DNA of 64,000 nt from Empedobacter stercoris (GTDB lineage: Bacteria; Bacteroidota; Bacteroidia; Flavobacteriales; Weeksellaceae), in contig NZ_JACXZC010000016.1 of NCBI RefSeq assembly GCF_020281205.1, positions 1 to 64,000 on the forward strand. Direction: 5' to 3'. The position numbers were made by a program, and so were the translations under genes. Positions 1 through 64,000 of this stretch are shown here, piece by piece. Numbering within the stretch: position 1 is the stretch's first letter; each line of letters starts with the position of its first letter. The notes beneath the pieces were generated by a model that saw nothing but the letters and a program-made list of their open reading frames with translations, was not told where the DNA came from and ran no database searches.

Positions 1-5
1 ACGAT

Positions 6-263
6 ATGGATTTCAAAGCTGGTAATGGGCTAAGACCTTATTCTCTTGAAGGAATTGAGCATAATAACGGTTGGATTAAGATTGAAAGTGAAGGGGATTT
101 GCCGAAAGAAGTTATTGAATGTAGGACTTGTTTTTATAATGGAAAAAATTATATAGAAGGAGTTATAAAAAAAAGAAGTCCGCAAGAATTAAGTAGATTA
201 AAATACATTAACGAAATTACCCACTACCAACCAATTGTTAAACCAAAACCACCAATTTATTAA
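6..263 (+). CDS. DUF551-like phage protein
   Basis: A short acidic/basic protein of 85 residues whose shape recalls the DUF551 domain seen in many phage accessory genes: a Trp followed by an LP motif near residues 23 to 32 (WIKIESEGDLP) and a closing THYQP...PPIY segment. No catalytic residues are evident and the function of the family is unknown. The start is uncertain because the frame is open to the left edge of the window. It is followed after 3 bases by the next small gene, so it belongs to the small-gene block upstream of the prophage packaging genes. Confidence 0.6.
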   Translation: MDFKAGNGLRPYSLEGIEHNNGWIKIESEGDLPKEVIECRTCFYNGKNYIEGVIKKRSPQELSRLKYINEITHYQPIVKPKPPIY

Positions 264-266
264 GAT

Positions 267-551
267 ATGACAAAAGACGAAATTATGAATACCTACGCTA
301 TTGAGCAAGGTTATGAGAGTTGGGAGGATTTATATACACAAAGAGATAGGATATTTACTCACTTTAATAATGTAACCGACTTAATTCAAGAGGAGTTACT
401 TAAGAGAGTAACTGAAAATGCATTAATAAGACACGATTATAATTCATTAAATTGTCCAAACGATGGTGAAAGTCAAAAAATATTTAAAGGCATGGGTGCT
501 GATTTTTATGAAGTAGACCGAAACTCAATCCTAAACACAGAAATACTATGA
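267..551 (+). CDS. hypothetical phage protein
   Basis: Encodes 94 residues, mainly predicted helix, with an N-terminal QGYESWEDL segment of a kind common in small Bacteroidota phage proteins. I do not recognise a family. It starts 3 bases after the preceding gene and its stop overlaps the next start in an ATGA arrangement, which supports translation as part of a tightly packed early/accessory operon. No signal peptide or membrane segment is visible. Confidence 0.6.
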   Translation: MTKDEIMNTYAIEQGYESWEDLYTQRDRIFTHFNNVTDLIQEELLKRVTENALIRHDYNSLNCPNDGESQKIFKGMGADFYEVDRNSILNTEIL

Positions 552-862
552 TTTTAACAGGAATAGCAAAAGAAAAGTTTTTGGAGTGGAACGAAAACAG
601 AGAAGGTAAAACGTTAACACTAAAAGAATTAGAACTTATGTCAGAATCAGTTATTTTAAACGCCTTAATAATTGAGTTTTTTGATGAATACGGCATTCAT
701 ATTAATATTTTCTATAAATACACATGGAGAGTAGAAATAAGAGATTCTCAAAGCAGTCTTTTAAGTACTTTAAATTATGCCGTTTTCGACACACGCCAAG
801 AAGCAACCATTCAAGCAATCAAAAAAGCAAACGATATTTATAATGAAAGAAATGAACTATAA
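548..862 (+). CDS. hypothetical phage protein
   Basis: A 104-residue protein with no recognised domain. It starts in the ATGA overlap with the preceding gene and itself overlaps the start of the following small helix-turn-helix gene. The C-terminal third (FDTRQEATIQAIKKANDIY) resembles the helix that closes many small phage proteins of the type in which a substrate-like beta portion is followed by an EAxxxAIxxA helix. Function unknown; gene reality is supported by compact packing and consistent codon use. Confidence 0.6.
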   Translation: MILTGIAKEKFLEWNENREGKTLTLKELELMSESVILNALIIEFFDEYGIHINIFYKYTWRVEIRDSQSSLLSTLNYAVFDTRQEATIQAIKKANDIYNERNEL

Positions 863-986
863 AGAAATTGCAAAGAACACTGATTTAAAAATAAATCATG
901 TCAAACAAATACTAAAAGGTAAAAGAAAAGGGAAATTACAAGATGTTATAAAAATCAAATTATTTTTAAATGAAAAGCTTACTTGA
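852..986 (+). CDS. small helix-turn-helix protein
   Basis: A 44-residue protein. The sequence YKEIAKNTDLKINHVKQILK has the spacing of a helix-turn-helix motif, so a DNA-binding role is possible. I prefer the ATG at 852 because it begins just before the HTH; an in-frame ATG at 843 would add three residues. It overlaps the end of the preceding gene by 11 bases in another frame. It is probably the last gene of the small-gene block: about 180 bases later comes a strong terminator. Confidence 0.5.
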   Translation: MNYKEIAKNTDLKINHVKQILKGKRKGKLQDVIKIKLFLNEKLT

Positions 987-1164
987 ATAACAAATCTACT
1001 CACTTGTATATAAAGTTATACGCTTGAATACAAAAACAGAAATTTCACTCAAAAATCACGTTTTTTTGTTGTTTATTCTTTTTTAATACAGGCACTTACT
1101 TCATATTTGAATCAATATTCAACGAAAGGGGTTTTGTGGCTAATATTCTTGGAAAATTTATTTT

Positions 1165-1196
1165 AAACCTCTTATGAAAATAGGAGGTTTTTTTAT
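1165..1196 (+). terminator. rho-independent terminator with GAAA tetraloop
   Basis: AAACCTCTTAT (1165-1175) pairs with ATAGGAGGTTT (1180-1190) with one G-T wobble around a GAAA tetraloop, and seven T residues follow. This is a textbook terminator for the small-gene block to its left. It ends at the ATG (1195) of the resolvase gene, and its 3' arm contains an AGGAGG-like sequence, so in RNA that reads through, the start region would be folded. Confidence 0.8.
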
Positions 1197-1620
1197 GATT
1201 TTAATTGGTATTGATCCAGATGTTGATAAAAATGGTTTTGCTTTAATTCATGGTGAAAATTACGAATTAGCAAACTTAACGTTCTTTGAGCTTTATGATA
1301 AGTTACAATCATTGAAAAGTGATTTTGGAACTGATAAAATAAAAGTTTTTGTCGAATGTGGATTTTTAAATAAATCTAATTGGCATAAAATCAGAAAAGG
1401 TTCTGCGTCGATTAATGCAAATATAGGAAATCGAACAGGACGAAATCATGAAGTAGCTTATAAGATTCTTGAAATGTGTGAATATCTGAACTTAACTCAT
1501 TTTAAAGTTAAACCAACCGCTAAAAAAAGAGATAACAAAGATTTTTCACTCATTACAGGAATTAAGAAAAGGACAAACCAAGAGCAACGAGACGCGATGC
1601 TTTTAATATTTGGAAGGTGA
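1195..1620 (+). CDS. RuvC-like Holliday junction resolvase
   Basis: A 141-residue RNase H-fold nuclease of the RuvC type. It opens with MILIGIDPD, placing the first catalytic Asp at residue 7. A strand ending VFVEC gives the acidic residue at 54, and NQEQRDA near the C-terminus gives Asp133, where RuvC has its last acidic residues. Phage versions resolve branched DNA before packaging. The ATG at 1195 is chosen over 1174 because the protein fold begins there and 1174 lies inside a terminator hairpin. It is followed closely by a tRNA gene. Assignment rests on motif spacing, not on a search. Confidence 0.65.
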   Translation: MILIGIDPDVDKNGFALIHGENYELANLTFFELYDKLQSLKSDFGTDKIKVFVECGFLNKSNWHKIRKGSASINANIGNRTGRNHEVAYKILEMCEYLNLTHFKVKPTAKKRDNKDFSLITGIKKRTNQEQRDAMLLIFGR

Positions 1621-1655
1621 ATTTTTACATATATTTTTTTGTGTTTTTGTTGGTT

Positions 1656-1728
1656 GGAAAAGTAGCTCAGTTGGTAGAGCGTTGGACTGAAGCTCCAAAT
1701 GTCAAAGGTTCGAGCCCTTTCTTTTCCA
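1656..1728 (+). tRNA. tRNA-Phe (anticodon GAA)
   Basis: A complete cloverleaf can be folded: acceptor GGAAAAG with CTTTTCC, D-arm GCTC/GAGC with the AGTTGGTA loop, anticodon stem TTGGA/TCCAA with loop CTGAAGC (anticodon GAA at 1689-1691), a 5-base variable region, and T-arm AAAGG/CCTTT with loop TTCGAGC. All stems are fully paired. CCA is not encoded. It lies inside the prophage, between the resolvase and a terminator, so it is probably a phage-carried tRNA. Confidence 0.92.
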
Positions 1729-1797
1729 CAGTTCCCCGTTTTCTGATTGATTTTATCAATTCAAATCTTTCTGTTAAGGGACTATTTCGGGTATTAT

Positions 1798-1831
1798 AAG
1801 GCTGATGAAGTTCAGTAATCAGCCTTTTCTT
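1798..1831 (+). terminator. terminator downstream of tRNA-Phe
   Basis: AAGGCTGAT (1798-1806) pairs perfectly with ATCAGCCTT (1818-1826) and is followed by a T-rich stretch. It lies about 70 bases after the tRNA and would end its transcript. Confidence 0.65.
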
Positions 1832-1872
1832 TAATTGAATTTTTAAATTTTATAACATAGGCGCTAATAATT

Positions 1873-1911
1873 AGGCAGTAAGTAGCAGAGCGCTATTAAC
1901 TGCCTTTTTTA
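1873..1911 (+). terminator. strong terminator before the packaging operon
   Basis: AGGCAGTAAGTAGC (1873-1886) pairs with GCTATTAACTGCCT (1892-1905), with one mismatch and one wobble around a 5-base loop, and a run of six T follows. It is the second terminator in 110 bases and stands only 10 bases before the next gene, insulating the packaging operon from transcription to its left. Confidence 0.7.
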
Positions 1912-1920
1912 ATTTTATTC

Positions 1921-2436
1921 ATGAATCAAAAGGTAAATAGATTTAATTCAAAGAATGTTCAAACATCTTTAATCCCGGACCTTTCAAAAAGGATTGAGAT
2001 TTTAGAAGATGAGCAGTATCTATTTCTTCCAAATGATTGGATAAATGACGATGAACTTATAGTTTTAAAATTTAGAGCCGAACAAAAGAATTATAAAATT
2101 GAATACGCTGATTCAGCTCCGAAAACTTCAACTCAATTAATCTTTGAAGAAATTGAAAAAGCAATCAATGTTGCAACAGGATTAAACCTTAATGATTATG
2201 CTTTAAATGACAGGCGAACTCATTTATTCTATGCGAGAGTAATTTATGTTACTATTTGCTTTTCATATAAAATCGAAAAGAAACTTATTTCAAAAAGAAT
2301 TAATAAATCAATTAAAACAATTGAACAAATCATTGAAAAACACGATGATTTTTTTAAATATACACCAGAGTATCGCAGAAACTATAATGACGTGATGCAA
2401 ATAATAACAAATAATCAAGTAATAGACAAAATATGA
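1921..2436 (+). CDS. hypothetical protein with DnaA C-terminal-like helices
   Basis: 171 residues. The C-terminal part, from about residue 98 (DRRTHLFYARVIYVTICFSY...KSIKTIEQIIEKHDDFF), resembles the helical DNA-binding domain IV of DnaA in the order of its helices: R-rich helix, aromatic helix, a helix with KSIKTIEQI where DnaA has its recognition helix, then a final helix. That is a weak similarity judged by eye. The N-terminal half is unrecognised. It begins right after a strong terminator and overlaps the dUTPase start in an ATGA junction, so it heads the packaging operon. Confidence 0.5.
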   Translation: MNQKVNRFNSKNVQTSLIPDLSKRIEILEDEQYLFLPNDWINDDELIVLKFRAEQKNYKIEYADSAPKTSTQLIFEEIEKAINVATGLNLNDYALNDRRTHLFYARVIYVTICFSYKIEKKLISKRINKSIKTIEQIIEKHDDFFKYTPEYRRNYNDVMQIITNNQVIDKI

Positions 2437-2957
2437 AAGTAAAAATCAAAAAACTACATAAAGACGCAGTAATTCCAACTTATGCAAAAGACGGAGATGC
2501 TGGAATGGATTTAACAGCGACATCAAAGAGCTATGATGAACATGGTAACGTTGTTTATGGAACAGGATTAGCGTTTGAAATACCAAAAGGTTTTGTCGGA
2601 TTGTTATTTCCACGTTCAAGCAATGCTGAAAAAGATTTATTATTAAGTAATTCAGTAGGTGTTTTAGATAGTGGTTGTAGAGGAGAAGTTATGTTTAAGT
2701 TTAAGAAACAAATAAACAATGAAAAATCTGTTTTAAATACAATTATAGCAGTTCAAAACATGGCTGAAATTAAAGACGATTTCAAGCAATTAGGTTTATT
2801 AAATGAAGATGATATTGAGAATTTTACTGAGTATCAATTAGGAGAACGTATAGGTCAAATTATTATTTTACCTTATCCACAAATTGAATTCGAAGAAGTA
2901 GAAGAATTATCTGATTCTGAAAGAGGGAAAGGAGGTTACGGATCAACAGGAAAGTAA
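2433..2957 (+). CDS. dut: dUTP diphosphatase (dUTPase)
   Basis: Hydrolyses dUTP to dUMP and pyrophosphate, limiting uracil in phage DNA and supplying dUMP for dTMP. All five trimeric dUTPase motifs are present: DAGMDL (22-27), PRSSN (60-64), GVLDSGCRGEV (76-86), GERIGQIIILP (137-147) and the Gly-rich C-terminal arm RGKGGYGSTG (164-173). The protein has 174 residues against about 150 for the usual enzyme; the excess is an insertion of roughly 45 residues between motifs 3 and 4 (about 91-136). It overlaps the preceding gene (ATGA) and precedes the terminase genes. Confidence 0.93.
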   Translation: MKVKIKKLHKDAVIPTYAKDGDAGMDLTATSKSYDEHGNVVYGTGLAFEIPKGFVGLLFPRSSNAEKDLLLSNSVGVLDSGCRGEVMFKFKKQINNEKSVLNTIIAVQNMAEIKDDFKQLGLLNEDDIENFTEYQLGERIGQIIILPYPQIEFEEVEELSDSERGKGGYGSTGK

Positions 2958-2968
2958 ATACAAAACCA

Positions 2969-3646
2969 ATGGCAAAACAAAGCAAATCACAAATCGTAAA
3001 AGAGTGGAAATCATCTGATATAAAAATCAAGAAGGATTCCAAAGGTTTACTTTGGGTTGTTCTTGGGAAAGACAAAGTTAGGTTGCCTAAAGGAACTATA
3101 GCTCAAACATTAAAACTTCAAGAAGCTGAGCAGTTGTTGAGTAAAACTCAAAGTAAGTCTAAAAATATAAAAGCTTATACTGAAGAAGAAAAAGAACTAA
3201 TCTTAAATGACATATTCCTTCAAATTAGATTAAAAGGTTTTTCAGTGCGTAGGATATTTAGAAATGACAACCCTAATAAACCTGTTATTAATCAAGATAC
3301 GTTTTATGAATGGCTTAAAAATGATGTAGAAACATCCGAGCGATACGCGCGCGCATGTGAAGTTAGAGCAGACAATATTTTTGATGAAATATTAGAGATT
3401 GCAGACTGTGAAGATGAAGATATTATAGGTCCTGATGATGGAGAACCGAGAGTTAATCATGACGTTATCCAGCGTGACAGGTTAAGAGTAGACGCTCGTA
3501 AATGGATTTTAGCAAAAATGAATCCTAAAAAATACGGAGATAAAATTGACTATACATCCAACGGAGAAACAATCACAACTCCAGCTCGTATTCTAACAAA
3601 GAAAGAAGCGCAAGAACTTTACAATAGTTTAGAAAATGACTATTAA
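2969..3646 (+). CDS. phage terminase small subunit
   Basis: The 225-residue protein has a basic N-terminus, a helical region with a probable HTH (about 75-130, including FSVRRIFRNDNP and a TFYEWLKND segment) and a C-terminal section, QRDRLRVDARKWILAKMNPKKYGDKI, typical of small terminase subunits encoded beside TerL. It would recognise the phage packaging site and load DNA onto the large subunit. Its end overlaps the large-subunit start by 11 bases, the usual order. No nuclease motif is present, as expected. Confidence 0.82.
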   Translation: MAKQSKSQIVKEWKSSDIKIKKDSKGLLWVVLGKDKVRLPKGTIAQTLKLQEAEQLLSKTQSKSKNIKAYTEEEKELILNDIFLQIRLKGFSVRRIFRNDNPNKPVINQDTFYEWLKNDVETSERYARACEVRADNIFDEILEIADCEDEDIIGPDDGEPRVNHDVIQRDRLRVDARKWILAKMNPKKYGDKIDYTSNGETITTPARILTKKEAQELYNSLENDY

Positions 3647-5117
3647 GAATTCTGACATACGAGATATTGATGTTTTAAAAACTTGGGTACTTTCGAGTAC
3701 CTTAAATTTTACACGCTATTTTTTCAAACATAATCAAAATCGAAAGTTTGTTGTTGGATCTCATCATGAAAAAATATCTGATGCTTTAAATCGAGTATTA
3801 AAAGGAGAGATTAAGCGACTTATCATCAATGTAGCTCCACGTTATGGTAAAACAGAGTTAGCGGTAAAAAACTTTATTGCAATGGGGTTAGGATTAAATC
3901 CCAAAGCAAAGTTTATTCATTTGTCGTATTCAGATGATTTAGCTTTAGATAATTCAGATGGCGTTCGCGATATTATTGAGCTTCCAGAGTATCAGCAATT
4001 ATTCGAAACAAGATTATCAAATAGAGGTAAAAAGAAATGGTACACAACCGAAGGAGGAGGACTTTACGCAACCTCATCAAGCGGACAAGTAACAGGGTTT
4101 GGAGCTGGTTTAGTTGATAAAGAAATTGAAGAGGAATTAAATAATTTAAACGAATTTCTTCCTGCTGTTGACGGAACTGAATTTGGCGGTGCGATTATTA
4201 TCGATGATCCAATTAAACCCGATGATGCTACTTCTGCAACTATTCGTAACAAAGTAAACAACAAATTCGACACGACAATTAAAAACCGTGTCAATTCAAG
4301 AAATACACCAATTATCATTATTATGCAGCGATTGCACGTTGATGATTTATGTGGTAAATTAATTCGTGAAGAAGGTGAGGATTGGGAGGTTTTAGAACTT
4401 CCTTGTATTTATACAAACGAAGAAGGTGAAGAAGTTGCGCTTTGGGAATTTAAACACACTTTAGCTGAATTAAGAAAGGAAAAAGAAAAGAATTCATTTG
4501 TTTTCGAAACCCAATACATGCAGAATCCTAAGCCATTGGAAGGACTAATGTATGATCGTGAATTCAGAACATACGAAGTTATTCCTTATTCCAAATCTGC
4601 AATCCGTAAGGCTTATATTGATACAGCTGATGAAGGAAAAGATTATTTATGTGCAATTTCTTATGAAGAACAACCGCATGGAAATTACATTTTAGATGTT
4701 TTATACACTCAAAAACCAATGGAATACACTGAGCCGAAAACTGCTGAATCTTTAACTATGCACGCTGTTGAAGAAGCGGTAATTGAATCAAATAACGGAG
4801 GTCGTGGGTTCGCTCGTAATGTTGAAAAACAGATGCGAGAAATGGGAAACAACGAAACTTATGTTGATGATTTTCATCAAAGTTTAAATAAGAATGTACG
4901 AATATTTACTCGATCAAATGAAGTTATGAATTTAACTTTCTTTCCTGTTGGTTGGGATAAATTATGGCCTACTTTTCATACTCATATTACAACTTATATG
5001 AAGGTTGGTAAAAACGAATTTGACGACGCTCCAGATGCTTTGACAGGAACGGTTGAAAGGAGAGGAGAAAGCAGTATCGAAGAAACCGAAGATATACTAT
5101 CAAGATTGAACTTTTAA
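3636..5117 (+). CDS. phage terminase large subunit
   Basis: The ATP-driven DNA packaging motor and headful/cos nuclease, 493 residues. Walker A is APRYGKTE (67-74) and Walker B is IIIDDP (187-192), with a coupling-type motif further on (IIIIMQRLHVDD, about 225). The C-terminal RNase H-like nuclease shows acidic residues in AYIDTADEG (about 327) and FDDAPDALTG (about 463). Length and order (small subunit, large subunit, portal) are standard. The start overlaps the small subunit by 11 bases, suggesting translational coupling. Confidence 0.93.
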   Translation: MTIKNSDIRDIDVLKTWVLSSTLNFTRYFFKHNQNRKFVVGSHHEKISDALNRVLKGEIKRLIINVAPRYGKTELAVKNFIAMGLGLNPKAKFIHLSYSDDLALDNSDGVRDIIELPEYQQLFETRLSNRGKKKWYTTEGGGLYATSSSGQVTGFGAGLVDKEIEEELNNLNEFLPAVDGTEFGGAIIIDDPIKPDDATSATIRNKVNNKFDTTIKNRVNSRNTPIIIIMQRLHVDDLCGKLIREEGEDWEVLELPCIYTNEEGEEVALWEFKHTLAELRKEKEKNSFVFETQYMQNPKPLEGLMYDREFRTYEVIPYSKSAIRKAYIDTADEGKDYLCAISYEEQPHGNYILDVLYTQKPMEYTEPKTAESLTMHAVEEAVIESNNGGRGFARNVEKQMREMGNNETYVDDFHQSLNKNVRIFTRSNEVMNLTFFPVGWDKLWPTFHTHITTYMKVGKNEFDDAPDALTGTVERRGESSIEETEDILSRLNF

Positions 5118-5124
5118 AAAATAA

Positions 5125-6522
5125 ATGAACGAACTATGTAAACTTTTAAATATACCCGAAAACTCAACAATTCAAAAAATTATCGAAACCTTAAAGCAAG
5201 GAAAAGATAAAACAAAAATCATCGAGGAAGCAAGAAAACAACTTGATCCAAAGCAGCATGATATTATGAACCCTCACCTTAGAAGAAGAAAAAATAAAGA
5301 GGATTCAAAAAAGGATGATAAAAAAATGAATATGATTGCTGTTGCTTATCAGAAGATTATTGTTAAGAAAGAAAAAGCAATGATTTTTGGAAATCAACCG
5401 ATTTTAAATTCTAATCCTGATGGAGATGTTGCAAAATTAATAGTAAAAGCAATTGAAAGAATTTTACACGATATAAAAGAATCATCTTTCAATAGAAAAC
5501 TTGCCGAATCTGTTGGTTCTTATACCGAAGGAGGAGAGCTTTGGTATTTAAAAGAAGACGAAGAAGAGCATGAAACTTATGGCTTTAAAACTAAAATGAA
5601 AATTAAAGCAATGCTTCTTTCTTTAAAAAATGGAAGTCAATTATATCCAACTAAGGATGACTTTGATGATATGATTGCGTTTTCACGTAATTACATCAAA
5701 AAGATAGAAGGTAAAGATGTTGAGTTTTTCGAAGTTTACACACAAAAGTTTACTTACTTATTTTCAAACTTTAAAGAATGGGAAATCGTTGAAGGTTATC
5801 CTCGAAAACAGCAATTAGAAAAAATACCTGCTGTTTTTGCTGAACAAGATTTTACATCTTGGTACGATGTTCAATGGATGATCGAACGATTAGAAACTTT
5901 ATTATCAGACCATGCAGAAGTAAATGACAGAAACGCTTATCCTGTTTTACTGATTGAAGGAGATTTGCAAGGTTCATTGGAAAAAGGGCCAGGGGGAGGA
6001 TTAAAACTTAAAAATGGTTCAAAAGCTTCTTATTTATCATGGAGTCAAGCAACTGATTCGATAAAATTAGAAATTGAAAACCTTATTTCAAATATCCAAA
6101 TGATTACTCAAACCCCAAATATCTCATTTGATGAAGTCAAGAATTTAGGCGCTCTTTCTGGAACAGCTTTAAAAATGTTATTCCTTGACGCTCACTTGAA
6201 AGTAATGGAGAAAAGAGAAATCTATGACGAGTATTTGCAACGACGAATCAATATTATTAAAAGAATCCTTGCGACTTTGAAACCTGAATGGAAGACTACG
6301 ATTGATAATCTTGTTATCGAGCCTGAAATCGTTCCTTTCATGGTTGAAAACGAAAAAGAACAAGTTGAAATCGCTCTACTTAAAAACGGAAACAAACCTT
6401 TAGAATCTCACGAGAAGTCAGTTAAGAATTGGCAAGGTCAAGATACTGAGGACTACGAGGAGATTAAAAAAGAGGAAAAAGAAGCAAGTAATTTGGATTA
6501 TTTTAATCCAGCGAGCGAATAA
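5125..6522 (+). CDS. phage portal protein (SPP1 gp6-like)
   Basis: A dodecameric portal is inferred for this 465-residue protein from its position after TerL, its size and the sequence pattern of SPP1-type portals: an N-terminal helical part, a beta-rich middle ending in KIPAVFAEQDF..., then the long helical segment around LSGTALKMLFLDAHLKV (about 345) leading to the crown helices. The C-terminus is highly charged. It would sit at one capsid vertex and serve as the DNA channel and packaging dock. The gene starts 7 bases after TerL. Confidence 0.85.
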   Translation: MNELCKLLNIPENSTIQKIIETLKQGKDKTKIIEEARKQLDPKQHDIMNPHLRRRKNKEDSKKDDKKMNMIAVAYQKIIVKKEKAMIFGNQPILNSNPDGDVAKLIVKAIERILHDIKESSFNRKLAESVGSYTEGGELWYLKEDEEEHETYGFKTKMKIKAMLLSLKNGSQLYPTKDDFDDMIAFSRNYIKKIEGKDVEFFEVYTQKFTYLFSNFKEWEIVEGYPRKQQLEKIPAVFAEQDFTSWYDVQWMIERLETLLSDHAEVNDRNAYPVLLIEGDLQGSLEKGPGGGLKLKNGSKASYLSWSQATDSIKLEIENLISNIQMITQTPNISFDEVKNLGALSGTALKMLFLDAHLKVMEKREIYDEYLQRRINIIKRILATLKPEWKTTIDNLVIEPEIVPFMVENEKEQVEIALLKNGNKPLESHEKSVKNWQGQDTEDYEEIKKEEKEASNLDYFNPASE

Positions 6523-6530
6523 GAAATAAA

Positions 6531-6590
6531 AACCTTGCAATTCTGCTTATTTGTGCAAAAAGTGCATAAATAAGCAGGTTGTAAAAGGTT
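6531..6590 (+). other. long imperfect stem-loop after the portal gene
   Basis: CTGCTTATTTGTGCA (6543-6557) pairs with TGCATAAATAAGCAG (6563-6577) over 15 positions with one G-T wobble and a 5-base loop. An outer helix, AACCTT (6531-6536) with AAGGTT (6585-6590), plus CAA with TTG, extends it to about 60 nt. No T-run follows, so it is not an obvious terminator; it may stabilise or process the mRNA between the portal and the small genes behind it. Confidence 0.6.
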
Positions 6591-6611
6591 TATTTGTCAA
6601 ATAACCATCAA

Positions 6612-6788
6612 ATGAAAATAAGTAGAAGGAAATTAAACAAAGAATCTCAAACTATTAAAATAGAATTTAATTTAGATAGTTTAGGTTTTGTCCCGTTACG
6701 AGAGGTAAGTTTGGAGGTTAAAAAAGAATTAAGAAATCGCTACAATAATCTTTCAATGAAGTATAAATATTATAAATCCTTTAAATGA
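6612..6788 (+). CDS. small hypothetical phage protein
   Basis: Encodes a strongly basic 58-residue protein (many Lys and Arg, with a YKYYKSFK tail). The ATG at 6612 is preferred; an in-frame TTG at 6594 would add six residues inside the flank of the stem-loop. The stop overlaps the following metallopeptidase start (ATGA), which supports it being translated. No family recognised; the charge suggests nucleic-acid contact but that is only inference. Confidence 0.5.
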   Translation: MKISRRKLNKESQTIKIEFNLDSLGFVPLREVSLEVKKELRNRYNNLSMKYKYYKSFK

Positions 6789-7111
6789 AAACACTTCTAA
6801 AGAATAGAATATACGTTCCAATTTACGACCATTATTTTCATTTGTTTATCGTAGATGAAATCCCAAAAGAAGATGGTCAAGCTTATGTATGCACGACAGA
6901 AGGAAAAGCAATCTATGTAACGTTTCAAGAAACGAATTTACATCCTGCATTAATTGTACATGAAGTAGTACATATTGTCAATCGTATATTCGAGTTCAAA
7001 GGAGTGAACTTAGATACGTGTAATGATGAAACACAAGCTTATTTGACTGAGTATATTTTTAATGAAATTTGGAAAAGAATCAATAAGTTTCTATCAACAT
7101 TATCAAGTTAA
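6785..7111 (+). CDS. small HExxH metallopeptidase-like protein
   Basis: 108 residues with a clear zinc-peptidase signature, HEVVH at 59-63, followed by NDETQAYL (80-87), where Glu82 could be the third zinc ligand. It has no signal peptide, so it would act in the cytoplasm. It sits between the portal and a HAD phosphatase, in the place where some phages encode head-maturation or accessory functions; whether it is a head protease or acts on host proteins cannot be told. It overlaps the preceding gene by 4 bases. Confidence 0.65.
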   Translation: MKTLLKNRIYVPIYDHYFHLFIVDEIPKEDGQAYVCTTEGKAIYVTFQETNLHPALIVHEVVHIVNRIFEFKGVNLDTCNDETQAYLTEYIFNEIWKRINKFLSTLSS

Positions 7112-7171
7112 ATAAATCGATAAAACTTAACACGTTTTGTTGATAGGTTAAAAAAATAAAGAAATTGTAAC

Positions 7172-7579
7172 ATGAGAAAGGTGTCTTTTGATTTTGACGG
7201 AACTTTAACAGAAAAAATAGTACAAGATTATGCGAAATACTTAATCAATAAAGGTTTCCATATTTATGTTTGCACGTTTAGAACTAAAGAATATAATGAT
7301 AAGTTATTTAAGATAGTAGATAAATCTACACCTGCTAACAACGATTTATATAAGATTACAGATTTATTAAAAATACCTCGTGAAAATATAATCTTTACAG
7401 AAATGGATTTAAAGTCTAAATTTTTAGATGAAAGTTTTATTTGTCATTTAGATGATGATTGGACTGTTATAAAAGACTTAGAAAAGAATAGTAAAGTAAA
7501 TCCAATAGACGTAATGCAACCTAAATGGAAAATCCAATGTAATGAAATATTGAATTTATGTCAATTGAAGAATTTATAA
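7172..7579 (+). CDS. HAD-superfamily phosphatase-like protein
   Basis: The 135-residue protein opens with the HAD motif I FDFDGTLT (nucleophile Asp7, acid Asp9). A CTFRTKE segment around 35 can serve as motif II and HLDDDW near residue 95 as the Mg-binding motif IV. It has no obvious cap domain, so it belongs to the minimal HAD type that includes polynucleotide and small nucleotide phosphatases. The substrate cannot be deduced. Its last 22 bases overlap the MuF-like gene in another frame. Confidence 0.7.
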   Translation: MRKVSFDFDGTLTEKIVQDYAKYLINKGFHIYVCTFRTKEYNDKLFKIVDKSTPANNDLYKITDLLKIPRENIIFTEMDLKSKFLDESFICHLDDDWTVIKDLEKNSKVNPIDVMQPKWKIQCNEILNLCQLKNL

Positions 7580-8586
7580 TCCAAGACGAAAAACTTGCAA
7601 GAATTGCAGCAGGTAAAAATTTAAAACAAATCGAAAAGTTATTTCAAAAATACATTTCGAAAGTAATTTCTTTCTATCAATTAAACGAAAATATTGATTT
7701 AGATACTTTAACTCCGCAATTAAAAAAGGAAATTGAAAAGCTAACGAAACAACTTTCAATCGATTTAGAAAAAAAAATCAATTCTGCAACAAAAGAACAA
7801 TGGTTACTTGCTCAAAATACAGCAACAAGATTCGTTGAAACTTATTTTGATATTAATAAACTAAACAAAGCTACTCAAGATATTTTCCGAAATAACAATC
7901 TTGAAAACTATATGCAAGCACGCAAATCAAGATTAAATCAATTCAAGTTATCAGATAGAGTTTGGAAGTATTCTAAAAACTTTGAAACGAATATCATTGA
8001 TTCGTTAGAAATAGCTTTGAAAAATGGAGATTCTGCTCAAGTTTTAGCACGAGATATTAAACAATACCTTAACGAACCTGAAAAGCTTTTTAGACGTGTT
8101 CGAGATGTTAAAGGACAATTACATTTAAGTAAAAATGCTGCAGCTTATAATCCGGGACAAGGTGTTTATCGTTCAGCTCATAAAAATGCTTTAAGACTTG
8201 CAAGTTCAGAAATCAATACTTATTACAAAGAATCAGAAAATCAACGTTGGCAGTCAATGGACTTTGTTGTTGGTTTTGAAATTAAACGATCTAATAATGT
8301 TTTTGATTGTGGTATTTGCAGTCCGTTAGCAGGAAAATATCCTAAGACGTTTAAATTCATTGGATTTCACGTTAATTGTCGCTGTTACCAAATCCCAATC
8401 CTTAAACCAATTGAAATGTTTACTGATGAATTGAAAGGAGCTGTAAAGCAAGATTATTCGCATTTAGGTAATTTTCAAAAAACTGAGATAAAAGAAATGC
8501 CTGCTAACTTCAAAGAACACTTGAAAGAAAAGGCAGACATTTACAAGGGGTATAAGACGGTTCCTTATTGGGTTAAGGGTTTTTAA
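7558..8586 (+). CDS. phage head morphogenesis protein (Mu gpF / SPP1 gp7 type)
   Basis: A minor head protein of 342 residues. The C-terminal domain contains the family signature: a cysteine pair DCGIC (Cys251, Cys254) followed by HVNCRC (His271, Cys274, Cys276), a probable metal site. The N-terminal two thirds are helical, with SAHKNALRLASSEINTYYKESE characteristic of the MuF domain. Such proteins ride on the portal and enter the procapsid. Position after the portal agrees. The start overlaps the HAD gene by 22 bases. Confidence 0.85.
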   Translation: MSIEEFIIQDEKLARIAAGKNLKQIEKLFQKYISKVISFYQLNENIDLDTLTPQLKKEIEKLTKQLSIDLEKKINSATKEQWLLAQNTATRFVETYFDINKLNKATQDIFRNNNLENYMQARKSRLNQFKLSDRVWKYSKNFETNIIDSLEIALKNGDSAQVLARDIKQYLNEPEKLFRRVRDVKGQLHLSKNAAAYNPGQGVYRSAHKNALRLASSEINTYYKESENQRWQSMDFVVGFEIKRSNNVFDCGICSPLAGKYPKTFKFIGFHVNCRCYQIPILKPIEMFTDELKGAVKQDYSHLGNFQKTEIKEMPANFKEHLKEKADIYKGYKTVPYWVKGF

Positions 8587-9050
8587 ATATTTATCAATTC
8601 TTGAAAAATATTAATAAAATCAGCGCCTTTATCAGTTAAATCATATTTACTTCCTATTACAGATTGATCATTGACTTTCATATCTTGCTTTACAAAACCG
8701 TTTTTATCTAAAAGAGTTAAATACTTGGTTTCAACATTAAAATCAATTCCAGCTTGGTCTACTGTATAAGATCTCTTTTGCAATAACTTTTGATTGATAG
8801 TTTTCTTAATTTCTAAATTCATAATATAAAGTTTAATAATATTTTTACTCTTTAATACAGTTTTTAATTCTTCAATTGTGTAAACTTTTTTAACAAAAAC
8901 ATCTTTGTAATAAACATCGTAACCATCTTTATTTTTATTATCTCTAACTTCAAAATTCACATTATATTGACTGTAAAACACTCCTAAATTGTTGTAGTTA
9001 AAATGATAATGGAAAAGTACGTTTTCATTTATTTTCAATTCTTTATCCAT
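8583..9050 (-). CDS. opposite-strand hypothetical protein (moron candidate)
   Basis: Reads against the structural operon, so it is probably expressed independently, perhaps in the lysogen. The 155-residue protein has a beta-rich N-terminal half (HYHFNYNNLGVFYSQYNV) and a C-terminal half whose ending, YDLTDKGADFINIFQEL, resembles the wing and last helix of winged-helix proteins. No family is recognised. Its 3' end overlaps the MuF-like gene by 4 bases and about 250 bases separate its start from the scaffold gene. A lysogenic conversion gene is the likely role. Confidence 0.6.
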   Translation of the reverse strand: MDKELKINENVLFHYHFNYNNLGVFYSQYNVNFEVRDNKNKDGYDVYYKDVFVKKVYTIEELKTVLKSKNIIKLYIMNLEIKKTINQKLLQKRSYTVDQAGIDFNVETKYLTLLDKNGFVKQDMKVNDQSVIGSKYDLTDKGADFINIFQELINI

Positions 9051-9060
9051 AGTTTATTAG

Positions 9061-9192
9061 TTAATAATATTGATTAGCAACCCATCCAAGCCAAAAGTAA
9101 TCAGTTTCATTTGCTTTCTTATCTTTTTTAATTGGAATTTTAAAGATAACTAATGAAAATAGATTTGTTTTACGTGAAACCGTAATAATTCA
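9061..9192 (-). other. possible degenerate small reading frame
   Basis: On the minus strand a stretch of about 43 codons without stop ends in TDYFWLGWVANQYY, a protein-like sequence, 10 bases before the start of the opposite-strand gene. There is no ATG, GTG or TTG start in good position and a stop precedes it, so it may be the remnant of a gene that once formed a unit with its neighbour. Confidence 0.25.
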
Positions 9193-9194
9193 AT

Positions 9195-9266
9195 TTTCTT
9201 TCCCGTAACTCGCTCTTATCTCGTTAAAAAATACACTACTTAAGCGAAAATCGTTCAATATTTTTG
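9195..9266 (+). promoter_or_regulatory. late-promoter-like element, copy A (before head genes)
   Basis: The element CTTTCCCGTAACTCGCTCTTATCT ends at 9221, and a -7 box, TATTTTTG (TAnnTTTG form), starts at 9259, 38 bases later. The same two parts at the same distance occur at 14055-14126 and 26208-26280, each time before a block of late genes. No -33 TTTG is visible, which suggests an activator site. The scaffold gene starts at 9300. Confidence 0.6.
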
Positions 9267-9299
9267 TTTTAATCGATTTGAAATTAAAATCTCATTATA

Positions 9300-9965
9300 A
9301 TGAAACAAAAATTACTGGAGTTACTTACTGCTAAATTTTTAGGGAAAGGCACTACTCGTAAAGACGTATTGGCTCGATTAGCATCTGCTTTTGCGACACA
9401 ATGCGCAACAGAAGAAGAAGCTCAGGCGCTTATCAACAAGGTTACAGTTGAACAAGTTACTGACTTTGAAAAAGAACACCGTTCGGAAGTAGATTCTGAA
9501 ATTGCTAAAGCTACTAAAACAGCTTTAGAAAATGCTGGAAAAGGTAAAGGTGGTGAAGGGGCAGGAGAAGGAAGCTCAGAACCTGGAAAAGGTGAAGAAG
9601 GGAACGGAGGAGAAGAGTCTGAAATTGCTAAAGCATTAAAACAGATTGCTGAAACTCAGAAAACACTTGCTGACGAAATCAACTCTATCAAAGCTGGCAA
9701 AACTATAGAAACAAGGCTTTCTCGTATGGAAGAAGTTTTAAAAGATGTCAATCCTGAATTAAAAGCTAAAACGCTTAAAGATTTCGGAAGAATGTCTTTT
9801 GAAAATGATGAATCTTTTGAGGAATACTTGACAGAAACTACAACGGATATTCAAACAATCAATCAAACAATCGTAAATCAAGGTTTAGCAGGTCATCGAC
9901 CAGGTAATGGCGGAGCTGGAAGTGGTGATACTTTTACAGAAGCTGATTACGATGCAATGGTTTAA
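9300..9965 (+). CDS. probable capsid scaffolding protein
   Basis: The 221-residue acidic protein has the layout of phage scaffolds: a short helical head, a Gly/Glu-rich flexible linker (about 80-105), a coiled coil (about 106-150, SEIAKALKQIAETQKTLADEI) and a C-terminal tail. It lies directly upstream of the decoration and capsid genes, the standard place. No protease motif was seen. It is the first gene after late-promoter element A, so it is probably the first gene of the head transcript. Function is inferred from layout and position. Confidence 0.6.
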   Translation: MKQKLLELLTAKFLGKGTTRKDVLARLASAFATQCATEEEAQALINKVTVEQVTDFEKEHRSEVDSEIAKATKTALENAGKGKGGEGAGEGSSEPGKGEEGNGGEESEIAKALKQIAETQKTLADEINSIKAGKTIETRLSRMEEVLKDVNPELKAKTLKDFGRMSFENDESFEEYLTETTTDIQTINQTIVNQGLAGHRPGNGGAGSGDTFTEADYDAMV

Positions 9966-9983
9966 CATTTTAAAAAGAATTAC

Positions 9984-10373
9984 ATGGCATTTGTAGACTT
10001 AACAAAACAAAGATCTAATCCAACAAATGGTAAAGATCAAGTAGTTATTAGAAAACGTCTTTCATTTATTGACAGCGGGCGTTCATTAGATGTTACAGGA
10101 GTAACGGAAGAAGCTTTATATGCAGGACATATTATTGTTCAAGACTCAGTAACAAAAGAATATAAACCTTTAAAAGTTAGCGGAACTGATTTCGCAGAAC
10201 CTTTAGAAGGAGAAGAAATTGTTGGTGTTTTATCGAGTTCAATTTATACCGATACTGCTTTTGCTTCAATTTTGACAGCAGGTGTAGTCGGAGAAGGTGC
10301 GATGCCTTATAAATTAACTCCTGCGGTAAAAACTGCATTTAAAACTGCATTACCAGCATTACAATTACATTAA
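9984..10373 (+). CDS. probable head decoration/stabilisation protein
   Basis: A 129-residue beta-rich protein between scaffold and capsid genes. The middle (EEALYAGHIIVQDSVTKEYKPL) and the following section (GEEIVGVLSSSIY...ILTAGVVGEGAMPYKL) match the pattern of lambda gpD/HK97-type decoration proteins, in which a property is shifted from default and then described. It would bind the outside of expanded capsids. The assignment rests on pattern and gene order. Confidence 0.6.
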   Translation: MAFVDLTKQRSNPTNGKDQVVIRKRLSFIDSGRSLDVTGVTEEALYAGHIIVQDSVTKEYKPLKVSGTDFAEPLEGEEIVGVLSSSIYTDTAFASILTAGVVGEGAMPYKLTPAVKTAFKTALPALQLH

Positions 10374-10396
10374 TTAAAAAATAAATCAAATAACAA

Positions 10397-11497
10397 ATGG
10401 TAAAATCATTTTTTTTAGATCAAGAAGGTAGACTAAAAGCATTCAGAGGAATTGTACTTGCGGTTGTAAAAAAATACGGTTCAGGAAAAAAAGATGTTGA
10501 TACAGATGAAACATTTTTGTACCAAACGCATTTAGAGCCTAAATATTCAGTAGACGGAAGATGGACTACAATTCGTGGAACATTCAAACGTTTAGTTGCT
10601 GATTATGTCGCTATCGGTTCGCCTGCAACTTTAAAAACAAGAGGTTCAAAAGGTTCAGCAGAGGGAAAAATCCCAAAAGTTTCTAATAAATATTCTATGG
10701 ACGAGCAACAGTTCAAAGATTTAGAAACTATGATTCGTAATAATGAAGATGAAAAAGAAATCATCAAAGAAATTACGGACGATGCTAAAAATGCAATCCT
10801 TAACATTTACCGATTAAATGAATATACTTTTTTAAGCGGGTTACAAAACGGAGTTGCAGCAGTTGGGAGAAATGTTTCAAGAGGTACAGAAGTTCGTGCT
10901 GATTATGGTTATACAGACGATCAAAAATTGAACGTTGCAGTTGCTGGTACGGTTGAAGTTTCAGATGTTCAAAAGGTAATTGATAACGCAAGAAAAAAAC
11001 CAACAACATTATTTATTGATGCTGTTTCATTGAGTAGAATCAAAAACTCTTTATCATTTAGAGCGGCTGTTGCTAATAGTGCAAATGTAGTGTTAGAAGA
11101 TGCTACAAAATATCCTGCTTTAAATACTGCTCAGGTTGAGAATTATTTTGCTACTGAATGGAAAATAAAGTTAGTTTACGATGTAGATAAAACTTTTGAA
11201 ATTGAAAACGAAAAAGCAGAAACTGAAATTGTAAAAGCTTGGACAGATGGAGCGATGGTTTTCGCAAGTTCACCTAAAGTTGGGAATTTAGTAAATTCTA
11301 AAACTGTTGAACATACGCGCAGATCTAAGCTTGCAGATTATGCAGAAGCTGACTACATCTTAATTTCAAAATTTGGTGAGTTAGATCCATTAGTTGAATT
11401 TACAAAAGCAGAAGCGGAAGTATTGCCTGTGATTAATGCAGACGGTATTTATGTTTTAAATACTAATTCAACAACTGATGATCTTCCAACAGGCTAA
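10397..11497 (+). CDS. major capsid protein
   Basis: Assigned to this 366-residue protein by position (after portal, MuF, scaffold and decoration genes), size and composition, with an HK97-like pattern: an extended N-arm, a long helix around SMDEQQFKDLETMIRNNEDE, and a C-terminal section (WTDGAMVFASSPKVGNLV) similar to the A-domain end of many capsids. Hundreds of copies would form the shell. No propeptide processing site can be recognised. It ends in DDLPTG; the major tail protein also ends in DLPTG, an unusual coincidence. Confidence 0.75.
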   Translation: MVKSFFLDQEGRLKAFRGIVLAVVKKYGSGKKDVDTDETFLYQTHLEPKYSVDGRWTTIRGTFKRLVADYVAIGSPATLKTRGSKGSAEGKIPKVSNKYSMDEQQFKDLETMIRNNEDEKEIIKEITDDAKNAILNIYRLNEYTFLSGLQNGVAAVGRNVSRGTEVRADYGYTDDQKLNVAVAGTVEVSDVQKVIDNARKKPTTLFIDAVSLSRIKNSLSFRAAVANSANVVLEDATKYPALNTAQVENYFATEWKIKLVYDVDKTFEIENEKAETEIVKAWTDGAMVFASSPKVGNLVNSKTVEHTRRSKLADYAEADYILISKFGELDPLVEFTKAEAEVLPVINADGIYVLNTNSTTDDLPTG

Positions 11498-11508
11498 AAT
11501 CAAATATC

Positions 11509-11964
11509 ATGGCTAAAGTAACAATCACTAAAACATTGGTAAAAGAAAACTCTCAGTTAGCGGAATTGCTAACTGAGAGAAATATCGAAGTAGGTTCTAA
11601 AATTGAGCAATCGGAATTAGATGAGTTGTACAAGGTTTTAGAAACAACTGAATTGATTGAATTAACTCAAGAAGATTTGGACAAAGAACCAGGATTAATT
11701 TCTAAAGGTTTTGAAGTTGGTCAAGTTATCCGAGTTAAAAAGAAAGTTGAGGTTCAAGATTTAGATACGTCTAAAGAAGGAGAGAGTTCTCAAAATTTAG
11801 ACGAGAATTTAGACGAAACACCTAAATCTTACAAAGTGATTTCTCGTTTCCGTGATAAAGAGAACGAATCGAAGATTTACGAAGTGAACGAAGTTGTTCC
11901 TGCTGATTTTGAAGAATCTCGAATTGCTTCTTTATTAGAACGTAAACTAATCTCAGAAGCTTAA
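11509..11964 (+). CDS. hypothetical head protein with two similar small folds
   Basis: 151 residues, no family recognised. It seems to hold repeated small units: an N-terminal one (LLTERNIEVGSKIEQSELDELYKVL) and a C-terminal one (YKVISRFRDKENESKIYEVNEVV...RIASLLERKLI), joined by an acidic linker. Proteins with the second pattern often follow capsid genes in phages and are thought to act at the head surface or connector. It lies 11 bases after the capsid gene and 2 bases before the connector gene. Confidence 0.6.
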   Translation: MAKVTITKTLVKENSQLAELLTERNIEVGSKIEQSELDELYKVLETTELIELTQEDLDKEPGLISKGFEVGQVIRVKKKVEVQDLDTSKEGESSQNLDENLDETPKSYKVISRFRDKENESKIYEVNEVVPADFEESRIASLLERKLISEA

Positions 11965-11966
11965 TC

Positions 11967-12287
11967 ATGACAAATAAAGAATACATACAAAGCGTAATGT
12001 CGAGAGTTGGAGCTAATGCAAATGATGTCACTATTTTATTTGCTGAAAATCCAACTTTAAACCCAGACGGACAATTGATTTTGGAAGATTGCGAGAAGGC
12101 TTTGTATGATTCTTTTTGTTCTTGGATTCCGATGTATGAAAGTATTTCCGAAGGAGATATGACGGTTAAATGGAATTGGAATGCAATTCGAATGATGTTA
12201 GGTCGATTAGCTGCAAAGTTAGATTTACCTAATCCTTTAGATGAAAACGAACCAACTGTAACAGCGATTAATCCATGGGGACAATAG
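11967..12287 (+). CDS. head-tail connector (adaptor) protein
   Basis: A small helical protein of 106 residues in the position of the gp6/gp15-like adaptor that docks beneath the portal. Features are a helical N-terminus (TNKEYIQSVMSRVG), a central helix with DCEKALYDSFCSWIP and a helical Arg-rich segment (NAIRMMLGRLAAKLD). Length and gene order fit; sequence signature is weak. The last 13 bases overlap the next gene. Confidence 0.6.
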   Translation: MTNKEYIQSVMSRVGANANDVTILFAENPTLNPDGQLILEDCEKALYDSFCSWIPMYESISEGDMTVKWNWNAIRMMLGRLAAKLDLPNPLDENEPTVTAINPWGQ

Positions 12288-12607
12288 GGCACGATCATTA
12301 TTTATTTATTGAAGATAATTCTTTGATTTACGATGAAGAAACAGGCGAAATGATTCCGAATGAAAACGGAATAAAGTTTATTTCTATATGTCGCGAACAG
12401 GTTAACTCAAGTGGAAAAGTGATTGCTGGTACTGATGGAATTACAATTGCTTTTAATTCAGTGATTCATTTAGATAAATCTGTTTTACCGATTGAATTAG
12501 GAAAAACTATCATTGTTTCAAATGATTCAGAAGGTAAGGACGTAAGGATTAAAGGTAGTGTTCTAAGGTTTACGCAAGGATTATTACACAATCGATTATG
12601 GGTATAA
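12275..12607 (+). CDS. head closure (stopper) protein
   Basis: 110 residues, predicted mostly beta (FIEDNSLIYDEETGEMI..., IHLDKSVLPIELGKTIIVSND). It lies between the adaptor and the gp10-like tail completion gene, where siphophages encode the stopper that closes the head after packaging and joins the tail. There is no firm sequence signature, so the call is from order and fold type. Overlaps both neighbours by a few bases. Confidence 0.55.
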   Translation: MGTIGHDHYLFIEDNSLIYDEETGEMIPNENGIKFISICREQVNSSGKVIAGTDGITIAFNSVIHLDKSVLPIELGKTIIVSNDSEGKDVRIKGSVLRFTQGLLHNRLWV

Positions 12608-13047
12608 GACCGAATTTTTCGAGTAAAGATTTAGATAAGTATCACAAGAAGATTGAGAAACAAGTTTTCGAAAAAGCTATAAGAGGTTATTTATATCTCG
12701 GAGAAGCGTTTGTAACTCATGCTAAAAATAACGTAGAATTTATGGATCAAACAGGAAACTTGAGATCATCTATTGGTTATGTCCTTTTTGTAAATGGTCA
12801 AGTTTACAAAGAAGCATATACTCTTCATAAAAAAGGAAATGAAGGTATTAAAGAAGGTCCAGAAACAGCAAAGAGAATAGCTTCAACTTTACGAAATAAT
12901 AAAATTGTACTTGTCTTAACCGCTGGAATGAATTACGCTTTATACGTAGAATCTAAAGGTTACAATGTCTTGACAGCAACAGAACATGAAGCAAAACTAC
13001 ATGCTTTGAATATGTTTAGAAACTTTATGCGAGATCCAAAAATGTAA
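12598..13047 (+). CDS. HK97 gp10-like tail completion protein
   Basis: A 149-residue protein with the typical gp10 pattern: an N-terminal helix, then MDQTGNLRSSIGYVLF (about 50-65) and GMNYALYVESKGYNVLTATE (about 119-138), the latter being the YAxYVE...G..VL motif of the family. These proteins build the head-tail interface. Overlap with the preceding gene is 10 bases; the next gene starts 5 bases later. Confidence 0.8.
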   Translation: MGIRPNFSSKDLDKYHKKIEKQVFEKAIRGYLYLGEAFVTHAKNNVEFMDQTGNLRSSIGYVLFVNGQVYKEAYTLHKKGNEGIKEGPETAKRIASTLRNNKIVLVLTAGMNYALYVESKGYNVLTATEHEAKLHALNMFRNFMRDPKM

Positions 13048-13052
13048 ATATA

Positions 13053-13454
13053 ATGATGTACGATACTTTTGATGCAAACGAATTACTTTTTAAAGCTCTA
13101 AATATTGATGAAATTAAATCTGCTATAAAAGGTAAGTTGTATAATGATAGTCGTCCAATAAATTCACTGAACGAAGACATTGTCGTGAATACTATTACAA
13201 TAACAACCGTTTTTAAACCTCAATTAGCAACTTCTAATATCAACATTTATGTTCCTGATTTAGAATTAGGAATCAAAAATTCAAGACGTTTAAAAGAGAT
13301 TTCAAGAATCGTTCGTAAGGTATTTGAAAATCATCAATTCATAGGGAAGTCAGTTTATATTTCAGACTTAGGAATCATCCAAGAACAAAACGAAAAAGAA
13401 CATTACGTAAATCTTCGCATTCAATGGAGAATTTACGATCAAAAAACAAACTAA
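13053..13454 (+). CDS. tail terminator-like protein
   Basis: The 133-residue alpha/beta protein is placed after the gp10-like gene and before the tail tube, where siphophages encode the gpU-like tail terminator that caps tail polymerisation. The sequence has strand-rich parts (DIVVNTITITTVF, SNINIYVPDL), a helix (LKEISRIVRKVFENH) and a last strand pair (HYVNLRIQWRIYD), consistent with that fold. No direct signature is known to me. Either of two adjacent ATGs (13053, 13056) may be used. Confidence 0.6.
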   Translation: MMYDTFDANELLFKALNIDEIKSAIKGKLYNDSRPINSLNEDIVVNTITITTVFKPQLATSNINIYVPDLELGIKNSRRLKEISRIVRKVFENHQFIGKSVYISDLGIIQEQNEKEHYVNLRIQWRIYDQKTN

Positions 13455-13480
13455 TTATTAATTTTTAAAAAAACGATATT

Positions 13481-13996
13481 ATGGCAACATACACATTTGG
13501 TTTAGCCGAGATTTTAGTAGCAGCATCTTTAGCAACAGGTTTAATGCCTGAAGCTTCTGCAATGACTAAAATTGGAGAAGTTTTAGAAGGAACTGCAAAC
13601 ATGGCTCAAGAAGAAGGCGATAAGACAGAATTTAAGGAAGAAGGGAATCCAATTCCAAAAGTAACAATTTCTAAAGCTGGATCTTGGTCATGGAATTTTA
13701 ACGTTATGAATGCAGATCCTGAAATGCTTAGCGAATACATTGGAGGAAGCTACAATGATGTAACAAAAGAATGGGAGTTTGACGGGAAAACAAAATCAAT
13801 TGAAAAAGCTTTGTTTATCAAACCTAAACAAGGATTGTATTGGAAATTACCTAAAGCTTCAATTTCTGCTGTTGTAACAGGCGATTTAAACGAAGATGGA
13901 TTATTAACTTTAAATTTTACAGTTAGTCCATTGTCTCCTGCAGATGGTAAACCTTCAATTTTATCAGGTAAAGTAACAGATTTACCAACGGGTTAA
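13481..13996 (+). CDS. major tail tube protein
   Basis: 171 residues, beta-rich, following the tail terminator gene and followed by a terminator, which matches a highly expressed tail tube gene. The sequence begins MATYTFGLAEILVAA and contains a strand-rich core (KVTISKAGSWSWNFNVMNAD; GLYWKLPKASISAVVTGDLN). No sheath gene exists in the window, so the tail is non-contractile. It ends in TDLPTG, nearly the ending of the capsid protein. Confidence 0.75.
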   Translation: MATYTFGLAEILVAASLATGLMPEASAMTKIGEVLEGTANMAQEEGDKTEFKEEGNPIPKVTISKAGSWSWNFNVMNADPEMLSEYIGGSYNDVTKEWEFDGKTKSIEKALFIKPKQGLYWKLPKASISAVVTGDLNEDGLLTLNFTVSPLSPADGKPSILSGKVTDLPTG

Positions 13997-14021
13997 GCAA
14001 TTGATTTAATATTTTATAACT

Positions 14022-14053
14022 AAAAAACCACTCTTTATAGGAGTGGTTTTTTT
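14022..14053 (+). terminator. terminator after the major tail gene
   Basis: AAAAAACCACTC (14022-14033) pairs with GAGTGGTTTTTT (from 14041) and a T-run ends at 14053. It closes the head-to-tail-tube transcript directly before late-promoter element B. Confidence 0.85.
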
Positions 14054-14054
14054 A

Positions 14055-14126
14055 TTTCCTTCCCTTAACTCACTCTTATCTCGCCAGATTTTACAATACT
14101 AAATCCTTATTCATTCGCCATTTTTG
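14055..14126 (+). promoter_or_regulatory. late-promoter-like element, copy B (before tail genes)
   Basis: CCTTCCCTTAACTCACTCTTATCT ends at 14081 and CATTTTTG, one base off the TAnnTTTG form, starts at 14119, the same 38-base step as in copies A and C. It lies between a terminator and the tail chaperone gene (ATG 14142), giving a leader of about 10 bases. Confidence 0.6.
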
Positions 14127-14141
14127 TATAAATCGAAATCC

Positions 14142-14657
14142 ATGGATCAAAAAGATATACAAAGAGAAGAAATCAAAACTTTGATTGAAGCGCCTTACGA
14201 GTTTGAAGTAGAATTCAATAAAAAAGTGACCGTTCAAGAAAAATACTTTTTTGGTTTAATTCCTTGTAAAAAAAAGGTAGTTAAAAAGGTCAAAGAAAAG
14301 TTCAAAATCAAACCTTGTACATTATCGACTTTGGACCGACTTTGCCAATATCAAATCGAATTATTTTTTGATGAAGGTAAATTGAATAACGAGCTTGAAA
14401 TTTTTAATCAAACAAAACTTATTGCATATAAAAACGCTAAAATAATGGCGGATATAGTTGCAGTTGCAGTCGTTGGAGTTGATTACTCTAAATCAGAATT
14501 TAAACGAGTTTCAAACATTCTTTACAATTCACTTACGCCAGCTAAACTATTTGAGATTATAAATGAGATTCTTAAATCACAAGATCTTGCAAATTTTATG
14601 CACTCTACTCGATTAGCATCGATAAAGACGACGATAAGTCCGAACGAAGTAGAGTAA
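14142..14657 (+). CDS. putative tail assembly chaperone
   Basis: 171 residues, soluble and mostly helical. Its position between the tail tube and tape measure genes is that of the gpG-like chaperones that coat the tape measure. The N-terminal third is basic (KKKVVKKVKEKFKIKP) and the rest includes a helical run ending VAVAVVGVDYSKSEF. ATG 14142 is preferred; the longer frame to 14124 needs a TTG that lies in the promoter region. The following 73-residue gene may be its partner; no clear slippery site for frameshift fusion is seen. Confidence 0.55.
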   Translation: MDQKDIQREEIKTLIEAPYEFEVEFNKKVTVQEKYFFGLIPCKKKVVKKVKEKFKIKPCTLSTLDRLCQYQIELFFDEGKLNNELEIFNQTKLIAYKNAKIMADIVAVAVVGVDYSKSEFKRVSNILYNSLTPAKLFEIINEILKSQDLANFMHSTRLASIKTTISPNEVE

Positions 14658-14662
14658 AAGGA

Positions 14663-14884
14663 ATGAAAAGTACCTATGGAACAAGAGCTTCTATTTGTGC
14701 GCATTTCGGATGGACACTTGATTATTTAGAAAACCAAATCCCTTGGTCAAAAGTAATTCGTTTGATGGCAGATTTACCTTCTTACGATTACGATGATGAC
14801 GAAAATATAAATACCCAAACAAAAAAAGCAGTAAAAATAACAGAACAGAATGCAGACGACATTCTTAAAATGTTTCAAAGCTAA
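14663..14884 (+). CDS. putative second tail chaperone
   Basis: The small 73-residue protein sits 5 bases after the first chaperone candidate and its stop overlaps the tape measure start by one base. The N-terminal part (THFGWTLDYL-type: AHFGWTLDYLENQIPW) looks like the short phage proteins that follow gpG-like chaperones and often contain such a tryptophan-rich segment; the C-terminal half is acidic. It is in the -1 frame relative to the gene before it, as in GT fusions, but lies after a normal stop. Confidence 0.55.
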   Translation: MKSTYGTRASICAHFGWTLDYLENQIPWSKVIRLMADLPSYDYDDDENINTQTKKAVKITEQNADDILKMFQS

Positions 14885-17800
14885 TGGATATAAATAACGG
14901 AAGATTAGGATTTACCCAAGACTTAGATAATCAAAAATTTTTAAATGCACTTCGACAATCGAATAAAGGTGTAGAAGATTTTAATACACACGTTCAAAAT
15001 CAATTCAAACAATCTACAGGGGTAGTTAATACACTTGCAAAAGGAGTAGCAGCTTTTTTAACAGTTGATTATGCAACTCAATTTGTTTCTCAAATGGTTA
15101 AAGTTAGAGGGGAATTTGAGCAATTAGAAATTGCCTTCACAACTATGTTAGGTAGTAAGGAGAAAGCAGATTCTTTAATGCAAGAAATTGTAACATTTGC
15201 AGCAACAACTCCTTTCGGTTTACAATCTACTTCGGAAGCTACTAAAATGTTATTAGCTTATGGAGAAAGTGCTGAAACCGCTTTGGATACAATGCGAAAA
15301 CTTGGAGATATAGCTTCAGGGGTTGGTATTCCTTTGAAAGATATTGCTTATTTGTACGGAACAACAATGACGCAAGGTCGATTATACACTCAAGACTTAA
15401 ACCAATTCTTAGGTCGTGGTATTCCAATGATGGACGAACTTGCAAAAATTTTAGGAGTTTCTAAAAACGAGGTAAAAGGATTAGTTGAAGCTGGTAAAGT
15501 AGGTTTTCCAGAAGTTCAAAAAGTTATTGATAATCTTACTGCAAGCGGTTCGATGTTCGGTGGGTTAATGGAAGCTCAATCAAAATCTGTTGCAGGACAA
15601 ATCGAACAGTTAAAGGATGCAGTTGATGTTATGTTTAACGAAATCGGTAAAGATTCGCAAGGGTTTGTAACATCTGTTATTGGAGGTGCTTCGAGTGTCG
15701 TTGAGAATTATGAAGCAATTGGAAAAACAATAGCTGTGTTAGTCGCTACTTACGGAACTTATAAAGCGGCTTTAATTGTTTTAAATGTTATTGAAAAAGC
15801 AAGATTAACTACAACTTTAGCAATTGGAGCTGCAGAAGGTAGAGTAACAGCTATGCAAGCGTTAAGATATGTTTCAACTCTTAAACTTACCGCAGCTCAA
15901 ACAGCATTAAATGCCGCTGTGATGGCAAATCCGTATGCAATTGTCATAGCCGCTGTTGTAGCATTAGGTTCTGCTTATTATTTTTTAGCAGATCATACAT
16001 CTGCTGCTGAAAAAGCGCAAGAATCGTATAATAAAACACAGGAAGAAGTTAAATCTAAACTTGACGAAACTAAACAAAAAGCTGAGGAATATATAAGTAT
16101 TTTAAAAGATGAAACAGCAACCGTTTATCAGCAAATTGAAGCATATAAAGCGTTACAATTACTGAAATTAAAAGGATTTGAAAATCTTAGTCAAGAGCAA
16201 GTTCAAGCAATGGATGTTAATGAGTTAAAAAAACTTATTAATGAAGCTAATGATGTAAAAGGGCTTGATTTGCAAAAACAAAAGTTAGTTGAAATTGAAA
16301 ATCAGATTGATTCTGTAAAAAATCAGATTCAACAAATGAACAAAGCGCAAGGACATACGGGGCTTGCTCTTTCTGATGCTTATAACAAATTAGAAGTACT
16401 TAATAAGCAGTACGATATACAATTAAGTAAAGTAAATCAAATCGATCGAGATATGAAATTTGCTAATATGACTTTGGAACAAAAAAAGGCATATTGGGAA
16501 AGTATTATTTCCACAACTGAAAAACAGATATTTACTTTATCGAATGTTAATACTAATCAAGAACAAGGATTAAATCTTGCGCAGCAGGTTTCGAATGCAT
16601 TCCAATCTTGGGACGTTTCTCGTTTAAATTATCAATTAAATGAAGCGCAGAATCAATTGATTGCTATTAATGGACAGATTAATTCTGCTGTTCCTGAAAT
16701 AAAAAATAAATCATATTGGGATACTAAAAAATCCGATGCAACAAGCAAAAGAGATAAACTCGATCCAAAAGACCCAAGAAATAAAGAAGAATGGAACAAG
16801 CTAACAAATGAAATTAACGAAGCTGATAACGCTTTAAAAGCATGGAGCGTTACATCTGCAAAGGTTGCTAAACCAAAATCCATTAAGCCAACTAAAAAAT
16901 CTGATGATCCTGTAGAAATTTACAAAAAACAAGTTTCTGAAATTGAAAAGCAACACGAACGATATTTAAAAATTTTAGATTCAAACGATATTTCATTTGT
17001 TACTGAGAAAGCAATTTTACAATCTCAATTATCAAGTAAAGAAAAGACTTATGAAGAGTATTTGCGTACTCAACAAAAAGAACTCTCAAAAACAGCAGAA
17101 ACATCAGAGATTACAAGAAAAAAACTTTCATTCGTAAATGATGAGTTATTAAAATTAATTAATCATAGTGAAGTTGAAATTTTTAAGGATAATCTTGACA
17201 AACAGCTTGATAATGTTGATTCAGTTGTTGAGAAATTAAAAATCATTGATGATGTTAAAAATGAATTAAGTTCAAATACGAATGAACTTACAGCTCCTAA
17301 GATTGAATTTATTGATAAAACTCAATTAGAACTGCTTGAGCAATTAGACAAAGCAGGCAAAGATTTAGTCGCTTCTTTAGGTGGTGGTTACTCTCAACTG
17401 CAAAAACTTACAAATGAATATAATAATGATATTCTAATCTTAACAGAATCGCTTAAAAATGCAAAAACGGAAGCTGAAAAAACAGTTATAAATGATTCAA
17501 TTTGGAAGCGAGGTGTAAAATTCGCAGAAGATTCAAAAGATCTCCCTACCAATGATGATAATTACAATAAGTTATTATTAGAATTTAAGTCATTCGAACA
17601 AAAAAAAGCTGATATAACTCTTGATTTTGATAATAAAATTGCAGTTGCTAAACTAAATAACGATAAGAAATTAGAAGAACAACTTCTTCAAGAAAAGAAA
17701 AAAGCTTTATCAAAAATCGCATTTGAACAACTTAAGAGTTCCCAGTATTATATTAAATTATTAGGAAGTCTTGATAAAATGTCGGTTAAGTCTTTAGATA

Positions 17801-19143
17801 AATTATTAACTGAAATTAAAGAGAAAACTAAAGATAACTCAGTTTTAGGTATTGAATTAGATGAAGAAGATTTAAAAATATTATTAGATCAAATAGAGAA
17901 ATTAAAAGGTGAAATTTCTAAAAAGAATCCTTTTAAAGGAATGGCTGACGCGTGGAAAGATTTCATAAAAGCTTCTACAGATGATGATAATATTGATGCT
18001 ATTAAAAATTTCTTAAACGCTTCTAATTCTGCATTTGAAGCTACTAAAGAAATCATGGATATGACTACTGATGCTGTGGAAGCATTTGGGGGTAAGTTAG
18101 ATGATTCTGCAAAACAAACTATACAATCTGTTCAAAATATTGTTAACGGTATCGGAAATGCTATTCAAGGTTATTTCTCAGGTGACTGGGCGCAAATGGT
18201 AGCAGGTATTGTTCAGGTAGTTGTTGAGGTTGCGAAACTTATCGGAGGTTCAAAAGACAAAAGGTTAGAAAAACGTATTAAAAAACAACAACAAGCTGTT
18301 AATGATTTAAAACGTGCGTACGATGATTTGAGTTTTGCAATTGATAGAGCTTTAGGCGGCAAAAATTACTCACTTCAACAAGATCAGATTAAAAATCTCC
18401 AAGAACAAAAAATTCTAATGGAGCAAATGATTAAAAATGAAGAAGCTAAAAAGAAAACTGATAAAAATAAAGTAAACGAATGGAAGAACGCAATTGCTGA
18501 TATTGATAGACAAATTCAAGAAATTCAAGAAAATATTGCAAGCGATATTTTGCAAACTACTGCAAAAGAATTAGCAAACACTTTAGGTGACGCACTTGCG
18601 GAAGCCTTTGGGAAAGGTGAAGATGCGGCGAAATCATTTGAAAAAGTTGCGAATGACGTTCTTAAAAACGCTGTATTAAATCAACTTAAGAAAAGATTTA
18701 TTGAAGATCAACTTCAAAAAGCCTTAGATCAACTTCAAAAAGATATGGGAGTTGATGATAAAGGTTGGAGCGGATTAACTCCAGAGGAACAGCAAGCATT
18801 TCGAGATAAAATCAAAGAAATTGCAGAAGGTTTCCAAGGCGCGCTTGAAGGTTATTCGGAATTATTTAGCGACTTAGTAGATCCTAACGAATCTTCATTA
18901 GCTGGAGCAATTAAAGGAGTTTCAGAAGAAACAGCGTCTTTAATAGCTGGACAAGTTAACGCGATGAGATTGCTAATTGTGGAAGCAAATAAAACAAGGA
19001 TTGAAACGAATAGAATTTTACTTCAAAGCTTAGACAGATTAGCGAATATCGATTTTAATACAAAGAATGCAAATGTGATTTTAGATAAAATGTATGCATT
19101 TATGCAAAGTAACAAGGATAACAACAGATCATATGGATTTTAA
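14884..19143 (+). CDS. tape measure protein
   Basis: At 1419 residues the largest phage gene product here. The N-terminal tape measure domain is recognisable at about 70-200 (FEQLEIAFTTMLGSKEKAD..., TTPFGLQSTSEATKMLLAYG), followed by hydrophobic segments (about 280-300 and 345-365) and long coiled-coil stretches to the C-terminus. It sets tail length; at the usual 0.15 nm per residue a tail of about 200 nm would be expected. The C-terminal hydrophobic segments probably help DNA enter through the inner membrane. Confidence 0.92.
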   Translation: MDINNGRLGFTQDLDNQKFLNALRQSNKGVEDFNTHVQNQFKQSTGVVNTLAKGVAAFLTVDYATQFVSQMVKVRGEFEQLEIAFTTMLGSKEKADSLMQEIVTFAATTPFGLQSTSEATKMLLAYGESAETALDTMRKLGDIASGVGIPLKDIAYLYGTTMTQGRLYTQDLNQFLGRGIPMMDELAKILGVSKNEVKGLVEAGKVGFPEVQKVIDNLTASGSMFGGLMEAQSKSVAGQIEQLKDAVDVMFNEIGKDSQGFVTSVIGGASSVVENYEAIGKTIAVLVATYGTYKAALIVLNVIEKARLTTTLAIGAAEGRVTAMQALRYVSTLKLTAAQTALNAAVMANPYAIVIAAVVALGSAYYFLADHTSAAEKAQESYNKTQEEVKSKLDETKQKAEEYISILKDETATVYQQIEAYKALQLLKLKGFENLSQEQVQAMDVNELKKLINEANDVKGLDLQKQKLVEIENQIDSVKNQIQQMNKAQGHTGLALSDAYNKLEVLNKQYDIQLSKVNQIDRDMKFANMTLEQKKAYWESIISTTEKQIFTLSNVNTNQEQGLNLAQQVSNAFQSWDVSRLNYQLNEAQNQLIAINGQINSAVPEIKNKSYWDTKKSDATSKRDKLDPKDPRNKEEWNKLTNEINEADNALKAWSVTSAKVAKPKSIKPTKKSDDPVEIYKKQVSEIEKQHERYLKILDSNDISFVTEKAILQSQLSSKEKTYEEYLRTQQKELSKTAETSEITRKKLSFVNDELLKLINHSEVEIFKDNLDKQLDNVDSVVEKLKIIDDVKNELSSNTNELTAPKIEFIDKTQLELLEQLDKAGKDLVASLGGGYSQLQKLTNEYNNDILILTESLKNAKTEAEKTVINDSIWKRGVKFAEDSKDLPTNDDNYNKLLLEFKSFEQKKADITLDFDNKIAVAKLNNDKKLEEQLLQEKKKALSKIAFEQLKSSQYYIKLLGSLDKMSVKSLDKLLTEIKEKTKDNSVLGIELDEEDLKILLDQIEKLKGEISKKNPFKGMADAWKDFIKASTDDDNIDAIKNFLNASNSAFEATKEIMDMTTDAVEAFGGKLDDSAKQTIQSVQNIVNGIGNAIQGYFSGDWAQMVAGIVQVVVEVAKLIGGSKDKRLEKRIKKQQQAVNDLKRAYDDLSFAIDRALGGKNYSLQQDQIKNLQEQKILMEQMIKNEEAKKKTDKNKVNEWKNAIADIDRQIQEIQENIASDILQTTAKELANTLGDALAEAFGKGEDAAKSFEKVANDVLKNAVLNQLKKRFIEDQLQKALDQLQKDMGVDDKGWSGLTPEEQQAFRDKIKEIAEGFQGALEGYSELFSDLVDPNESSLAGAIKGVSEETASLIAGQVNAMRLLIVEANKTRIETNRILLQSLDRLANIDFNTKNANVILDKMYAFMQSNKDNNRSYGF

Positions 19144-19657
19144 TAATATAAAAATAGAAGTTCTAAAAAGAGCTAAACAAAACGAGATATGCGAAGAATG
19201 GGCGGTTAAAATGGAAAACGCCCAAACTTTGGATGAGCTACTTGATATGTATATCAAAGGAATTGATTTTTCTTTTTCATCTGAATTTATTTCAAATGAT
19301 TTTATACGAAGAAATCTAAAAGGAAAAATGGAACATAAAGGAATTTTCCTTGATGACTCGATTGACTTGCATAATAACAGAGAGATAGTTTGTCTTGGTG
19401 ATTCAAGATTAAACTATTTAGCTGATGAATTTTCTGTTACTCAGCTGTATTTGCGAGACAATGTGAAAGCTCGGTTAGTCGTAAGAGATAGTGCGTTTGT
19501 TATGATTGATATTTTTGACAATGTTAAGTTAGAAATAGAAGCAAGCGACAAAGCTAACGTTCGAGTGAATTGCTATAAAGGTGCTAAAGTTACTTATAAA
19601 AGTAACGATGATAGTTATGTAAAAATTTCAAATAAAGATTTTAAAACGTATAGATGA
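19133..19657 (+). CDS. hypothetical tail protein, beta-solenoid-like C-terminus
   Basis: Encodes 174 residues. The first third is helical (IKIEVLKRAKQNEICEEWAVKM) and the rest has short repeating beta units (LYLRDNVKARLVVRDSAFVMIDIFDNVKLEIEA-type steps) like a small beta-solenoid. Similar proteins occur beside tail genes in Bacteroidota prophages but have no known function. ATG 19133 is chosen; it overlaps the tape measure stop by 11 bases. The next gene overlaps by 4 bases. Confidence 0.6.
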   Translation: MDFNNIKIEVLKRAKQNEICEEWAVKMENAQTLDELLDMYIKGIDFSFSSEFISNDFIRRNLKGKMEHKGIFLDDSIDLHNNREIVCLGDSRLNYLADEFSVTQLYLRDNVKARLVVRDSAFVMIDIFDNVKLEIEASDKANVRVNCYKGAKVTYKSNDDSYVKISNKDFKTYR

Positions 19658-20292
19658 TTCCTGTAGTTTATTTACTTGACAATATACCCTTTAAAAATTA
19701 CAATGTTTATGTTTCAGATTCTTCAAATCTTTTTGATAAAGCTTCTGTAAAAGAAAATCAAAAGAAAGATTGGAGCGATGAACACGGTTATGATATTGAT
19801 TTGCAATCACGATATCATAATTCTAAAACGATTACAATTGATTGCTTTATTCATGCTAAAACTTTGAAAGAATGTATTGAAAAGTACAATGATTTCTATA
19901 ATGCTTTAGATAAAAAAGGATCTCGCAGATTATCAGTTATTGCTGGTGATTTAAGAATGGAATATCAAGTTTTCAGACAAGATACAGCTGAAAATAAATT
20001 GAATTATGACGATTCTAATGCAGTAGGTACTTTTAAATTAAAATTGATTGAAAATATGCCTGTTAAAAGGATTTTGAAGTCAATTCAAAAAACAACCAAT
20101 ATTATTTTAAAATCTAAAAAGGTTTTAGTAATTAATTGGGGAGATGGGTCCGAGCAATACACTTCTCCAAATGCTGAGATTTATTCTCATACTTATCAAG
20201 CTACAGGTGTATTTTACCCAATGGTTTTAGGTGATTTGGATTCAATCACAACGTTTAACTCAAATGCAGATGTTTTATGGAGCAGATTTTAG
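19654..20292 (+). CDS. distal tail (Dit)-like protein with PKD-like domain
   Basis: A protein of 212 residues directly after the tape measure unit, where siphophages encode Dit. The N-terminal part, IPFKNYNVYVSDSSNLF...GYDIDLQSRYHNSKTITIDCFI, resembles Dit proteins, and ALDKKGSRRLSVIAG recalls their belt domain. The C-terminal 60 residues read like a PKD fold (VINWGDGSEQY, IYSHTYQATGVFYP), which can bind carbohydrate or protein. It overlaps the next gene by 16 bases. Confidence 0.65.
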   Translation: MIPVVYLLDNIPFKNYNVYVSDSSNLFDKASVKENQKKDWSDEHGYDIDLQSRYHNSKTITIDCFIHAKTLKECIEKYNDFYNALDKKGSRRLSVIAGDLRMEYQVFRQDTAENKLNYDDSNAVGTFKLKLIENMPVKRILKSIQKTTNIILKSKKVLVINWGDGSEQYTSPNAEIYSHTYQATGVFYPMVLGDLDSITTFNSNADVLWSRF

Positions 20293-23200
20293 TTAAACGA
20301 GCTGATAATACTGGATATCTGTTAGAAGATAAAAACAAAGGAGTATTTATTTCATCAATTATACAATCAACTGAATTAAGGAGTAATGACGTTATCAATG
20401 TTGAGCTTATCAGTCGAGAATTTATCAATTTTACAATTGGTGATTCTTTTCATTATTTAGGTCAAAAATATACGTTAAATCAAATCCCACGATACTTCAA
20501 AAATAGCTCAAATGATTTTCAATTCTCAATGACATTTGAAGGTGTAATGTTCGATTTACGTCGAGCTTCTTATGATGTAAATATTGATACAACAGGATCT
20601 GCAATTTATGGCGAAACACTAACAGCGGATTTAGAATTATTCGCTAAAATTCTAATTGAAAACATAAATCGTGTTTTCCCTGATAAATGGGTTTTAGGTG
20701 AATTGCCATCTGAAACAGAAACAAAAACAATTACTTTTTCAGAAGAAGAGAATTGTTTGGCTGCTTTGCAAATGCTTTGCGATGAATATGATACTGATTT
20801 TGTAATTAAGACTAATAACAACGGAGTTAATATTCTAAACTTTAAGCAAGTAGGAACTGAAATTCCTTTAGAGTTTAAAGTCGGTTTTCAAAAAGGACTT
20901 TATACGTTAACTCGTGAAAAAGTTGATGCAAGCGATATTGTTACTCGCTTAAAAGTTTATGGTTCAGATAAGAATTTAGGTACTGATTATCGAGCTAATC
21001 GATTAGTTTTAAAAGATAAAAACAAACCTAATTCCTATATTGAAAATACTCAAGCAGTTGCTAAATATGGGATTTACGAATCAACTAAAATCTTTGATGA
21101 TATTTATCCAAGACGCAAAGGGAAAGTAACCTCTATTAATTCAGAATCACCTTACAAGTTTTCTGATATATCAATGGATTTTGATTTAAAAGAAAAAGAT
21201 GAAAACGGAACCAAATATCTATTAGATGGAGTAAGCGCTAAAATTCATTTTAATACAGGCGATTTAGCAGGTTATGAATTTGAAGTTCACGATTACAACC
21301 ATACGACAAAGGAATTTCATATTATCAAATTTGCTGATGAAAATAGTTATGAATTTCCTTCAAAAGATAATGATGCATTTAGAATTGGTATTGGTGATGA
21401 GTATGTAATTTTAGACATTCAAATGCCACAAGTTTACATTGATAACGCAGAGGCTGAACTTTTTGAAAAAGCTGATGAATATTTATCGGATAAACTTGAA
21501 CCGAACATTCAGTATTTACTTGATGTTGATACATTACATCTTCAAAGAATTTTAAATGATACTGTTACGCAATTCCTTTCAATTGGTGATTTTATCAAAG
21601 TTATTGATGAAGATTTTGACATTAATCGTTACATCAGAATCAAATCTATTGAAAGAGATTTAAGGAATCCTTTTGATTATAAATTAACGCTGTCAGATTC
21701 GAAAGTTACAAACTTTTTAAACGGAACTATTCCAGGAGAAATAAACACGATTAAAAATATCATTAAGCTTAACAATCTTAATGATCCTGCAAGAGCAAGA
21801 AGATCTTGGAGGGATGCGCAAGAGGTTTTGAATATGGTTTTTGATGTTGAAGGTGATTATTACACTGAGAAGATTAAACCAAATTCAATCGAAACAACTC
21901 ACCTGCAAGTCGGTGCTAAGTCAATGCAATTTAACCTTATCGATTCATTTTTCGAACCTAATTTTGAAGGTAATCCTAATAAGATAAGATGGTCTAATTG
22001 TAAACTTGTTCATTTTACTATTTCTGATAAGATAATTGATTGGCAAATACAAGGAGGTCAGAAGGATTTAGAGTCGAACAAACCTTATTATTTGTATGCA
22101 AAATGTAACAAATCAAATAATATTGGTGTAATTGAAATTACGGAAACACAGTACACGGTAGATCAAGGGAATTTTTATTATTTCTTAATCGGAATAGTAA
22201 ACACTTATTCAGAAGATGTAAAAGCACGTGAAATCTCATTGATGTATGGTTTTACAACCGTTTCAGGAAGATTTATAAAAACAGGGCGAATTGAATCGAG
22301 TGGCGGCGGTAATACTTATTTTGATTTAGATACAGGAGAAATAAGTGGAAGGATTATGTTTTTAGATGGTTCAGAAGCTTATGAGCAAATTTATGGCGGA
22401 ATTGTTATCGGTGGTGAAAATCTATTAAGCAGTTCAAGTACTCAGCAATTAGGTTACGATTTAGAAGAAGACAAAAAGCTTCGTTATGCAGGTCAAGTAA
22501 AAGAATTTTGCATATCTGTTGATGTGACTTTACCGACTAATATAGATGTTTGTTTTTATGTCATTGGAAGGAAAAACGATAATACTGCAGAGGCTTTAGG
22601 CTATAAAGTTTTTGAAGGAATTAAAGGGAATAAACGAAGTCGAGTACACGCATCTTTTGAATGCGATATTTCTACTTATAAAAAGTTTTTCCTTGTCCTT
22701 AAAAATGAAGCAAACGATCAAGATATTGAAGTTGAATTTTTACAGCCAAAACTTGAGCTTGGAAAATTTCCAACTGATTACTCGGAAAGTGGTAACGATA
22801 TAAAAGTTTACAATGAAAATCGTATTAAAGAAATTGAAGAAAAAGCAAGTTTTTTAAGCACAACTATTTCGGGAAATATTGTCGCTACAGGCATGCTGAT
22901 GGTTGGAAATCTAAAAGGCGCAAATGCTGGAATAAGTGGTTTTTCAGAAAACGGTAAACAATCAGTTCGTTTTTGGGCAGGAGCTAAAGCTTCAGGTCGA
23001 GCAAATGCTATTTTTAGAGTACTTGATGATGGTTCTGTGTTTGCCGAAAACGCTTATATCAAAGGCGAAGTGCATGCAACAAGCGGAACTTTTACAGGAC
23101 GAATAGAAGCGAATTCAGGCTACATTGGTGGTTTAACTTTACAAGATAAGCTACTAACAACAACTGATATTAATTCAGGTATTTGGTTTACTTATGAAAA

Positions 23201-23717
23201 TGAAGATTACAAGTCATCGATTCGATTAGGAAATAATATTGGAACGGGAATTTTACCTGATCAGAATTATTATCCTTTTTTAATGATTCATAATCAGGCT
23301 AAAAAAGTTATTACACCATGGGAGTCTTACAAAGCAGGTATTCATTTAGATATGAAATCTTACAATGATAATCTTTTAAGTTATCCAGCTATTGAGGTTA
23401 AAAATGGACACTTCTCTGGTTTAGCATTTGAAGTGGAGAGCATCTTATCAACCAACACTATCAGGGTAGATTCTGATCTATGTTATGTTACTCCTCGCAC
23501 TGGCTATCCAAATGAAATTTATTTACCTGATAATCCGAGAATAGGTAAAATGCTTACGATAATAAACCCTTTACCTGAAATAGGAAGTGTAACTGTAAAA
23601 AGCCGTAATCATTCAATCGCTTCAAAATGGTTGCATCAAGATAAACAGCTTTCATTTAGTAACACAATGATGCTTGTGTTTATAGGAAATTCATGGATAA
23701 CAATAGTAAGAAGTTAA
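20277..23717 (+). CDS. tail-tip / baseplate hub protein
   Basis: The 1146-residue protein begins like a Tal/gp27-type hub (FINFTIGDSFHYLGQKYTLNQ, a cleft domain) to about residue 480. A carbohydrate-binding-like jelly roll occupies about 690-850 (IVIGGENLLSSS..., ELGKFPTDYSES). The rest is a fibre-like ending with turn repeats (YIKGEVHATSGTFTGRIEANSGYIGG). It would close the tail tube and contact the cell surface. It overlaps the Dit gene and precedes the fibre gene. Confidence 0.8.
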   Translation: MEQILVKRADNTGYLLEDKNKGVFISSIIQSTELRSNDVINVELISREFINFTIGDSFHYLGQKYTLNQIPRYFKNSSNDFQFSMTFEGVMFDLRRASYDVNIDTTGSAIYGETLTADLELFAKILIENINRVFPDKWVLGELPSETETKTITFSEEENCLAALQMLCDEYDTDFVIKTNNNGVNILNFKQVGTEIPLEFKVGFQKGLYTLTREKVDASDIVTRLKVYGSDKNLGTDYRANRLVLKDKNKPNSYIENTQAVAKYGIYESTKIFDDIYPRRKGKVTSINSESPYKFSDISMDFDLKEKDENGTKYLLDGVSAKIHFNTGDLAGYEFEVHDYNHTTKEFHIIKFADENSYEFPSKDNDAFRIGIGDEYVILDIQMPQVYIDNAEAELFEKADEYLSDKLEPNIQYLLDVDTLHLQRILNDTVTQFLSIGDFIKVIDEDFDINRYIRIKSIERDLRNPFDYKLTLSDSKVTNFLNGTIPGEINTIKNIIKLNNLNDPARARRSWRDAQEVLNMVFDVEGDYYTEKIKPNSIETTHLQVGAKSMQFNLIDSFFEPNFEGNPNKIRWSNCKLVHFTISDKIIDWQIQGGQKDLESNKPYYLYAKCNKSNNIGVIEITETQYTVDQGNFYYFLIGIVNTYSEDVKAREISLMYGFTTVSGRFIKTGRIESSGGGNTYFDLDTGEISGRIMFLDGSEAYEQIYGGIVIGGENLLSSSSTQQLGYDLEEDKKLRYAGQVKEFCISVDVTLPTNIDVCFYVIGRKNDNTAEALGYKVFEGIKGNKRSRVHASFECDISTYKKFFLVLKNEANDQDIEVEFLQPKLELGKFPTDYSESGNDIKVYNENRIKEIEEKASFLSTTISGNIVATGMLMVGNLKGANAGISGFSENGKQSVRFWAGAKASGRANAIFRVLDDGSVFAENAYIKGEVHATSGTFTGRIEANSGYIGGLTLQDKLLTTTDINSGIWFTYENEDYKSSIRLGNNIGTGILPDQNYYPFLMIHNQAKKVITPWESYKAGIHLDMKSYNDNLLSYPAIEVKNGHFSGLAFEVESILSTNTIRVDSDLCYVTPRTGYPNEIYLPDNPRIGKMLTIINPLPEIGSVTVKSRNHSIASKWLHQDKQLSFSNTMMLVFIGNSWITIVRS

Positions 23718-23733
23718 AATTAAAAATATTAAA

Positions 23734-25980
23734 ATGGCTATAGATAGAAATATTACAATCAATATTAATGACGTATCACCTTTAGCTAATACAGCTTATG
23801 TTGATGCAGGAAAAGAAAATAAAGTTTACAACAAAGCGCAAGTAAATGAGCTCGTAGAAGATTTAAGAGAAGGTACTTTAGGAAGTATTTCTCCTTCGCA
23901 AACTTTACAACAATTAAATGCATTACCTGATGGTAATTATTATGCATCAGAAGCTGGAACTTATGCTTTTGGTACAAATGTTCCTGTTGGTTGGCAGTAT
24001 CGTTTTAATAAAACAGGAACGACTTGGAAGGTTTTAACGAAGGTTCAAATACCAATGCAAGATTTAACGCCTTTAGAAAATCGAATTACAGAGAATGAAA
24101 ATAAAGTTGATGAGTTTATCGAAAATTTTGCGGTTGATGTCGACCAAGAATTTATACCGACCTCTGAGAATGCAACGAGTTCTAAGGCAGTGAATGATTG
24201 GTTATTTGGAGTTGAAGAAGAAGTTGTCGGAGATTTAAAAATATTAGGAATAAACACTTTTGATTCTGAAATTGAAGGTGCTGCGGATAGAGGGTATTTT
24301 GCATTTTCTGATAAAATAAGTGATGAAGTTGCAAAAGGTAAAAAATTAAAAATACGATGCGCTACAGCTGGGCAAATATATATAAAAATATACAGTGTAA
24401 ATGGTACTACCTTAGTGTATAAATCAACAAAAATAAATGCTGTTAATATTGGAATGAACGAAATCGATATGACAGATGTTTATTTTGAAAAAAATGATAT
24501 TTTATATTTTGGAGGTGTTACTATTTATACAGTTCCTACTCCAGGTAAAATAATTTACGGTTCAACTTACACGCGAGTACCTTTAAATAACACTAATAAT
24601 ATTAATTTGTCGTCAATTGCTAAAGCAGATGGTCACTTATTAGAATATGCTTTAGAATATAATGTTGTCAATTCAATTCCAGTTAATGGTAAAGTAGTAG
24701 ATAAAATCGATTTTTCATCTTCAAAATCGATTCCAAATGTTAAAGCTGTAATGGATTATGTAGTTGAAAATCAAAAAAATAATCTAACTGATATAATACT
24801 TATACCGAGTTATGGTCAGTCATTATCTATCGGTACAAACGGAGGTGCGTCAACTTTCACTTCTCCAATAGACATAGCGTATAATGTCAACGGAGTTAAT
24901 TCTAACGTACAAGATATGAATGGAGGTTATATAGAAATGTTTAAAGACATGGCAAAACATTATAATTACAAATTACCTTCTGATTTTAAAATAATGACGT
25001 GTTTAGGTGGAGCAGGCGGTATATCGATTAGCAACTTATCTAAAGGTACTACGTATTATAATAACATACTTAATAATGTTAGAACCGCTAAAGCTACTGC
25101 TGATAGTTTAGGGAAAACCTTTAGTGTACCTGCTTTTTGTTGGACTCAAGGAGAAGAAGATTACAGATCGGGAGGTAATTCAGCTAACTATGGAGTCGCT
25201 CCTTACGAGCCATTAAAATACGCTGAAAAATTAATAAAATTAGTAGATGATTTAAACGCAGATATTAAAGAAATTACAAAACAAACTATTGATGTCAAAT
25301 GTGTAATGTATCAGTTAGCTTGTCATAATACTTATGGTCGTTATCCAAGAATAGCCTTAGAGCAATTAAAAGCGAGTTTGAAAGATAATAGAATTGTACT
25401 TGCAAAAACAATGTATGATGTAGACTATAATACGGCTGATTATGTTCATGCACCAAATAAAACTTATAGAAATATGGGTAATTATTATGGTATTGGATTA
25501 TTCGAGGCAATTGTAAATAAAAAACATTATTTACCGATTTATCCGATAAAGCATTTTATAAGAGAAAATGAAATCTTTATTCAGTTTCATGTACCTAAAC
25601 CACCATTAAAATTTGATGAAATTTTAGTAAATCCGTTAACTGATGGAAATAAAGGTTTTAATATTTATAATGTTACAAATGAGATTAGTACAACAGCAAC
25701 TATTTCTCAATCAAGTATAACAATCTATTCAGTTGAAATCTATTCAGAGGATACAATTAAAATAACTTTATCTGGAAATCCATTAGTAGGTAGTAGGCTT
25801 ACTTATGGTGTTAACGGACAAGGATATGATTCAATAGATGGTGTAAGACCAGCAAATGCTCGAAGTGGAAAAGTTTTAGGTGCAAGAGGTAATTTAAGAG
25901 ATTCTCAAACCTATTTTAATCAAGTTGTAGATTACTTTAATTTATATAATTGGTGTCCTATTTTTGAGATTATTTTTTAA
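23734..25980 (+). CDS. tail fibre with SGNH/sialate O-acetylesterase-like domain
   Basis: 748 residues. The N-terminal third is a fibre shaft and attachment region with a fibre-type sentence (LPDGNYYASEAGTYAF, 66-79). The catalytic domain starts near 350: block I YGQSLS with Ser363, then GGAGGIS (425-431), WTQGEED (470-476) and the D..H block DYVHAP (Asp569, His572), together the SGNH/GDSL carbohydrate-esterase set. It probably removes O-acetyl groups from host capsule or LPS sugar during adsorption. The C-terminal 140 residues are a beta-rich domain of unknown role. Confidence 0.85.
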   Translation: MAIDRNITININDVSPLANTAYVDAGKENKVYNKAQVNELVEDLREGTLGSISPSQTLQQLNALPDGNYYASEAGTYAFGTNVPVGWQYRFNKTGTTWKVLTKVQIPMQDLTPLENRITENENKVDEFIENFAVDVDQEFIPTSENATSSKAVNDWLFGVEEEVVGDLKILGINTFDSEIEGAADRGYFAFSDKISDEVAKGKKLKIRCATAGQIYIKIYSVNGTTLVYKSTKINAVNIGMNEIDMTDVYFEKNDILYFGGVTIYTVPTPGKIIYGSTYTRVPLNNTNNINLSSIAKADGHLLEYALEYNVVNSIPVNGKVVDKIDFSSSKSIPNVKAVMDYVVENQKNNLTDIILIPSYGQSLSIGTNGGASTFTSPIDIAYNVNGVNSNVQDMNGGYIEMFKDMAKHYNYKLPSDFKIMTCLGGAGGISISNLSKGTTYYNNILNNVRTAKATADSLGKTFSVPAFCWTQGEEDYRSGGNSANYGVAPYEPLKYAEKLIKLVDDLNADIKEITKQTIDVKCVMYQLACHNTYGRYPRIALEQLKASLKDNRIVLAKTMYDVDYNTADYVHAPNKTYRNMGNYYGIGLFEAIVNKKHYLPIYPIKHFIRENEIFIQFHVPKPPLKFDEILVNPLTDGNKGFNIYNVTNEISTTATISQSSITIYSVEIYSEDTIKITLSGNPLVGSRLTYGVNGQGYDSIDGVRPANARSGKVLGARGNLRDSQTYFNQVVDYFNLYNWCPIFEIIF

Positions 25981-26125
25981 CTTTCTGCCAGTACTTAAAG
26001 TCAGACATGCCAGACACGGCTCCTTCGTTTATTAATTCTTGTTTAATAGCGCAGTTATTGCAACGTCTTTCTGTTTTCGACGAATAAATCCATTTGTGGA
26101 AATTTAGTTTACATAGTAATTTCAT
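25970..26125 (-). CDS. tiny Cys/His zinc-ribbon-like protein
   Basis: A 51-residue reading frame on the minus strand with the metal-binding pattern C-x4-H-x2 (CKLNFHKW) followed by RRCNNC, the arrangement of a small class of Bacteroidota proteins with CxxxxHxW...CxxC. It begins at an ATG (26125) in the intergenic gap and its last 11 bases overlap the end of the tail fibre gene. No promoter was identified. It lies opposite to the lysis genes, like a moron. Confidence 0.5.
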   Translation of the reverse strand: MKLLCKLNFHKWIYSSKTERRCNNCAIKQELINEGAVSGMSDFKYWQKVKK

Positions 26126-26175
26126 ATGTTATTATTTGAAAAAATATTAAATATTAACGCAAATGTAATAAAATT

Positions 26176-26204
26176 AAACCACCTCAAAAAAAGGTGGTTT
26201 TTTT
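26176..26204 (+). terminator. terminator before the lysis block
   Basis: AAACCACCT (26176-26184) pairs with AGGTGGTTT (26192-26200) and a T-run follows. It ends transcription coming from the tail operon, immediately before late-promoter element C. Confidence 0.8.
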
Positions 26205-26207
26205 ATG

Positions 26208-26280
26208 TCCTTTCCGAACTATCTCGCTCTTATCTTCTTAAAAGTAACTATCATAATGCGACTTCGTTGATTTAGTTTTA
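26208..26280 (+). promoter_or_regulatory. late-promoter-like element, copy C (before lysis genes)
   Basis: CTTTCCGAACTATCTCGCTCTTATCT ends at 26235; TAGTTTTA, close to TAnnTTTG, begins 38 bases later at 26273. The spacing equals copies A and B, though the 5' part has two extra bases. The holin gene starts at 26317. It follows a terminator, as copy B does. Confidence 0.55.
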
Positions 26281-26316
26281 CAAAACATTGTTAGCGCCTT
26301 ATTTAACAATGTATTA

Positions 26317-26787
26317 ATGAATCAAATTTTCATTTATCCTGATTGGATATTGTTTATTGCCTTAACTTTTTTAATGGCAATTGATTTTGTAACTGGCTTT
26401 ATGAAGGCTAAATTTCTTAAAGTAAATCGAAGTTCCGAAGCTTTTCGGAAAACAGTCAAGAAAATCATTCAGTACTGCTCAGCTATTATAGTTGTGGTTA
26501 TGCTGCTCAATCTAATGCGTTTCGACCAATCAAATCAATTCTTCAAAGATTATTCTAATTGGTTGCAAAACGGAGTAATTGTATTAATGGTTTACATTGA
26601 ATTTATTTCAATTTTAGAAAACGCTATTGCTATCGATAAGACTTCAACATTCGCCAAAGTGTTTATTATACCATTTCACAGATTACTCACGCTACAGCTC
26701 AAAAATAACCCGATGTACAGCCTAAGCATGGAAGAACAACGAAAAGTCGAAGAAAAAAAATTAAAACGTCAAAAAGAAATATTGTAG
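26317..26787 (+). CDS. phage holin
   Basis: A 156-residue membrane protein with an N-terminal hydrophobic segment (ILFIALTFLMAIDFVTGFM, about 11-29) carrying the D-x-x-T-G motif typical of phage holin 4-type families, and two more segments (SAIIVVVMLLNLM about 61-73; NGVIVLMVYIEFISIL about 87-102). The cytoplasmic end is very basic (EEKKLKRQKEIL). It opens the inner membrane and starts lysis. It is first in a lysis cassette with endolysin and spanin genes, each following by 2 to 3 bases. Confidence 0.88.
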   Translation: MNQIFIYPDWILFIALTFLMAIDFVTGFMKAKFLKVNRSSEAFRKTVKKIIQYCSAIIVVVMLLNLMRFDQSNQFFKDYSNWLQNGVIVLMVYIEFISILENAIAIDKTSTFAKVFIIPFHRLLTLQLKNNPMYSLSMEEQRKVEEKKLKRQKEIL

Positions 26788-26789
26788 TT

Positions 26790-27290
26790 ATGTTTTACGA
26801 TCAAATTAGTTTAGATAGAATAGAAACTTTTCATCCATTATTGCGTGATAAGTTGAAAGAATGGTATTTAGAAGCGAATAATAAGCTACTTCCAAAAGGT
26901 TACCGATTGAGAATTACACACGTTTACCGTTCAATCCAGGAACAGAATGATTTGTATGCGCAAGGAAGAACTAAGAAAGGTTCGGTAGTTACAAATGCGA
27001 AAGGAGGGCAGTCTATCCATAATTACGGACTTGCATTCGACTTTGTGATTTTAAGAGATTTAGATAACAATGGCACTTTTGAAACAGCTGATTTTACAGT
27101 TAATGAATATTGGAAGAGAGTTGCGAACTATTTCAAATCAAAAGGATTTACTTGGGGTGGTGATTTTAAATCTTTTAAAGACGCTCCGCATTTAGAATAT
27201 TCTAAAGGTTTAAGCTGGTCTTATTTCAAAGGTTTAAAAACCCAATTATATAACGGATTATCGTATCCAATTTTACCATCTAATTTTTAG
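26790..27290 (+). CDS. M15-family endolysin (peptidoglycan endopeptidase)
   Basis: 166 residues of a D-Ala-D-Ala carboxypeptidase/L-Ala-D-Glu peptidase fold. The zinc motif SIHNYGLAFDF (about 71-81) supplies the first His and Asp, and DAPHLEY (about 130-136) supplies the last His. The N-terminal YRSIQEQNDLYAQGR segment is characteristic of phage M15 lysins. There is no signal peptide, so it reaches the wall through the holin. It starts 2 bases after the holin. Confidence 0.92.
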   Translation: MFYDQISLDRIETFHPLLRDKLKEWYLEANNKLLPKGYRLRITHVYRSIQEQNDLYAQGRTKKGSVVTNAKGGQSIHNYGLAFDFVILRDLDNNGTFETADFTVNEYWKRVANYFKSKGFTWGGDFKSFKDAPHLEYSKGLSWSYFKGLKTQLYNGLSYPILPSNF

Positions 27291-27293
27291 TCT

Positions 27294-27854
27294 ATGAAAA
27301 CATTTATAGGTAATTTACTCTGCTTTTTAGCTCTTTTTCTTGTTGTAATTTCTTACGGTTGCAGGACTTCAAAAAGCGTTACTGAAAAATCAAAAGAGAG
27401 TTTTAAGAAATCTGAACTTAAAATCAACAGAATTGATTCTGTTTCGAAAGTTATCAAAACAAACAAAATCACAAATTTTGATTCTATTGGGTGGAATAAT
27501 TATTTCAAACAATATGATATTTCATACAACGGAACAACTTTAGAAGATTTTGGAAAGATTGAAAAAACTGATAAAGGCTGGAAATTTTCGGGAAAACTGA
27601 ATGTTAATTTAAAGGAAGATTCTAATTCAGGCGATTTCGCCACAATTAAAATTCAATCTGAAAATATCAACGAAAATACAGACATTAAATCCGATTCAAA
27701 AAACCAAAATAAAGTTAAGGAATCAAAATCGAAAGTTGATAAGAATAAGGAAAATAAAAGCTTCGGACCTTCATTTAATTCAACGATAATTATCACAATT
27801 GCAGTTGTTGTAACTTTAATCCTCCTATGGAAATTTGGATTACCGAAATTGTAA
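27294..27854 (+). CDS. putative unimolecular spanin (lipoprotein plus C-terminal TM)
   Basis: 186 residues. A lipoprotein signal ends in VISYGC (lipidated Cys23), followed by a charged, Lys-rich periplasmic stretch (about 25-155) and a C-terminal membrane segment (STIIITIAVVVTLILLW, about 163-179) with the short tail KFGLPKL. One end would sit in the outer membrane and the other in the inner membrane, the topology of u-spanins such as phage T1 gp11. It is third in the lysis cassette. No sequence similarity to a known spanin is claimed. Confidence 0.7.
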   Translation: MKTFIGNLLCFLALFLVVISYGCRTSKSVTEKSKESFKKSELKINRIDSVSKVIKTNKITNFDSIGWNNYFKQYDISYNGTTLEDFGKIEKTDKGWKFSGKLNVNLKEDSNSGDFATIKIQSENINENTDIKSDSKNQNKVKESKSKVDKNKENKSFGPSFNSTIIITIAVVVTLILLWKFGLPKL

Positions 27855-27962
27855 TTTGTAAAAAGATGTTTTTTTCTGTACTAATGTGCGCATCTCCAAA
27901 TAATAATTAAAATAATGACTATTTAAAGTCATATAAAAAATACCTGTTTTTCATATTTAATC

Positions 27963-27993
27963 AAAAAAAGTGGTCAAATACGACCACTTTTTT
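27963..27993 (+). terminator. terminator between lysis genes and accessory segment
   Basis: AAAGTGGTC (27967-27975) pairs with GACCACTTT (27982-27990); A residues precede and T residues follow, so it can work in both directions for the convergent spanin transcript and the minus-strand gene. Confidence 0.8.
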
Positions 27994-28237
27994 ATTTATT
28001 CTTAGAATCTAACCATTCATCTTGTGATGGAAATGTATGGTTGTAACCCAAGTAACTACCAACAATTTCCTCTGAAGTATAAAATGGAGCTTCTTTAAAT
28101 AAAGCTTTTCTATAATTTTTATCTATAGAATATTTTCCAAAAATCAATACATCTTTAGGTGGTACACAATCTAAAGCTTCCTCTTTTTCAAAATTATGTG
28201 CTGGCTTTCCACATGTCTGACATTTTTTATTACTCAT
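27992..28237 (-). CDS. small Cys-rich hypothetical protein
   Basis: The 81-residue protein begins with a CxxC pair (KKCQTCGKPAHNF) close to the N-terminus, a half zinc ribbon, plus one more Cys near residue 24. The rest is unremarkable (KEAPFYTSEEIVGSYLGYNHTF). It is transcribed away from the TAC-like cassette and towards the bidirectional terminator. Function unknown; a possible accessory gene of the prophage. Confidence 0.55.
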   Translation of the reverse strand: MSNKKCQTCGKPAHNFEKEEALDCVPPKDVLIFGKYSIDKNYRKALFKEAPFYTSEEIVGSYLGYNHTFPSQDEWLDSKNK

Positions 28238-28564
28238 TTTTTTTAGTTTTTGTAAAAGTAATAAATTGAAATTGTATTACAATTCGGATATTAATAAAGA
28301 ATATAATATTGAAATCAATATCCCAACGGAGCTAATTTTTGTAATTATTTTGATAATTCTATTAACTACGATTGTGTAATAACATACACAAGTGTGTAAT
28401 ATGGAATTATTCTAAATAATATGAAAATACACTATTTTAGTGTCATATAGGCTGTAGATAGGTTAATTATCATAAAAAATTATACTTACCATAGAATTAT
28501 GAATAGGTTACATTTGTTTACTTGTACTAAACAAATGTATATTTACCTAAAATTTTAATAATAG
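28238..28564. promoter_or_regulatory. control region of the TAC-like cassette
   Basis: A 327-base gap that separates divergent genes. It holds a promoter-like TTTG (28513-28516) and TATATTTA (28538-28545) pair separated by 21 bases; a palindrome with 12-bp arms (TACATTTGTTTA 28509-28520; TAAACAAATGTA 28528-28539) overlapping both; and TTGTGTA-N6-TACACAA (28372-28391) with a further TGTGTA copy beside it. No reading frame is evident. The palindrome is a likely operator. Confidence 0.65.
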
Positions 28565-28966
28565 TTGAGTAATTACAATAACAAATCTAGTAATAATTTA
28601 TCCGTTGCTTCAGATTTACATACTAGCAATCATTTTTGCCAAAGTGTGCATTGTTCTTATTATGCAACTTTACAAATGATGGATCATATTCTACTTACTA
28701 AAACCAATGGTATTGGAACTTTAGGTATTCAGAATAATCAGAAAAACGGACAATCTTCTCATAAGGATAAATTTAATTTATTTGTATTATCATTTAAGAG
28801 CAAAATGAAGAAAGGAGATTTCATTTATGTTAATACAGAGTTTTTAAAAATTAAAAGTTTAAGAAAAAAAGGAGATTATTCAGATAAGTTAGTAACTCAA
28901 AAAGAGTCAAAAAATAGTTTAGATTCTTCAAATAAAATTTGTAATATTTTAAATACTATCAAATGA
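28565..28966 (+). CDS. HEPN-like protein, putative toxin
   Basis: Encodes 133 residues. The region near 13-43 (SVASDLHTSNHFCQSVHCSYYATLQMMDHIL) matches the first helices of HEPN proteins, whose hallmark is SVHxxYY, and the C-terminal LKSLRKKGDYSDKLV segment resembles the LRxxRxxADYxD helix where HEPN nucleases carry their Rx4-6H motif; the His is not obvious, so activity is uncertain. SSHKDKF in the middle fits the family. The start must be TTG because a stop codon precedes it directly. It is first of three overlapping or adjacent genes and overlaps the next by 4 bases. Confidence 0.7.
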   Translation: MSNYNNKSSNNLSVASDLHTSNHFCQSVHCSYYATLQMMDHILLTKTNGIGTLGIQNNQKNGQSSHKDKFNLFVLSFKSKMKKGDFIYVNTEFLKIKSLRKKGDYSDKLVTQKESKNSLDSSNKICNILNTIK

Positions 28967-29358
28967 AAATTAAAGAACAATTAATAAAAGAACTTAAAAA
29001 TTTAAAAAACAATAATCTTAAATTTAGATTTTCTTATGATAATTTAGGAGAATGTTATGTTGTAAAAGTTAGTGATAATAGTTTTTTAAATTCAGATAAA
29101 TTCATTGATATTCAATTCGATATAATTAATAACTTTATTGAAAACTATAATACAAATATTGTTTTTATTAGTTCTGATGATGATTTTTATAATGATTTAA
29201 AATTTGAATCCTTAGTAATTTCTAGAGAACAATCATATTTAGAATTAATTCGTAAAAATAAACTTTTTAATAATAACGGGGGAGTAGAATTAAACAACTA
29301 TGAACATGTACCTACTAACAATAAAATAGCTGGAGTTGAATATGCTCTAGCGGCATAA
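28963..29358 (+). CDS. unknown protein ending in an ssrA-like YALAA tail, putative antitoxin
   Basis: 131 residues. The N-terminal part is predicted alpha/beta (FRFSYDNLGECYVVKVSDN; IVFISSDDDFYNDL) and has no nucleotidyltransferase GS...D.D motif, so it is not an MNT antitoxin. The C-terminal 25 residues are polar and loose and end EYALAA, the same five terminal residues as many bacterial tmRNA tags (the E. coli tag ends NYALAA), a ClpXP degron. With a SecB-like protein next to it this resembles a TAC antitoxin with a chaperone-protected degron. No known family. Confidence 0.65.
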   Translation: MKIKEQLIKELKNLKNNNLKFRFSYDNLGECYVVKVSDNSFLNSDKFIDIQFDIINNFIENYNTNIVFISSDDDFYNDLKFESLVISREQSYLELIRKNKLFNNNGGVELNNYEHVPTNNKIAGVEYALAA

Positions 29359-29361
29359 ATT

Positions 29362-29799
29362 ATGGAAAAAACAATCTCAAAATTTAGATTCACAGACTTC
29401 AAAGTAACTCGATCTATTTTTAATTTTATTAAAGATTTCGATATAGATAATTCTGACATTGCTTTTGATGTAAAAGGAACAATAGATAGAGAAAATAACA
29501 TTTTTTATTTATTCTTAGGTTTTGTTTTGAAAAACAATGAAAATGAAGAAGAGCTTAATGAAGAGAATGTTCATTTTATAGTTGAGTCTATTGGAGAATT
29601 TGAATTTGACTCTGATATAAGTACAGAAGATTTAAGTAAATATTTTTTAACGAATTCAACTGCAATTATGTTTCCTTATATCAGATCATATATCACGACA
29701 TTAACATCAAATTCAGGCTTTGGTAAACCTATTATTTTACCAACAATGAATTTAACATCTTTAAAAGAGAAACTTGAAGCTAATATTTCAGAAATATAA
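29362..29799 (+). CDS. SecB-like chaperone of TAC type
   Basis: 145 residues with the SecB fold pattern: N-terminal beta strands (ISKFRFTDFKVTRSIF, IAFDVKGTID, FYLFLGFVLK) and the signature helix-loop LFPY-type segment IMFPYIRSYITTLTSNSGF followed by KPIILPTMNLTSLKEKL (about 112-139), as in SecB and in SecB-like chaperones of toxin-antitoxin-chaperone systems such as M. tuberculosis Rv1957. It lies 3 bases after the YALAA-tail gene and ends at a strong terminator, so it is the last of the unit. It probably protects that protein from degradation. Confidence 0.82.
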   Translation: MEKTISKFRFTDFKVTRSIFNFIKDFDIDNSDIAFDVKGTIDRENNIFYLFLGFVLKNNENEEELNEENVHFIVESIGEFEFDSDISTEDLSKYFLTNSTAIMFPYIRSYITTLTSNSGFGKPIILPTMNLTSLKEKLEANISEI

Positions 29800-29826
29800 A
29801 AAACCGCTTAATTAAGCGGTTTTTTA
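29798..29826 (+). terminator. terminator of the TAC-like cassette
   Basis: AAAACCGCTTAA pairs with TTAAGCGGTTTT as a near-perfect palindrome and is followed by TTTATATT. It closes the three-gene unit and lies just before the recombinase remnant. Confidence 0.85.
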
Positions 29827-29828
29827 TA

Positions 29829-29966
29829 TTACACAAACGCTTTCTCAAATCGGATAAGATTAATTTGATTTGCATAAATTTCAGTAGTCTTAGATTTTGA
29901 ATGTCCGAAAATAGTTTGAATAGTTTCGAGATCAACTCCATCGAACATCATATCATTTGCCACCTG
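29829..29966 (-). pseudogene. 3' fragment of a tyrosine recombinase (integrase)
   Basis: On the minus strand about 45 codons remain, ending in a stop at 29829-29831. They read VANDMMFDGVDLETIQTIF, then the box GHSKSKTTEIYA, which carries the catalytic GHS and the tyrosine nucleophile of the recombinase family, and a short tail. Upstream of about 29966 the frame is broken by a stop and the sequence matches nothing of an integrase, so the active residues further upstream (R, K, H-x-x-R) are lost. It marks a recombination junction at the right end of the prophage. Confidence 0.8.
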
Positions 29967-30082
29967 AAATTGAAAGATTTAATAAGCGAAACATCGATTA
30001 TTGTCCAATTGGAATTACAGAAGTTCAAGAAACTATCGATTTTGTCAAATATGAAGTAAACAAGCTTATTTTACATCTTTAG
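29967..30082 (+). pseudogene. plus-strand gene fragment
   Basis: A plus-strand frame runs from the recombinase junction to a stop at 30080-30082 and reads EIERFNKRNIDYCPIGITEVQETIDFVKYEV..., a protein-like sequence without a start codon. It continues the joint at the exact base where the recombinase fragment ends, so it is probably the broken tail of another gene. I do not recognise it. Confidence 0.4.
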
Positions 30083-30359
30083 GTTCCCAAATTAAAATCC
30101 ATTTATCTCCTTTAATTTTAAGAGTAAAATCAAGATGCAAAAGTTCTTTTCTTTTTTTATAAATTTTCTTAAAATTAGCCTCTTTCAAGTTGAAAACTTG
30201 ACAGAAGATCATTTTAATTTTTCCTAATTTTTCAATCTTATAAACAAAATTTGACATGATATCTCGTTCTTTCATCCAAGTTTGAGCACTTTCACTTGAT
30301 CGTGGTTCAATCCATTTTAACAACGAAAAGACTTTATCTAAATCAGAATTCGAAATCAT
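30066..30359 (-). CDS. hypothetical protein at prophage/chromosome junction
   Basis: 97 residues, basic, with a C-terminal half (KKIYKKRKELLHLDFTLKIKGDKWILIWEP) that looks beta-rich. No family recognised. It runs opposite to the TAC-like cassette and overlaps the end of the plus-strand fragment by 17 bases, so it is either a small accessory gene or itself a remnant. Expression could come from the AT-rich gap to its right. Confidence 0.45.
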   Translation of the reverse strand: MISNSDLDKVFSLLKWIEPRSSESAQTWMKERDIMSNFVYKIEKLGKIKMIFCQVFNLKEANFKKIYKKRKELLHLDFTLKIKGDKWILIWEPKDVK

Positions 30360-30404
30360 ACATTAAATATCTTAAAAATTTAATTAATAAATCAAAAATA
30401 AGCG

Positions 30405-30462
30405 TACTTTTGTTAAGCGTTCAGAACGACAATTCTGAACGTTTTGTGTTTATTGTAAAACG
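30405..30462 (+). other. promoter-like box with strong hairpin, no gene
   Basis: TACTTTTG (30405-30412, TAnnTTTG form) is followed by CGTTCAGAA (30418-30426) pairing with TTCTGAACG (30433-30441), then T residues and a second small hairpin CGTTTT/AAAACG. No convincing protein is encoded. It could be a small RNA, a terminator, or part of the attachment-site region at the right end of the prophage. Confidence 0.4.
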
Positions 30463-30595
30463 GGTAGAATTGCAAAATCATTGCAAAAATTTTTATGATA
30501 GATTTAAAATCAATGTATATTACAGATATACAGTTGATTAATAATTGCATTCAATTACATTTTAGGAAACTAAGATTAAATTTTCAACAAATAAA

Positions 30596-30621
30596 AAAGC
30601 CACTTCTATTGAAGTGGCTTT
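30596..30621 (-). terminator. terminator of the deacetylase gene
   Basis: AAAGCCACTTC (30596-30606) pairs with GAAGTGGCTTT (30611-30621) around a 4-base loop, with a T-run when read on the minus strand. It ends the transcript of the deacetylase gene. Confidence 0.8.
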
Positions 30622-30640
30622 ATATATTCATTGATTTTTA

Positions 30641-31528
30641 TTAACTAATTCTTATAGGATATCCTGATATTCCTTCAATTACAATTTTTGGATTTTGTTT
30701 TAACAAAACGATTAATTGTCTTAATTTTTCTGCATTTGTATCAGAATTAAACATATCATCGTGCATCAAAATTACCAAATGATTTTTTTCAAATGTTTTA
30801 TTTTGATCCAAACGGTTTACAATACCATTGTAGATATTTTCGGGAGAAGTTAAGCCCTCTTTGTTGCGGTTCCATTCATAATCCCAACCATAAATATAAT
30901 ATTGATTTTTGGCGATTAAATCAGCAGTTGGAATTGCATTTTTCATAGGGTCGTCTCTTTTACGTTTATTCAAACGCCACGTATTGCGTGCAGGCAAACG
31001 AACCCAGCGCGAATGTATGTCCAAAACCACTTCATTTTTGCGAATATCTTCATAAACTTGTTCCGGTATGCTGTAAAAAGTTTTGTATTTGTTTCGTGCA
31101 TGAGAAAAAGTATGGTTAGCAATTTCCACATTAGGATTTGCTTTATAATCTTCTACATTTTGTTTCAAGTCTTTTGTAAATGCATTAAAACCGACTAAGA
31201 AAACAGTTCCTTTTACATTTTCTTCTGTTAATATTTTATTGATATTTTTACTTCCTTTGTAAGGACCATCATCAAATGTTAAATAAACATATTGTTTTGT
31301 CGAATCAACTTTTTGCAGTTTTTCAGCTTTAACAATTGTGTCTAATTGTAACAAAGAAGAGTCAATTTTTACGGTATAAATAGAATCGACTTCATCTTGT
31401 AAAATTTCTTTCGGTTCAGAAATTGAAGTTTGATTTTGAACGGAATGATTTTCGTTTTTACACGAAAAAATGACAAGTAAAAAGGCGATTACGAAAACAT
31501 TTTTTAGATGTTTATTTATTTTGAACAT
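30641..31528 (-). CDS. polysaccharide deacetylase family lipoprotein
   Basis: 295 residues with lipobox ending VIFSCKN (Cys23), so anchored in an envelope membrane. A NodB-type domain runs from about 80 to the end: motif 1 TFDDGP (84-89), motif 2 NHTFSH (138-143), then RLPARN, YGWDYEW and LMHDD as later motifs. The metal is held by Asp87, His139 and His143. The likely substrate is an acetylated sugar polymer of peptidoglycan or exopolysaccharide. It is a single-gene unit preceding a HAD phosphatase. Confidence 0.85.
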   Translation of the reverse strand: MFKINKHLKNVFVIAFLLVIFSCKNENHSVQNQTSISEPKEILQDEVDSIYTVKIDSSLLQLDTIVKAEKLQKVDSTKQYVYLTFDDGPYKGSKNINKILTEENVKGTVFLVGFNAFTKDLKQNVEDYKANPNVEIANHTFSHARNKYKTFYSIPEQVYEDIRKNEVVLDIHSRWVRLPARNTWRLNKRKRDDPMKNAIPTADLIAKNQYYIYGWDYEWNRNKEGLTSPENIYNGIVNRLDQNKTFEKNHLVILMHDDMFNSDTNAEKLRQLIVLLKQNPKIVIEGISGYPIRIS

Positions 31529-31606
31529 TGGTTATTTAGGTTTTTTTCGAAATTAATAATTTAATGTGATTTGAATGTTAAATAATTGATGTTATTTATA
31601 AGATTA

Positions 31607-32422
31607 TTAAATATTTATGGTTTTTGATTGTTGTAAATATTGTTTAATTATTTGGATTACACCATCTTCATCATTTGAAGGAGCAATATAATTTGCAATT
31701 GCCTTAATAGAAGGGTGTGCATTTTCCATAGCAAAACTATATTTTGCCAAATTTAGCATTTCGTAATCATTCATAAAATCGCCAAAAACAATGATTTCTT
31801 CAGACGAAATATGTAATTTATTCATCAATGCTCGTAGTGCGACACCTTTATTTGATTTTTTGTTCATAACATCTAACCAAACATCACCTGAAACAACTAC
31901 TTTAAGGCCATGTTTTTCAAAATTGATTAATCTTGGAAAAACATGATGTTCTGTTCCTCCTTGATGATTTACCGCTATTTTAATGAATTGTTCGTTCTCG
32001 ATTTGTGTTAAATCTTCAACCCAAACATTTTTGTCGTAAAAATTTTTAAAATATTCTAAAAACGTTTCATCTTTCGATTCTACATAAGCGGCATTTTTTC
32101 CTGCTAAAACAAGGTGAGCACCATCAATTTTGCGAACTTCTTCAATGATTTCTATTATTACAGATTTATCCAATTCATCAACAAAAACTTCTTGGCCTTT
32201 ATACGTTACATAAGTTCCGTTTTCGGCAATAATCGCTAATTCATCTTTTATATGCTCAAAATAGTTGATTATGCTATAATATTGGCGTCCACTTGCAGGC
32301 ACAAATAGGATGTTATTTTGTTTTAATTCTTCATAGATTGTATAGAATTCAGGATTTAATGAATGATCTGAACGTAATAAAGTTCCGTCCATATCAGTTA
32401 CTATTAATTTTATATTTTGCAT
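31607..32422 (-). CDS. Cof/YidA-type HAD phosphatase
   Basis: Member of HAD subfamily IIB, 271 residues. The catalytic box is VTDMDGTLL (nucleophile Asp10, Asp12), motif II lies around the SGR segment (PASGRQY near 45-52), the cap domain occupies the middle, and the C-terminal IIVFGDFMNDYEML is motif IV. Such enzymes dephosphorylate sugar phosphates, FMN, PLP or similar small molecules. It lies between the deacetylase gene and the terC gene, and the terC-side terminator stands 14 bases upstream of its start. Confidence 0.85.
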   Translation of the reverse strand: MQNIKLIVTDMDGTLLRSDHSLNPEFYTIYEELKQNNILFVPASGRQYYSIINYFEHIKDELAIIAENGTYVTYKGQEVFVDELDKSVIIEIIEEVRKIDGAHLVLAGKNAAYVESKDETFLEYFKNFYDKNVWVEDLTQIENEQFIKIAVNHQGGTEHHVFPRLINFEKHGLKVVVSGDVWLDVMNKKSNKGVALRALMNKLHISSEEIIVFGDFMNDYEMLNLAKYSFAMENAHPSIKAIANYIAPSNDEDGVIQIIKQYLQQSKTINI

Positions 32423-32435
32423 TGATTTTATTGAA

Positions 32436-32462
32436 TAAAAAAGGCCTCTTAGTTGAGGCCTT
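32436..32462 (-). terminator. terminator of the terC-like gene
   Basis: AAGGCCTC (32441-32448) pairs with GAGGCCTT (32455-32462). A T-run follows on the minus strand. It separates the TerC gene from the HAD phosphatase, which therefore has its own promoter. Confidence 0.8.
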
Positions 32463-32470
32463 AAAGATAG

Positions 32471-33277
32471 TTATAAATTCTTGTTTTGTTCTTCTGCATC
32501 GCCAACCATATTTCGAATAACACCAGGATTTGAATGTTTTTTCTTCATTCTCAAATTTAAGAATTCAACTAAAACTGAGAATCCCATTGCGAAATAAATG
32601 TATCCTTTCGAAATGTGTTGATCAAATCCTTCTGCTAATAGCGAAACACCGATTAACAATAAGAATGATAATGCTAACATCTTAACTGTTGGATGATCAT
32701 TTACAAATTTAGAAACAGCGCTTGCCGACAACATCATTACAGCTATTGCGATGACAACTGCAGCAATCATTACTTCGATATGTTCTGCCATACCAACTGC
32801 TGTAATCACCGAGTCTAAAGAGAAGACAATGTCTAAAATTAAGATTTGAATAATTGTACGAGCAAAAGAATGTACTTTTACTTTTCCTTCGTTTTCTTCT
32901 ACGCCTTCTATTTTGTGATGAATTTCAACGGTTGATTTATAAATTAAGAATAGACCTCCAATTAATAGGATCAAATCACGCCCAGAAATTGCTAATTTCT
33001 CTACCCATTCAATTGATGTTATTCCAATCCAATCGCCAATATTAAATAACGGTGTCGTAAGACTCATCACCCAACTTAGCGAAAACAATAAGATAACACG
33101 TGTAAACATGGCTAAGAATAAACCAAGTTGTTGTGCTTTTTTCTGTTGATGTGCAGGTAATTTTCCTGATAAAATAGAGATAAAAACAATATTATCGATT
33201 CCTAAAACAATCTCTAACATCGTTAATGTAAACAATGCAATTAATGCATCGGGTTGTAAAAAAATACTAAAATCCAT
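32471..33277 (-). CDS. TerC family integral membrane protein
   Basis: A 268-residue membrane protein, about seven or eight hydrophobic segments, with the two TerC signatures EIVLGIDNIVFISIL (about 22-36) and DIVFSLDSVITAVGM (about 147-161), whose Asp residues may handle metal ions. TerC/Alx family members act in manganese or tellurite-associated metal homeostasis. The C-terminal tail is charged and cytoplasmic. Single-gene unit, divergent from the DMT exporter gene to its right. Confidence 0.88.
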   Translation of the reverse strand: MDFSIFLQPDALIALFTLTMLEIVLGIDNIVFISILSGKLPAHQQKKAQQLGLFLAMFTRVILLFSLSWVMSLTTPLFNIGDWIGITSIEWVEKLAISGRDLILLIGGLFLIYKSTVEIHHKIEGVEENEGKVKVHSFARTIIQILILDIVFSLDSVITAVGMAEHIEVMIAAVVIAIAVMMLSASAVSKFVNDHPTVKMLALSFLLLIGVSLLAEGFDQHISKGYIYFAMGFSVLVEFLNLRMKKKHSNPGVIRNMVGDAEEQNKNL

Positions 33278-33451
33278 TGATAATTTTTAAAAAAAACGAA
33301 AATACAACGAGATTGATATTTAATTTTATGTAAATAATTATTTAATGTTAATTTAATATTGACTTCATAATAGAGTTTTATTAGTAAATAATTCATTCAA
33401 AAAGCTATTTACAATCAAGAATTTAATTCTACTTTTGCCAAAAAGCTAAAG

Positions 33452-34327
33452 ATGATTTCAAACGTGCAGTTCCGATTACAATTTCTTGTCTTATTGTGGG
33501 GATTTACAGGTGTTTTCGGTAAACTTGTTACCATGAATGCTTTGCCTATGGTTTGGTATCGTGTTTTAATTGCCGCAATTGCAGTTTTTGTTTACATGAA
33601 ATTTAAGAAATCTGATTTTCAAGTTTCTAAAAAAGAGTTGTTAACACTATTGGGAATTGGAGGTATTGTAGGTATACATTGGTTTACGTTTTATTTATCT
33701 ATTAAGCTTTCAAATATTTCTATTGCATTGAGCACACTATCAATGGGCGCACTTTTTAGTGCAGTATTAGAACCTATTTTTTTTAGAAGACGAATTAATC
33801 TCCTCGAAATTATCTTAGCAATTATTGTTTCAGCCTGTGTTGCTGTTATTTTTAATGCGTCACCAGATGATTATAAATTGGGAATAATTATTGGTATTTT
33901 ATGTAGTTTTTTATCCGCATTATTTGCTGTTCTTAATTCGAGATTACCAAAAAGCATAAAACCTACAAAAGTTACATTTTTCGAAATGGTTGGAGGGCTT
34001 ATCACACTTTCATTGATTATGGTATTGTTTCAACCAGATGCAATTACGGAAGTTGTAAATGTAAGTTGGTCAAACTTAGGATGGTTAATATTACTTGGAG
34101 TTATTTTTACAGCATTTGCACAAATTGAATCTGTCGCTTTATTGAAACATGTAAGTGCTTTTACCATGATGTTAAACGTAAATTTGGAACCTGTTTACGG
34201 CATCTTTTTAGCAAGTCTTATTTTTGGGGATTCAGAACTTATGACACCTGTCTTTTATATTGCTACAGGAGTAATGGTACTTTCTATCGTTATGAATGGA
34301 ATCTTAAAAGCAAAGTTTTTTAAATAA
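33452..34327 (+). CDS. EamA/DMT family transporter
   Basis: 291 residues with about ten hydrophobic segments arranged as two EamA repeats. The N-terminal repeat has WGFTGVFGKLV and the second repeat ends LNLEPVYGIFLASLIFGD..., a recognisable family ending. It would export amino acids or other metabolites. Its promoter region (33278-33451) is shared with the divergent TerC gene. No partner gene suggests a substrate. Confidence 0.82.
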   Translation: MISNVQFRLQFLVLLWGFTGVFGKLVTMNALPMVWYRVLIAAIAVFVYMKFKKSDFQVSKKELLTLLGIGGIVGIHWFTFYLSIKLSNISIALSTLSMGALFSAVLEPIFFRRRINLLEIILAIIVSACVAVIFNASPDDYKLGIIIGILCSFLSALFAVLNSRLPKSIKPTKVTFFEMVGGLITLSLIMVLFQPDAITEVVNVSWSNLGWLILLGVIFTAFAQIESVALLKHVSAFTMMLNVNLEPVYGIFLASLIFGDSELMTPVFYIATGVMVLSIVMNGILKAKFFK

Positions 34328-34410
34328 TTTGTTGTCATAAAGACGTAATTGTTTTAAGAAATGGTTATCATTTAATACATTTGTTTTAATTGAAAAGTAA
34401 ACCATAAAAA

Positions 34411-35424
34411 ATGATAAACTCTATTATAACAGGTGTCGGACACTATGTGCCAGAACGTGTAGTTACAAACTTTGATTTAGCTGAGGTAATGGACACCAAT
34501 GATGAATGGATTCAGGAACGTACAGGTATAGTTGAAAGAAGACATATCGAACCTGGCTCTAAAATTTCATCTACAGATTTAGGTGTAATTGCGGCTAAAA
34601 ATGCATTAGAAGATGCAGGAATCACAGCACAAGATATCGACTTTATTTTATTTGCAACTTTATCGCCAGATTATTACTTCCCAGGAAATGGAGTGTTGGT
34701 TCAGAAAGAATTAGGATGTCGAACAATTGGTGCGATGGATATTCGTAACCAATGTTCTGGTTTTGTGTATGCCTTGTCTACAGCAAATGCTTTTATAAAA
34801 GCAGGTATTTATAAAAATATTTTAGTAATTGGAGCAGAAGTTCATTCATTTGGTTTAGATTATTCTGATGAAGGACGAGGAGTTTCTGTTATTTTTGGCG
34901 ATGGAGCAGGAGCGGTAGTTGTTTCGGCTTCAGAAGAAGAAGGTCGTGGAATTTTATCAACAAACTTACATTCAGAAGGAGAATTTGCGGAAGAATTAGC
35001 CGTTACTTTCCCAGGAACTAAAACAGGTTGGTCAGACGAATTATTGAAAGATAATCACGGATTAACAAAAAAAGAGATTTACCCGTACATGAACGGAAAT
35101 TACGTTTTCAAACATGCAGTAACTCGTTTTCCAGAATCAATTGTAGAAGCATTAACTGCTGCAAATAAAAAGCCAGAAGATTTAGATTTATTTATTCCAC
35201 ATCAAGCCAATTTGCGTATTTCTCAGTTTGTTCAAAAACAATTAGGATTACCTGACGAAAAAGTCTACAACAACATTATGCGCTACGGGAATACAACAGC
35301 AGCGTCTATTCCGATTGCATTAAGTGAAGCGAAAAAAGAAGGTAAGATCAAGAAAGGAGACTTGGTGATGATGACTGCTTTTGGAGCAGGATTTACATGG
35401 GGATCTGTGTTAATAAACTGGTAA
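34411..35424 (+). CDS. beta-ketoacyl-ACP synthase III (FabH-like)
   Basis: 337 residues with the triad of KAS III: Cys115 in RNQCSGFVYALS, His in FIPHQANLRI (about 263) and Asn in NNIMRYGNTTAASIP (about 290). It condenses acyl-CoA with malonyl-ACP to start fatty acid chains. Bacteroidota carry paralogues, and here neither plsX nor rpmF is adjacent, so this may be a second copy rather than the housekeeping fabH. A 13-bp-stem hairpin follows at 35461-35494. The gene before it runs in the same direction, 83 bases away. Confidence 0.88.
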   Translation: MINSIITGVGHYVPERVVTNFDLAEVMDTNDEWIQERTGIVERRHIEPGSKISSTDLGVIAAKNALEDAGITAQDIDFILFATLSPDYYFPGNGVLVQKELGCRTIGAMDIRNQCSGFVYALSTANAFIKAGIYKNILVIGAEVHSFGLDYSDEGRGVSVIFGDGAGAVVVSASEEEGRGILSTNLHSEGEFAEELAVTFPGTKTGWSDELLKDNHGLTKKEIYPYMNGNYVFKHAVTRFPESIVEALTAANKKPEDLDLFIPHQANLRISQFVQKQLGLPDEKVYNNIMRYGNTTAASIPIALSEAKKEGKIKKGDLVMMTAFGAGFTWGSVLINW

Positions 35425-35460
35425 TTATTCAATAGAAGTTAAAATTAATTTAGATGATAT

Positions 35461-35494
35461 ACAAAACCCTTCATTGAAAAGTGAAGGGTTTTGT
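35461..35494. terminator. hairpin terminator of the KAS III gene
   Basis: ACAAAACCCTTCA (35461-35473) pairs perfectly with TGAAGGGTTTTGT (35482-35494) around an 8-base loop. The T-run after it is short, so termination may be partial or bidirectional. Confidence 0.65.
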
Positions 35495-35627
35495 ACTTCT
35501 GTAAGATTATTATCAATTCTTTAAAAAATAGGATACATATTGTTTTAAAAACTTTTATATTATTTATAATAGACTAAATTGATAAAATTCATTACAATTT
35601 TATAACGCAAATATATTCGGGATTAGT

Positions 35628-35635
35628 TATATTTG
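35628..35635 (+). promoter_or_regulatory. -7 box of the lpd promoter
   Basis: TATATTTG fits the Bacteroidota TAnnTTTG -7 consensus and lies 44 bases before the lpd start, in a 254-base gap. The -33 TTTG partner is not clear. Confidence 0.45.
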
Positions 35636-35678
35636 TGGAGTTTAAAAAATTATAATAACAAAATCAAAATAAAACTAT

Positions 35679-37079
35679 ATGAGTTCTTATGATGTAGCCG
35701 TAATTGGTGCTGGACCTGGAGGATATGTTGCTGCAATTCGTTGCGCGCAATTAGGATTTAAAACAGCAATTATCGAGAAAGAAAGTTTAGGTGGTACTTG
35801 TCTTAATGTTGGATGTATCCCATCAAAGGCTTTATTAGATTCTTCTCATCACTATTACGATGCTGTAAATCACTTTAAAGAGCACGGAATCGAAATTGAT
35901 GCTCCAAAAGTAAACTTCACTCAAATGATTGCTCGCAAAGCAGGTGTTGTAGATACTAACGTAGCTGGTATCAAATACTTGATGAGTAAAAATAACATTG
36001 ATGTGTTAGAAGGTACAGGTGCTTTTAAAGATGCAACTCATATTGTTGTAACTGCTAAAGACGGTTCTACTCAAGAAATCGAAGCAAAAAATACAATTAT
36101 CGCAACAGGATCAGTTTCATCTGAATTACCATTTGCGCCAACAGATAAGACTCGTATCATTACTTCTACAGAAGCGTTGGCTTTAACAGAAGTTCCTAAA
36201 CACTTAATCGTAATTGGTGGTGGTGTTATCGGATTAGAGTTAGGATCAGTTTATTTACGTTTAGGTTCTAAAGTAACAGTTGTAGAATATGCAGACCGTG
36301 TTATTCCAGGTATGGACGGAGCTTTGTCTAAAGAATTGACAAAAGTATTGAAAAAACAAGGAATGAAATTCCACACTTCTACAGGTGTAACTTCAGTTGT
36401 AAATAATGGAAACGATGTAACATTAAAAGCGACTTCTAAAAAAGGAGAAGAAATTGAAATTAACGGAGATTATGCTTTAGTTGCAGTTGGTCGTCGTGCT
36501 TTCACAGGTTCTTTAGGTTTAGAAAATGTAGGAATCGAAGTAGATGAAAGAGGACGTATCAAAACAAACGATCATTTACAAACAAACGTTTCTAACGTTT
36601 ACGCAATTGGAGACGTTGTTGCCGGTGCAATGTTAGCACACAAAGCAGAAGAAGAAGGTGTATTGGTTGCTGAGCAATTGGCAGGTCAAAGACCTCATAT
36701 CAACTATAACTTAATTCCTGGTGTTGTGTATACATGGCCAGAAGTTGCTGGAGTTGGAAAAACAGAGGAGCAATTAAAAGAAGAAGGAGTAGAGTACAAA
36801 GTTGGTTCTTTCCCATTCAAAGCTTTAGGTCGTGCACGTGCTTCTATGGATACGGATGGTTTTGCTAAAATTTTAGCAGACAAAAATACAGACGAAATCT
36901 TAGGAATGCATATTATTGGTGCTCGTGCTGCTGATTTAATTGCAGAAGGAGTTACAGCAATGGAATTCCGTGCTTCAGCAGAAGACTTAACAAGAATGTC
37001 TCATGCACACCCAACATTTGCAGAAGCGATTAAAGAAGCTGCTTTAGCTGCTACAGACAATCGTGCAATTCACGCTTAA
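35679..37079 (+). CDS. lpdA: dihydrolipoyl dehydrogenase
   Basis: The E3 component of pyruvate, 2-oxoglutarate or branched-chain dehydrogenase complexes, reoxidising dihydrolipoamide with NAD+. At 466 residues it is full length: FAD motif GAGPGG (10-15), redox disulfide GGTCLNVGC (Cys41, Cys46), NAD motif GGGVIG (about 178-183) and the C-terminal active-site segment HAHPTFAEA. No E1 or E2 gene is adjacent. A strong terminator follows at 37102. Confidence 0.95.
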   Translation: MSSYDVAVIGAGPGGYVAAIRCAQLGFKTAIIEKESLGGTCLNVGCIPSKALLDSSHHYYDAVNHFKEHGIEIDAPKVNFTQMIARKAGVVDTNVAGIKYLMSKNNIDVLEGTGAFKDATHIVVTAKDGSTQEIEAKNTIIATGSVSSELPFAPTDKTRIITSTEALALTEVPKHLIVIGGGVIGLELGSVYLRLGSKVTVVEYADRVIPGMDGALSKELTKVLKKQGMKFHTSTGVTSVVNNGNDVTLKATSKKGEEIEINGDYALVAVGRRAFTGSLGLENVGIEVDERGRIKTNDHLQTNVSNVYAIGDVVAGAMLAHKAEEEGVLVAEQLAGQRPHINYNLIPGVVYTWPEVAGVGKTEEQLKEEGVEYKVGSFPFKALGRARASMDTDGFAKILADKNTDEILGMHIIGARAADLIAEGVTAMEFRASAEDLTRMSHAHPTFAEAIKEAALAATDNRAIHA

Positions 37080-37101
37080 TCAATAGATTTAAGATAAATT
37101 C

Positions 37102-37132
37102 AAAAAGCTGTTCGTAAGAACAGCTTTTTTTG
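37102..37132 (+). terminator. lpd terminator
   Basis: AAAAAGCTGTTC pairs with GAACAGCTTTTT around a GTAA loop and a T-run follows. Confidence 0.85.
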
Positions 37133-37160
37133 TTATTTTTAAAATTAAATACAAATCAAA

Positions 37161-37277
37161 ATGGATCATATAAGTACACTATTCAAAGAACATTGGGACA
37201 CCATTTTAATTACGGTTTTATCAATTGTGATTTTTCTTCTTGTTTTAAACAATAAACGCAAGAATCCAAGAAGATAG
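37161..37277 (+). CDS. 38-residue single-pass membrane protein
   Basis: A short frame from ATG 37161 encoding 38 residues with one hydrophobic segment (TILITVLSIVIFLLVL, about 14-29) flanked by an acidic/amphipathic N-terminus and a strongly basic end (NKRKNPRR). It lies between the lpd terminator and a convergent gene and obeys the positive-inside rule. Such small proteins are common in Flavobacteriia but no function is known to me. Confidence 0.5.
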   Translation: MDHISTLFKEHWDTILITVLSIVIFLLVLNNKRKNPRR

Positions 37278-37278
37278 G

Positions 37279-38016
37279 TTAAAAATAAAGTGGATTTGGA
37301 AATATAAATTGGTAATTCAATTCGTTGATAATTTTATCCGACGAGATGATTTTACCTTTTTTTATTTCTGAATTTATTATTTTTTGATGTTGTTGATAAT
37401 TCAAAATTTCTTCTTTTGTAGGATGTTTTGGTGCAACAATATTATAAATAGATGAAGTTTTATTTTGTTGAATTAATTGTGCTATAATTCGACAAACATC
37501 TTCAAAATGAACATGATTAACAACTTGATTCAAATGAGGACGTTCAAAAGTTAAATAGTTTGATAAACGGCGATTATCGCCCATCAAACCTCCTAATCTT
37601 AGGATATTAAGCTGCGGAAATTGCATTTGCAATTTGTTTTCAATAAATAAATAAGGTTGATTTAGCTTATCTTTTTCTAACGTATTTTCGCTGATAATTT
37701 TTTCTACATCTGGATAAATTCCAGTACTACTTATCAAAAAAAGTGGTCGACTATATGTTCCGATAAACTGAATAATTTGATTAAATCTAATTCTCAACTC
37801 ATCTGTGGTATTGCGTTTTCCAAAAGGAATGGTAATAATAATAAACTCGAATATACTGGTATCGATACGTTGTAATGATGTTTGATCGAAATTGATCGAA
37901 AGGCAATTTGGAGCATCAGACTGTCGTTTGGTTGAAGTAATTTGATAGTGTTTTGCAAGATGTTCTTCTAAGCGACTTCCCAACCAACCTTTTCCAATAA
38001 TTAATCCTTTCTTCAT
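37279..38016 (-). CDS. NAD-dependent epimerase-like (extended SDR) protein
   Basis: 245 residues of Rossmann type. The N-terminus LIIGKGWLGSRLEEHL corresponds to the GxxGxxG nucleotide-binding loop, with a GKGWLG variant, and FLISSTGIYPD (about 101-111) carries the Ser-Tyr pair of extended SDRs, with a Lys further on in LFIENKLQM. YnbA/YeeZ-type proteins of similar build are of unknown substrate. It converges with the small membrane protein, its stop lying 2 bases from that gene's end. Confidence 0.75.
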   Translation of the reverse strand: MKKGLIIGKGWLGSRLEEHLAKHYQITSTKRQSDAPNCLSINFDQTSLQRIDTSIFEFIIITIPFGKRNTTDELRIRFNQIIQFIGTYSRPLFLISSTGIYPDVEKIISENTLEKDKLNQPYLFIENKLQMQFPQLNILRLGGLMGDNRRLSNYLTFERPHLNQVVNHVHFEDVCRIIAQLIQQNKTSSIYNIVAPKHPTKEEILNYQQHQKIINSEIKKGKIISSDKIINELNYQFIFPNPLYF

Positions 38017-38121
38017 ATTTTCAAAACATTCGATAAATATAAATATAATAAATACTATTTACAATGATTAATTATGTTATAAATTAAATTTATTTATGAT
38101 ATTTTTAACAAAACTTAAATT

Positions 38122-38316
38122 ATGTCGAACAAAACAATTTTAAAAATTGCATTTGTACCCATTTGGTTACTGTTTATATTGTTTGCTATTCAATATATAT
38201 TTGGATTAATTAGCGAACCAAATACACTGCATGTTGTTATAGGCGTCGTATTGTTAAGTATTTTAATTTTTACAACTTTAATTATTTTCAAAAAAATCTA
38301 TTTTACGAATGAATAA
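38122..38316 (+). CDS. small two-pass membrane protein
   Basis: The 64-residue protein is almost wholly hydrophobic, with two segments (LLFILFAIQYIFGLI and VVIGVVLLSILIFTTLIIF) and a short C-terminal charged tail. It overlaps the start of the SPFH lipoprotein by 8 bases, so it is its partner in a two-gene operon. No family name is recognised. Confidence 0.65.
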   Translation: MSNKTILKIAFVPIWLLFILFAIQYIFGLISEPNTLHVVIGVVLLSILIFTTLIIFKKIYFTNE

Positions 38317-39103
38317 AAATTTAATCAAATTAATTGCAGGAGGAACACTTTCATTATTTTTATTAGTTGTTGCAATAGCTTGTACAGAACGCATTGATGC
38401 TGGTCACGAAGGTTTACTTGTCAAAATGTACGGATCAGACAAAGGTGTGCAAGATGTTGCTTTAGTAACGGGTCGAGTTTGGTATAATCCTTTGACAGAA
38501 CAAGTGTTCGAAATTCCAACTTATGTGCAGACTATTAATTATGAAGCATTCACAGTTAATGCAAAAGATGGTTCTGTTTTTACGGTTGACCCTACAATTT
38601 CGCTTAAAGTTATAGATGGAGAATCGCCAAAAATTTTCAAAAAATATCGTCGTAATATTAACGAAGTTTTACAGAATACTTTAGTTAATCATATCAAAGA
38701 TGTTTACCGTATCGAGTTTAATAAATTTACTACAGATCAAATCATTAGCAGCCGCGAAGCTTTTGAAAATGGAGTTCAGCAAAAAATGAATGCATTTTTG
38801 AAACAAGAAGGATTTATTTTAGAACAATTGACAAGTGGAATTCAATATCCTGAAGCAATTACAAAAGCCATTAATGCTAAGAATGCCGCGATACAAGAAG
38901 CACAACGTGTAGAAAACGAATTAAAAGTTGCGGAAGCAAATGCTAAAAAATTAATTGTACAAGCCGAAGCTGAAGCAAGAGCAAATGAATTGAGAAAAGT
39001 TTCTTTAAATCAATTATTGATTCAACAACAATTTATAGAAAAGTGGGATGGAAAAACAGCTATTTATGGAAACGCTCCTTCGTTTTTCAAAGCAGTTAAT
39101 TAA
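38309..39103 (+). CDS. SPFH/band 7 (prohibitin-like) lipoprotein
   Basis: 264 residues with an N-terminal hydrophobic segment and lipobox ending AIACTE (Cys25), then an SPFH domain (about 30-190) and a coiled-coil helix (about 190-240, ATKAINAKNAAIQEAQRVENELKVAEANAK in parts). It forms membrane microdomains or shields membrane proteases. The upstream small membrane protein overlaps its start. Confidence 0.82.
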   Translation: MNKNLIKLIAGGTLSLFLLVVAIACTERIDAGHEGLLVKMYGSDKGVQDVALVTGRVWYNPLTEQVFEIPTYVQTINYEAFTVNAKDGSVFTVDPTISLKVIDGESPKIFKKYRRNINEVLQNTLVNHIKDVYRIEFNKFTTDQIISSREAFENGVQQKMNAFLKQEGFILEQLTSGIQYPEAITKAINAKNAAIQEAQRVENELKVAEANAKKLIVQAEAEARANELRKVSLNQLLIQQQFIEKWDGKTAIYGNAPSFFKAVN

Positions 39104-39126
39104 CATTATCTACATAATTATTATTC

Positions 39127-39160
39127 AAAAAGAGATTTATTAAACCAAATCTCTTTTTAT
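39127..39160 (+). terminator. terminator of the SPFH operon
   Basis: AAAGAGATTT pairs with AAATCTCTTT, and a T-rich run follows. Confidence 0.8.
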
Positions 39161-39169
39161 TTTTGCTCA

Positions 39170-39868
39170 ATGTTAGAAATTCTTTACCAAGACGACTATA
39201 TTATTGCCATTAATAAGCCAAGTGGTTTATTGGTTCATAAATCTTTTTATGCGCGAGATGCTTCTGTTTTTGCAGTTCAAGAGTTGCGCAACCAAATAGG
39301 AGGGCAACACGTTTATCCCGTTCATCGTTTAGATCGCAAAACATCTGGCGTACTTTTATTTGCTTTAGATAAAGAAAGTCTAAAAATTATGAATGACCGT
39401 TTTGCCACACGTGCGGTCGAAAAAAAATATTTGGTGATATTACGTGGTTGGGCACCAGAAGAGCTAACAATAGATTATGATTTAACCAATGATGATGGTG
39501 TAAAACAAAACGCAATTACTTACTTTCATCGCTTGCAAACAGCTGAAATTGAATTGGCTTTCAATAATCATCCAACTTCTCGTTATTGTTTGGTTGAAGC
39601 AATTCCAGAAACTGGTCGAATGCATCAATTGCGAAAACATTTTCGGCACATTTTTCATCCTATTTTAGGAAGTCGTCCACATGGCTGTAATAAACAGAAT
39701 AAATTGTGGTTAGAGAATTTTGGATTGAAAGGAATGATGCTTCATGCCCATGAGTTAGTGTTTAATCATCCTGTTTCAAATAAAAAAATCACGCTTCATG
39801 CGAAAGTTAATGAGGAATTTACTAAAGTTGGAGAAATATTGAAATTGGATTTGAAAAAATACCTATAA
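39170..39868 (+). CDS. truC: RluA-family pseudouridine synthase, TruC-like
   Basis: 232 residues. The catalytic box is HRLDRKTSG (52-60) with Asp55, and the first part INKPSGLLVHK matches the family opening. The size without an S4 domain fits TruC, which makes pseudouridine 65 in tRNAs, more than the RluA/RluC/RluD enzymes. It starts a few bases after the SPFH terminator and has no obvious partner. Confidence 0.82.
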   Translation: MLEILYQDDYIIAINKPSGLLVHKSFYARDASVFAVQELRNQIGGQHVYPVHRLDRKTSGVLLFALDKESLKIMNDRFATRAVEKKYLVILRGWAPEELTIDYDLTNDDGVKQNAITYFHRLQTAEIELAFNNHPTSRYCLVEAIPETGRMHQLRKHFRHIFHPILGSRPHGCNKQNKLWLENFGLKGMMLHAHELVFNHPVSNKKITLHAKVNEEFTKVGEILKLDLKKYL

Positions 39869-39938
39869 TTAGGGAGTGTTAAATTATTGAAATTGAGTGT
39901 TATATTTTGTAAATTAGGTAATTAAAATCTACAAGCTT

Positions 39939-40532
39939 ATGAAACATTACATTTACTCACTTTTTACATTTTTATTCTTCTTTAATTGCACCGAGAACAA
40001 GTCAGAAGTTAAACAGCTTACAACGTTAGAACTTTCTGAAACATCAGAATTTAAAGATGCTTCTGAGGATAAAAAACAATTGTTTTATGAAATTAAAGCA
40101 TTTCAAAAAGATTTACAAAGTAAAGAATCAATTAAATTTCCAGACTATTTAGATTGTCCAAAACGTGTTGAAGAATTAGACTTGAGCACAAAAAATACGA
40201 CGATTAGAACAGATGTAGAATCAAATTCTTTTCGTTTGTCAACAAATTTGGTAAAGGATAATTTTGAATTAATTTACAATGAATTGGATTTAAATATTAT
40301 TAATGAAGTGATAAAAGCAATTCCTGAAACAGAAATATTAGCGAATGACTTTGTTTCGACAAATGTAAAAATTGAAGATTGTGATTACCACACTTCAATT
40401 TCGATGAAGGGAAAAGAAGTCGCATTTGATATTAAATCAACGACTGAAAAAAATGAATGCAAAAAAGATCAAAAATGGAAATTTGTCTCAAACGGAGAAA
40501 TTTTAGTTTTAGATCATCGAAAAATGTTATAA
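39939..40532 (+). CDS. hypothetical lipoprotein
   Basis: 197 residues; the N-terminal hydrophobic segment ends FLFFFNCTEN, a lipobox with Cys17. The mature part is charged, with four further Cys residues that may form disulfides (DCPKRVE, EDCDYHTS, NECKKDQ). No family is recognised. It ends at a bidirectional terminator shared with the convergent ZIP transporter gene. Confidence 0.65.
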   Translation: MKHYIYSLFTFLFFFNCTENKSEVKQLTTLELSETSEFKDASEDKKQLFYEIKAFQKDLQSKESIKFPDYLDCPKRVEELDLSTKNTTIRTDVESNSFRLSTNLVKDNFELIYNELDLNIINEVIKAIPETEILANDFVSTNVKIEDCDYHTSISMKGKEVAFDIKSTTEKNECKKDQKWKFVSNGEILVLDHRKML

Positions 40533-40533
40533 T

Positions 40534-40573
40534 AAAAAAAAAGAAGTTCAAATTTTGAACTTCTTTTTTTTTA
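40534..40573. terminator. bidirectional terminator
   Basis: AAAGAAGTTCAA pairs with TTGAACTTCTTT and is flanked by A and T runs, serving both the lipoprotein gene and the ZIP transporter gene. Confidence 0.85.
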
Positions 40574-40575
40574 TT

Positions 40576-41283
40576 TTAGTGCGAATGTACATGCATAGAA
40601 ACGGTTAAATAAGCCAATAAAAATCCAATTATAATTGAGCCAAATTTTTGTAGATTAAATTTGTGTCCTTCGTTACTTTCGAATAAAATGACCGTTGAAA
40701 TGTGTAAGAATATTCCAGAAACAATTGCGCTCATTTCTAATGAATAGTTCGAAATAATGGTGTGTTTTCCTAAGAAATAACCTATTGGAGCGGCTAATGC
40801 AAACAAAGACATAAAGAGAAAACGTTTTGCATTAGATTCTGTATGTTGACATAATGCGCTAAATAAAATCATCGAAACAGGAATATTATGTACAAAAATT
40901 GCCCACATAAAATCATGTGAAGCTGCATTTGCAACGGGAATTCCTTCGATAATAGAGTGAAGAAATAATCCTCCAAAAATTCCGAATGGAAACTGCTCTT
41001 TTTTATGCAAATGTATATGTCCGTGCTCGACACCTTTGCTCACTGTTTCTAAAATATATTGCACAACAACCCCTAACAAAACAAACAAACCAATCGAATG
41101 ATGACTATGATGATCTGAGGGATGTCCGTAAACTTGAGGCAATATTTCTAAAACGGTCATCGCTAAGAAATAAGCACCACTAAAGGTGAGCAGTAATTTT
41201 GAGTTGTGTTTGTTTTTGAGTAAAATTCGAGAGAATATCACACCAATTAAAACACTTGAAATTAAGATTAAACTTTCTTTCAT
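40576..41283 (-). CDS. ZIP family metal transporter
   Basis: A 235-residue protein of about eight hydrophobic segments. The transmembrane motif LHSIIEGIPVAN (about 107-118) is the metal-coordinating HSxxEG of ZIP proteins, and FVHNIPVSM (about 130-138) a second metal-site helix. Between segments 3 and 4 lies a His-rich loop (GHPSDHHSHH; HGHIHLHKK). It moves Zn2+ or another divalent ion into the cytoplasm. It shares an operon-like arrangement with a methyltransferase and a Fur-family regulator upstream. Confidence 0.85.
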   Translation of the reverse strand: MKESLILISSVLIGVIFSRILLKNKHNSKLLLTFSGAYFLAMTVLEILPQVYGHPSDHHSHHSIGLFVLLGVVVQYILETVSKGVEHGHIHLHKKEQFPFGIFGGLFLHSIIEGIPVANAASHDFMWAIFVHNIPVSMILFSALCQHTESNAKRFLFMSLFALAAPIGYFLGKHTIISNYSLEMSAIVSGIFLHISTVILFESNEGHKFNLQKFGSIIIGFLLAYLTVSMHVHSH

Positions 41284-42008
41284 TTGTTTAATACTAAAAT
41301 TAATCGGTCGGATGTTTGTTCATCAAAATCATCCAAATTGTAATTCCCAAAAGCTTTATCTAATACAAAACCTTCAGTTTCATATATTTTTTTGAAATCA
41401 TTGAAATAAATCAATCGAACATATTCTTCGAAATGAAAAGTTTCGCCTTTATCTTCAAAATCAATTTCTTTTTTAATAAATCCATTTTCAATTGACTTTG
41501 TGATTTTAAATAAAATTCCGTCAATTACTTTTTCCTCATAGGGAATCATGTGTGAAACAACTTTTTCTGCATTCAGATAATCCAACACAAAAATTCCATG
41601 CGATTTAATTTGTTGTTTTACGGCTTCAAAAACGCTAAAATTATCTTCATATTTCTCGAAGTAACCAAAACTTGTAAATAAATTGAAAACAGCATCAAAC
41701 TCGTTTGGATGATACACTTCGCGCATATCGTGTACTTCAAATTTTAAGTGTTCATTTTCATATTGTTTTGCAAAAGAAATACTTGCTTCGGCTAAATCTA
41801 TTCCCAAAACATCAAATCCTAATTTATTCAACGTAATCGAATGTCGGCCTTTTCCACAAGCTAAATCCAACAGTTTTGCATGTTGCGGAAGTTGTAAGTA
41901 ATGGGTGATTTTTTTGATAAAATCTTCTGCTTCTGTTAAGCTTCTGTTTTTGTATAAAATATGATAATATGGCGAGTTAAACCATTTTACAAACCATTGT
42001 AAATCCAT
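41280..42008 (-). CDS. class I SAM-dependent methyltransferase
   Basis: 242 residues with motif I LLDLACGKGRHSI (about 45-57), VLGIDLAEASI (about 67-77) and a following FDAVFNLFTSFGYF. A long frame to 42053 is possible, but the ATG at 42008 is preferred, since it lies 5 bases after the Fur stop and begins MDLQWFVKWF, a start seen in this family. The substrate is unknown. It overlaps the ZIP gene by 4 bases. Confidence 0.8.
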   Translation of the reverse strand: MDLQWFVKWFNSPYYHILYKNRSLTEAEDFIKKITHYLQLPQHAKLLDLACGKGRHSITLNKLGFDVLGIDLAEASISFAKQYENEHLKFEVHDMREVYHPNEFDAVFNLFTSFGYFEKYEDNFSVFEAVKQQIKSHGIFVLDYLNAEKVVSHMIPYEEKVIDGILFKITKSIENGFIKKEIDFEDKGETFHFEEYVRLIYFNDFKKIYETEGFVLDKAFGNYNLDDFDEQTSDRLILVLNK

Positions 42009-42013
42009 TGTTG

Positions 42014-42394
42014 TTATTTTTGGCAATTTGGACAAGTTCCTGTAATGACACAATTACAATCTTGCATTGAGAAACCTTCGGGTAAATTAATTTTTATTTC
42101 TTCTTTCAAACAAATTAATTGATTGCAAGTTGTACAGCGAAAATGAAAATGATCGTGATGATGTTGGGTGTGTTCACAACTTGTTTTGCACATCGCAAAA
42201 TAGTTTACACCATCATCGCCAACAACTTTATGCATCATTCCATCATCGCAAAAATTATTTAGAATACGATAAATTGTCGCTCTATCCATTTTTCCTTGCA
42301 ATTGTGTCTCAATTTGTTCTTGATTCAATGCAGTAGAACACGAATTGAACAAATCAATAACCGCTTGTTTGGTTGGTGTATTTCGTCGTTTCAT
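42014..42394 (-). CDS. Fur-family metalloregulator
   Basis: 126 residues: an N-terminal winged helix (RNTPTKQAVIDLF..., then MDRATIYRILNNF as recognition helix) and a C-terminal dimerisation domain with a His-rich HHHDHFHF sensor segment (about 77-84) and two CxxC pairs, CTTC and CPNC, for the structural zinc. Since a ZIP importer follows in the same operon it may be a Zur-type zinc sensor, but iron or peroxide response cannot be excluded. The next gene starts 5 bases after its stop. Confidence 0.85.
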   Translation of the reverse strand: MKRRNTPTKQAVIDLFNSCSTALNQEQIETQLQGKMDRATIYRILNNFCDDGMMHKVVGDDGVNYFAMCKTSCEHTQHHHDHFHFRCTTCNQLICLKEEIKINLPEGFSMQDCNCVITGTCPNCQK

Positions 42395-42441
42395 CTCTTA
42401 ATGCAAATATGTTGCAATAATACAAAAAAAGTTAGAAAACA

Positions 42442-42471
42442 AAAAATCCTATTCATGCCGAATAGGATTTT
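42442..42471 (-). terminator. terminator of the M24B peptidase gene
   Basis: AAAATCCTATTC pairs with GAATAGGATTTT. It carries a T-run on the minus strand after the peptidase gene and lies just upstream of the Fur-family start. Confidence 0.75.
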
Positions 42472-42520
42472 ATTTTGAATAATTCCGAAACGAATTCAGT
42501 TAACTATTTATGTCAACGAT

Positions 42521-44296
42521 TTATATCGCTTTACATTTCTCTTTCAACCAAGTTGTTTCTTTCTCATCTAAGAATGGAGAAATTTTTTCGAATACAAATT
42601 GGTGATAGTTATTTAACCACTCAATTTCTTGAGTAGTCATCAAATTGTTATCAATTAATTTTGTATCAATCGGAGAAACAGTAAGAATTTCAAACTTCAA
42701 GAAATCCCCAAACTGAGTTGACATCGCTGGTTGAACAACCATTAAGTTTTCGATACGAATTCCGTATTCACCATCGCGGTACAAACCAGGTTCGTTCGAA
42801 AGAACCATTCCTACTTTTAGAGGAGTTAAATTCTCTTCTAATCGAATACTTTGCGGCCCCTCGTGTACACATAAGAAATGTCCAACGCCATGACCTGTTC
42901 CATGTCCGTAATTAAAACCATTTTCCCAAAGCGCTTTACGTGATAAAACATCTAACAAAGAACCACGAGAATTAACAGGAAAAACAGCTTCTGATAAAGC
43001 TATATTTCCTTTTAAAACCAATGTATAATCAATTTTTTGTTGAGCAGTTGGCTCACCTAACATCAATGTACGTGTGATATCTGTTGTTCCTTCTAAAAAT
43101 TGTGCGCCCGAATCAATCAATAACATTTCCTCTTTTCCTAATGTATAAGCAGATTCTGGAGTTGCAGAATAATGATTCATCGCACCGTGATCAGCGTAAC
43201 CACAAATCGTTCCGAAACTTGCACCTTTAAAGTTTTCTTGTTGAGCTCTTAATTCGATTAATTTATCTGCAACCGTAACTTCATTGATATTTTGTTCGAT
43301 ATTTTCTTCTAACCACATAAAAAATTTCGTCAATGCAACACCATCTTTTACCATTGCTTGGCGGAAACCATCTAATTCAACTTCGTTTTTTTGTGATTTT
43401 AGATGTGTTACAATTGATGAAGCTAATTTGATCGTTGATGATGAAGGTATAGCTTCGTAAAGCGATTGGTTGATACGATTTCCATCCACCAAAACGTGCG
43501 ATTTTTCATTTAAGTTTTGTAGATAATCATATATTTCCAAATATGATTTAATCGTAACGCCTTCAGCTGCTAAAGCAGATTTTGTAAGGGGAGTTACTTT
43601 CGCTTCATCTATGAATAAATAAGCATTTTCTGTATCTACTGCCGCATATGAAATTGTCAAAGGATTAAAATTAACATCATTTCCACGAATATTAAATAAC
43701 CATGCGATTTCGTCTAACGAGTTCATGAAATAAACGTTTGTATTTGCTTTTTTCATTTCATTTCGTACCTCCGAAATTTTATCTGCAGCTGATTTTCCAG
43801 CAAATTTAACATCATAAATGTAGAATTGATTTTGAGGTAATTCATCACGGTTTTTATTCGTCAAGTCAATTAAATCAATTGATTTAACAGCAAGTTGATT
43901 GAATGTAAATTCGTTCGCTGTTTCAGTAAATGCATGATGTGCAAACATCTGTGGATTAAGACCTACAGTTTCACCTGCTTTTAATTGAGAAATAATCCAT
44001 TCATTAATTGAAGGAGTTTCAGGCATTTTCATTTTCATCAATTCGAAAGTGGTATCTTTCAATTGATCTTCTGCTTGAATAAAATATCTTGAATCTGTCC
44101 AAACAGCAGCTTTTTCTAACGTGACAACTGCCGTACCAGCCGAACCATTGAAACCTGAAATCCATTCACGTTCTTTCCAACGATTTGGTAAATATTCGCT
44201 TCCGTGAGGATCTGTACCTGGAATAATAGTTGCACTTACACCATTTTGTTTCATAACTTCTCTCAAGGCTGAAAGACGATCAGTGATTTTTTCCAT
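42521..44296 (-). CDS. Xaa-Pro aminopeptidase (M24B)
   Basis: 591 residues: two N-terminal creatinase-like domains and a C-terminal pita-bread catalytic domain. Metal ligands are seen as LLIDSGAQFLEGTTDITR (two Asp), GHGTGHGVGHFLCVHE (His), LSNEPGLY (Glu) and GIRIENL (Glu). It removes N-terminal residues before proline in the cytoplasm. Length matches the three-domain M24B type. It is a single-gene unit divergent from the RNA methyltransferase gene. Confidence 0.92.
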   Translation of the reverse strand: MEKITDRLSALREVMKQNGVSATIIPGTDPHGSEYLPNRWKEREWISGFNGSAGTAVVTLEKAAVWTDSRYFIQAEDQLKDTTFELMKMKMPETPSINEWIISQLKAGETVGLNPQMFAHHAFTETANEFTFNQLAVKSIDLIDLTNKNRDELPQNQFYIYDVKFAGKSAADKISEVRNEMKKANTNVYFMNSLDEIAWLFNIRGNDVNFNPLTISYAAVDTENAYLFIDEAKVTPLTKSALAAEGVTIKSYLEIYDYLQNLNEKSHVLVDGNRINQSLYEAIPSSSTIKLASSIVTHLKSQKNEVELDGFRQAMVKDGVALTKFFMWLEENIEQNINEVTVADKLIELRAQQENFKGASFGTICGYADHGAMNHYSATPESAYTLGKEEMLLIDSGAQFLEGTTDITRTLMLGEPTAQQKIDYTLVLKGNIALSEAVFPVNSRGSLLDVLSRKALWENGFNYGHGTGHGVGHFLCVHEGPQSIRLEENLTPLKVGMVLSNEPGLYRDGEYGIRIENLMVVQPAMSTQFGDFLKFEILTVSPIDTKLIDNNLMTTQEIEWLNNYHQFVFEKISPFLDEKETTWLKEKCKAI

Positions 44297-44442
44297 TTTA
44301 TATCGTTCTAAAATTTGACTTTTTTACGGGCGAAAGGTACGAAGAATGAAAAATAAAATCTCGATTGTTTTAAATTCTTAAAGCAAGAAAGTTTAGAAAA
44401 TTGAAAATCGATTATTCCTTTCTCAATTTCCTTTATTTCCCG

Positions 44443-44450
44443 TACTTTTG
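44443..44450 (+). promoter_or_regulatory. -7 box of the RNA methyltransferase promoter
   Basis: TACTTTTG fits the TAnnTTTG -7 consensus. With a start site some 6 bases downstream the leader would be about 25 bases. This also argues for the ATG at 44482. Confidence 0.5.
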
Positions 44451-44481
44451 TAAAAATTTTATTTCCTTGGAAAATTTCAGA

Positions 44482-45618
44482 ATGATTGCGAAAACCTTTT
44501 TTGGTTTCGAAGAAATATTGGCGCAAGAATTAAGAGCGTTGGGTGCAGCAGATGTAAAAGTTCAAAACCGAATGGTTGAATTTAATGGCGATTTAGGTTT
44601 TATGTATAAAGCCAATTATAGCCTGCGTACAGCATTACGTATACAAAAACCAATTCTTACATTTTCTGCGAAAAATGATCATCAATTGTACGAGAAATTC
44701 AAGAAATTCCATTGGGAAAATTATTTGAATGTCGATCAAACTTTTATGATTGATCCTACTGTTTTTTCAGATTATTTTACACATTCGCATTATGCAGCGT
44801 TAAAAGTAAAAGATGCTATTGTAGATCGTTTTAAAGAAAAGGATGGTCGTCGTCCGAGTATCGATAAAGACTTTCCTGATGTACGTTTCAACTTACATAT
44901 TTCGCACGACAAAATTACATTGTCTTTAGATTCTTCGGGAGATTCTCTGCACAAACGTGGTTATCGTGAAGAAACTGGACCAGCACCAATTAATGAAGTT
45001 TTAGCAGCAGGTTTGTTGTTAAAAGCGGGTTATGATGGAAAAGGAAATTACCTTGATCCGATGTGTGGTTCGGGAACTTTGTTAATCGAAGCAGCGATGA
45101 TTGCAAATCATATTCCACCACAAATTCATCGTAAGCATTTTGCTTTTCAGAATTGGCCAGATTATGACGAAACATTGTTTACGCAAATTCGTAACACACG
45201 TTTAAATCGAATCAAAGAATCAGAATATAAAATCGTTGGTTATGAAATTTCGCCAATGATGGTGAAAATTGCACAAGCAAACATAAAATCTGCAGATTTA
45301 GAAGAATTTATTGAAGTTAGAAATCAAGATTTTTTTACATCTAAAAAAGAATTATTCCCAGTTTTACTGGTTTTTAATCCGCCTTATGATGAGCGTATCG
45401 AAAATAATAACCAAGAATTTTACAAACAAATTGGAGATACATTAAAATCGAGTTATCCAAATACTTTGGCGTGGTTTATTACATCAGATTTACAAGCCAA
45501 AAAATATGTCGGTTTACGTCCTTCGAGAAAAGTAAAAGTATTTAATGGTAAATTAGAATGCGACTTTTTACAATATGAAATGTACGAAGGAAGTAAAAAA
45601 GCTAAAAATCAAAATTAA
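44482..45618 (+). CDS. THUMP-domain class I RNA methyltransferase (RlmL N-half type)
   Basis: 378 residues. The N-terminal part (MIAKTFFGFEEILAQELRALGA) is the start of the THUMP family that binds RNA; the methyltransferase core has NYLDPMCGSGTLLIEAA (motif I, about 193-208) and VFNPPYDER (about 297-305), the NPPY motif for base methylation. It likely makes m2G on 23S rRNA or a related position. The start is taken at 44482; a longer frame to 44401 would use a TTG ahead of the promoter. Confidence 0.87.
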   Translation: MIAKTFFGFEEILAQELRALGAADVKVQNRMVEFNGDLGFMYKANYSLRTALRIQKPILTFSAKNDHQLYEKFKKFHWENYLNVDQTFMIDPTVFSDYFTHSHYAALKVKDAIVDRFKEKDGRRPSIDKDFPDVRFNLHISHDKITLSLDSSGDSLHKRGYREETGPAPINEVLAAGLLLKAGYDGKGNYLDPMCGSGTLLIEAAMIANHIPPQIHRKHFAFQNWPDYDETLFTQIRNTRLNRIKESEYKIVGYEISPMMVKIAQANIKSADLEEFIEVRNQDFFTSKKELFPVLLVFNPPYDERIENNNQEFYKQIGDTLKSSYPNTLAWFITSDLQAKKYVGLRPSRKVKVFNGKLECDFLQYEMYEGSKKAKNQN

Positions 45619-45623
45619 GAAAA

Positions 45624-46058
45624 GTGAGTCAATTTATTAAAGAAATCTGTCAAGATCAAAAAGTATATATTTTAACTTCAGAAGAAGGTTTTGCTGTTTC
45701 GTACTCAGAGGAATTTGAGTATGAAGATGGTTCTAATTTAGAGGTGATTTGCTTTTGGTCGAATACAGATTTAGCTAAAAATGCGAAACATAATCAATGG
45801 GAAAATCATAAAATTGATTCAATCGATTTGAATACTTTTTTAGAAGAATGGTTGTTCGGAATGATTGAAGAAGTTTCTTTGGTTGGAATTAATTTTGACG
45901 AAACTTCAAAAGGAGAGGAGCAAAGTCCTTTGGATACCATTTTGGCAATTGTTCACGAATTAAATCAAACGAAATCTACTTTCAAACTGAATCATTTTAA
46001 GAATTTGAACGAAATTCAGCAAGTAACGTTGGAATTGAAAGAATCATTCAATCAATAA
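45624..46058 (+). CDS. DUF2750 family protein
   Basis: 144 residues starting with GTG 5 bases after the RNA methyltransferase stop. The pattern KVYILTSEEGFAVSYSEE...EVICFWSN, then AKHNQWENHKIDSIDLNTFLEEWL is the DUF2750 domain, which has no known function. It forms an operon with the preceding methyltransferase and the following glycosyltransferase, which begins 6 bases after its stop. Confidence 0.8.
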   Translation: MSQFIKEICQDQKVYILTSEEGFAVSYSEEFEYEDGSNLEVICFWSNTDLAKNAKHNQWENHKIDSIDLNTFLEEWLFGMIEEVSLVGINFDETSKGEEQSPLDTILAIVHELNQTKSTFKLNHFKNLNEIQQVTLELKESFNQ

Positions 46059-46064
46059 TTTATT

Positions 46065-47102
46065 TTGGAAAAAGAAGATTTACAACTTTCGATAATTATT
46101 GCCGTTTACGAACGTCAAGATGAATTGACAGAATTATTGTCAAGTTTAACAAAACAAACGGATAAGTTATTCGAAATTATCATTGTAGACGATGGTTCTA
46201 CAAATAAATTGGATGTGGTTTGTGCTAAATTTGATTCTCAATTAGATCTTCATTATTATTACAAAACAAATTCAGGACCAGGAAAATCGAGAAACTATGG
46301 TATGGAAAAAGCGAATGGAAATTATTTCATTTTCTTAGATTCTGATACCATTATTCCATCAACTTATATCGAATCTGTAAAAAAGGAGTTGATAACTAAT
46401 TTTGTTGATGCTTTTGGTGGACCAGATGATGCAGATGAATCGTTTACAGATTTGCAAAAAGCCATTACGTTTTCGATGACTTCTTTTCTGACAACAGGTG
46501 GAATTCGTGGAGGTAAAAAACAAATAGGTAAATTTCAACCACGTAGTTTTAACATGGGGATTTCTCGTGTAGCCTATGAAAAAACGGGAGGATTTGCAGA
46601 TTTACGTGTTGGAGAAGATCCAGATTTATCGATGCGTTTATGGGAAAATGGTTTTGACACTCGTTTGTTTCAAAATTCGAAAGTGATTCATAAACGTAGA
46701 ACTTCTTTGAAAAAATTTGCTAAACAAGTCTATCAATTTGGGGTTGCTCGACCAATTCTTAATCGACGTCATCCAAAATACATCAAACCAACTTTTTGGT
46801 TTCCGAGCTTATTTTTTGTCGGAACAATAGCTGCTTTTCTTTTGTTAGTATTGAGTTTTATCGTTCCAGCGTATAAATTTATCCTGCAACTTCCTTTTGT
46901 TTTGTGGTTAATTTATATGTTTTTAATCTTTATATTTTCAACCATACGATTCAAATCTGCGATTGTTGGTTTACTATCTATTCAAACGACTTTAATTCAA
47001 TTTTTTAATTACGGATATGGATTTTTAGAAAGTCAATTCAAATTAAATCTACTTAAGCAAAATCCTAAAAAGGCATTTCCAAGTCATTTTCATATTGATT
47101 AA
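46065..47102 (+). CDS. family 2 glycosyltransferase, membrane-anchored
   Basis: 345 residues with a GT-A fold: IIIAVYERQDELTELL opening, IIVDDGSTN (about 37-46), the metal-binding FLDSDT (DxD, about 88-93), and GGFADLRVGEDPDLSMRL, the acceptor region ED motif. Two or three hydrophobic segments lie near the C-terminus (about 240-315). TTG is the only start near the 5' end. It probably adds a sugar to a lipid or cell-surface glycan. Confidence 0.85.
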   Translation: MEKEDLQLSIIIAVYERQDELTELLSSLTKQTDKLFEIIIVDDGSTNKLDVVCAKFDSQLDLHYYYKTNSGPGKSRNYGMEKANGNYFIFLDSDTIIPSTYIESVKKELITNFVDAFGGPDDADESFTDLQKAITFSMTSFLTTGGIRGGKKQIGKFQPRSFNMGISRVAYEKTGGFADLRVGEDPDLSMRLWENGFDTRLFQNSKVIHKRRTSLKKFAKQVYQFGVARPILNRRHPKYIKPTFWFPSLFFVGTIAAFLLLVLSFIVPAYKFILQLPFVLWLIYMFLIFIFSTIRFKSAIVGLLSIQTTLIQFFNYGYGFLESQFKLNLLKQNPKKAFPSHFHID

Positions 47103-47258
47103 TTTTTGACTTATTATTCTGGGTATAAATTATGTTTATTCAGATAAAATGATGAGTTGAAAACCTTCTATCATGAATTTGTTTCATAGAATAGTTTTTA
47201 TTTTAGGCATTTATATCACTTCCAATTAATCTTTACGGGTAGTCTCTTAAAAATTTTG

Positions 47259-47266
47259 TAATTTTG
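47259..47266 (+). promoter_or_regulatory. -7 box of the rimO promoter
   Basis: TAATTTTG, a TAnnTTTG box, lies 18 bases before the rimO start in the 182-base gap. Confidence 0.5.
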
Positions 47267-47284
47267 CACACTTAAATTATAGTA

Positions 47285-48589
47285 ATGCGTACGAAATCGA
47301 CTGGGAAAAAGAAAATAAATGTAATTACGTTAGGGTGTTCTAAAAACGTATATGATTCTGAAGTATTAATGGGGCAATTGAAAGCAAATGGAAAAGAAGT
47401 AGTTCATGAGCAGTCAGGAGAAATTGTTGTGATTAATACATGTGGTTTTATTGATAATGCGAAAGAAGAAAGTATCGATACCATTTTAGACTATGTACAA
47501 CGTAAAGAAGACGGTTTAGTAGAAAAAGTTTTTGTGACAGGATGCTTATCTGAGCGTTATAAACCAGATTTATTAGAGCAAATACCAGATGTTGATCAAT
47601 ATTTTGGAACACGTGAGTTACCATTGTTATTAAAAGCTTTAGGTGCAGATTATAAACACGAATTAGTAGGGGAGCGTTTAACGACTACACCTCGCCATTA
47701 TGCGTATTTAAAAATTGCCGAAGGTTGCGATCGTCCATGTTCATTTTGTGCAATTCCTTTGATGCGTGGTGGAAACGTTTCTCGTCCAATCGAAGATTTA
47801 GTTACGGAGGCAACTAAATTAGCGAAAAATGGAACAAAAGAATTGATTTTAATCGCACAAGATTTAACTTACTACGGATTAGATATCTATAAAAAACGCG
47901 AATTAGCAAGTCTTTTAAAAGAATTGGTAAAAGTAGAAGGGATCGAGTGGATTCGTTTACATTATGCTTTTCCAGCTGGATTCCCAGAAGATGTTTTAGA
48001 TGTAATTCGTGAAGAACCTAAAGTATGTAATTATTTAGATATTCCTTTGCAACACATATCGACAAACATTTTGAAATCGATGCGTCGTGGAACAACAAAA
48101 GAAAAAACGAATGCTTTATTAGAAGCTTTCCGTTCTAAAGTTCCAGGAATGACCATTCGTACGACGTTAATTTGTGGTTATCCAGGAGAAACGGAAGAAG
48201 ATTTCCAAGAAATGAAAGAGTGGGTTCAAGCTCAAAAGTTCGATCGTTTAGGATGTTTTACTTATTCTCATGAAGAAAATACACATGCCTATAATTTAGT
48301 GGACGATGTACCAGAGGAAGTAAAACAACAACGTGTGGAAGAAATTATGGAGATTCAATCTCAAATTTCTTACGATTTGAACCAAGAAAAAATCGGTCAA
48401 ACATTTAGAGTGTTGATAGATCGAAAAGAAGGTGATAATTTTATTGGTCGTTCTGAACATGATTCGCCAGATGTTGACAACGAAATTTTAATTTCTGCAG
48501 TAGATACTTATTTACCAATTGGTGATTTTGTTAATGTAGAAATTATCGAAGCGTATGAATTCGATTTAATAGGTAAAGTAATTGATTAA
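47285..48589 (+). CDS. rimO: ribosomal protein S12 methylthiotransferase RimO
   Basis: 434 residues. The N-terminal UPF0004 domain has a CSKNVYDSE cluster ligand and further Cys residues (NTCGF, TGCLSER); the radical SAM motif is CDRPCSFC (Cys ligands at about 150-158), and the C-terminus has a TRAM domain. The sequence LGCSKN...YLKIAEGC is typical of RimO rather than MiaB. It methylthiolates an Asp in S12 with SAM. Single-gene unit closed by a strong terminator. Confidence 0.93.
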   Translation: MRTKSTGKKKINVITLGCSKNVYDSEVLMGQLKANGKEVVHEQSGEIVVINTCGFIDNAKEESIDTILDYVQRKEDGLVEKVFVTGCLSERYKPDLLEQIPDVDQYFGTRELPLLLKALGADYKHELVGERLTTTPRHYAYLKIAEGCDRPCSFCAIPLMRGGNVSRPIEDLVTEATKLAKNGTKELILIAQDLTYYGLDIYKKRELASLLKELVKVEGIEWIRLHYAFPAGFPEDVLDVIREEPKVCNYLDIPLQHISTNILKSMRRGTTKEKTNALLEAFRSKVPGMTIRTTLICGYPGETEEDFQEMKEWVQAQKFDRLGCFTYSHEENTHAYNLVDDVPEEVKQQRVEEIMEIQSQISYDLNQEKIGQTFRVLIDRKEGDNFIGRSEHDSPDVDNEILISAVDTYLPIGDFVNVEIIEAYEFDLIGKVID

Positions 48590-48610
48590 CTCAAATTATA
48601 TAACAATAAG

Positions 48611-48638
48611 AAAACCACTCGATTGAGTGGTTTTTTTA
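48611..48638. terminator. bidirectional terminator after rimO
   Basis: AAAACCACTC pairs with GAGTGGTTTT around a GATT loop and T residues follow. It also lies at the 3' end of the convergent scoB gene. Confidence 0.85.
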
Positions 48639-48669
48639 TGTTTAGTATAAAACAATTTAATAATTGATT

Positions 48670-49326
48670 TTATAAAATCATTTCAGGGATTTCTCCTTCA
48701 ATAATTAATTTTCCTTCAGTTGCATTTTTAATTTCTTCTACCGAAACACCTGGTGCGCGTTCTAATAATTTGAATCCACCTTCTGGTAAAATTTCTAACA
48801 CAGCTAATTCTGTCACAATTTTTTTAACACAATTAATTCCTGTTAAAGGTAACGTACAACTTGGTAGTAATTTAGATTCTCCTGCTTTGTTTACATGTTG
48901 CATGGCAACAATAATATTATCTGCAGAAGCGACTAAATCCATTGCGCCTCCCATTCCTTTAACCATTTTTCCTGGAATCTTCCAATTTGCAATGTCTCCA
49001 TTTTCAGAAACTTCCATTGCGCCTAAAATAGTTAAGTTAATTTTTCGAGCTCTAATCATTCCAAAACTCATTGCCGAATCAAAAAAGGCTGAACCAGGTA
49101 AAGTGGTGATTGTTTGTTTACCAGCATTGATAAAATCAGGATCTTCTTCACCTTCTGTAGGGAAAGGTCCCATTCCCAATAATCCATTTTCTGATTGCAA
49201 AACAACATTTACATTTTCAGGAATATAATTGGCAACCAATGTTGGAATTCCGATGCCTAAATTCACATAATATCCATCTTTAACTTCTTTCGCAATACGT
49301 TTTGCAATTCCATTTTTATCTAACAT
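48670..49326 (-). CDS. scoB: 3-oxoacid CoA-transferase subunit B
   Basis: 218 residues with VVLQSENGLLGMGPFP (about 41-56), the conserved Glu-containing ENG active-site segment of CoA transferase beta subunits, and a tail ending in KLIIEGEIPEMIL. Together with the preceding alpha subunit it transfers CoA from succinyl-CoA to acetoacetate for ketone-body use. The gene follows scoA by 5 bases in an operon, the usual order. Confidence 0.9.
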   Translation of the reverse strand: MLDKNGIAKRIAKEVKDGYYVNLGIGIPTLVANYIPENVNVVLQSENGLLGMGPFPTEGEEDPDFINAGKQTITTLPGSAFFDSAMSFGMIRARKINLTILGAMEVSENGDIANWKIPGKMVKGMGGAMDLVASADNIIVAMQHVNKAGESKLLPSCTLPLTGINCVKKIVTELAVLEILPEGGFKLLERAPGVSVEEIKNATEGKLIIEGEIPEMIL

Positions 49327-49331
49327 TGCCT

Positions 49332-50045
49332 TTATGGTTTAGGTTGAACAGTTCTATTTTCAATTCGCTTTTCGTATTTTTCTCCTTGTAAAATACGATT
49401 CACATAAACACCTGGTGTATGAATTTGATTTGGATCAAGTTCACCGACTTCCACCAATTCTTCCACTTCAGCAATGGTAATTTTTCCACACATCGCAGCT
49501 GGATGATTAAAATTGGCAGTTGCACCACGGAAAACTAAATTTCCTGCTGTATCACCTTTCCAAGCTTTAACTAATGCAAAATCTGGTTCGAAAGCATATT
49601 CTAACAAATATTCTTTTTCGATTCCATGAAACGTGAATTTTCTAATTTCTTTTCCTTCAGCGACTTCAGTTCCAACTCCTGCAGGCGTAAAAATTGCAGG
49701 CATTCCATAACCGGCAGCCATCAATCGTGTAGCTAAAGTTCCTTGCGGAATTAATTCTACTTCTAATTCACCAGAAAGCATTTGACGTTCGAATTCTGCA
49801 TTTTCACCAACATAAGAAGAAATCATTTTTTTGATTTGTTTTCCTTGCAATAATAATCCTAAACCAAAATCATCAACACCAGCATTGTTACTAATACAAG
49901 TAAGGTTGTTGATTTTTTTGTTGACTAATCCCTGAATCAAATTTTCAGGAATTCCAGAAAGTCCAAAGCCTCCAACAGCAAGCGTCATTCCGCTTTCTAC
50001 ACCTTGTAGTGCTTCTTCGATGCTGTTTACTTTTTTGTTTATCAT
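49332..50045 (-). CDS. scoA: 3-oxoacid CoA-transferase subunit A
   Basis: 237 residues, full length. GMTLAVGGFGLSGIPENLI (about 19-37) is the glycine-rich CoA-binding opening and ALVKAWKGDTAGNLVFRG (about 158-175) the conserved alpha subunit segment. The tail ENRTVQPKP is short. It precedes scoB in a two-gene operon and probably works in acetoacetate and short-chain acid metabolism. The 5' gap to the right is 415 bases and belongs to divergent transcripts. Confidence 0.9.
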   Translation of the reverse strand: MINKKVNSIEEALQGVESGMTLAVGGFGLSGIPENLIQGLVNKKINNLTCISNNAGVDDFGLGLLLQGKQIKKMISSYVGENAEFERQMLSGELEVELIPQGTLATRLMAAGYGMPAIFTPAGVGTEVAEGKEIRKFTFHGIEKEYLLEYAFEPDFALVKAWKGDTAGNLVFRGATANFNHPAAMCGKITIAEVEELVEVGELDPNQIHTPGVYVNRILQGEKYEKRIENRTVQPKP

Positions 50046-50460
50046 TTTTGTTGTGTTTGATTGAGTATATTTCTATATGCTAAAGATAAATAAAAACCTC
50101 TCATATTTCAATTATCCGTTATAATAAATCTTGTGAAAAGATAAAATTTAGCCACTTTATTAGGTCTTTTTCTGTCATTCGTACAAATGAAAAAATTTAA
50201 AACTATAACTATTTTACATAATCAGATAAACCCAAATCCTCTTAATTGATTAGATAGAATTTAGAATTCTTTTTACACGAAATATTTTGCTGTAATTTTT
50301 TAAAACTTTACTTTAATCATCAGTTTTTAATCTATTATTGAATACAAAAAATAAAATCCATTTAGAATAAAATTATATATTTGGATTAAATAAAATTTCC
50401 TGCTGTTTGACTTATGGAAATTCGATACTTGATTTATTCAACGATTAAAAAAACGAAAAA
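50046..50460. promoter_or_regulatory. 415-base divergent intergenic region
   Basis: AT-rich, without a convincing gene. On the plus strand TATATTTG (50377-50384) is a TAnnTTTG box 77 bases before the UbiA-like gene; the minus-strand scoAB promoter must also lie here. No large inverted repeat was seen. Confidence 0.4.
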
Positions 50461-51372
50461 ATGGAACAAAAAGTACAAAATCGAGTAATCGAAAACATCT
50501 TTTTTTCTAATTTTTTTTTAATTCTACTTTCAATAGCTCTGAATATTGAAACGAATATTAAAATTGGTTTACCACTTAATTCGATAGCGTATTATTCTTT
50601 TATTAGTTCCATCACGGTTTTATTTTATTTGTACGCTTATCGTGTTCCAAAACAAGTAAAAGCATCTCAAAATCCTCGTATTCAATTCTATATTGATCAA
50701 CGAAAAAACATTCGATATTTTACTTATTTTTTACTTGTTATCGCTTTTTGTTCAGGCTCAATTTTGGCAATCAGATGTTTACCAAATTATGATATTTTAT
50801 CTTGGAAATGGTTTTTTGTTTTATTCTTTACAGCATTGTTGTCTTTCGGTTATTATGATTTGAAATTGGGAATTTCGTTGAGAAAAACGATGTTATTGAA
50901 ACCTTTTTTAATTGGTTGGACATGGGCAATTACGACTGTTTTTTTACCTGTTTTATTCTTGATGTTAAAAAATAAAACACATTATATGATTGATGAAAAA
51001 TTCTATTTTCTATTTTCTCAGACTTTTATGTATTGTGTTGTAAATGCAATTTTGTTTGATTTGAAAGATTATGAAGACGATAACAATCGAAATTTGAAAA
51101 CATTTGTAGTGAAATATGGCTATCATTTTACATTAAATCGTATCATTTTACCTTTGATCTTTTTAGGTTTTTTAAGTTTTGTCCTTTTTGGTATTTGGTA
51201 TGATTTGCCATTGCATCGAATTTTATTTATGTTAATCCCGATAATTTGTTTGGCAATTTTTGCAGTGAGACTTCATCGTCCAAAACCTATTTTGTATTAT
51301 TTAATTGCGATTGATGGAATGATTTTTTTCAAAGCAATTTGTGGAATTTTAAGCGTAATTTTATTTGAATAA
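50461..51372 (+). CDS. UbiA-like prenyltransferase family membrane protein
   Basis: 303 residues with about eight or nine hydrophobic segments. The sequence ILFDLKDYEDDNNRNLKT (about 199-216) matches the second Asp-rich motif of UbiA enzymes. The first motif (NDxxDxxxD) is replaced by NPRIQFYIDQRKNIR near 75, so catalysis is not certain. It could join a polyprenyl chain to a ring in lipid, quinone or pigment synthesis. The methyltransferase gene starts one base before its end. Confidence 0.6.
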   Translation: MEQKVQNRVIENIFFSNFFLILLSIALNIETNIKIGLPLNSIAYYSFISSITVLFYLYAYRVPKQVKASQNPRIQFYIDQRKNIRYFTYFLLVIAFCSGSILAIRCLPNYDILSWKWFFVLFFTALLSFGYYDLKLGISLRKTMLLKPFLIGWTWAITTVFLPVLFLMLKNKTHYMIDEKFYFLFSQTFMYCVVNAILFDLKDYEDDNNRNLKTFVVKYGYHFTLNRIILPLIFLGFLSFVLFGIWYDLPLHRILFMLIPIICLAIFAVRLHRPKPILYYLIAIDGMIFFKAICGILSVILFE

Positions 51373-51980
51373 TGAATTACGATTTTATTGCACCATATTA
51401 TCATTCGTTGAGTCAGTTGTTTTTTTTTAATAGGCAACATCAAGCTCATTTTTTGATTTTAAAACATTTAAAAGATGGTGACAAAATTCTGTGGATAGGA
51501 GGAGGAGCTGGAGAGTTTATTTCAGCGTTAGAACAACTCAACTTGAAATTAGAAATAGATTATATTGATTTTTCTTATAAAATGATTGATTTAGCAAAAA
51601 AAGTAAACACAAGTAATTTGAAAATCAATTTTATTGTTTCAGACATTTTTGAATTTAAAACGTCAAAAAAATATGACGTAGTGATGACCACTTTTTTATT
51701 TGATCATTTTTCTCAGGAAAGAGCAGAAAAATTAGTTGATCAATTGAATGATAATTTGAAGGCCAAAGGAATTTGGTTTTATGTAGATTTCACTCAAGAT
51801 CAAAAGGGTTGGCAGAAAATAATAACAAACTTTATGTTGAGATTTTTTAGAATTGCTATAGGTTTAGATATAACTCAATTACCCAAAATGCAACAAGTTT
51901 TCGCTAAAAGATATGAGAATATTGATAGTCAATTTTTTTTCAAGAAGTACATCGAAAGTAACGTTTATCAAAAGAAATAA
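51372..51980 (+). CDS. class I SAM methyltransferase
   Basis: Encodes 202 residues: ILWIGGGAGEFISAL (about 39-53) as motif I, EIDYIDFSYKMIDLAK (about 61-76) and YDVVMTTFLFDHF (about 98-110). It overlaps the UbiA-like gene by one base, so both are translated together and probably act in one pathway; a lipid or quinone methylation is a natural guess. A bidirectional terminator follows. Confidence 0.75.
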   Translation: MNYDFIAPYYHSLSQLFFFNRQHQAHFLILKHLKDGDKILWIGGGAGEFISALEQLNLKLEIDYIDFSYKMIDLAKKVNTSNLKINFIVSDIFEFKTSKKYDVVMTTFLFDHFSQERAEKLVDQLNDNLKAKGIWFYVDFTQDQKGWQKIITNFMLRFFRIAIGLDITQLPKMQQVFAKRYENIDSQFFFKKYIESNVYQKK

Positions 51981-52013
51981 AAAAAGCGATTCTGGATTGA
52001 ATCGCTTTTTTTA
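51978..52013. terminator. bidirectional terminator
   Basis: AAAAAGCGATTC pairs with GAATCGCTTTTT. It lies between the methyltransferase gene and the convergent desaturase gene. Confidence 0.85.
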
Positions 52014-52015
52014 TT

Positions 52016-52771
52016 TTACATATAATCGGTGTCTAATTTTCCTTTTTTGAACTGAATAATATTTAGTTTATTCATTGCCCAGATACATGGATACATCGGA
52101 TCGAATTCCCATTTTTTAACGGCGAAATTAGGACGTCCACCAAATTTATGGTGATTGTTGTGCAAACATTCTCCCCACATTAGCCAGTCTATCGGCATTA
52201 AATTTGTAGAAGTGTCTCCAACATCGTAATTACGGTAACCTAATTTGTGTGAAAACCAATTGATGATTACACCATGTAATGGACTCATCAAAGCTTGTAG
52301 TGGAATAAATACAAAATACGTCCATAACGGTGCATCGACTGCTATATAGATTAAAATGTAAATAATTACCCAAGCTAATCTCACCGCATTATTTCCTGCG
52401 AAAGCATCCCAAGATCTCCAAGCTGGAACCCCTTTTTTGAACTTTTCTAAAACTTGTGCTTTATCATGATCAATTTCGTTATAAACAAGTCGAGTTCTCC
52501 ACATCATTGCAAAGAAGTTAGGATCATATTGTGGTGAATGAGGATCTTTTTCTGTGTCGGCATACGCGTGGTGATGTCTATGCATAACACCGTAAGTATA
52601 TGGACTTAGATAAGATGAACCTTGAAATATCCAAGCTAAAACATGAAATATTTTTTCCCATGTTTTAGACATCGTAAACATTGCGTGAGAAGCATATCTG
52701 TGATGAAAAAAAGTTTGGAAAAATAAAGAAGCATACCAATGTATGATGAAGATAATGATTACTGCTGTCAT
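52016..52771 (-). CDS. acyl-CoA/fatty acid desaturase
   Basis: 251 residues with the three His boxes of membrane desaturases: HHRYASH (about 22-28), HRHHHAY (about 63-69) and HNNHHKFGG (about 191-199), with hydrophobic segments between. It introduces a double bond into saturated acyl chains and controls membrane fluidity. It is a single-gene unit reading away from the surface-protein control region. Confidence 0.88.
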   Translation of the reverse strand: MTAVIIIFIIHWYASLFFQTFFHHRYASHAMFTMSKTWEKIFHVLAWIFQGSSYLSPYTYGVMHRHHHAYADTEKDPHSPQYDPNFFAMMWRTRLVYNEIDHDKAQVLEKFKKGVPAWRSWDAFAGNNAVRLAWVIIYILIYIAVDAPLWTYFVFIPLQALMSPLHGVIINWFSHKLGYRNYDVGDTSTNLMPIDWLMWGECLHNNHHKFGGRPNFAVKKWEFDPMYPCIWAMNKLNIIQFKKGKLDTDYM

Positions 52772-53336
52772 TACTAATTTTAAAATTTCTACAAATATAG
52801 GGTTTTGTATTGTGTTTTGGACTAATCAATATCATAGATGTTAAATAATATTGGATTATTTATAATGAAAAAAAACATGAAATACTCTTCATCTAAAAAA
52901 TTTACCTATTTAATTTTAAACGATTAGATTCTTAGTAGAAAAATATATGATTTGAATAAAAATAATAAAGACTATAATTTTGTTTTTAAACTAATAATTT
53001 TCAGAATAGTTATAGACACACAATGGTTTAGCTAATCGTTAGGTTTTAATTACCATAAAAAGTAAGGCTGTTTTTTCAAGAAATTTGAATAAGCTTTATA
53101 TTTAATGATTAAAAACTAATGAAATTATTGTGTAATATTTTTATTTATAAGTTAAAATTATTAAGGAATGACTTAAATCATGTTAATATTTTGAATTTTA
53201 TTAATTAAGGATATATCAGTTTTTTATCCGTTTATTAAATGGATAAAATATTGAAAAGTATTGCTATGTAATTCATGTTGCAAATTAGGGTTATTCTATT
53301 TTATACCTATGCATTGGTTTAGTTAATAATAAATTT
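52772..53336. promoter_or_regulatory. 565-base control region upstream of surface-protein unit
   Basis: AT-rich and without a convincing gene. It holds a near-perfect palindrome, TTTTATCCGTTTA (53222-53234) and TAAATGGATAAAA (53236-53248) with one wobble, and a direct repeat TGGTTTAGcTAAT / TGGTTTAGtTAAT (53024-53036 and 53315-53327), the second immediately before the start codon of the first gene. The desaturase promoter must be at its left end. Confidence 0.5.
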
Positions 53337-54023
53337 ATGAAAAAAGTTTTACTTGCAATAGCATTTGCTCTACCTACGGCTTATGTTATGGCTCAAGTTG
53401 GAATTGGAACAAGTGATCCTAAAACAACATTAGATGTTACAGCTGTTAATCCTACTGGGAATCTGGAAACAGTGGAGGGAATTTTAATACCACGTGTAGA
53501 TAGAGAAAGAGCGCAATCTATGAGAAATATAGAAAAATCTACCATGATTTTTGTAAATAATATTTCTACAGGAACACAAGAAAATACAGCTAAAAATATT
53601 AATGCTGAAGGCTTTTATTACTTTGATGGTACTGTTTGGGTAAAACTATCTTCGGGAAATGCTAATCCAGGCTTCTTTTATATGCCATCTATTGTATTGC
53701 CAACATTACCAACTGATAGTAGAATAGTGGATACGTCAAATTCTTCATATACATTTGATGCGACAACTTCTGTATATACAGTTAAATTACACGATTTATA
53801 CAAAAAACAATTTACAGAACCTGTGACAAATAGTACCACAACAACTGGTTTAAAGGATATTGTATTAAAAGCAGATAATTACGAATATTTTATAACACAT
53901 GCAGATAAAACTGTTTTTACAGATATAAAAGTCGATGATGCTGGGACGTTAACATATAAAGTAACGCCAAATTCTATCATTAGAAATGGTACATTTATGA
54001 ATATTGTATTAAAGGTTAAGTAA
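53337..54023 (+). CDS. exported surface protein (VGIGT type)
   Basis: 228 residues with a signal peptide (cut after YVMA, about residue 19) and the flavobacterial opening AQVGIGTSDPKTTLDV. A segment ILIPRVDRERAQSM...NAEGFYYFDGTVW is the repeated style of these cell-surface proteins. The C-terminal half is beta-rich. It is probably an outer-surface filament or adhesin partner of the next gene, 44 bases downstream. Confidence 0.75.
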   Translation: MKKVLLAIAFALPTAYVMAQVGIGTSDPKTTLDVTAVNPTGNLETVEGILIPRVDRERAQSMRNIEKSTMIFVNNISTGTQENTAKNINAEGFYYFDGTVWVKLSSGNANPGFFYMPSIVLPTLPTDSRIVDTSNSSYTFDATTSVYTVKLHDLYKKQFTEPVTNSTTTTGLKDIVLKADNYEYFITHADKTVFTDIKVDDAGTLTYKVTPNSIIRNGTFMNIVLKVK

Positions 54024-54067
54024 TTAACGCTTGTTAATCATTTATAAATCTTTTAAAAAAATACAAT

Positions 54068-57000
54068 ATGAAATTAAAATTAAAAAATTATATCCTTGGT
54101 GTACTAGGATTAGTAACCCTACAACAAGCTGATGCCCAAGTAATTTTTAAAGATGATTTTGGAAAATCTGAAATTAGATTACCTTCTCAGTTTGTACCTG
54201 AAACTGGACGAGACTCTAGTTTAGAAGGTGTATTTACTCATCAATCAAAGTTCTATAAATATGCTGCAATTGCACCTAATTATGATGGAGAAAATGTAAA
54301 TCAGAATACAATAAATAATGGTTATTATGCTATAGTTGCACCAAAGTTTATTTACAATAATTTGCCAACAGGTAAGCCTAATTGGGCTAATTGGTGGACA
54401 CCAATTCAGAATAATACTGATCAATCAGATAATGGAGCTGTTTTAGTTGTAAATGGAGATGAAGTTCTTAATCAATATTATAGAAGAGCAGTCTCTTTAG
54501 AAAAAGGAAAGACTTATAGGATTTCTGTCTACCTATATGGTGTAGGAAAAAATAATGTTGGAGTAAAATTTGAAGCTCAAAATATTCTATCTGAAAAAGT
54601 CTTAGATGAGTCATCTGATTTTTTGTTGTCTGAAGCGAATAAATGGGAACAAAAATCTTGGACATTTAAAATTCCTGAAAATGATAATTGTAGTAATATA
54701 GCAATATCATTAAGAAATACTATAAAAACAAATGATGGGAATGATTTTTATGTGGACGATATAGTACTGGAAGAATATTATGATCCAACTGCTCCTGTTA
54801 TACCTTGTGCAAACGAACAAGTTAACTTTGATGATATTATTAAAGCTACAAATGACCGATTTACTTTCAATTCAAGAGGTGGTAAATTTGATGTTTTATC
54901 AAATGATGCACTAAATAAAGGGAATGATCAATTTATTTTGTCTGGAGATAAAAAAAATGCAACAATTGGTAAAATAGGTATTTGGCCAGAAGGGTTCAGT
55001 TTTGATTCCAATGGTCAATTGGTTATTGCACCAAATGCACCAAATCCTGGTTTACCTTTAGTTTATCAAGTTTGTAACTTATTAGGTGTTTGTACAACAG
55101 CTGAGATTGTTTTAGAAATTCCATTCGCAGGAAATGATGATCCATTTTATTGGGGAAACACAACTTATAATGTGATAGCTAATGATATCTACAACGACCA
55201 TAAACCAGGTGAAGGATTTATTTTTTCTGGATCAGATCAAAATATGACAATTTCTGTAAAAGAGAATTGGCCTTCAGGGATTACGATGGATGCAAATGGT
55301 GTAATTACGATAGCACCTAATACACCAAAGCCTACAACAGCTATTTTTTACACTTTATGTAATATGACAGGTTTGTGCGAGGATGTACAAGTTACATTTT
55401 TGGGTAGTGAATCTCCTTATTCTGATTGGGACCCAGGAAGTATTAGAGTAGAAAATCCTGATTTATGTTACAATTCTTCGGTAAAAATTGTAGAAGAAAA
55501 TGCAGGTGGAGGAGATATTACAGTATACTCTTCAGTTGGTAGAAGATACAGTTGGGAGATTAGTTTTGATAATGGGGCATCTTGGAAGAATTCTGATGAG
55601 ATGTTAGGGACTCCTCCTCCCACTGATAATGACAAGGAAGATGGAACTATTGGATCTATAGGTAGTATCATTGTTGATGGAAAAAAATCAATTACAATAA
55701 ATAACGCAACAAAACCTTTTTATGTAAGAAGAAAAGCAAGTATTTATAGACTTTCTTTACCCGCAAAAAGATTTGAAAGTTATACAACACCAGTTTTAGT
55801 TACTCCATCAGAAGAAAATAGAATTGAATTACCTAATGATGTCAATGCATTTGCTGTAGAACAAGGAAAGGAATTTATTTTCCCAACGGTGTCAACAAAA
55901 TTCTCGTCTACTATTACTATCTATGATTCAGAAGGAAATGAAGTAGGAAATAAAATATCTGATCTAAAGAAAGGTGAATATACGTACACAATCCAAGCGA
56001 CAACTACTACTGATGCGCCAGTAGAAGGTTGTGTTACTTCTGTTACTATTCAATTAATTGTATACGATCTAAAAGATTGTGACATTGTGAAGAAAAAGAT
56101 TTTCGCTACCGATGTTAGAGATTGGACTTCTGGAGCGAGTGGAGTTTCGGAGAAAGAAAAAGCAGTCAATGGAAACCGTGCAGATTATGCAACGATTACT
56201 GGTGGTGTCGTTATTTTAGGAATTGGTACAGTAGGTGTCGATTTGTACTTTACGAAATTATCTGATCCAAACGATCCTGATTCTAAACGCGTTTTATATA
56301 CAGCAGAAGAGCTTAGAGGTAAAAAAGTAACTATAAAATTAGGGGAACAATATTCAGGACTAAAGTTAGCTGGAGGATTAACTGTTGTCGGTCGACATAC
56401 AACAGCGACTAATCCTGAAGACATTGGAATAGGAATAGGAAATTCAAATGTAGGTACATCATTTGGTGTAAAAGGAGGAGTATTAGATTTGTTAAAAGGA
56501 GATAACGTATTCCAGTTTTCTTTTATTCCAGCAGAAACTAATGGAAAGCATGTAGGCTATAACGGAGTTCGTATACAATTAGGTTCTTTGTTATCAGTAG
56601 CAGATTTGGCAACTGTTTTCTATGCGTATATTGAGGAAGAGGAAGAAATTACATCACCTGATTATAAACCATTAGGAGATATCATTGTAAATCCACCAAA
56701 ATCTTTGGTTTATCCAACAGAACAAAATGATGTAGATGGAACAAAGTTAACAGGAATTAAAAATACAGATATCAAGTTAAATGAATTTACGAATGATGTC
56801 ACTTGGGGAAATAGATCAGAAGTTTTAAATGTTGCAAGTGGTTTATCATCTGTTGTGCATCCTTATTATGCTGTAGATGACAACTATGATAGTTATACTC
56901 TATTTAATGCTACTGCGGGAGTGTTAAATCAACAGTTTTTACGTACACATTTACGTCAACCAGCTCGACCTGGAGATCAAGTGCAGATTACGTTAGCTTA

Positions 57001-57721
57001 CCCAAATATCAATGTGTTAAATTTAAGTTTGTTGCAATTAGGAAACTTCAAAATTGTTTATTATTTAGGAGATACAAAAGTTGGGGAAGAGAATATGGAA
57101 AAATTTAGAGTTTTAGATATTGGATTATTTAACTTTAAAAACAAACGTAGAGCTGTAATTTCAAAACCAATTACAATACCATTTGATTCTTTCGAAATTC
57201 AACAATTTAGTACAGTAAGTGTAAATTTAGGGGACGGAATGCATGTACATGATATACGTATTGCTCCAATGATGTTATTCGAAGGACAAGAGGATCCAAA
57301 AGAAGTGACAAAAATTTGTGCAGCTGACTTTTTAGCAATTCAAAGTCCAGACTTTTGTACAGAATATGAGATTTCGATTGCAAAAGTTGTTAAATTCGGA
57401 GGGACATACACAATTCCTGACAATGACGAAGATCCTACTAATGATTTGCCATTGTTAGACAAAGATGGTAATGCAATTAAGGAGATTTTAGAAATCGAAG
57501 ATATTCCAAATTCACAATTAACGTACAGTCATACTGGTGCAAAAGTGATGTATTATTCAATTGACCGATTATACACAGAGTATGAAAATGAAGGAATTAT
57601 TTTAGTGAAAGTTCAAACTAAACGTCAAGGACAAAACTATGGTAATCCACAATATTTAAGAGTTAAACTCGAAAATTGTAACGAAGCTTTAGTTAATCCA
57701 GTTATTAGATTATCTCACTAA
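54068..57721 (+). CDS. large secreted multidomain protein
   Basis: 1217 residues with signal peptide (about 1-23, ending QQADAQ). N-terminal beta-sandwich (DDFGKSE..., about 28-235), then two similar units of about 90 residues (from VNFDDIIKATNDRF and PFAGNDDPFYWGN), each with a TLCN/VCN...C loop. Further beta-rich domains follow to the end. The C-terminus lacks the usual type IX sorting domain pattern. It would be displayed or secreted by a flavobacterial system; no enzyme motif is evident. Confidence 0.7.
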   Translation: MKLKLKNYILGVLGLVTLQQADAQVIFKDDFGKSEIRLPSQFVPETGRDSSLEGVFTHQSKFYKYAAIAPNYDGENVNQNTINNGYYAIVAPKFIYNNLPTGKPNWANWWTPIQNNTDQSDNGAVLVVNGDEVLNQYYRRAVSLEKGKTYRISVYLYGVGKNNVGVKFEAQNILSEKVLDESSDFLLSEANKWEQKSWTFKIPENDNCSNIAISLRNTIKTNDGNDFYVDDIVLEEYYDPTAPVIPCANEQVNFDDIIKATNDRFTFNSRGGKFDVLSNDALNKGNDQFILSGDKKNATIGKIGIWPEGFSFDSNGQLVIAPNAPNPGLPLVYQVCNLLGVCTTAEIVLEIPFAGNDDPFYWGNTTYNVIANDIYNDHKPGEGFIFSGSDQNMTISVKENWPSGITMDANGVITIAPNTPKPTTAIFYTLCNMTGLCEDVQVTFLGSESPYSDWDPGSIRVENPDLCYNSSVKIVEENAGGGDITVYSSVGRRYSWEISFDNGASWKNSDEMLGTPPPTDNDKEDGTIGSIGSIIVDGKKSITINNATKPFYVRRKASIYRLSLPAKRFESYTTPVLVTPSEENRIELPNDVNAFAVEQGKEFIFPTVSTKFSSTITIYDSEGNEVGNKISDLKKGEYTYTIQATTTTDAPVEGCVTSVTIQLIVYDLKDCDIVKKKIFATDVRDWTSGASGVSEKEKAVNGNRADYATITGGVVILGIGTVGVDLYFTKLSDPNDPDSKRVLYTAEELRGKKVTIKLGEQYSGLKLAGGLTVVGRHTTATNPEDIGIGIGNSNVGTSFGVKGGVLDLLKGDNVFQFSFIPAETNGKHVGYNGVRIQLGSLLSVADLATVFYAYIEEEEEITSPDYKPLGDIIVNPPKSLVYPTEQNDVDGTKLTGIKNTDIKLNEFTNDVTWGNRSEVLNVASGLSSVVHPYYAVDDNYDSYTLFNATAGVLNQQFLRTHLRQPARPGDQVQITLAYPNINVLNLSLLQLGNFKIVYYLGDTKVGEENMEKFRVLDIGLFNFKNKRRAVISKPITIPFDSFEIQQFSTVSVNLGDGMHVHDIRIAPMMLFEGQEDPKEVTKICAADFLAIQSPDFCTEYEISIAKVVKFGGTYTIPDNDEDPTNDLPLLDKDGNAIKEILEIEDIPNSQLTYSHTGAKVMYYSIDRLYTEYENEGIILVKVQTKRQGQNYGNPQYLRVKLENCNEALVNPVIRLSH

Positions 57722-57742
57722 ATATTCGTTTTATTCTATTAT

Positions 57743-57779
57743 AAAAAAATCCAAGTTCATTTTATGACTTGGATTTTTT
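57743..57779. terminator. bidirectional terminator
   Basis: AAAATCCAAGT pairs with ACTTGGATTTT around a loop, ending the surface-protein transcript and the convergent lipoprotein gene. Confidence 0.8.
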
Positions 57780-57798
57780 CTTTGTATCAACTTTTAAG

Positions 57799-58317
57799 TT
57801 AAAACTCAACAATTTGCTGAGCAACAAGCTTTAATTTAGGTTTTTTCGAACTTGTTCTTTGTTTCACTCGATCTTCATACAACTCGATTTTGATTTCCTT
57901 AATTCCTTTTGGAATAGTATAGGTTTCTTCTTTCGAATAGTTGTAGCCTCTTACATTAGCCCCTTCTTTTCCTGCGACATAAACGATTTCTACATAATAT
58001 TTTAATAGGATACTATGTTCAAGTGACTTCTCTTTTTCGAAACGAATTTTTCTTACTTTATGTATAGAATGTCCACCAGAATTAATATTTCCTTGCAGTG
58101 AAAACCTTAATTTTTTTTCATTCTTTTCGTGCATTACAATCGCAGGTTCCAAACGTTGTGTAATCGTTACAAAATTGGTTTTTTGATACTTTCTACCTGT
58201 TTCAGGATCTTGTGCAGTCACTATTTTTGGTGTAGCTAAGATGGTTTCAACCTTTAATTTGGTTTGAGCAGAGCAACCGACAAAGGCGAATAAAATAATG
58301 ATATAATGCCATTTCAT
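57799..58317 (-). CDS. hypothetical lipoprotein
   Basis: 172 residues with lipobox FAFVGCSAQ (Cys15). The rest is beta-rich, with KIRFEKEKSLEHSILLKYYVEIVYV as a long strand segment and a basic C-terminus. No family is recognised. It converges with the surface-protein unit, a strong bidirectional terminator lying between them. Confidence 0.6.
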   Translation of the reverse strand: MKWHYIIILFAFVGCSAQTKLKVETILATPKIVTAQDPETGRKYQKTNFVTITQRLEPAIVMHEKNEKKLRFSLQGNINSGGHSIHKVRKIRFEKEKSLEHSILLKYYVEIVYVAGKEGANVRGYNYSKEETYTIPKGIKEIKIELYEDRVKQRTSSKKPKLKLVAQQIVEF

Positions 58318-58380
58318 TTTTGTTTTAAAAATACTGCATAAAAACTATTTAATTCATCACTGCTTTTAGCTATATTGAAT

Positions 58381-58417
58381 AAAAAATCGCTTGATTAAAG
58401 AAATGAAGCGATTTTTT
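58381..58417. terminator. terminator after the response regulator gene
   Basis: AAAAAATCGCTT (58381-58392) pairs with AAGCGATTTTTT (58406-58417). It lies downstream of the LuxR-type regulator on the minus strand. Confidence 0.7.
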
Positions 58418-58551
58418 AAAATTGTAGTTTTAGTTAATAAGAATCAGTTAGTAATCTTATTGCGAATGTAAATGGTGATGAAATTTCCGTTTTATAACGA
58501 CAAAGTTGAGAAATTTTGGCACCATATAATATCCCTATTTATAGTTATTTT

Positions 58552-59184
58552 TTAAGGTTTTGAAATCAATCCATATTCTATTGCAGTGGTAATTGCCGAA
58601 CTTAGGTTAGAAGTCTTGAACTTTTCGATCAAGTTTTTTCTATGACTATCAACTGTATGCGTACTGATAAATAATTTTTCTGCAATTTGTTGAGTCGTTA
58701 ATCCTTGCGCTGCTTCAATCATAATTTCTTTTTCGCGTCGTGTAAGTTTTGGAATGGTATTCAACCCATCTTTTTCCTTTTTACTCAATACATTTTTTGT
58801 TTGTGAACAAAGAAATTTCTTTCCATCAAAAATTGAGTTGATTCCTTCTAAAATTTCATCAACAGAAGCATTTTTCTGAATATATCCCGAAGCACCTTCT
58901 TCCAAACAACTATTTATCACCGCATATTCGTTATGTACACTTAACATGATGATGTGCATTGCGGGGTATTTTTTCTTTATAGGTTTTATCAATTCAATAC
59001 TATTGGTATCCGAAAGATTGATGTCTAATAAAAGAATATCAATTTCAGTTGATTTTAACGCTTCTTGTAATTGTTGAGCAGAAGTGTAACAATCCACAAC
59101 TTGTAAATTAGATTGATGACTTAAAATATTTCGTAATCCTTCTGATAATAAAGGGTGATCGTCTGTAATTGCTATATTAATCAT
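58552..59184 (-). CDS. NarL/LuxR-type response regulator
   Basis: 210 residues. The receiver domain has DDHPLLSEGL near the start and the phosphorylated Asp in DILLLDINLSD (about 54). The C-terminal HTH LTRREKEIMIEAAQGL...ISTHTVDSHRKNLIEKF (about 147-193) is of the LuxR type. It is the target of the histidine kinase whose gene ends 3 bases before its start. The regulon is not visible, though surface-protein genes lie nearby. Confidence 0.9.
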   Translation of the reverse strand: MINIAITDDHPLLSEGLRNILSHQSNLQVVDCYTSAQQLQEALKSTEIDILLLDINLSDTNSIELIKPIKKKYPAMHIIMLSVHNEYAVINSCLEEGASGYIQKNASVDEILEGINSIFDGKKFLCSQTKNVLSKKEKDGLNTIPKLTRREKEIMIEAAQGLTTQQIAEKLFISTHTVDSHRKNLIEKFKTSNLSSAITTAIEYGLISKP

Positions 59185-59187
59185 AAA

Positions 59188-61458
59188 TTATTGTTTAGGA
59201 AATTGGAACTCTATAGTGGTTCCTAAATCGATTTCTGAGTGTATATTTAAATGTCCTTTTAAAAACTGAATACGGGATTGAATGTTATGCAAACCTGCTG
59301 ATTGTGTGAGTTTAGTATTGTTTACATCAAAGCCTTTTCCATCATCTTCAACCGTTACAGTATAATTGGTATCATCTTCGACAAATTGTATAATTATTTG
59401 TTCGGCGTGAGCGTGTTTTATGGCATTGTTCACCAACTCTTGAATAATTCGGTACACCAATAATTGATTTTCTTTGTTTAATGAATTGGTAAATCTCAAA
59501 AATTGAACATCAATATCCAATTGTTCGTTTGCCATACGAATGGCATATTCTTTTAAAGCTTCTTCCAATCCATATTTCAGTAACAAATCGGGCATTAAAT
59601 TATGTGCAACGCGGCGCAATTCATCGACAGCTCCATCCAATTGATGAATAGATTTTTCCATGTCTATTTTTGAGTTTTCGTCAATTTTTTCATTCAAATG
59701 AGTTAACTGAATTTTAGTTCCCGAAAGTAAACCACCCAAACTGTCATGTAAATCACGAGCAAGACGAGTACGTTCTTGTTCTTGACCATCGAGAAGTGCT
59801 GTTAAAGTCGAAATCTTAGAATTTTGTCGTTCTTGTTCAATCTCCAAATTATGCAATTCTTCTCGTTGTTTTAAATGCTTATTTCGCTGTTTTAGTGCAT
59901 AAAGTAATAAAGCAAGTAGGACGATAAAAACAACAATCGAAAAGATGTAATAGTTATTTAATTTATTTTTGAAATTAAGTTCTGCGATATAATTCACCAA
60001 TTCGTCTTTACGATTTTTATTCTCTAAGTTAGATAGTTTTAGATTTTGTTGAGAAATGGTTAATTCTTGTGACCTTTTGTCCGCTTCTAAACGTGATAAT
60101 TTTAATTGTTTTCGTTGGAAATTCTCGCTTAGCTTGGTGTTTTCTAACTCTTGTTTTTGCTGAATACCTAACGAATGCATCAATTGAATTTGTTGCTCTT
60201 TTTTCTCTGTTTCCAATTGCATGCGAATCATTTGTTGTTGCTGACGCTCTTTATCAAATTGAGCTTCTAAACGTTTACTGATTTGCGCTTGCTCGTTGTC
60301 ATAGATTTCTTTGTACATCGTTGTGTACAGCTTATGGAACCGTAGTGCTTCTTTAAAATTTCCTTCTTTAACTTCGATTTCGGATAAGCTTAGGTACAAC
60401 GATTGTAAGATATTTTTGTCGGGAATAGCATTTTCATTGACTTTTATGACAGACTGCAATAGATAGTTTTTAGCAGTTTGAATGTCATTTTTTTGTAAAG
60501 CTAAATCAGCTAAAATTCCGTTTGCAGCAGCAACATGATTTGCTTGATCTGTTTCAATTCCTATTTCTTTTGCTAATTCTGCATAGGTTACAACTTTATT
60601 TTGATAGGTTTTTGGATAAAAATTAAGGTAAAGATTCGCTAAATTGATTGCTACAAAAGACAAATCTGTAGGCGTTATCATCTCTTTTTTATTCTTGTAA
60701 TAGGTATCAATCGCTTTGCTGTAATATTTTTCTGCTAAATCTCGGGTATAGATATTTTTGTTATTTTGCATAAACTTTTGCTCGTACATATAACCAATAG
60801 ACATGTACGCAGCAAAAATGAGATTTGGATTATCTTGTTTTTTCGCTACTTGTAAAGCAAGTTTGCTGTATTTTTCTTGTAATTCATAATCATCCCAACG
60901 TGAATAAATACCCGTCAATTGATTATAAACCGATGTCATTCTTGTTAATACAACTGGTGTTTCTGGCGATTTATCAAAGAATTTTAATGCCTCAATAAAA
61001 TTCTTAACCGCTTTTGCATCTTCATTATTTCGTAAATTTAGCCAACCTTCACAATATTTTACATAACCTTTTGTTGAATAGTCATTAGTGCGTCCACTAT
61101 AGTAAATTGCTTTTTGTAAATCATGTTTAGAAGTCGTACTATTATTTTCAATTCGATTATTCATTGCAGAAATACAATACAAATAAGCGGCATGTTTACC
61201 ATCTTTTAGCTTTTCTGAAGCAAGAATATTTTCTTTGAGAATAGCAAATGCTTTTTCTTTCTGATGATTAAAGAATAACGCTTGCGCATATTTTCCTGTA
61301 ATTTCGTAACGTTCAGAAGAGTTTAGCTTTGTGTTATTATATTGATTTTCATAATTTGTCAATACCTCTTGTGCATTTATTATTCCACTTACAAGAAAAA
61401 AGAAGAGTAGAATACGTTTTTTTAGAAGATTTTTCAAAGCACGTGTACTTTTAGACAT
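59188..61458 (-). CDS. TPR sensor histidine kinase (NarX-type)
   Basis: 756 residues: signal/anchor at the N-terminus (about 14-30), a periplasmic TPR superhelix (about 30-400), a coiled coil, a TM helix (YIFSIVVFIVLLALLLYAL, about 505-523), a HisKA_3 domain with RDLHDSLGGLLSG (His about 575) and a HATPase domain with NNAIKHAHAEQI and VEDDGKGFDV. It phosphorylates itself and the adjacent LuxR-type regulator. The signal is unknown; TPR domains suggest protein or peptide input. Confidence 0.9.
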   Translation of the reverse strand: MSKSTRALKNLLKKRILLFFFLVSGIINAQEVLTNYENQYNNTKLNSSERYEITGKYAQALFFNHQKEKAFAILKENILASEKLKDGKHAAYLYCISAMNNRIENNSTTSKHDLQKAIYYSGRTNDYSTKGYVKYCEGWLNLRNNEDAKAVKNFIEALKFFDKSPETPVVLTRMTSVYNQLTGIYSRWDDYELQEKYSKLALQVAKKQDNPNLIFAAYMSIGYMYEQKFMQNNKNIYTRDLAEKYYSKAIDTYYKNKKEMITPTDLSFVAINLANLYLNFYPKTYQNKVVTYAELAKEIGIETDQANHVAAANGILADLALQKNDIQTAKNYLLQSVIKVNENAIPDKNILQSLYLSLSEIEVKEGNFKEALRFHKLYTTMYKEIYDNEQAQISKRLEAQFDKERQQQQMIRMQLETEKKEQQIQLMHSLGIQQKQELENTKLSENFQRKQLKLSRLEADKRSQELTISQQNLKLSNLENKNRKDELVNYIAELNFKNKLNNYYIFSIVVFIVLLALLLYALKQRNKHLKQREELHNLEIEQERQNSKISTLTALLDGQEQERTRLARDLHDSLGGLLSGTKIQLTHLNEKIDENSKIDMEKSIHQLDGAVDELRRVAHNLMPDLLLKYGLEEALKEYAIRMANEQLDIDVQFLRFTNSLNKENQLLVYRIIQELVNNAIKHAHAEQIIIQFVEDDTNYTVTVEDDGKGFDVNNTKLTQSAGLHNIQSRIQFLKGHLNIHSEIDLGTTIEFQFPKQ

Positions 61459-61566
61459 GATAGAAAATTATATTTTGTATAGCGAATATAAAGCCTTTTC
61501 GTAAAATGAAATAATTAGAATAAAATCTATAAAGCCTTATAGGAACTGGTTTGAAGCTTATATCTA

Positions 61567-62160
61567 TTATTTCTCGAACATAATTTGAAGTGTAAAAAAC
61601 TCGCCTTTCTGAAGAATTCCATCTAAGTTTCGGTCAATAATTAATGTAATATACACTTGATTGTTATCGTAGATATTCCAATCCATTTCAGCATCATATT
61701 GAAAAACACCTTTTAAAGTCCATTTGTGAATATCCCATTGTCCAGAAGTTCCTGATTTTTCAACCCGTTTGTCTTTATTCGGAACGTAATACAAATACTG
61801 GTGTCCATCAAGCGATAAGAAAGGGTAGTGTAGCAACTGATTTTCTTCCGCAGCAAAGCCTGTACCAGCCTCAAAATAAGGGATACTTTCTATTTCAGTT
61901 CCTTCATGTAAATTGATGTCAACCGTATGATCCGTTACCAATGCGTGCGCCGCATAAAATAAATTCTTTTTCTCTTGATAAGGCTTATTCAGATACTCGA
62001 TACTAAATTCAGTAGGATTTAAAGTGATTGTTTGTTTTGTATCATAAATAGAGAAAACTTGATTGCCTTGCTTGATCACAATATTATCGGTGGTGTATTC
62101 TTGTGCATGTATAAAACAAGTAAGCAAACAGAAAACCGTAAGGAACATTGTATTTTTCAT
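61567..62160 (-). CDS. hypothetical secreted protein
   Basis: 197 residues from ATG 62160, with a signal peptide (MKNTMFLTVFCLLTCFIHAQE). The longer frame to 62214 would hide the signal peptide behind 18 residues, so the shorter start is used. The rest is beta-rich with Tyr-rich strands. It lies 108 bases upstream of the kinase gene and may be the extracytoplasmic partner of the system, but no link is shown. Confidence 0.65.
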   Translation of the reverse strand: MKNTMFLTVFCLLTCFIHAQEYTTDNIVIKQGNQVFSIYDTKQTITLNPTEFSIEYLNKPYQEKKNLFYAAHALVTDHTVDINLHEGTEIESIPYFEAGTGFAAEENQLLHYPFLSLDGHQYLYYVPNKDKRVEKSGTSGQWDIHKWTLKGVFQYDAEMDWNIYDNNQVYITLIIDRNLDGILQKGEFFTLQIMFEK

Positions 62161-62244
62161 AGTCGTTGTAATTGATAGGCTAAAATTATCGTCTATCCTT
62201 GATAAAAAACTCACTATAATTATTGATTTACAGACTTTTTAAAA

Positions 62245-62278
62245 CAATAAAAGCCAACCGATCGGTTGGCTTTTATTG
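62245..62278. terminator. palindromic terminator
   Basis: CAATAAAAGCCAACCG and its exact complement meet at ATCGG, a perfect palindrome of 34 bases with A and T runs at the edges. It ends the minus-strand flavin reductase operon. Confidence 0.8.
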
Positions 62279-62279
62279 T

Positions 62280-62468
62280 TTACTTATTTCGATTCATTTC
62301 TTTTATTCTGGCTTTGTTTCTATCGTCTAAAAGAGAGGCAACAGCCCAGATTGCAGCTGGTAACCATCCGAATAAGGAGATTTGTAAAACTAAGCAAATC
62401 ACACCATGAATTATTTTTCCTCTTAGTATAAAGGATAACCATGGTAAGAGTACAGCTAATATGATCAT
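62280..62468 (-). CDS. Pmp3/YqaE-like small membrane protein
   Basis: 62 residues in two hydrophobic helices (AVLLPWLSFILRG; GVICLVLQISLFGWLPAAIWAVASL), the pattern of Pmp3/YqaE. These stress-induced membrane peptides stabilise the membrane potential. The gene overlaps the TIP30-like gene by one base, third in a minus-strand operon, followed by a palindromic terminator. Confidence 0.85.
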   Translation of the reverse strand: MIILAVLLPWLSFILRGKIIHGVICLVLQISLFGWLPAAIWAVASLLDDRNKARIKEMNRNK

Positions 62469-63136
62469 TAAATTTTATTTTTAGAATTCATAATTTCGTT
62501 ATAATACAATACAGAAACTTTTTCTGAAGTTGCGTGCACATCATTTTCGAGCAATGATTGCGCCACTTTTTCTGCTTCAATCGATTTGTATTTGGAGAGA
62601 TTTCCAACCAAAAAAGGATTAAACAAAGGTAATATCTTAGCGCTGATATTTTCAGCCAAACGATATTCGACTCGATTGCCAATCAACAAAGAAGGGTGGT
62701 ATAGAAACAGCTGTTTCACATTTTCATGTAGCAAAGCTTTTTCTGCTTCCCCTTTCATTTTTAGATAAAAGTTAGAGGTTGTAGCATTTGCACCAACCGA
62801 AGAAATATAATGAAATTTCGTCAACCCTTTTTTATTTCCTAATTGTGCAAATTGTACTGGAATATCTATTTCAATTTTTCGGTACGCATTTAAATCAGGC
62901 GTTTTCTTACGTGTTGTTCCTAAGCAAGAAAAGATAGAATCAATCGTTTCAATATCATCTAAATTTATTTGAGAATTAAAATCAGTTACAATCTCCATTA
63001 TCTTCGGATGATTAATTTGCTGAGGTTTTCGAACAACCATAATAACTTTTGAATAATTAGAATGCTTTAATAATTTATCCAACAATAAAGAACCGATCAA
63101 ACCTGTACTTCCTAAAATCAATGCCGTTTTATTCAT
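62468..63136 (-). CDS. TIP30/HTATIP2-like NAD(P)-binding protein
   Basis: 222 residues with the dinucleotide-binding loop LILGSTGLIGSLLLD (about 6-20) and FHYISSVGANATTSNFYLKMKGEAEKALL (about 109-137), where Ser, Tyr and Lys of an extended SDR lie. An LYHPSLLIGNRVE segment follows, typical of the family. The substrate is unknown. It sits 3 bases after the flavin reductase-like gene. Confidence 0.8.
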   Translation of the reverse strand: MNKTALILGSTGLIGSLLLDKLLKHSNYSKVIMVVRKPQQINHPKIMEIVTDFNSQINLDDIETIDSIFSCLGTTRKKTPDLNAYRKIEIDIPVQFAQLGNKKGLTKFHYISSVGANATTSNFYLKMKGEAEKALLHENVKQLFLYHPSLLIGNRVEYRLAENISAKILPLFNPFLVGNLSKYKSIEAEKVAQSLLENDVHATSEKVSVLYYNEIMNSKNKI

Positions 63137-63139
63137 GAA

Positions 63140-64000
63140 CTAAATATTCATCAACAACCAATACCATGCACCATTTACGTCACCTTGTTCCAAAAGTTTT
63201 GCAGCTACTTGATGACGTACCTCAACCGACTTAAATTTCTCGATGTCTAAACGTTCCGTTAATTGTTCTTTGAAATGAAAAATCATTTCTTCTGTCGGTA
63301 ATTTTTCTACATTTCCTAATTGACCTAAATTATTACCTGTTAAGTATTTAGAGTGCTTCACTTCATCTGGTAGTTGATCTATTCCTAAACCAACAGTACG
63401 GGTTGGTTTTTCAACTTCAAAGATTGATTCTGGAATGATACGGCAATAATAATCTCCACCCATACGCGCAACTAAATCCAAATCATAAGGGGAAACTTTA
63501 TCATTTTCATCCAACAAGTTTTTGTGAATATGCAATCGCACTACTTCCGCAATAACTAAATTTGCTGCACCGGGTTGATCTGTAATCGAAATTACTTCGC
63601 GTACCTTACATTCTAATTGCACAGGCGATTCTGCAACGCGAGGAGGTTTTACCAATTCGGAAGGAAGTTCTGTAAAACCAGCTTTTACAAATTCGTTTAC
63701 TCCTTTTGGGTATTCGACACTCGCCAAGGATTGTTGTTGTACAATATCATAATTTACGATATTAATCACACATTCTGGATGTTCCCATATATTTTCTAAT
63801 GTATGTTTTGTTGTTCCATCTCTCATTTTTCTTAACGGTGAAAAAACACAAATAGGTGGATTTTGTCCCATCATATTGAAAAAAGAAAATGGACTCAAAT
63901 TTACATTTCCATCTTTATCCATTGTACTTGCAAAGCAAATAGGACGTGGAGAAATAGCATGTTTGAAAATATCATCGAACTGACTTGTGTTAGGTTCAAA
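63140..64000 (-). CDS. flavin reductase-like protein (5' end cut by the window edge)
   Basis: The frame stays open to the right edge, so the start is missing; at least 286 codons are present. The visible N-terminal part, FKHAISPRPICFASTMDKDG, then NLSPFSFFNMMGQNPPICVF, is the FMN-binding opening of the flavin reductase-like/DIM6 family (the PRPI...STxDxxGxxNxxPFSFF motif). These proteins bind FMN and reduce it or act as oxygenase partners. It starts a minus-strand operon with a TIP30-like reductase and a Pmp3 peptide. Confidence 0.85.
   Translation of the reverse strand, partial: FEPNTSQFDDIFKHAISPRPICFASTMDKDGNVNLSPFSFFNMMGQNPPICVFSPLRKMRDGTTKHTLENIWEHPECVINIVNYDIVQQQSLASVEYPKGVNEFVKAGFTELPSELVKPPRVAESPVQLECKVREVISITDQPGAANLVIAEVVRLHIHKNLLDENDKVSPYDLDLVARMGGDYYCRIIPESIFEVEKPTRTVGLGIDQLPDEVKHSKYLTGNNLGQLGNVEKLPTEEMIFHFKEQLTERLDIEKFKSVEVRHQVAAKLLEQGDVNGAWYWLLMNI

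Follow-up and report, generated by a model that had tools for sequence, protein, structure and literature searches.

The window analysed here, the whole 64,000-nucleotide stretch of Empedobacter stercoris DNA, carries a prophage whose left part is missing from it and is found on another contig of the genome, C18. It raises the question of what turns on the head, tail and lysis genes of this prophage.

Candidate promoters of the late operons

Three exact copies of CTCTTATCT are present in the window, all on the + strand, at 9213-9221 (copy A), 14073-14081 (copy B) and 26227-26235 (copy C), and three occurrences were reached in none of 100 shuffles of the window. TATTTTTG, CATTTTTG and TAGTTTTA start at 9259, 14119 and 26273, each 38 bases past the end of CTCTTATCT. 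The preliminary description had reported this exact spacing to a -7-like box as well as the position of copies B and C directly behind terminators, and both were found again. The features are as follows.

9206..9221, + strand: putative activator site of copy A, with cores TAACT (9206-9210) and TATCT (9217-9221) at an 11-bp period
9259..9266, + strand: -7 box of copy A, TATTTTTG, 38 bases past the end of the second core; box type from the excerpted text of PMC9723704
9300..13996, + strand: genes after copy A, namely 'scaffold-like' and 'decoration-like' genes (labels by position), major capsid (phrog_29), neck-type and tail-tube genes
14022..14052, + strand: terminator-like hairpin immediately 5' of copy B
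14066..14081, + strand: putative activator site of copy B, with cores TAACT (14066-14070) and TATCT (14077-14081)
14119..14126, + strand: -7 box of copy B, CATTTTTG
14154..25980, + strand: genes after copy B, namely a tail-region gene of unknown function (phrog_15994), tape-measure, distal-tail, tail-associated and fibre-like genes
26176..26200, + strand: terminator-like hairpin immediately 5' of copy C
26220..26235, + strand: putative activator site of copy C, with cores TATCT (26220-26224) and TATCT (26231-26235)
26273..26280, + strand: -7 box of copy C, TAGTTTTA
26317..27854, + strand: genes after copy C, namely holin (phrog_199), endolysin (phrog_2649) and a spanin-like gene (label by position)

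The gene labels of block B come from homology to L205 and from position. The earlier division into head, tail and lysis blocks is roughly right; copy A is located downstream of the terminase, portal and head-morphogenesis genes, and block A includes the tail-tube gene, whose homologue is annotated as a major tail protein in L205.

The preliminary description had also considered that the element might be common in the host and absent from related late blocks. Exact matches to the 13-base pattern CTCNCTCTTATCT in the own genome are the three window sites only, and related late blocks have the arrangement as well. On the C18 arm, the missing left part, a scan for two cores plus the -7 box gave no match. 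A sequence conserved there and in relatives, CTCGCTCTTAGCT (copy D), is without the paired cores and the -7 box at 38 bases; it was rejected as a promoter and is not a further copy.

A tandem direct repeat at fixed spacing without a -33 box

The stretch CTTTCC, initially taken as the conserved part, is not the feature under conservation. The conserved element is not one block; it is a tandem direct repeat, TAWST-N6-TAWST, with an 11-bp period. The set of 11 non-redundant promoters shows an identity of 0.53 at lag 11, as against 0.22-0.35 at the remaining lags from 3 to 20; the best 7-bp half-site identity is 0.82, and two shuffles gave 0 of 2000 each. The repeat occurs at 27 late promoters in 11 records, window included, so that the upstream factor site and -7 box postulated earlier recur at equivalent operons of related phages. 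The distance from the core to the -7 box is 38 bases in 26 of the 27 promoters and 37 in the other, and neither TTTG nor TTG is found 18-22 bases 5' of the -7 box in any aligned promoter (0/27), in agreement with the earlier statement that no copy has a -33 box. On the sequence, the repeat pair would lie at about -65 to -50 relative to the expected transcription start.

The scan for two cores plus the -7 box, run over phage contigs and prophage flanks totalling 498,078 bases, returned 26 matches, all on the late strand, compared with 0-3 (mean 0.7) on order-1 resamples. They comprise 25 known promoters and a previously unseen one before an inserted tail gene; thus, over these ~498 kb the arrangement is found only ahead of late-strand operons. 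No copy was found ahead of the lysis genes of G646.

Could such a pattern be due to chance, or to a single promoter copied by shared descent and devoid of function? Copy A is indeed near-identical in close relatives. However, within one phage the spacers of A, B and C are no more similar than between phages, while the repeats and the spacing are kept, and the pattern recurs with different half-sites in records whose portals are 37-45% identical to that of the window, which makes this explanation extremely improbable. A second possibility is that the repeats are operators of a repressor that silences the late promoters in the lysogen. Repressors also use tandem direct repeats, and a lysogen requires silent late promoters; yet the repeats lie upstream of the core promoter rather than overlapping it, and the -33 contact is absent in 27/27, an arrangement that suits activation. 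The repeat-to-(-7) spacing is moreover base-exact in 26/27, and we regard a repressor as decidedly unlikely. A factor site at fixed spacing at several late operons per phage, combined with the loss of the -33 polymerase contact in all 27 promoters, is what characterizes activator-dependent late promoters.

The spelling of the half-sites differs between phages and agrees within a phage. Across 13 promoters, agreement is 8.3/11 within phages and 6.3/11 between them, against 0.415 v 0.418 for the spacer control, and only the real one of 36 label arrangements of three phages reaches the observed value. This covariation indicates a phage-encoded, co-evolving binder. Reading of the repeats by a host factor, either host DnaA or another regulator, is therefore very unlikely. 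DnaA is able to work as a transcription factor, and TTATC in the window half-site resembles the DnaA box TTATNCACA in its left half; against this, the half-sites of the window and of the G018 prophage differ within the same genus while agreeing within each phage, and the window half-site matches the full DnaA box poorly by eye. Because half-sites differ, the window half-site pattern has no match beyond the window's own sites in 99 genomes, the own one included. An exact 15-mer scan of IMG/VR returned 96 stretches, six of which have a correctly placed -7 box and are true relatives, the others being chance matches by appearance. A capsid query found one viral locus, and none in genomes.

A candidate regulator next to the terminase genes

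The preliminary description left the activator unknown. There is now a strong candidate, with a predicted DnaA domain IV fold:

1921..2436, + strand: proposed late activator, 171 aa, with a shortened DUF4406-like N-terminal part and a predicted DnaA domain IV

In the window this gene is followed by 2433-2957 and then by the small terminase at 2969; in close relatives it is immediately 5' of the small terminase. It thus shares with the Ltr/ArpU/RinA-type regulators a place directly ahead of the terminase/late region. The window protein matched no Pfam family at E<=1, and no Ltr/ArpU/RinA-type family in Pfam or PHROGs.

Its C-terminal half is predicted to be DnaA domain IV, and its N-terminal half resembles a shortened DUF4406. 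The best structural matches of the predicted fold are DnaA domain IV: 3pvp, the DnaA DNA-binding domain with DNA (Z 14.2, rmsd 1.7 A, 94 of 95 residues aligned), and 1j1v (Z 13.5). The quality of the model depended on the alignment, with a pLDDT of 77.7 from eight rows and a poor 50 from five (A3). Profile searches point the same way. Profile A1 led to a DUF4406-DnaA fusion (6.7e-16), which in turn led to Bac_DnaA_C (9.9e-10), and the top PDB match of profile A6 was DnaA domain IV (E 0.0042). Profile A7, built without window-type rows, retrieved from the own genome not only the window protein (1.6e-19) but the chromosomal DnaA as well (6.0e-6). Relative L190 scores 38.8 bits against Bac_DnaA_C (cut-off 31.5) and L188 25.6 bits, and several distant members retain a DnaA-like RDHSS stretch. 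The candidate is rare in host genomes (2/320 of the family).

The preliminary description had suggested looking for a regulator that co-occurs with the element. In long records covering both the late sites and the regulator gene, site and protein are present together in the window, G001, G002, G003, G004, G005, G006, G018, G646, G647, G648 and nine distant records. The co-occurrence breaks down in phage vB_RanS_PJN03, which encodes a distant DnaA-IV protein (E 2.9e-9) and yet lacks sites of this kind.

Another phage protein could act at the same promoters, namely a 66-aa LuxR/GerE-type protein encoded beside a Cro-like gene in the early operon on contig C18 (L006:915-1115). It matches GerE (5.5e-07), and homologues are present in G001, G002, G004, G005, G006, G646, G647 and G018. 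Nevertheless, G018 and G647 share an identical recognition-helix segment in this protein although their half-sites differ, and no homologue was found at E<=1 in phage005b, PJN03, G648 or fragment L190, although phage005b and G648 carry the repeats. As it is also outside the set of window-phage ORFs that match at least three of ten distant site-bearing records, we consider it a very unlikely activator.

Occurrence in distant phages

DUF4406-DnaA-IV fusions are also encoded by distant phages, among them one of Porphyromonas gingivalis. Ahead of their terminase and scaffold-like operons stand 11-bp repeats, separated from the -7 box by 36-39 or 41-42 bases. The nine distant regulator-bearing records contain 17 late-strand sites, of which only the second sites of six records and both G957 sites are independent tests, since these six were chosen after a first site had already been shown. 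All nine were reached via the regulator, seven (the six among them) in one search and G957 and phage005b separately; G648 was reached via its portal. In 8/9 a site stands before the terminase/ParB-like block, and in 8/9 one precedes the scaffold-like gene or occupies its position; seven of the nine have at least two. Six control lags on both strands of these records gave no match. The two site classes are split equally well by the portal tree and by the regulator tree, so covariation at class level does not single out the regulator.

Short loci gave a more mixed picture. In a 49-locus test with 8-mers, 5/18 regulator clusters passed, two of them doubtful (L233 is purine-rich, L250 palindromic), and 13/18 had no site; with cores, 4/18 passed. 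Matches at lag 13 (31) in the loci test were discarded, having gone at cluster level (0/18). G1000 (scaffold), G1005 (terminase) and fragment L190 each show a single good half-site by eye, and the core pair was not found in the short fragments L187 and L189. A scan blind to the half-site sequence is noisy: phage005b escapes it, and in G018 and G647 it also picks up repeats that are not late. With an 8-of-9 repeat scan the Porphyromonas sites went undetected, and the only matches in PJN03 were of low complexity. Among records without a regulator-profile match (BF503P2, scanned over the first 50.0 of 53.6 kb, MT835612, L193, L194, L195 and L191), no lag-11 site was found except one minus-strand match in BF503P2; control lag 12 gave one minus-strand match each in BF503P2 and MT835612.

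Proposed mechanism and comparison with known systems

Copies A, B and C are probably activator-dependent late promoters, at which the 1921-2436 protein binds the repeats, recruits polymerase and turns on the late operons jointly. The 171-aa DnaA-IV protein would bind TAWST-N6-TAWST as two neighbouring units that sit on the same DNA face. Bound at about -65 to -50, it would recruit the host RNA polymerase with the housekeeping sigma factor and direct it to a TAnnTTTG-type -7 box lacking a -33 partner. We infer that the protein binds at A, B and C, that binding activates, and that transcription starts accordingly downstream of these sites. As the regulator gene sits at the end of the early/middle region, next to the terminase genes, the head, tail and lysis operons would all be turned on with its expression.

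The excerpted text of PMC9723704 describes Bacteroidota sigma-A promoters with a -7 box TAnnTTTG at -12 to -5, a type shared by the late promoters here; unlike these, the late promoters have no -33 TTG and carry instead a paired repeat at a fixed distance upstream. The logic of Mu Mor/C, invoked in the preliminary description, is retained in part. In the excerpts of PMC4390567 and PMC4461284, an activator site takes the place of the missing upstream polymerase contact, and several late promoters are under one activator, C (PMC4461284), as proposed here. Mor/C is nonetheless the wrong relative: Mor recognizes a 16-bp element, centred at -43.5, that contains inverted repeats (PMC4390567), whereas here the repeat is direct, at lag 11, and lies at about -65 to -50. 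As far as the excerpt of PMC13123087 describes it, Ltr of Staphylococcus phage Phi13 is needed for late genes, its gene is upstream of the late promoter, as here, and direct repeats upstream of the start are proposed as its sites. Phi13 has four direct repeats at one promoter, P23, as against two repeats with an 11-bp period at up to four promoters per phage here, and the candidate here has a predicted DnaA-IV fold; the likeness to Ltr is one of direct repeats and gene position.

The predicted fold matches DnaA domain IV (PF08299; 3pvp, 1j1v) over the whole domain. The 171-aa protein differs from DnaA in being without the AAA+ domain and joined to DUF4406 or a remnant of it. DnaA boxes are short directional sites, as are the half-sites here, which read TAWST/GAAGT rather than TTATNCACA and stand ahead of late operons.

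More generally, we lean towards the view that Bacteroidota phages reuse the DnaA DNA-binding domain, alone or with the nucleotide-hydrolase-like DUF4406, as a master late activator that reads half-sites in tandem at 11 bp, set at a constant distance from a promoter without a -33 box. The spelling of the half-sites would drift with the regulator, giving co-resident prophages separate switches, and DUF4406 may place the switch under the control of a nucleotide signal. Late gene timing is poorly known in Bacteroidota phages, for which the literature searched names no late-gene activator, and the two-copy site together with the DnaA-IV protein suggests how it may be set. If so, phage proteins named 'DnaA C-terminal', 'helix-turn-helix' or 'hypothetical' among the relatives would acquire a function, and the 11-bp repeat plus -7 rule would allow late operons to be recognized in sequence data. 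The co-evolving regulator-site pair would moreover form a specificity series made by nature, from which orthogonal expression switches might be drawn.

The late-promoter element and its parts

The preliminary description had proposed three late-promoter copies with exactly fixed spacing, and both points were borne out. CTCTTATCT occurs three times in the 64 kb, always on the + strand (expected 0.44), and TATTTTTG, CATTTTTG or TAGTTTTA lies 38 bases after each CTCTTATCT. The copies are:

9206-9266 (+), copy A, before the scaffold-like/capsid block
14066-14126 (+), copy B, before the tape-measure block
26220-26280 (+), copy C, before the holin-endolysin block

Terminator-like hairpins were found directly 5' of copies B and C, as described earlier, and the reported lack of a -33 box agrees with the presence of neither TTG nor TTTG at that position. 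The window contains the late half of a prophage, at the left end of contig C7; the early half is found at one end of contig C18.

In an alignment of 27 promoters from 11 records on the -7 box (TAnnTTTG-type, picked by the analyst here, whereas later scans took every box of the stated types), the shared feature was a pair of 5-bp cores, 11 bases apart. These cores are spelled TAWST (TAACT, TATCT or TAAGT), with CAACT in the first core of two promoters of record G647. The distance from the end of the second core to the -7 box is 38 bases in 26/27 promoters and 37 in the other. Among 11 non-redundant promoters, identity was 0.53 at lag 11 vs 0.22-0.35 at other lags, and the observed half-site identity was reached in none of 2000 within-sequence shuffles and none of 2000 whole-column shuffles. 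In the early region of C18 (L006, about 1500) and in relatives, a conserved CTCGCTCTTAGCT was seen on the opposite strand, without paired cores or a -7 box.

Relatives carrying the element

Six IMG/VR contigs were reached via the element sequence and a seventh, G007, via the capsid protein; within their late regions, the pieces that align show 73-98% identity (mostly 79-94%). G018, a genome grouped in the same genus as that of the window, has a syntenic prophage, reached through a copy of the window protein 1921-2436 with 57% identity; this prophage is identical to a virus record over 20.5 kb. A portal profile search added L180 (G646), L185 (G647) and distant phages. G018 is without CTCTTATCT near its late genes and carries CCTAAGT...CCTAACT-type repeats at the equivalent place before the scaffold-like, tail and holin genes. 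No lysis-gene copy was found in G646.

The major capsid gene (window 10397-11497) is swapped among otherwise similar phages: identity to the window is 59% in G007, 41-42% in G018 and G647 and 38% in G646, and tblastn gave no match in G001, G004, G005 and G006. As for the small terminase (window 2969-3142), its first 58-62 residues are conserved among relatives, the remainder of theirs being unmatched.

The element was not common in the host chromosome: exact CTCNCTCTTATCT occurs in the host genome at the three window sites only, with four more places at one mismatch. We scanned both strands of 498,078 bases of related records (including G648, and G018 with host flanks) plus the C18 arm for paired cores with a -7-like box. 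All 26 matches were on the late strand, 25 being known promoters and one new, vs 0-3 (mean 0.7) in order-1 resamples; the strict core pattern passes over G647_B and G647_C, which have CAACT as their first core. The new promoter (G647 33564-33660, L200) is the own late-promoter copy of an inserted tail-fibre-like gene. A scan blind to half-site spelling is noisy and picks up non-late repeats too; it gave 25 matches vs 8.5 expected in G018, 34 vs 5.7 in G647, 6 vs 2.9 in the window, 0 vs 0.7 in Porphyromonas phage005b and 2 vs 3.5 in phage vB_RanS_PJN03 (PJN03).

Half-sites are phage-specific

The repeat unit differs by phage: the window group has a CTTAACTCGCT-like unit, G018 one like CCTAASTTTTT and G647 one like GACTAACTTAC. 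Across 13 promoters, half-sites agreed at 8.3/11 positions within a phage vs 6.3/11 between phages, with no comparable difference in the spacer (0.415 vs 0.418). When labels were permuted among nine promoters, three from each of three phages, the real arrangement was the best, unmatched among 36. Such agreement within phages would be predicted from a phage factor co-evolving with its sites, but not from a host factor.

A candidate regulator

The proposed activator gene lies as follows:

1921-2436, gene for a 171-aa protein, with one further gene (2433-2957) between it and the small terminase gene

In close relatives it lies directly 5' of the small terminase gene, and it is conserved at 88-92% in the six that cover it, despite large terminase/capsid exchange in several. 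The copy in L153 (G002) has a premature stop, possibly an assembly error or a broken copy. A tRNA-Phe gene lies inside the phage just 5' of the regulator gene (window 1656-1920), and is altered, or accompanied by a second tRNA-like sequence, in relatives; two hairpin-like stretches were seen by eye between it and the regulator ATG, where the terminator scan found none.

The window protein matched no Pfam family at E<=1, and PHROGs gave weak matches only, all of unknown function. A four-member profile reached a 206-aa protein in L190 (866-1483; 6.7e-16), a DUF4406-Bac_DnaA_C fusion with 38.8 bits for Bac_DnaA_C (cut-off 31.5) and 21.0 for DUF4406, just below the cut-off of 22. A second such fusion, in L188 (304-909), scored 80.5 bits for DUF4406 and 25.6 for Bac_DnaA_C, and weak relatives in G139 and G098 matched Bac_DnaA_C at 40.8 and 24.6 bits. 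The DUF4406 (nucleoside deoxyribosyltransferase-like) part appears shortened in the window protein. Run on the window's genome, a profile from distant proteins only found the window protein at 1.6e-19 and chromosomal DnaA at 6.0e-6; an eight-row profile had DnaA as its best PDB match, at E 0.0042 over profile residues 77-161.

The AlphaFold model, with a mean pLDDT of 77.7 and block means of 87-95 over residues 71-160, matched the DNA-bound DnaA-DBD at Z 14.2 (1.7 A, 94 residues) and 1j1v at Z 13.5, vs Z 5.6 for the best match outside DnaA entries; Foldseek against PDB gave weak E-values (best 0.017) with probability 1.00. Among the viral matches are proteins annotated as DnaA C-terminal, replication initiator or helix-turn-helix; they come from Nonlabens, Tenacibaculum and Flavobacterium phages and from uncultured phages.

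Distant phages

Phage005b (L205) encodes a DUF4406-DnaA-IV fusion (DnaA-IV, DnaA domain IV) and has three repeat sites, the chance expectation for such sites with the -7 box at 36-38 being 0.005 per genome:

Site before the ParB-like gene and terminase, spacing 38
Site before the scaffold-like homologue, spacing 38
Site before a tail-region gene, spacing 36

Near L205 15230, 30520 and 44865, a further dyad-like element, reading TCACTATAAAACA, its complement or GTGTTTTATATTAAAACAC and often part of a longer hairpin, lies between each repeat and the -7 box; G998, G999, G1002, G1005 and L222 have one there too. It is possibly a second factor site or a repressor site.

A distant profile gave 143 viral loci, of which 80 were kept; the test set was the 49, in 18 clusters, that matched over nearly the full length. 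Repeats of 8-mers with TAnnTTTG, 3' of the regulator, occurred at lag 11 in 5/18 clusters (2 doubtful by eye) and at none of 15 other lags; with all lags together, the other strand gave 1 cluster match and the upstream side 4. The core-based test found 4/18 at lag 11 and 0 at lags 9, 10, 12 and 13.

Nine records were then read: phage005b; four contigs of the test set whole (G1000, G1003, G1004, G1005) and three in part, G998 (40.0/78.1 kb), G999 (43.6/63.6 kb) and G1002 (45.4/105.4 kb); and, from G957, which belongs to the same class as the window's genome, 60 kb surrounding the regulator. They hold 17 late-strand sites and one stray on the opposite strand, with 0 at six control lags. A site precedes the terminase/ParB-like block in 8/9 (exception G1005) and the scaffold-like gene in 8/9 (exception G1000), counting G1003, whose scaffold-like gene is unmatched and whose site lies between head-morphogenesis and capsid genes. 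For six of the seven contigs taken from the test set the first site was known before selection, and the new test is made up of the two G957 sites together with those at the scaffold-like gene. By eye, a single good half-site is present at each missing site (G1005, G1000) and in fragment L190. PJN03, whose host is presumably Riemerella from the phage name, has no such site, though a distant DnaA-IV protein is present (2.9e-9).

Site classes and the choice of activator

G648 has two sites with GAAGT half-sites, and two classes can be told apart: TAWST with spacing 36-39 and GAAGT with spacing 41-42. Their regulators form separate tree groups (support 100/100), the recognition-helix stretch reading RDHSS or similar in distant TAWST members and HD-x-S in the GAAGT class; the window-type regulator has another spelling. 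Since the portal tree splits along the same classes (95/95; the G957 row is a 70-residue piece), the class split alone is not proof of regulator-site pairing.

To weigh other genes as the activator, window-phage ORFs of at least 60 aa were compared by BLAST with ten distant site-bearing records. Matches in 10/10 were seen for twelve genes of the late region and for one early gene, which is nuclease-like; the DnaA-IV gene matched in 7/10, and in 10/10 by profile, partly through selection. A Cro-like gene matched in 3/10, and a LuxR-like gene of the early operon, the rival activator, in <3/10; the LuxR-like recognition segment is identical in G018 and G647 despite their different half-sites.

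Searches of the open-licence literature found no DnaA-IV late activator. The likeness to Mor/C suggested earlier did not hold for geometry: if the box occupies -12 to -5, its position in Flavobacterium psychrophilum (PMC9723704), the direct repeats fall at roughly -65 to -50, vs the inverted repeats bound by Mor, centred at -43.5 (PMC4390567). Judged from its sequence, the element is predicted to work like an activator-dependent late promoter set, and it is closest in logic to Ltr of Phi13 (PMC13123087), where the regulator gene lies 5' of the late promoter and direct repeats lie upstream of the start.
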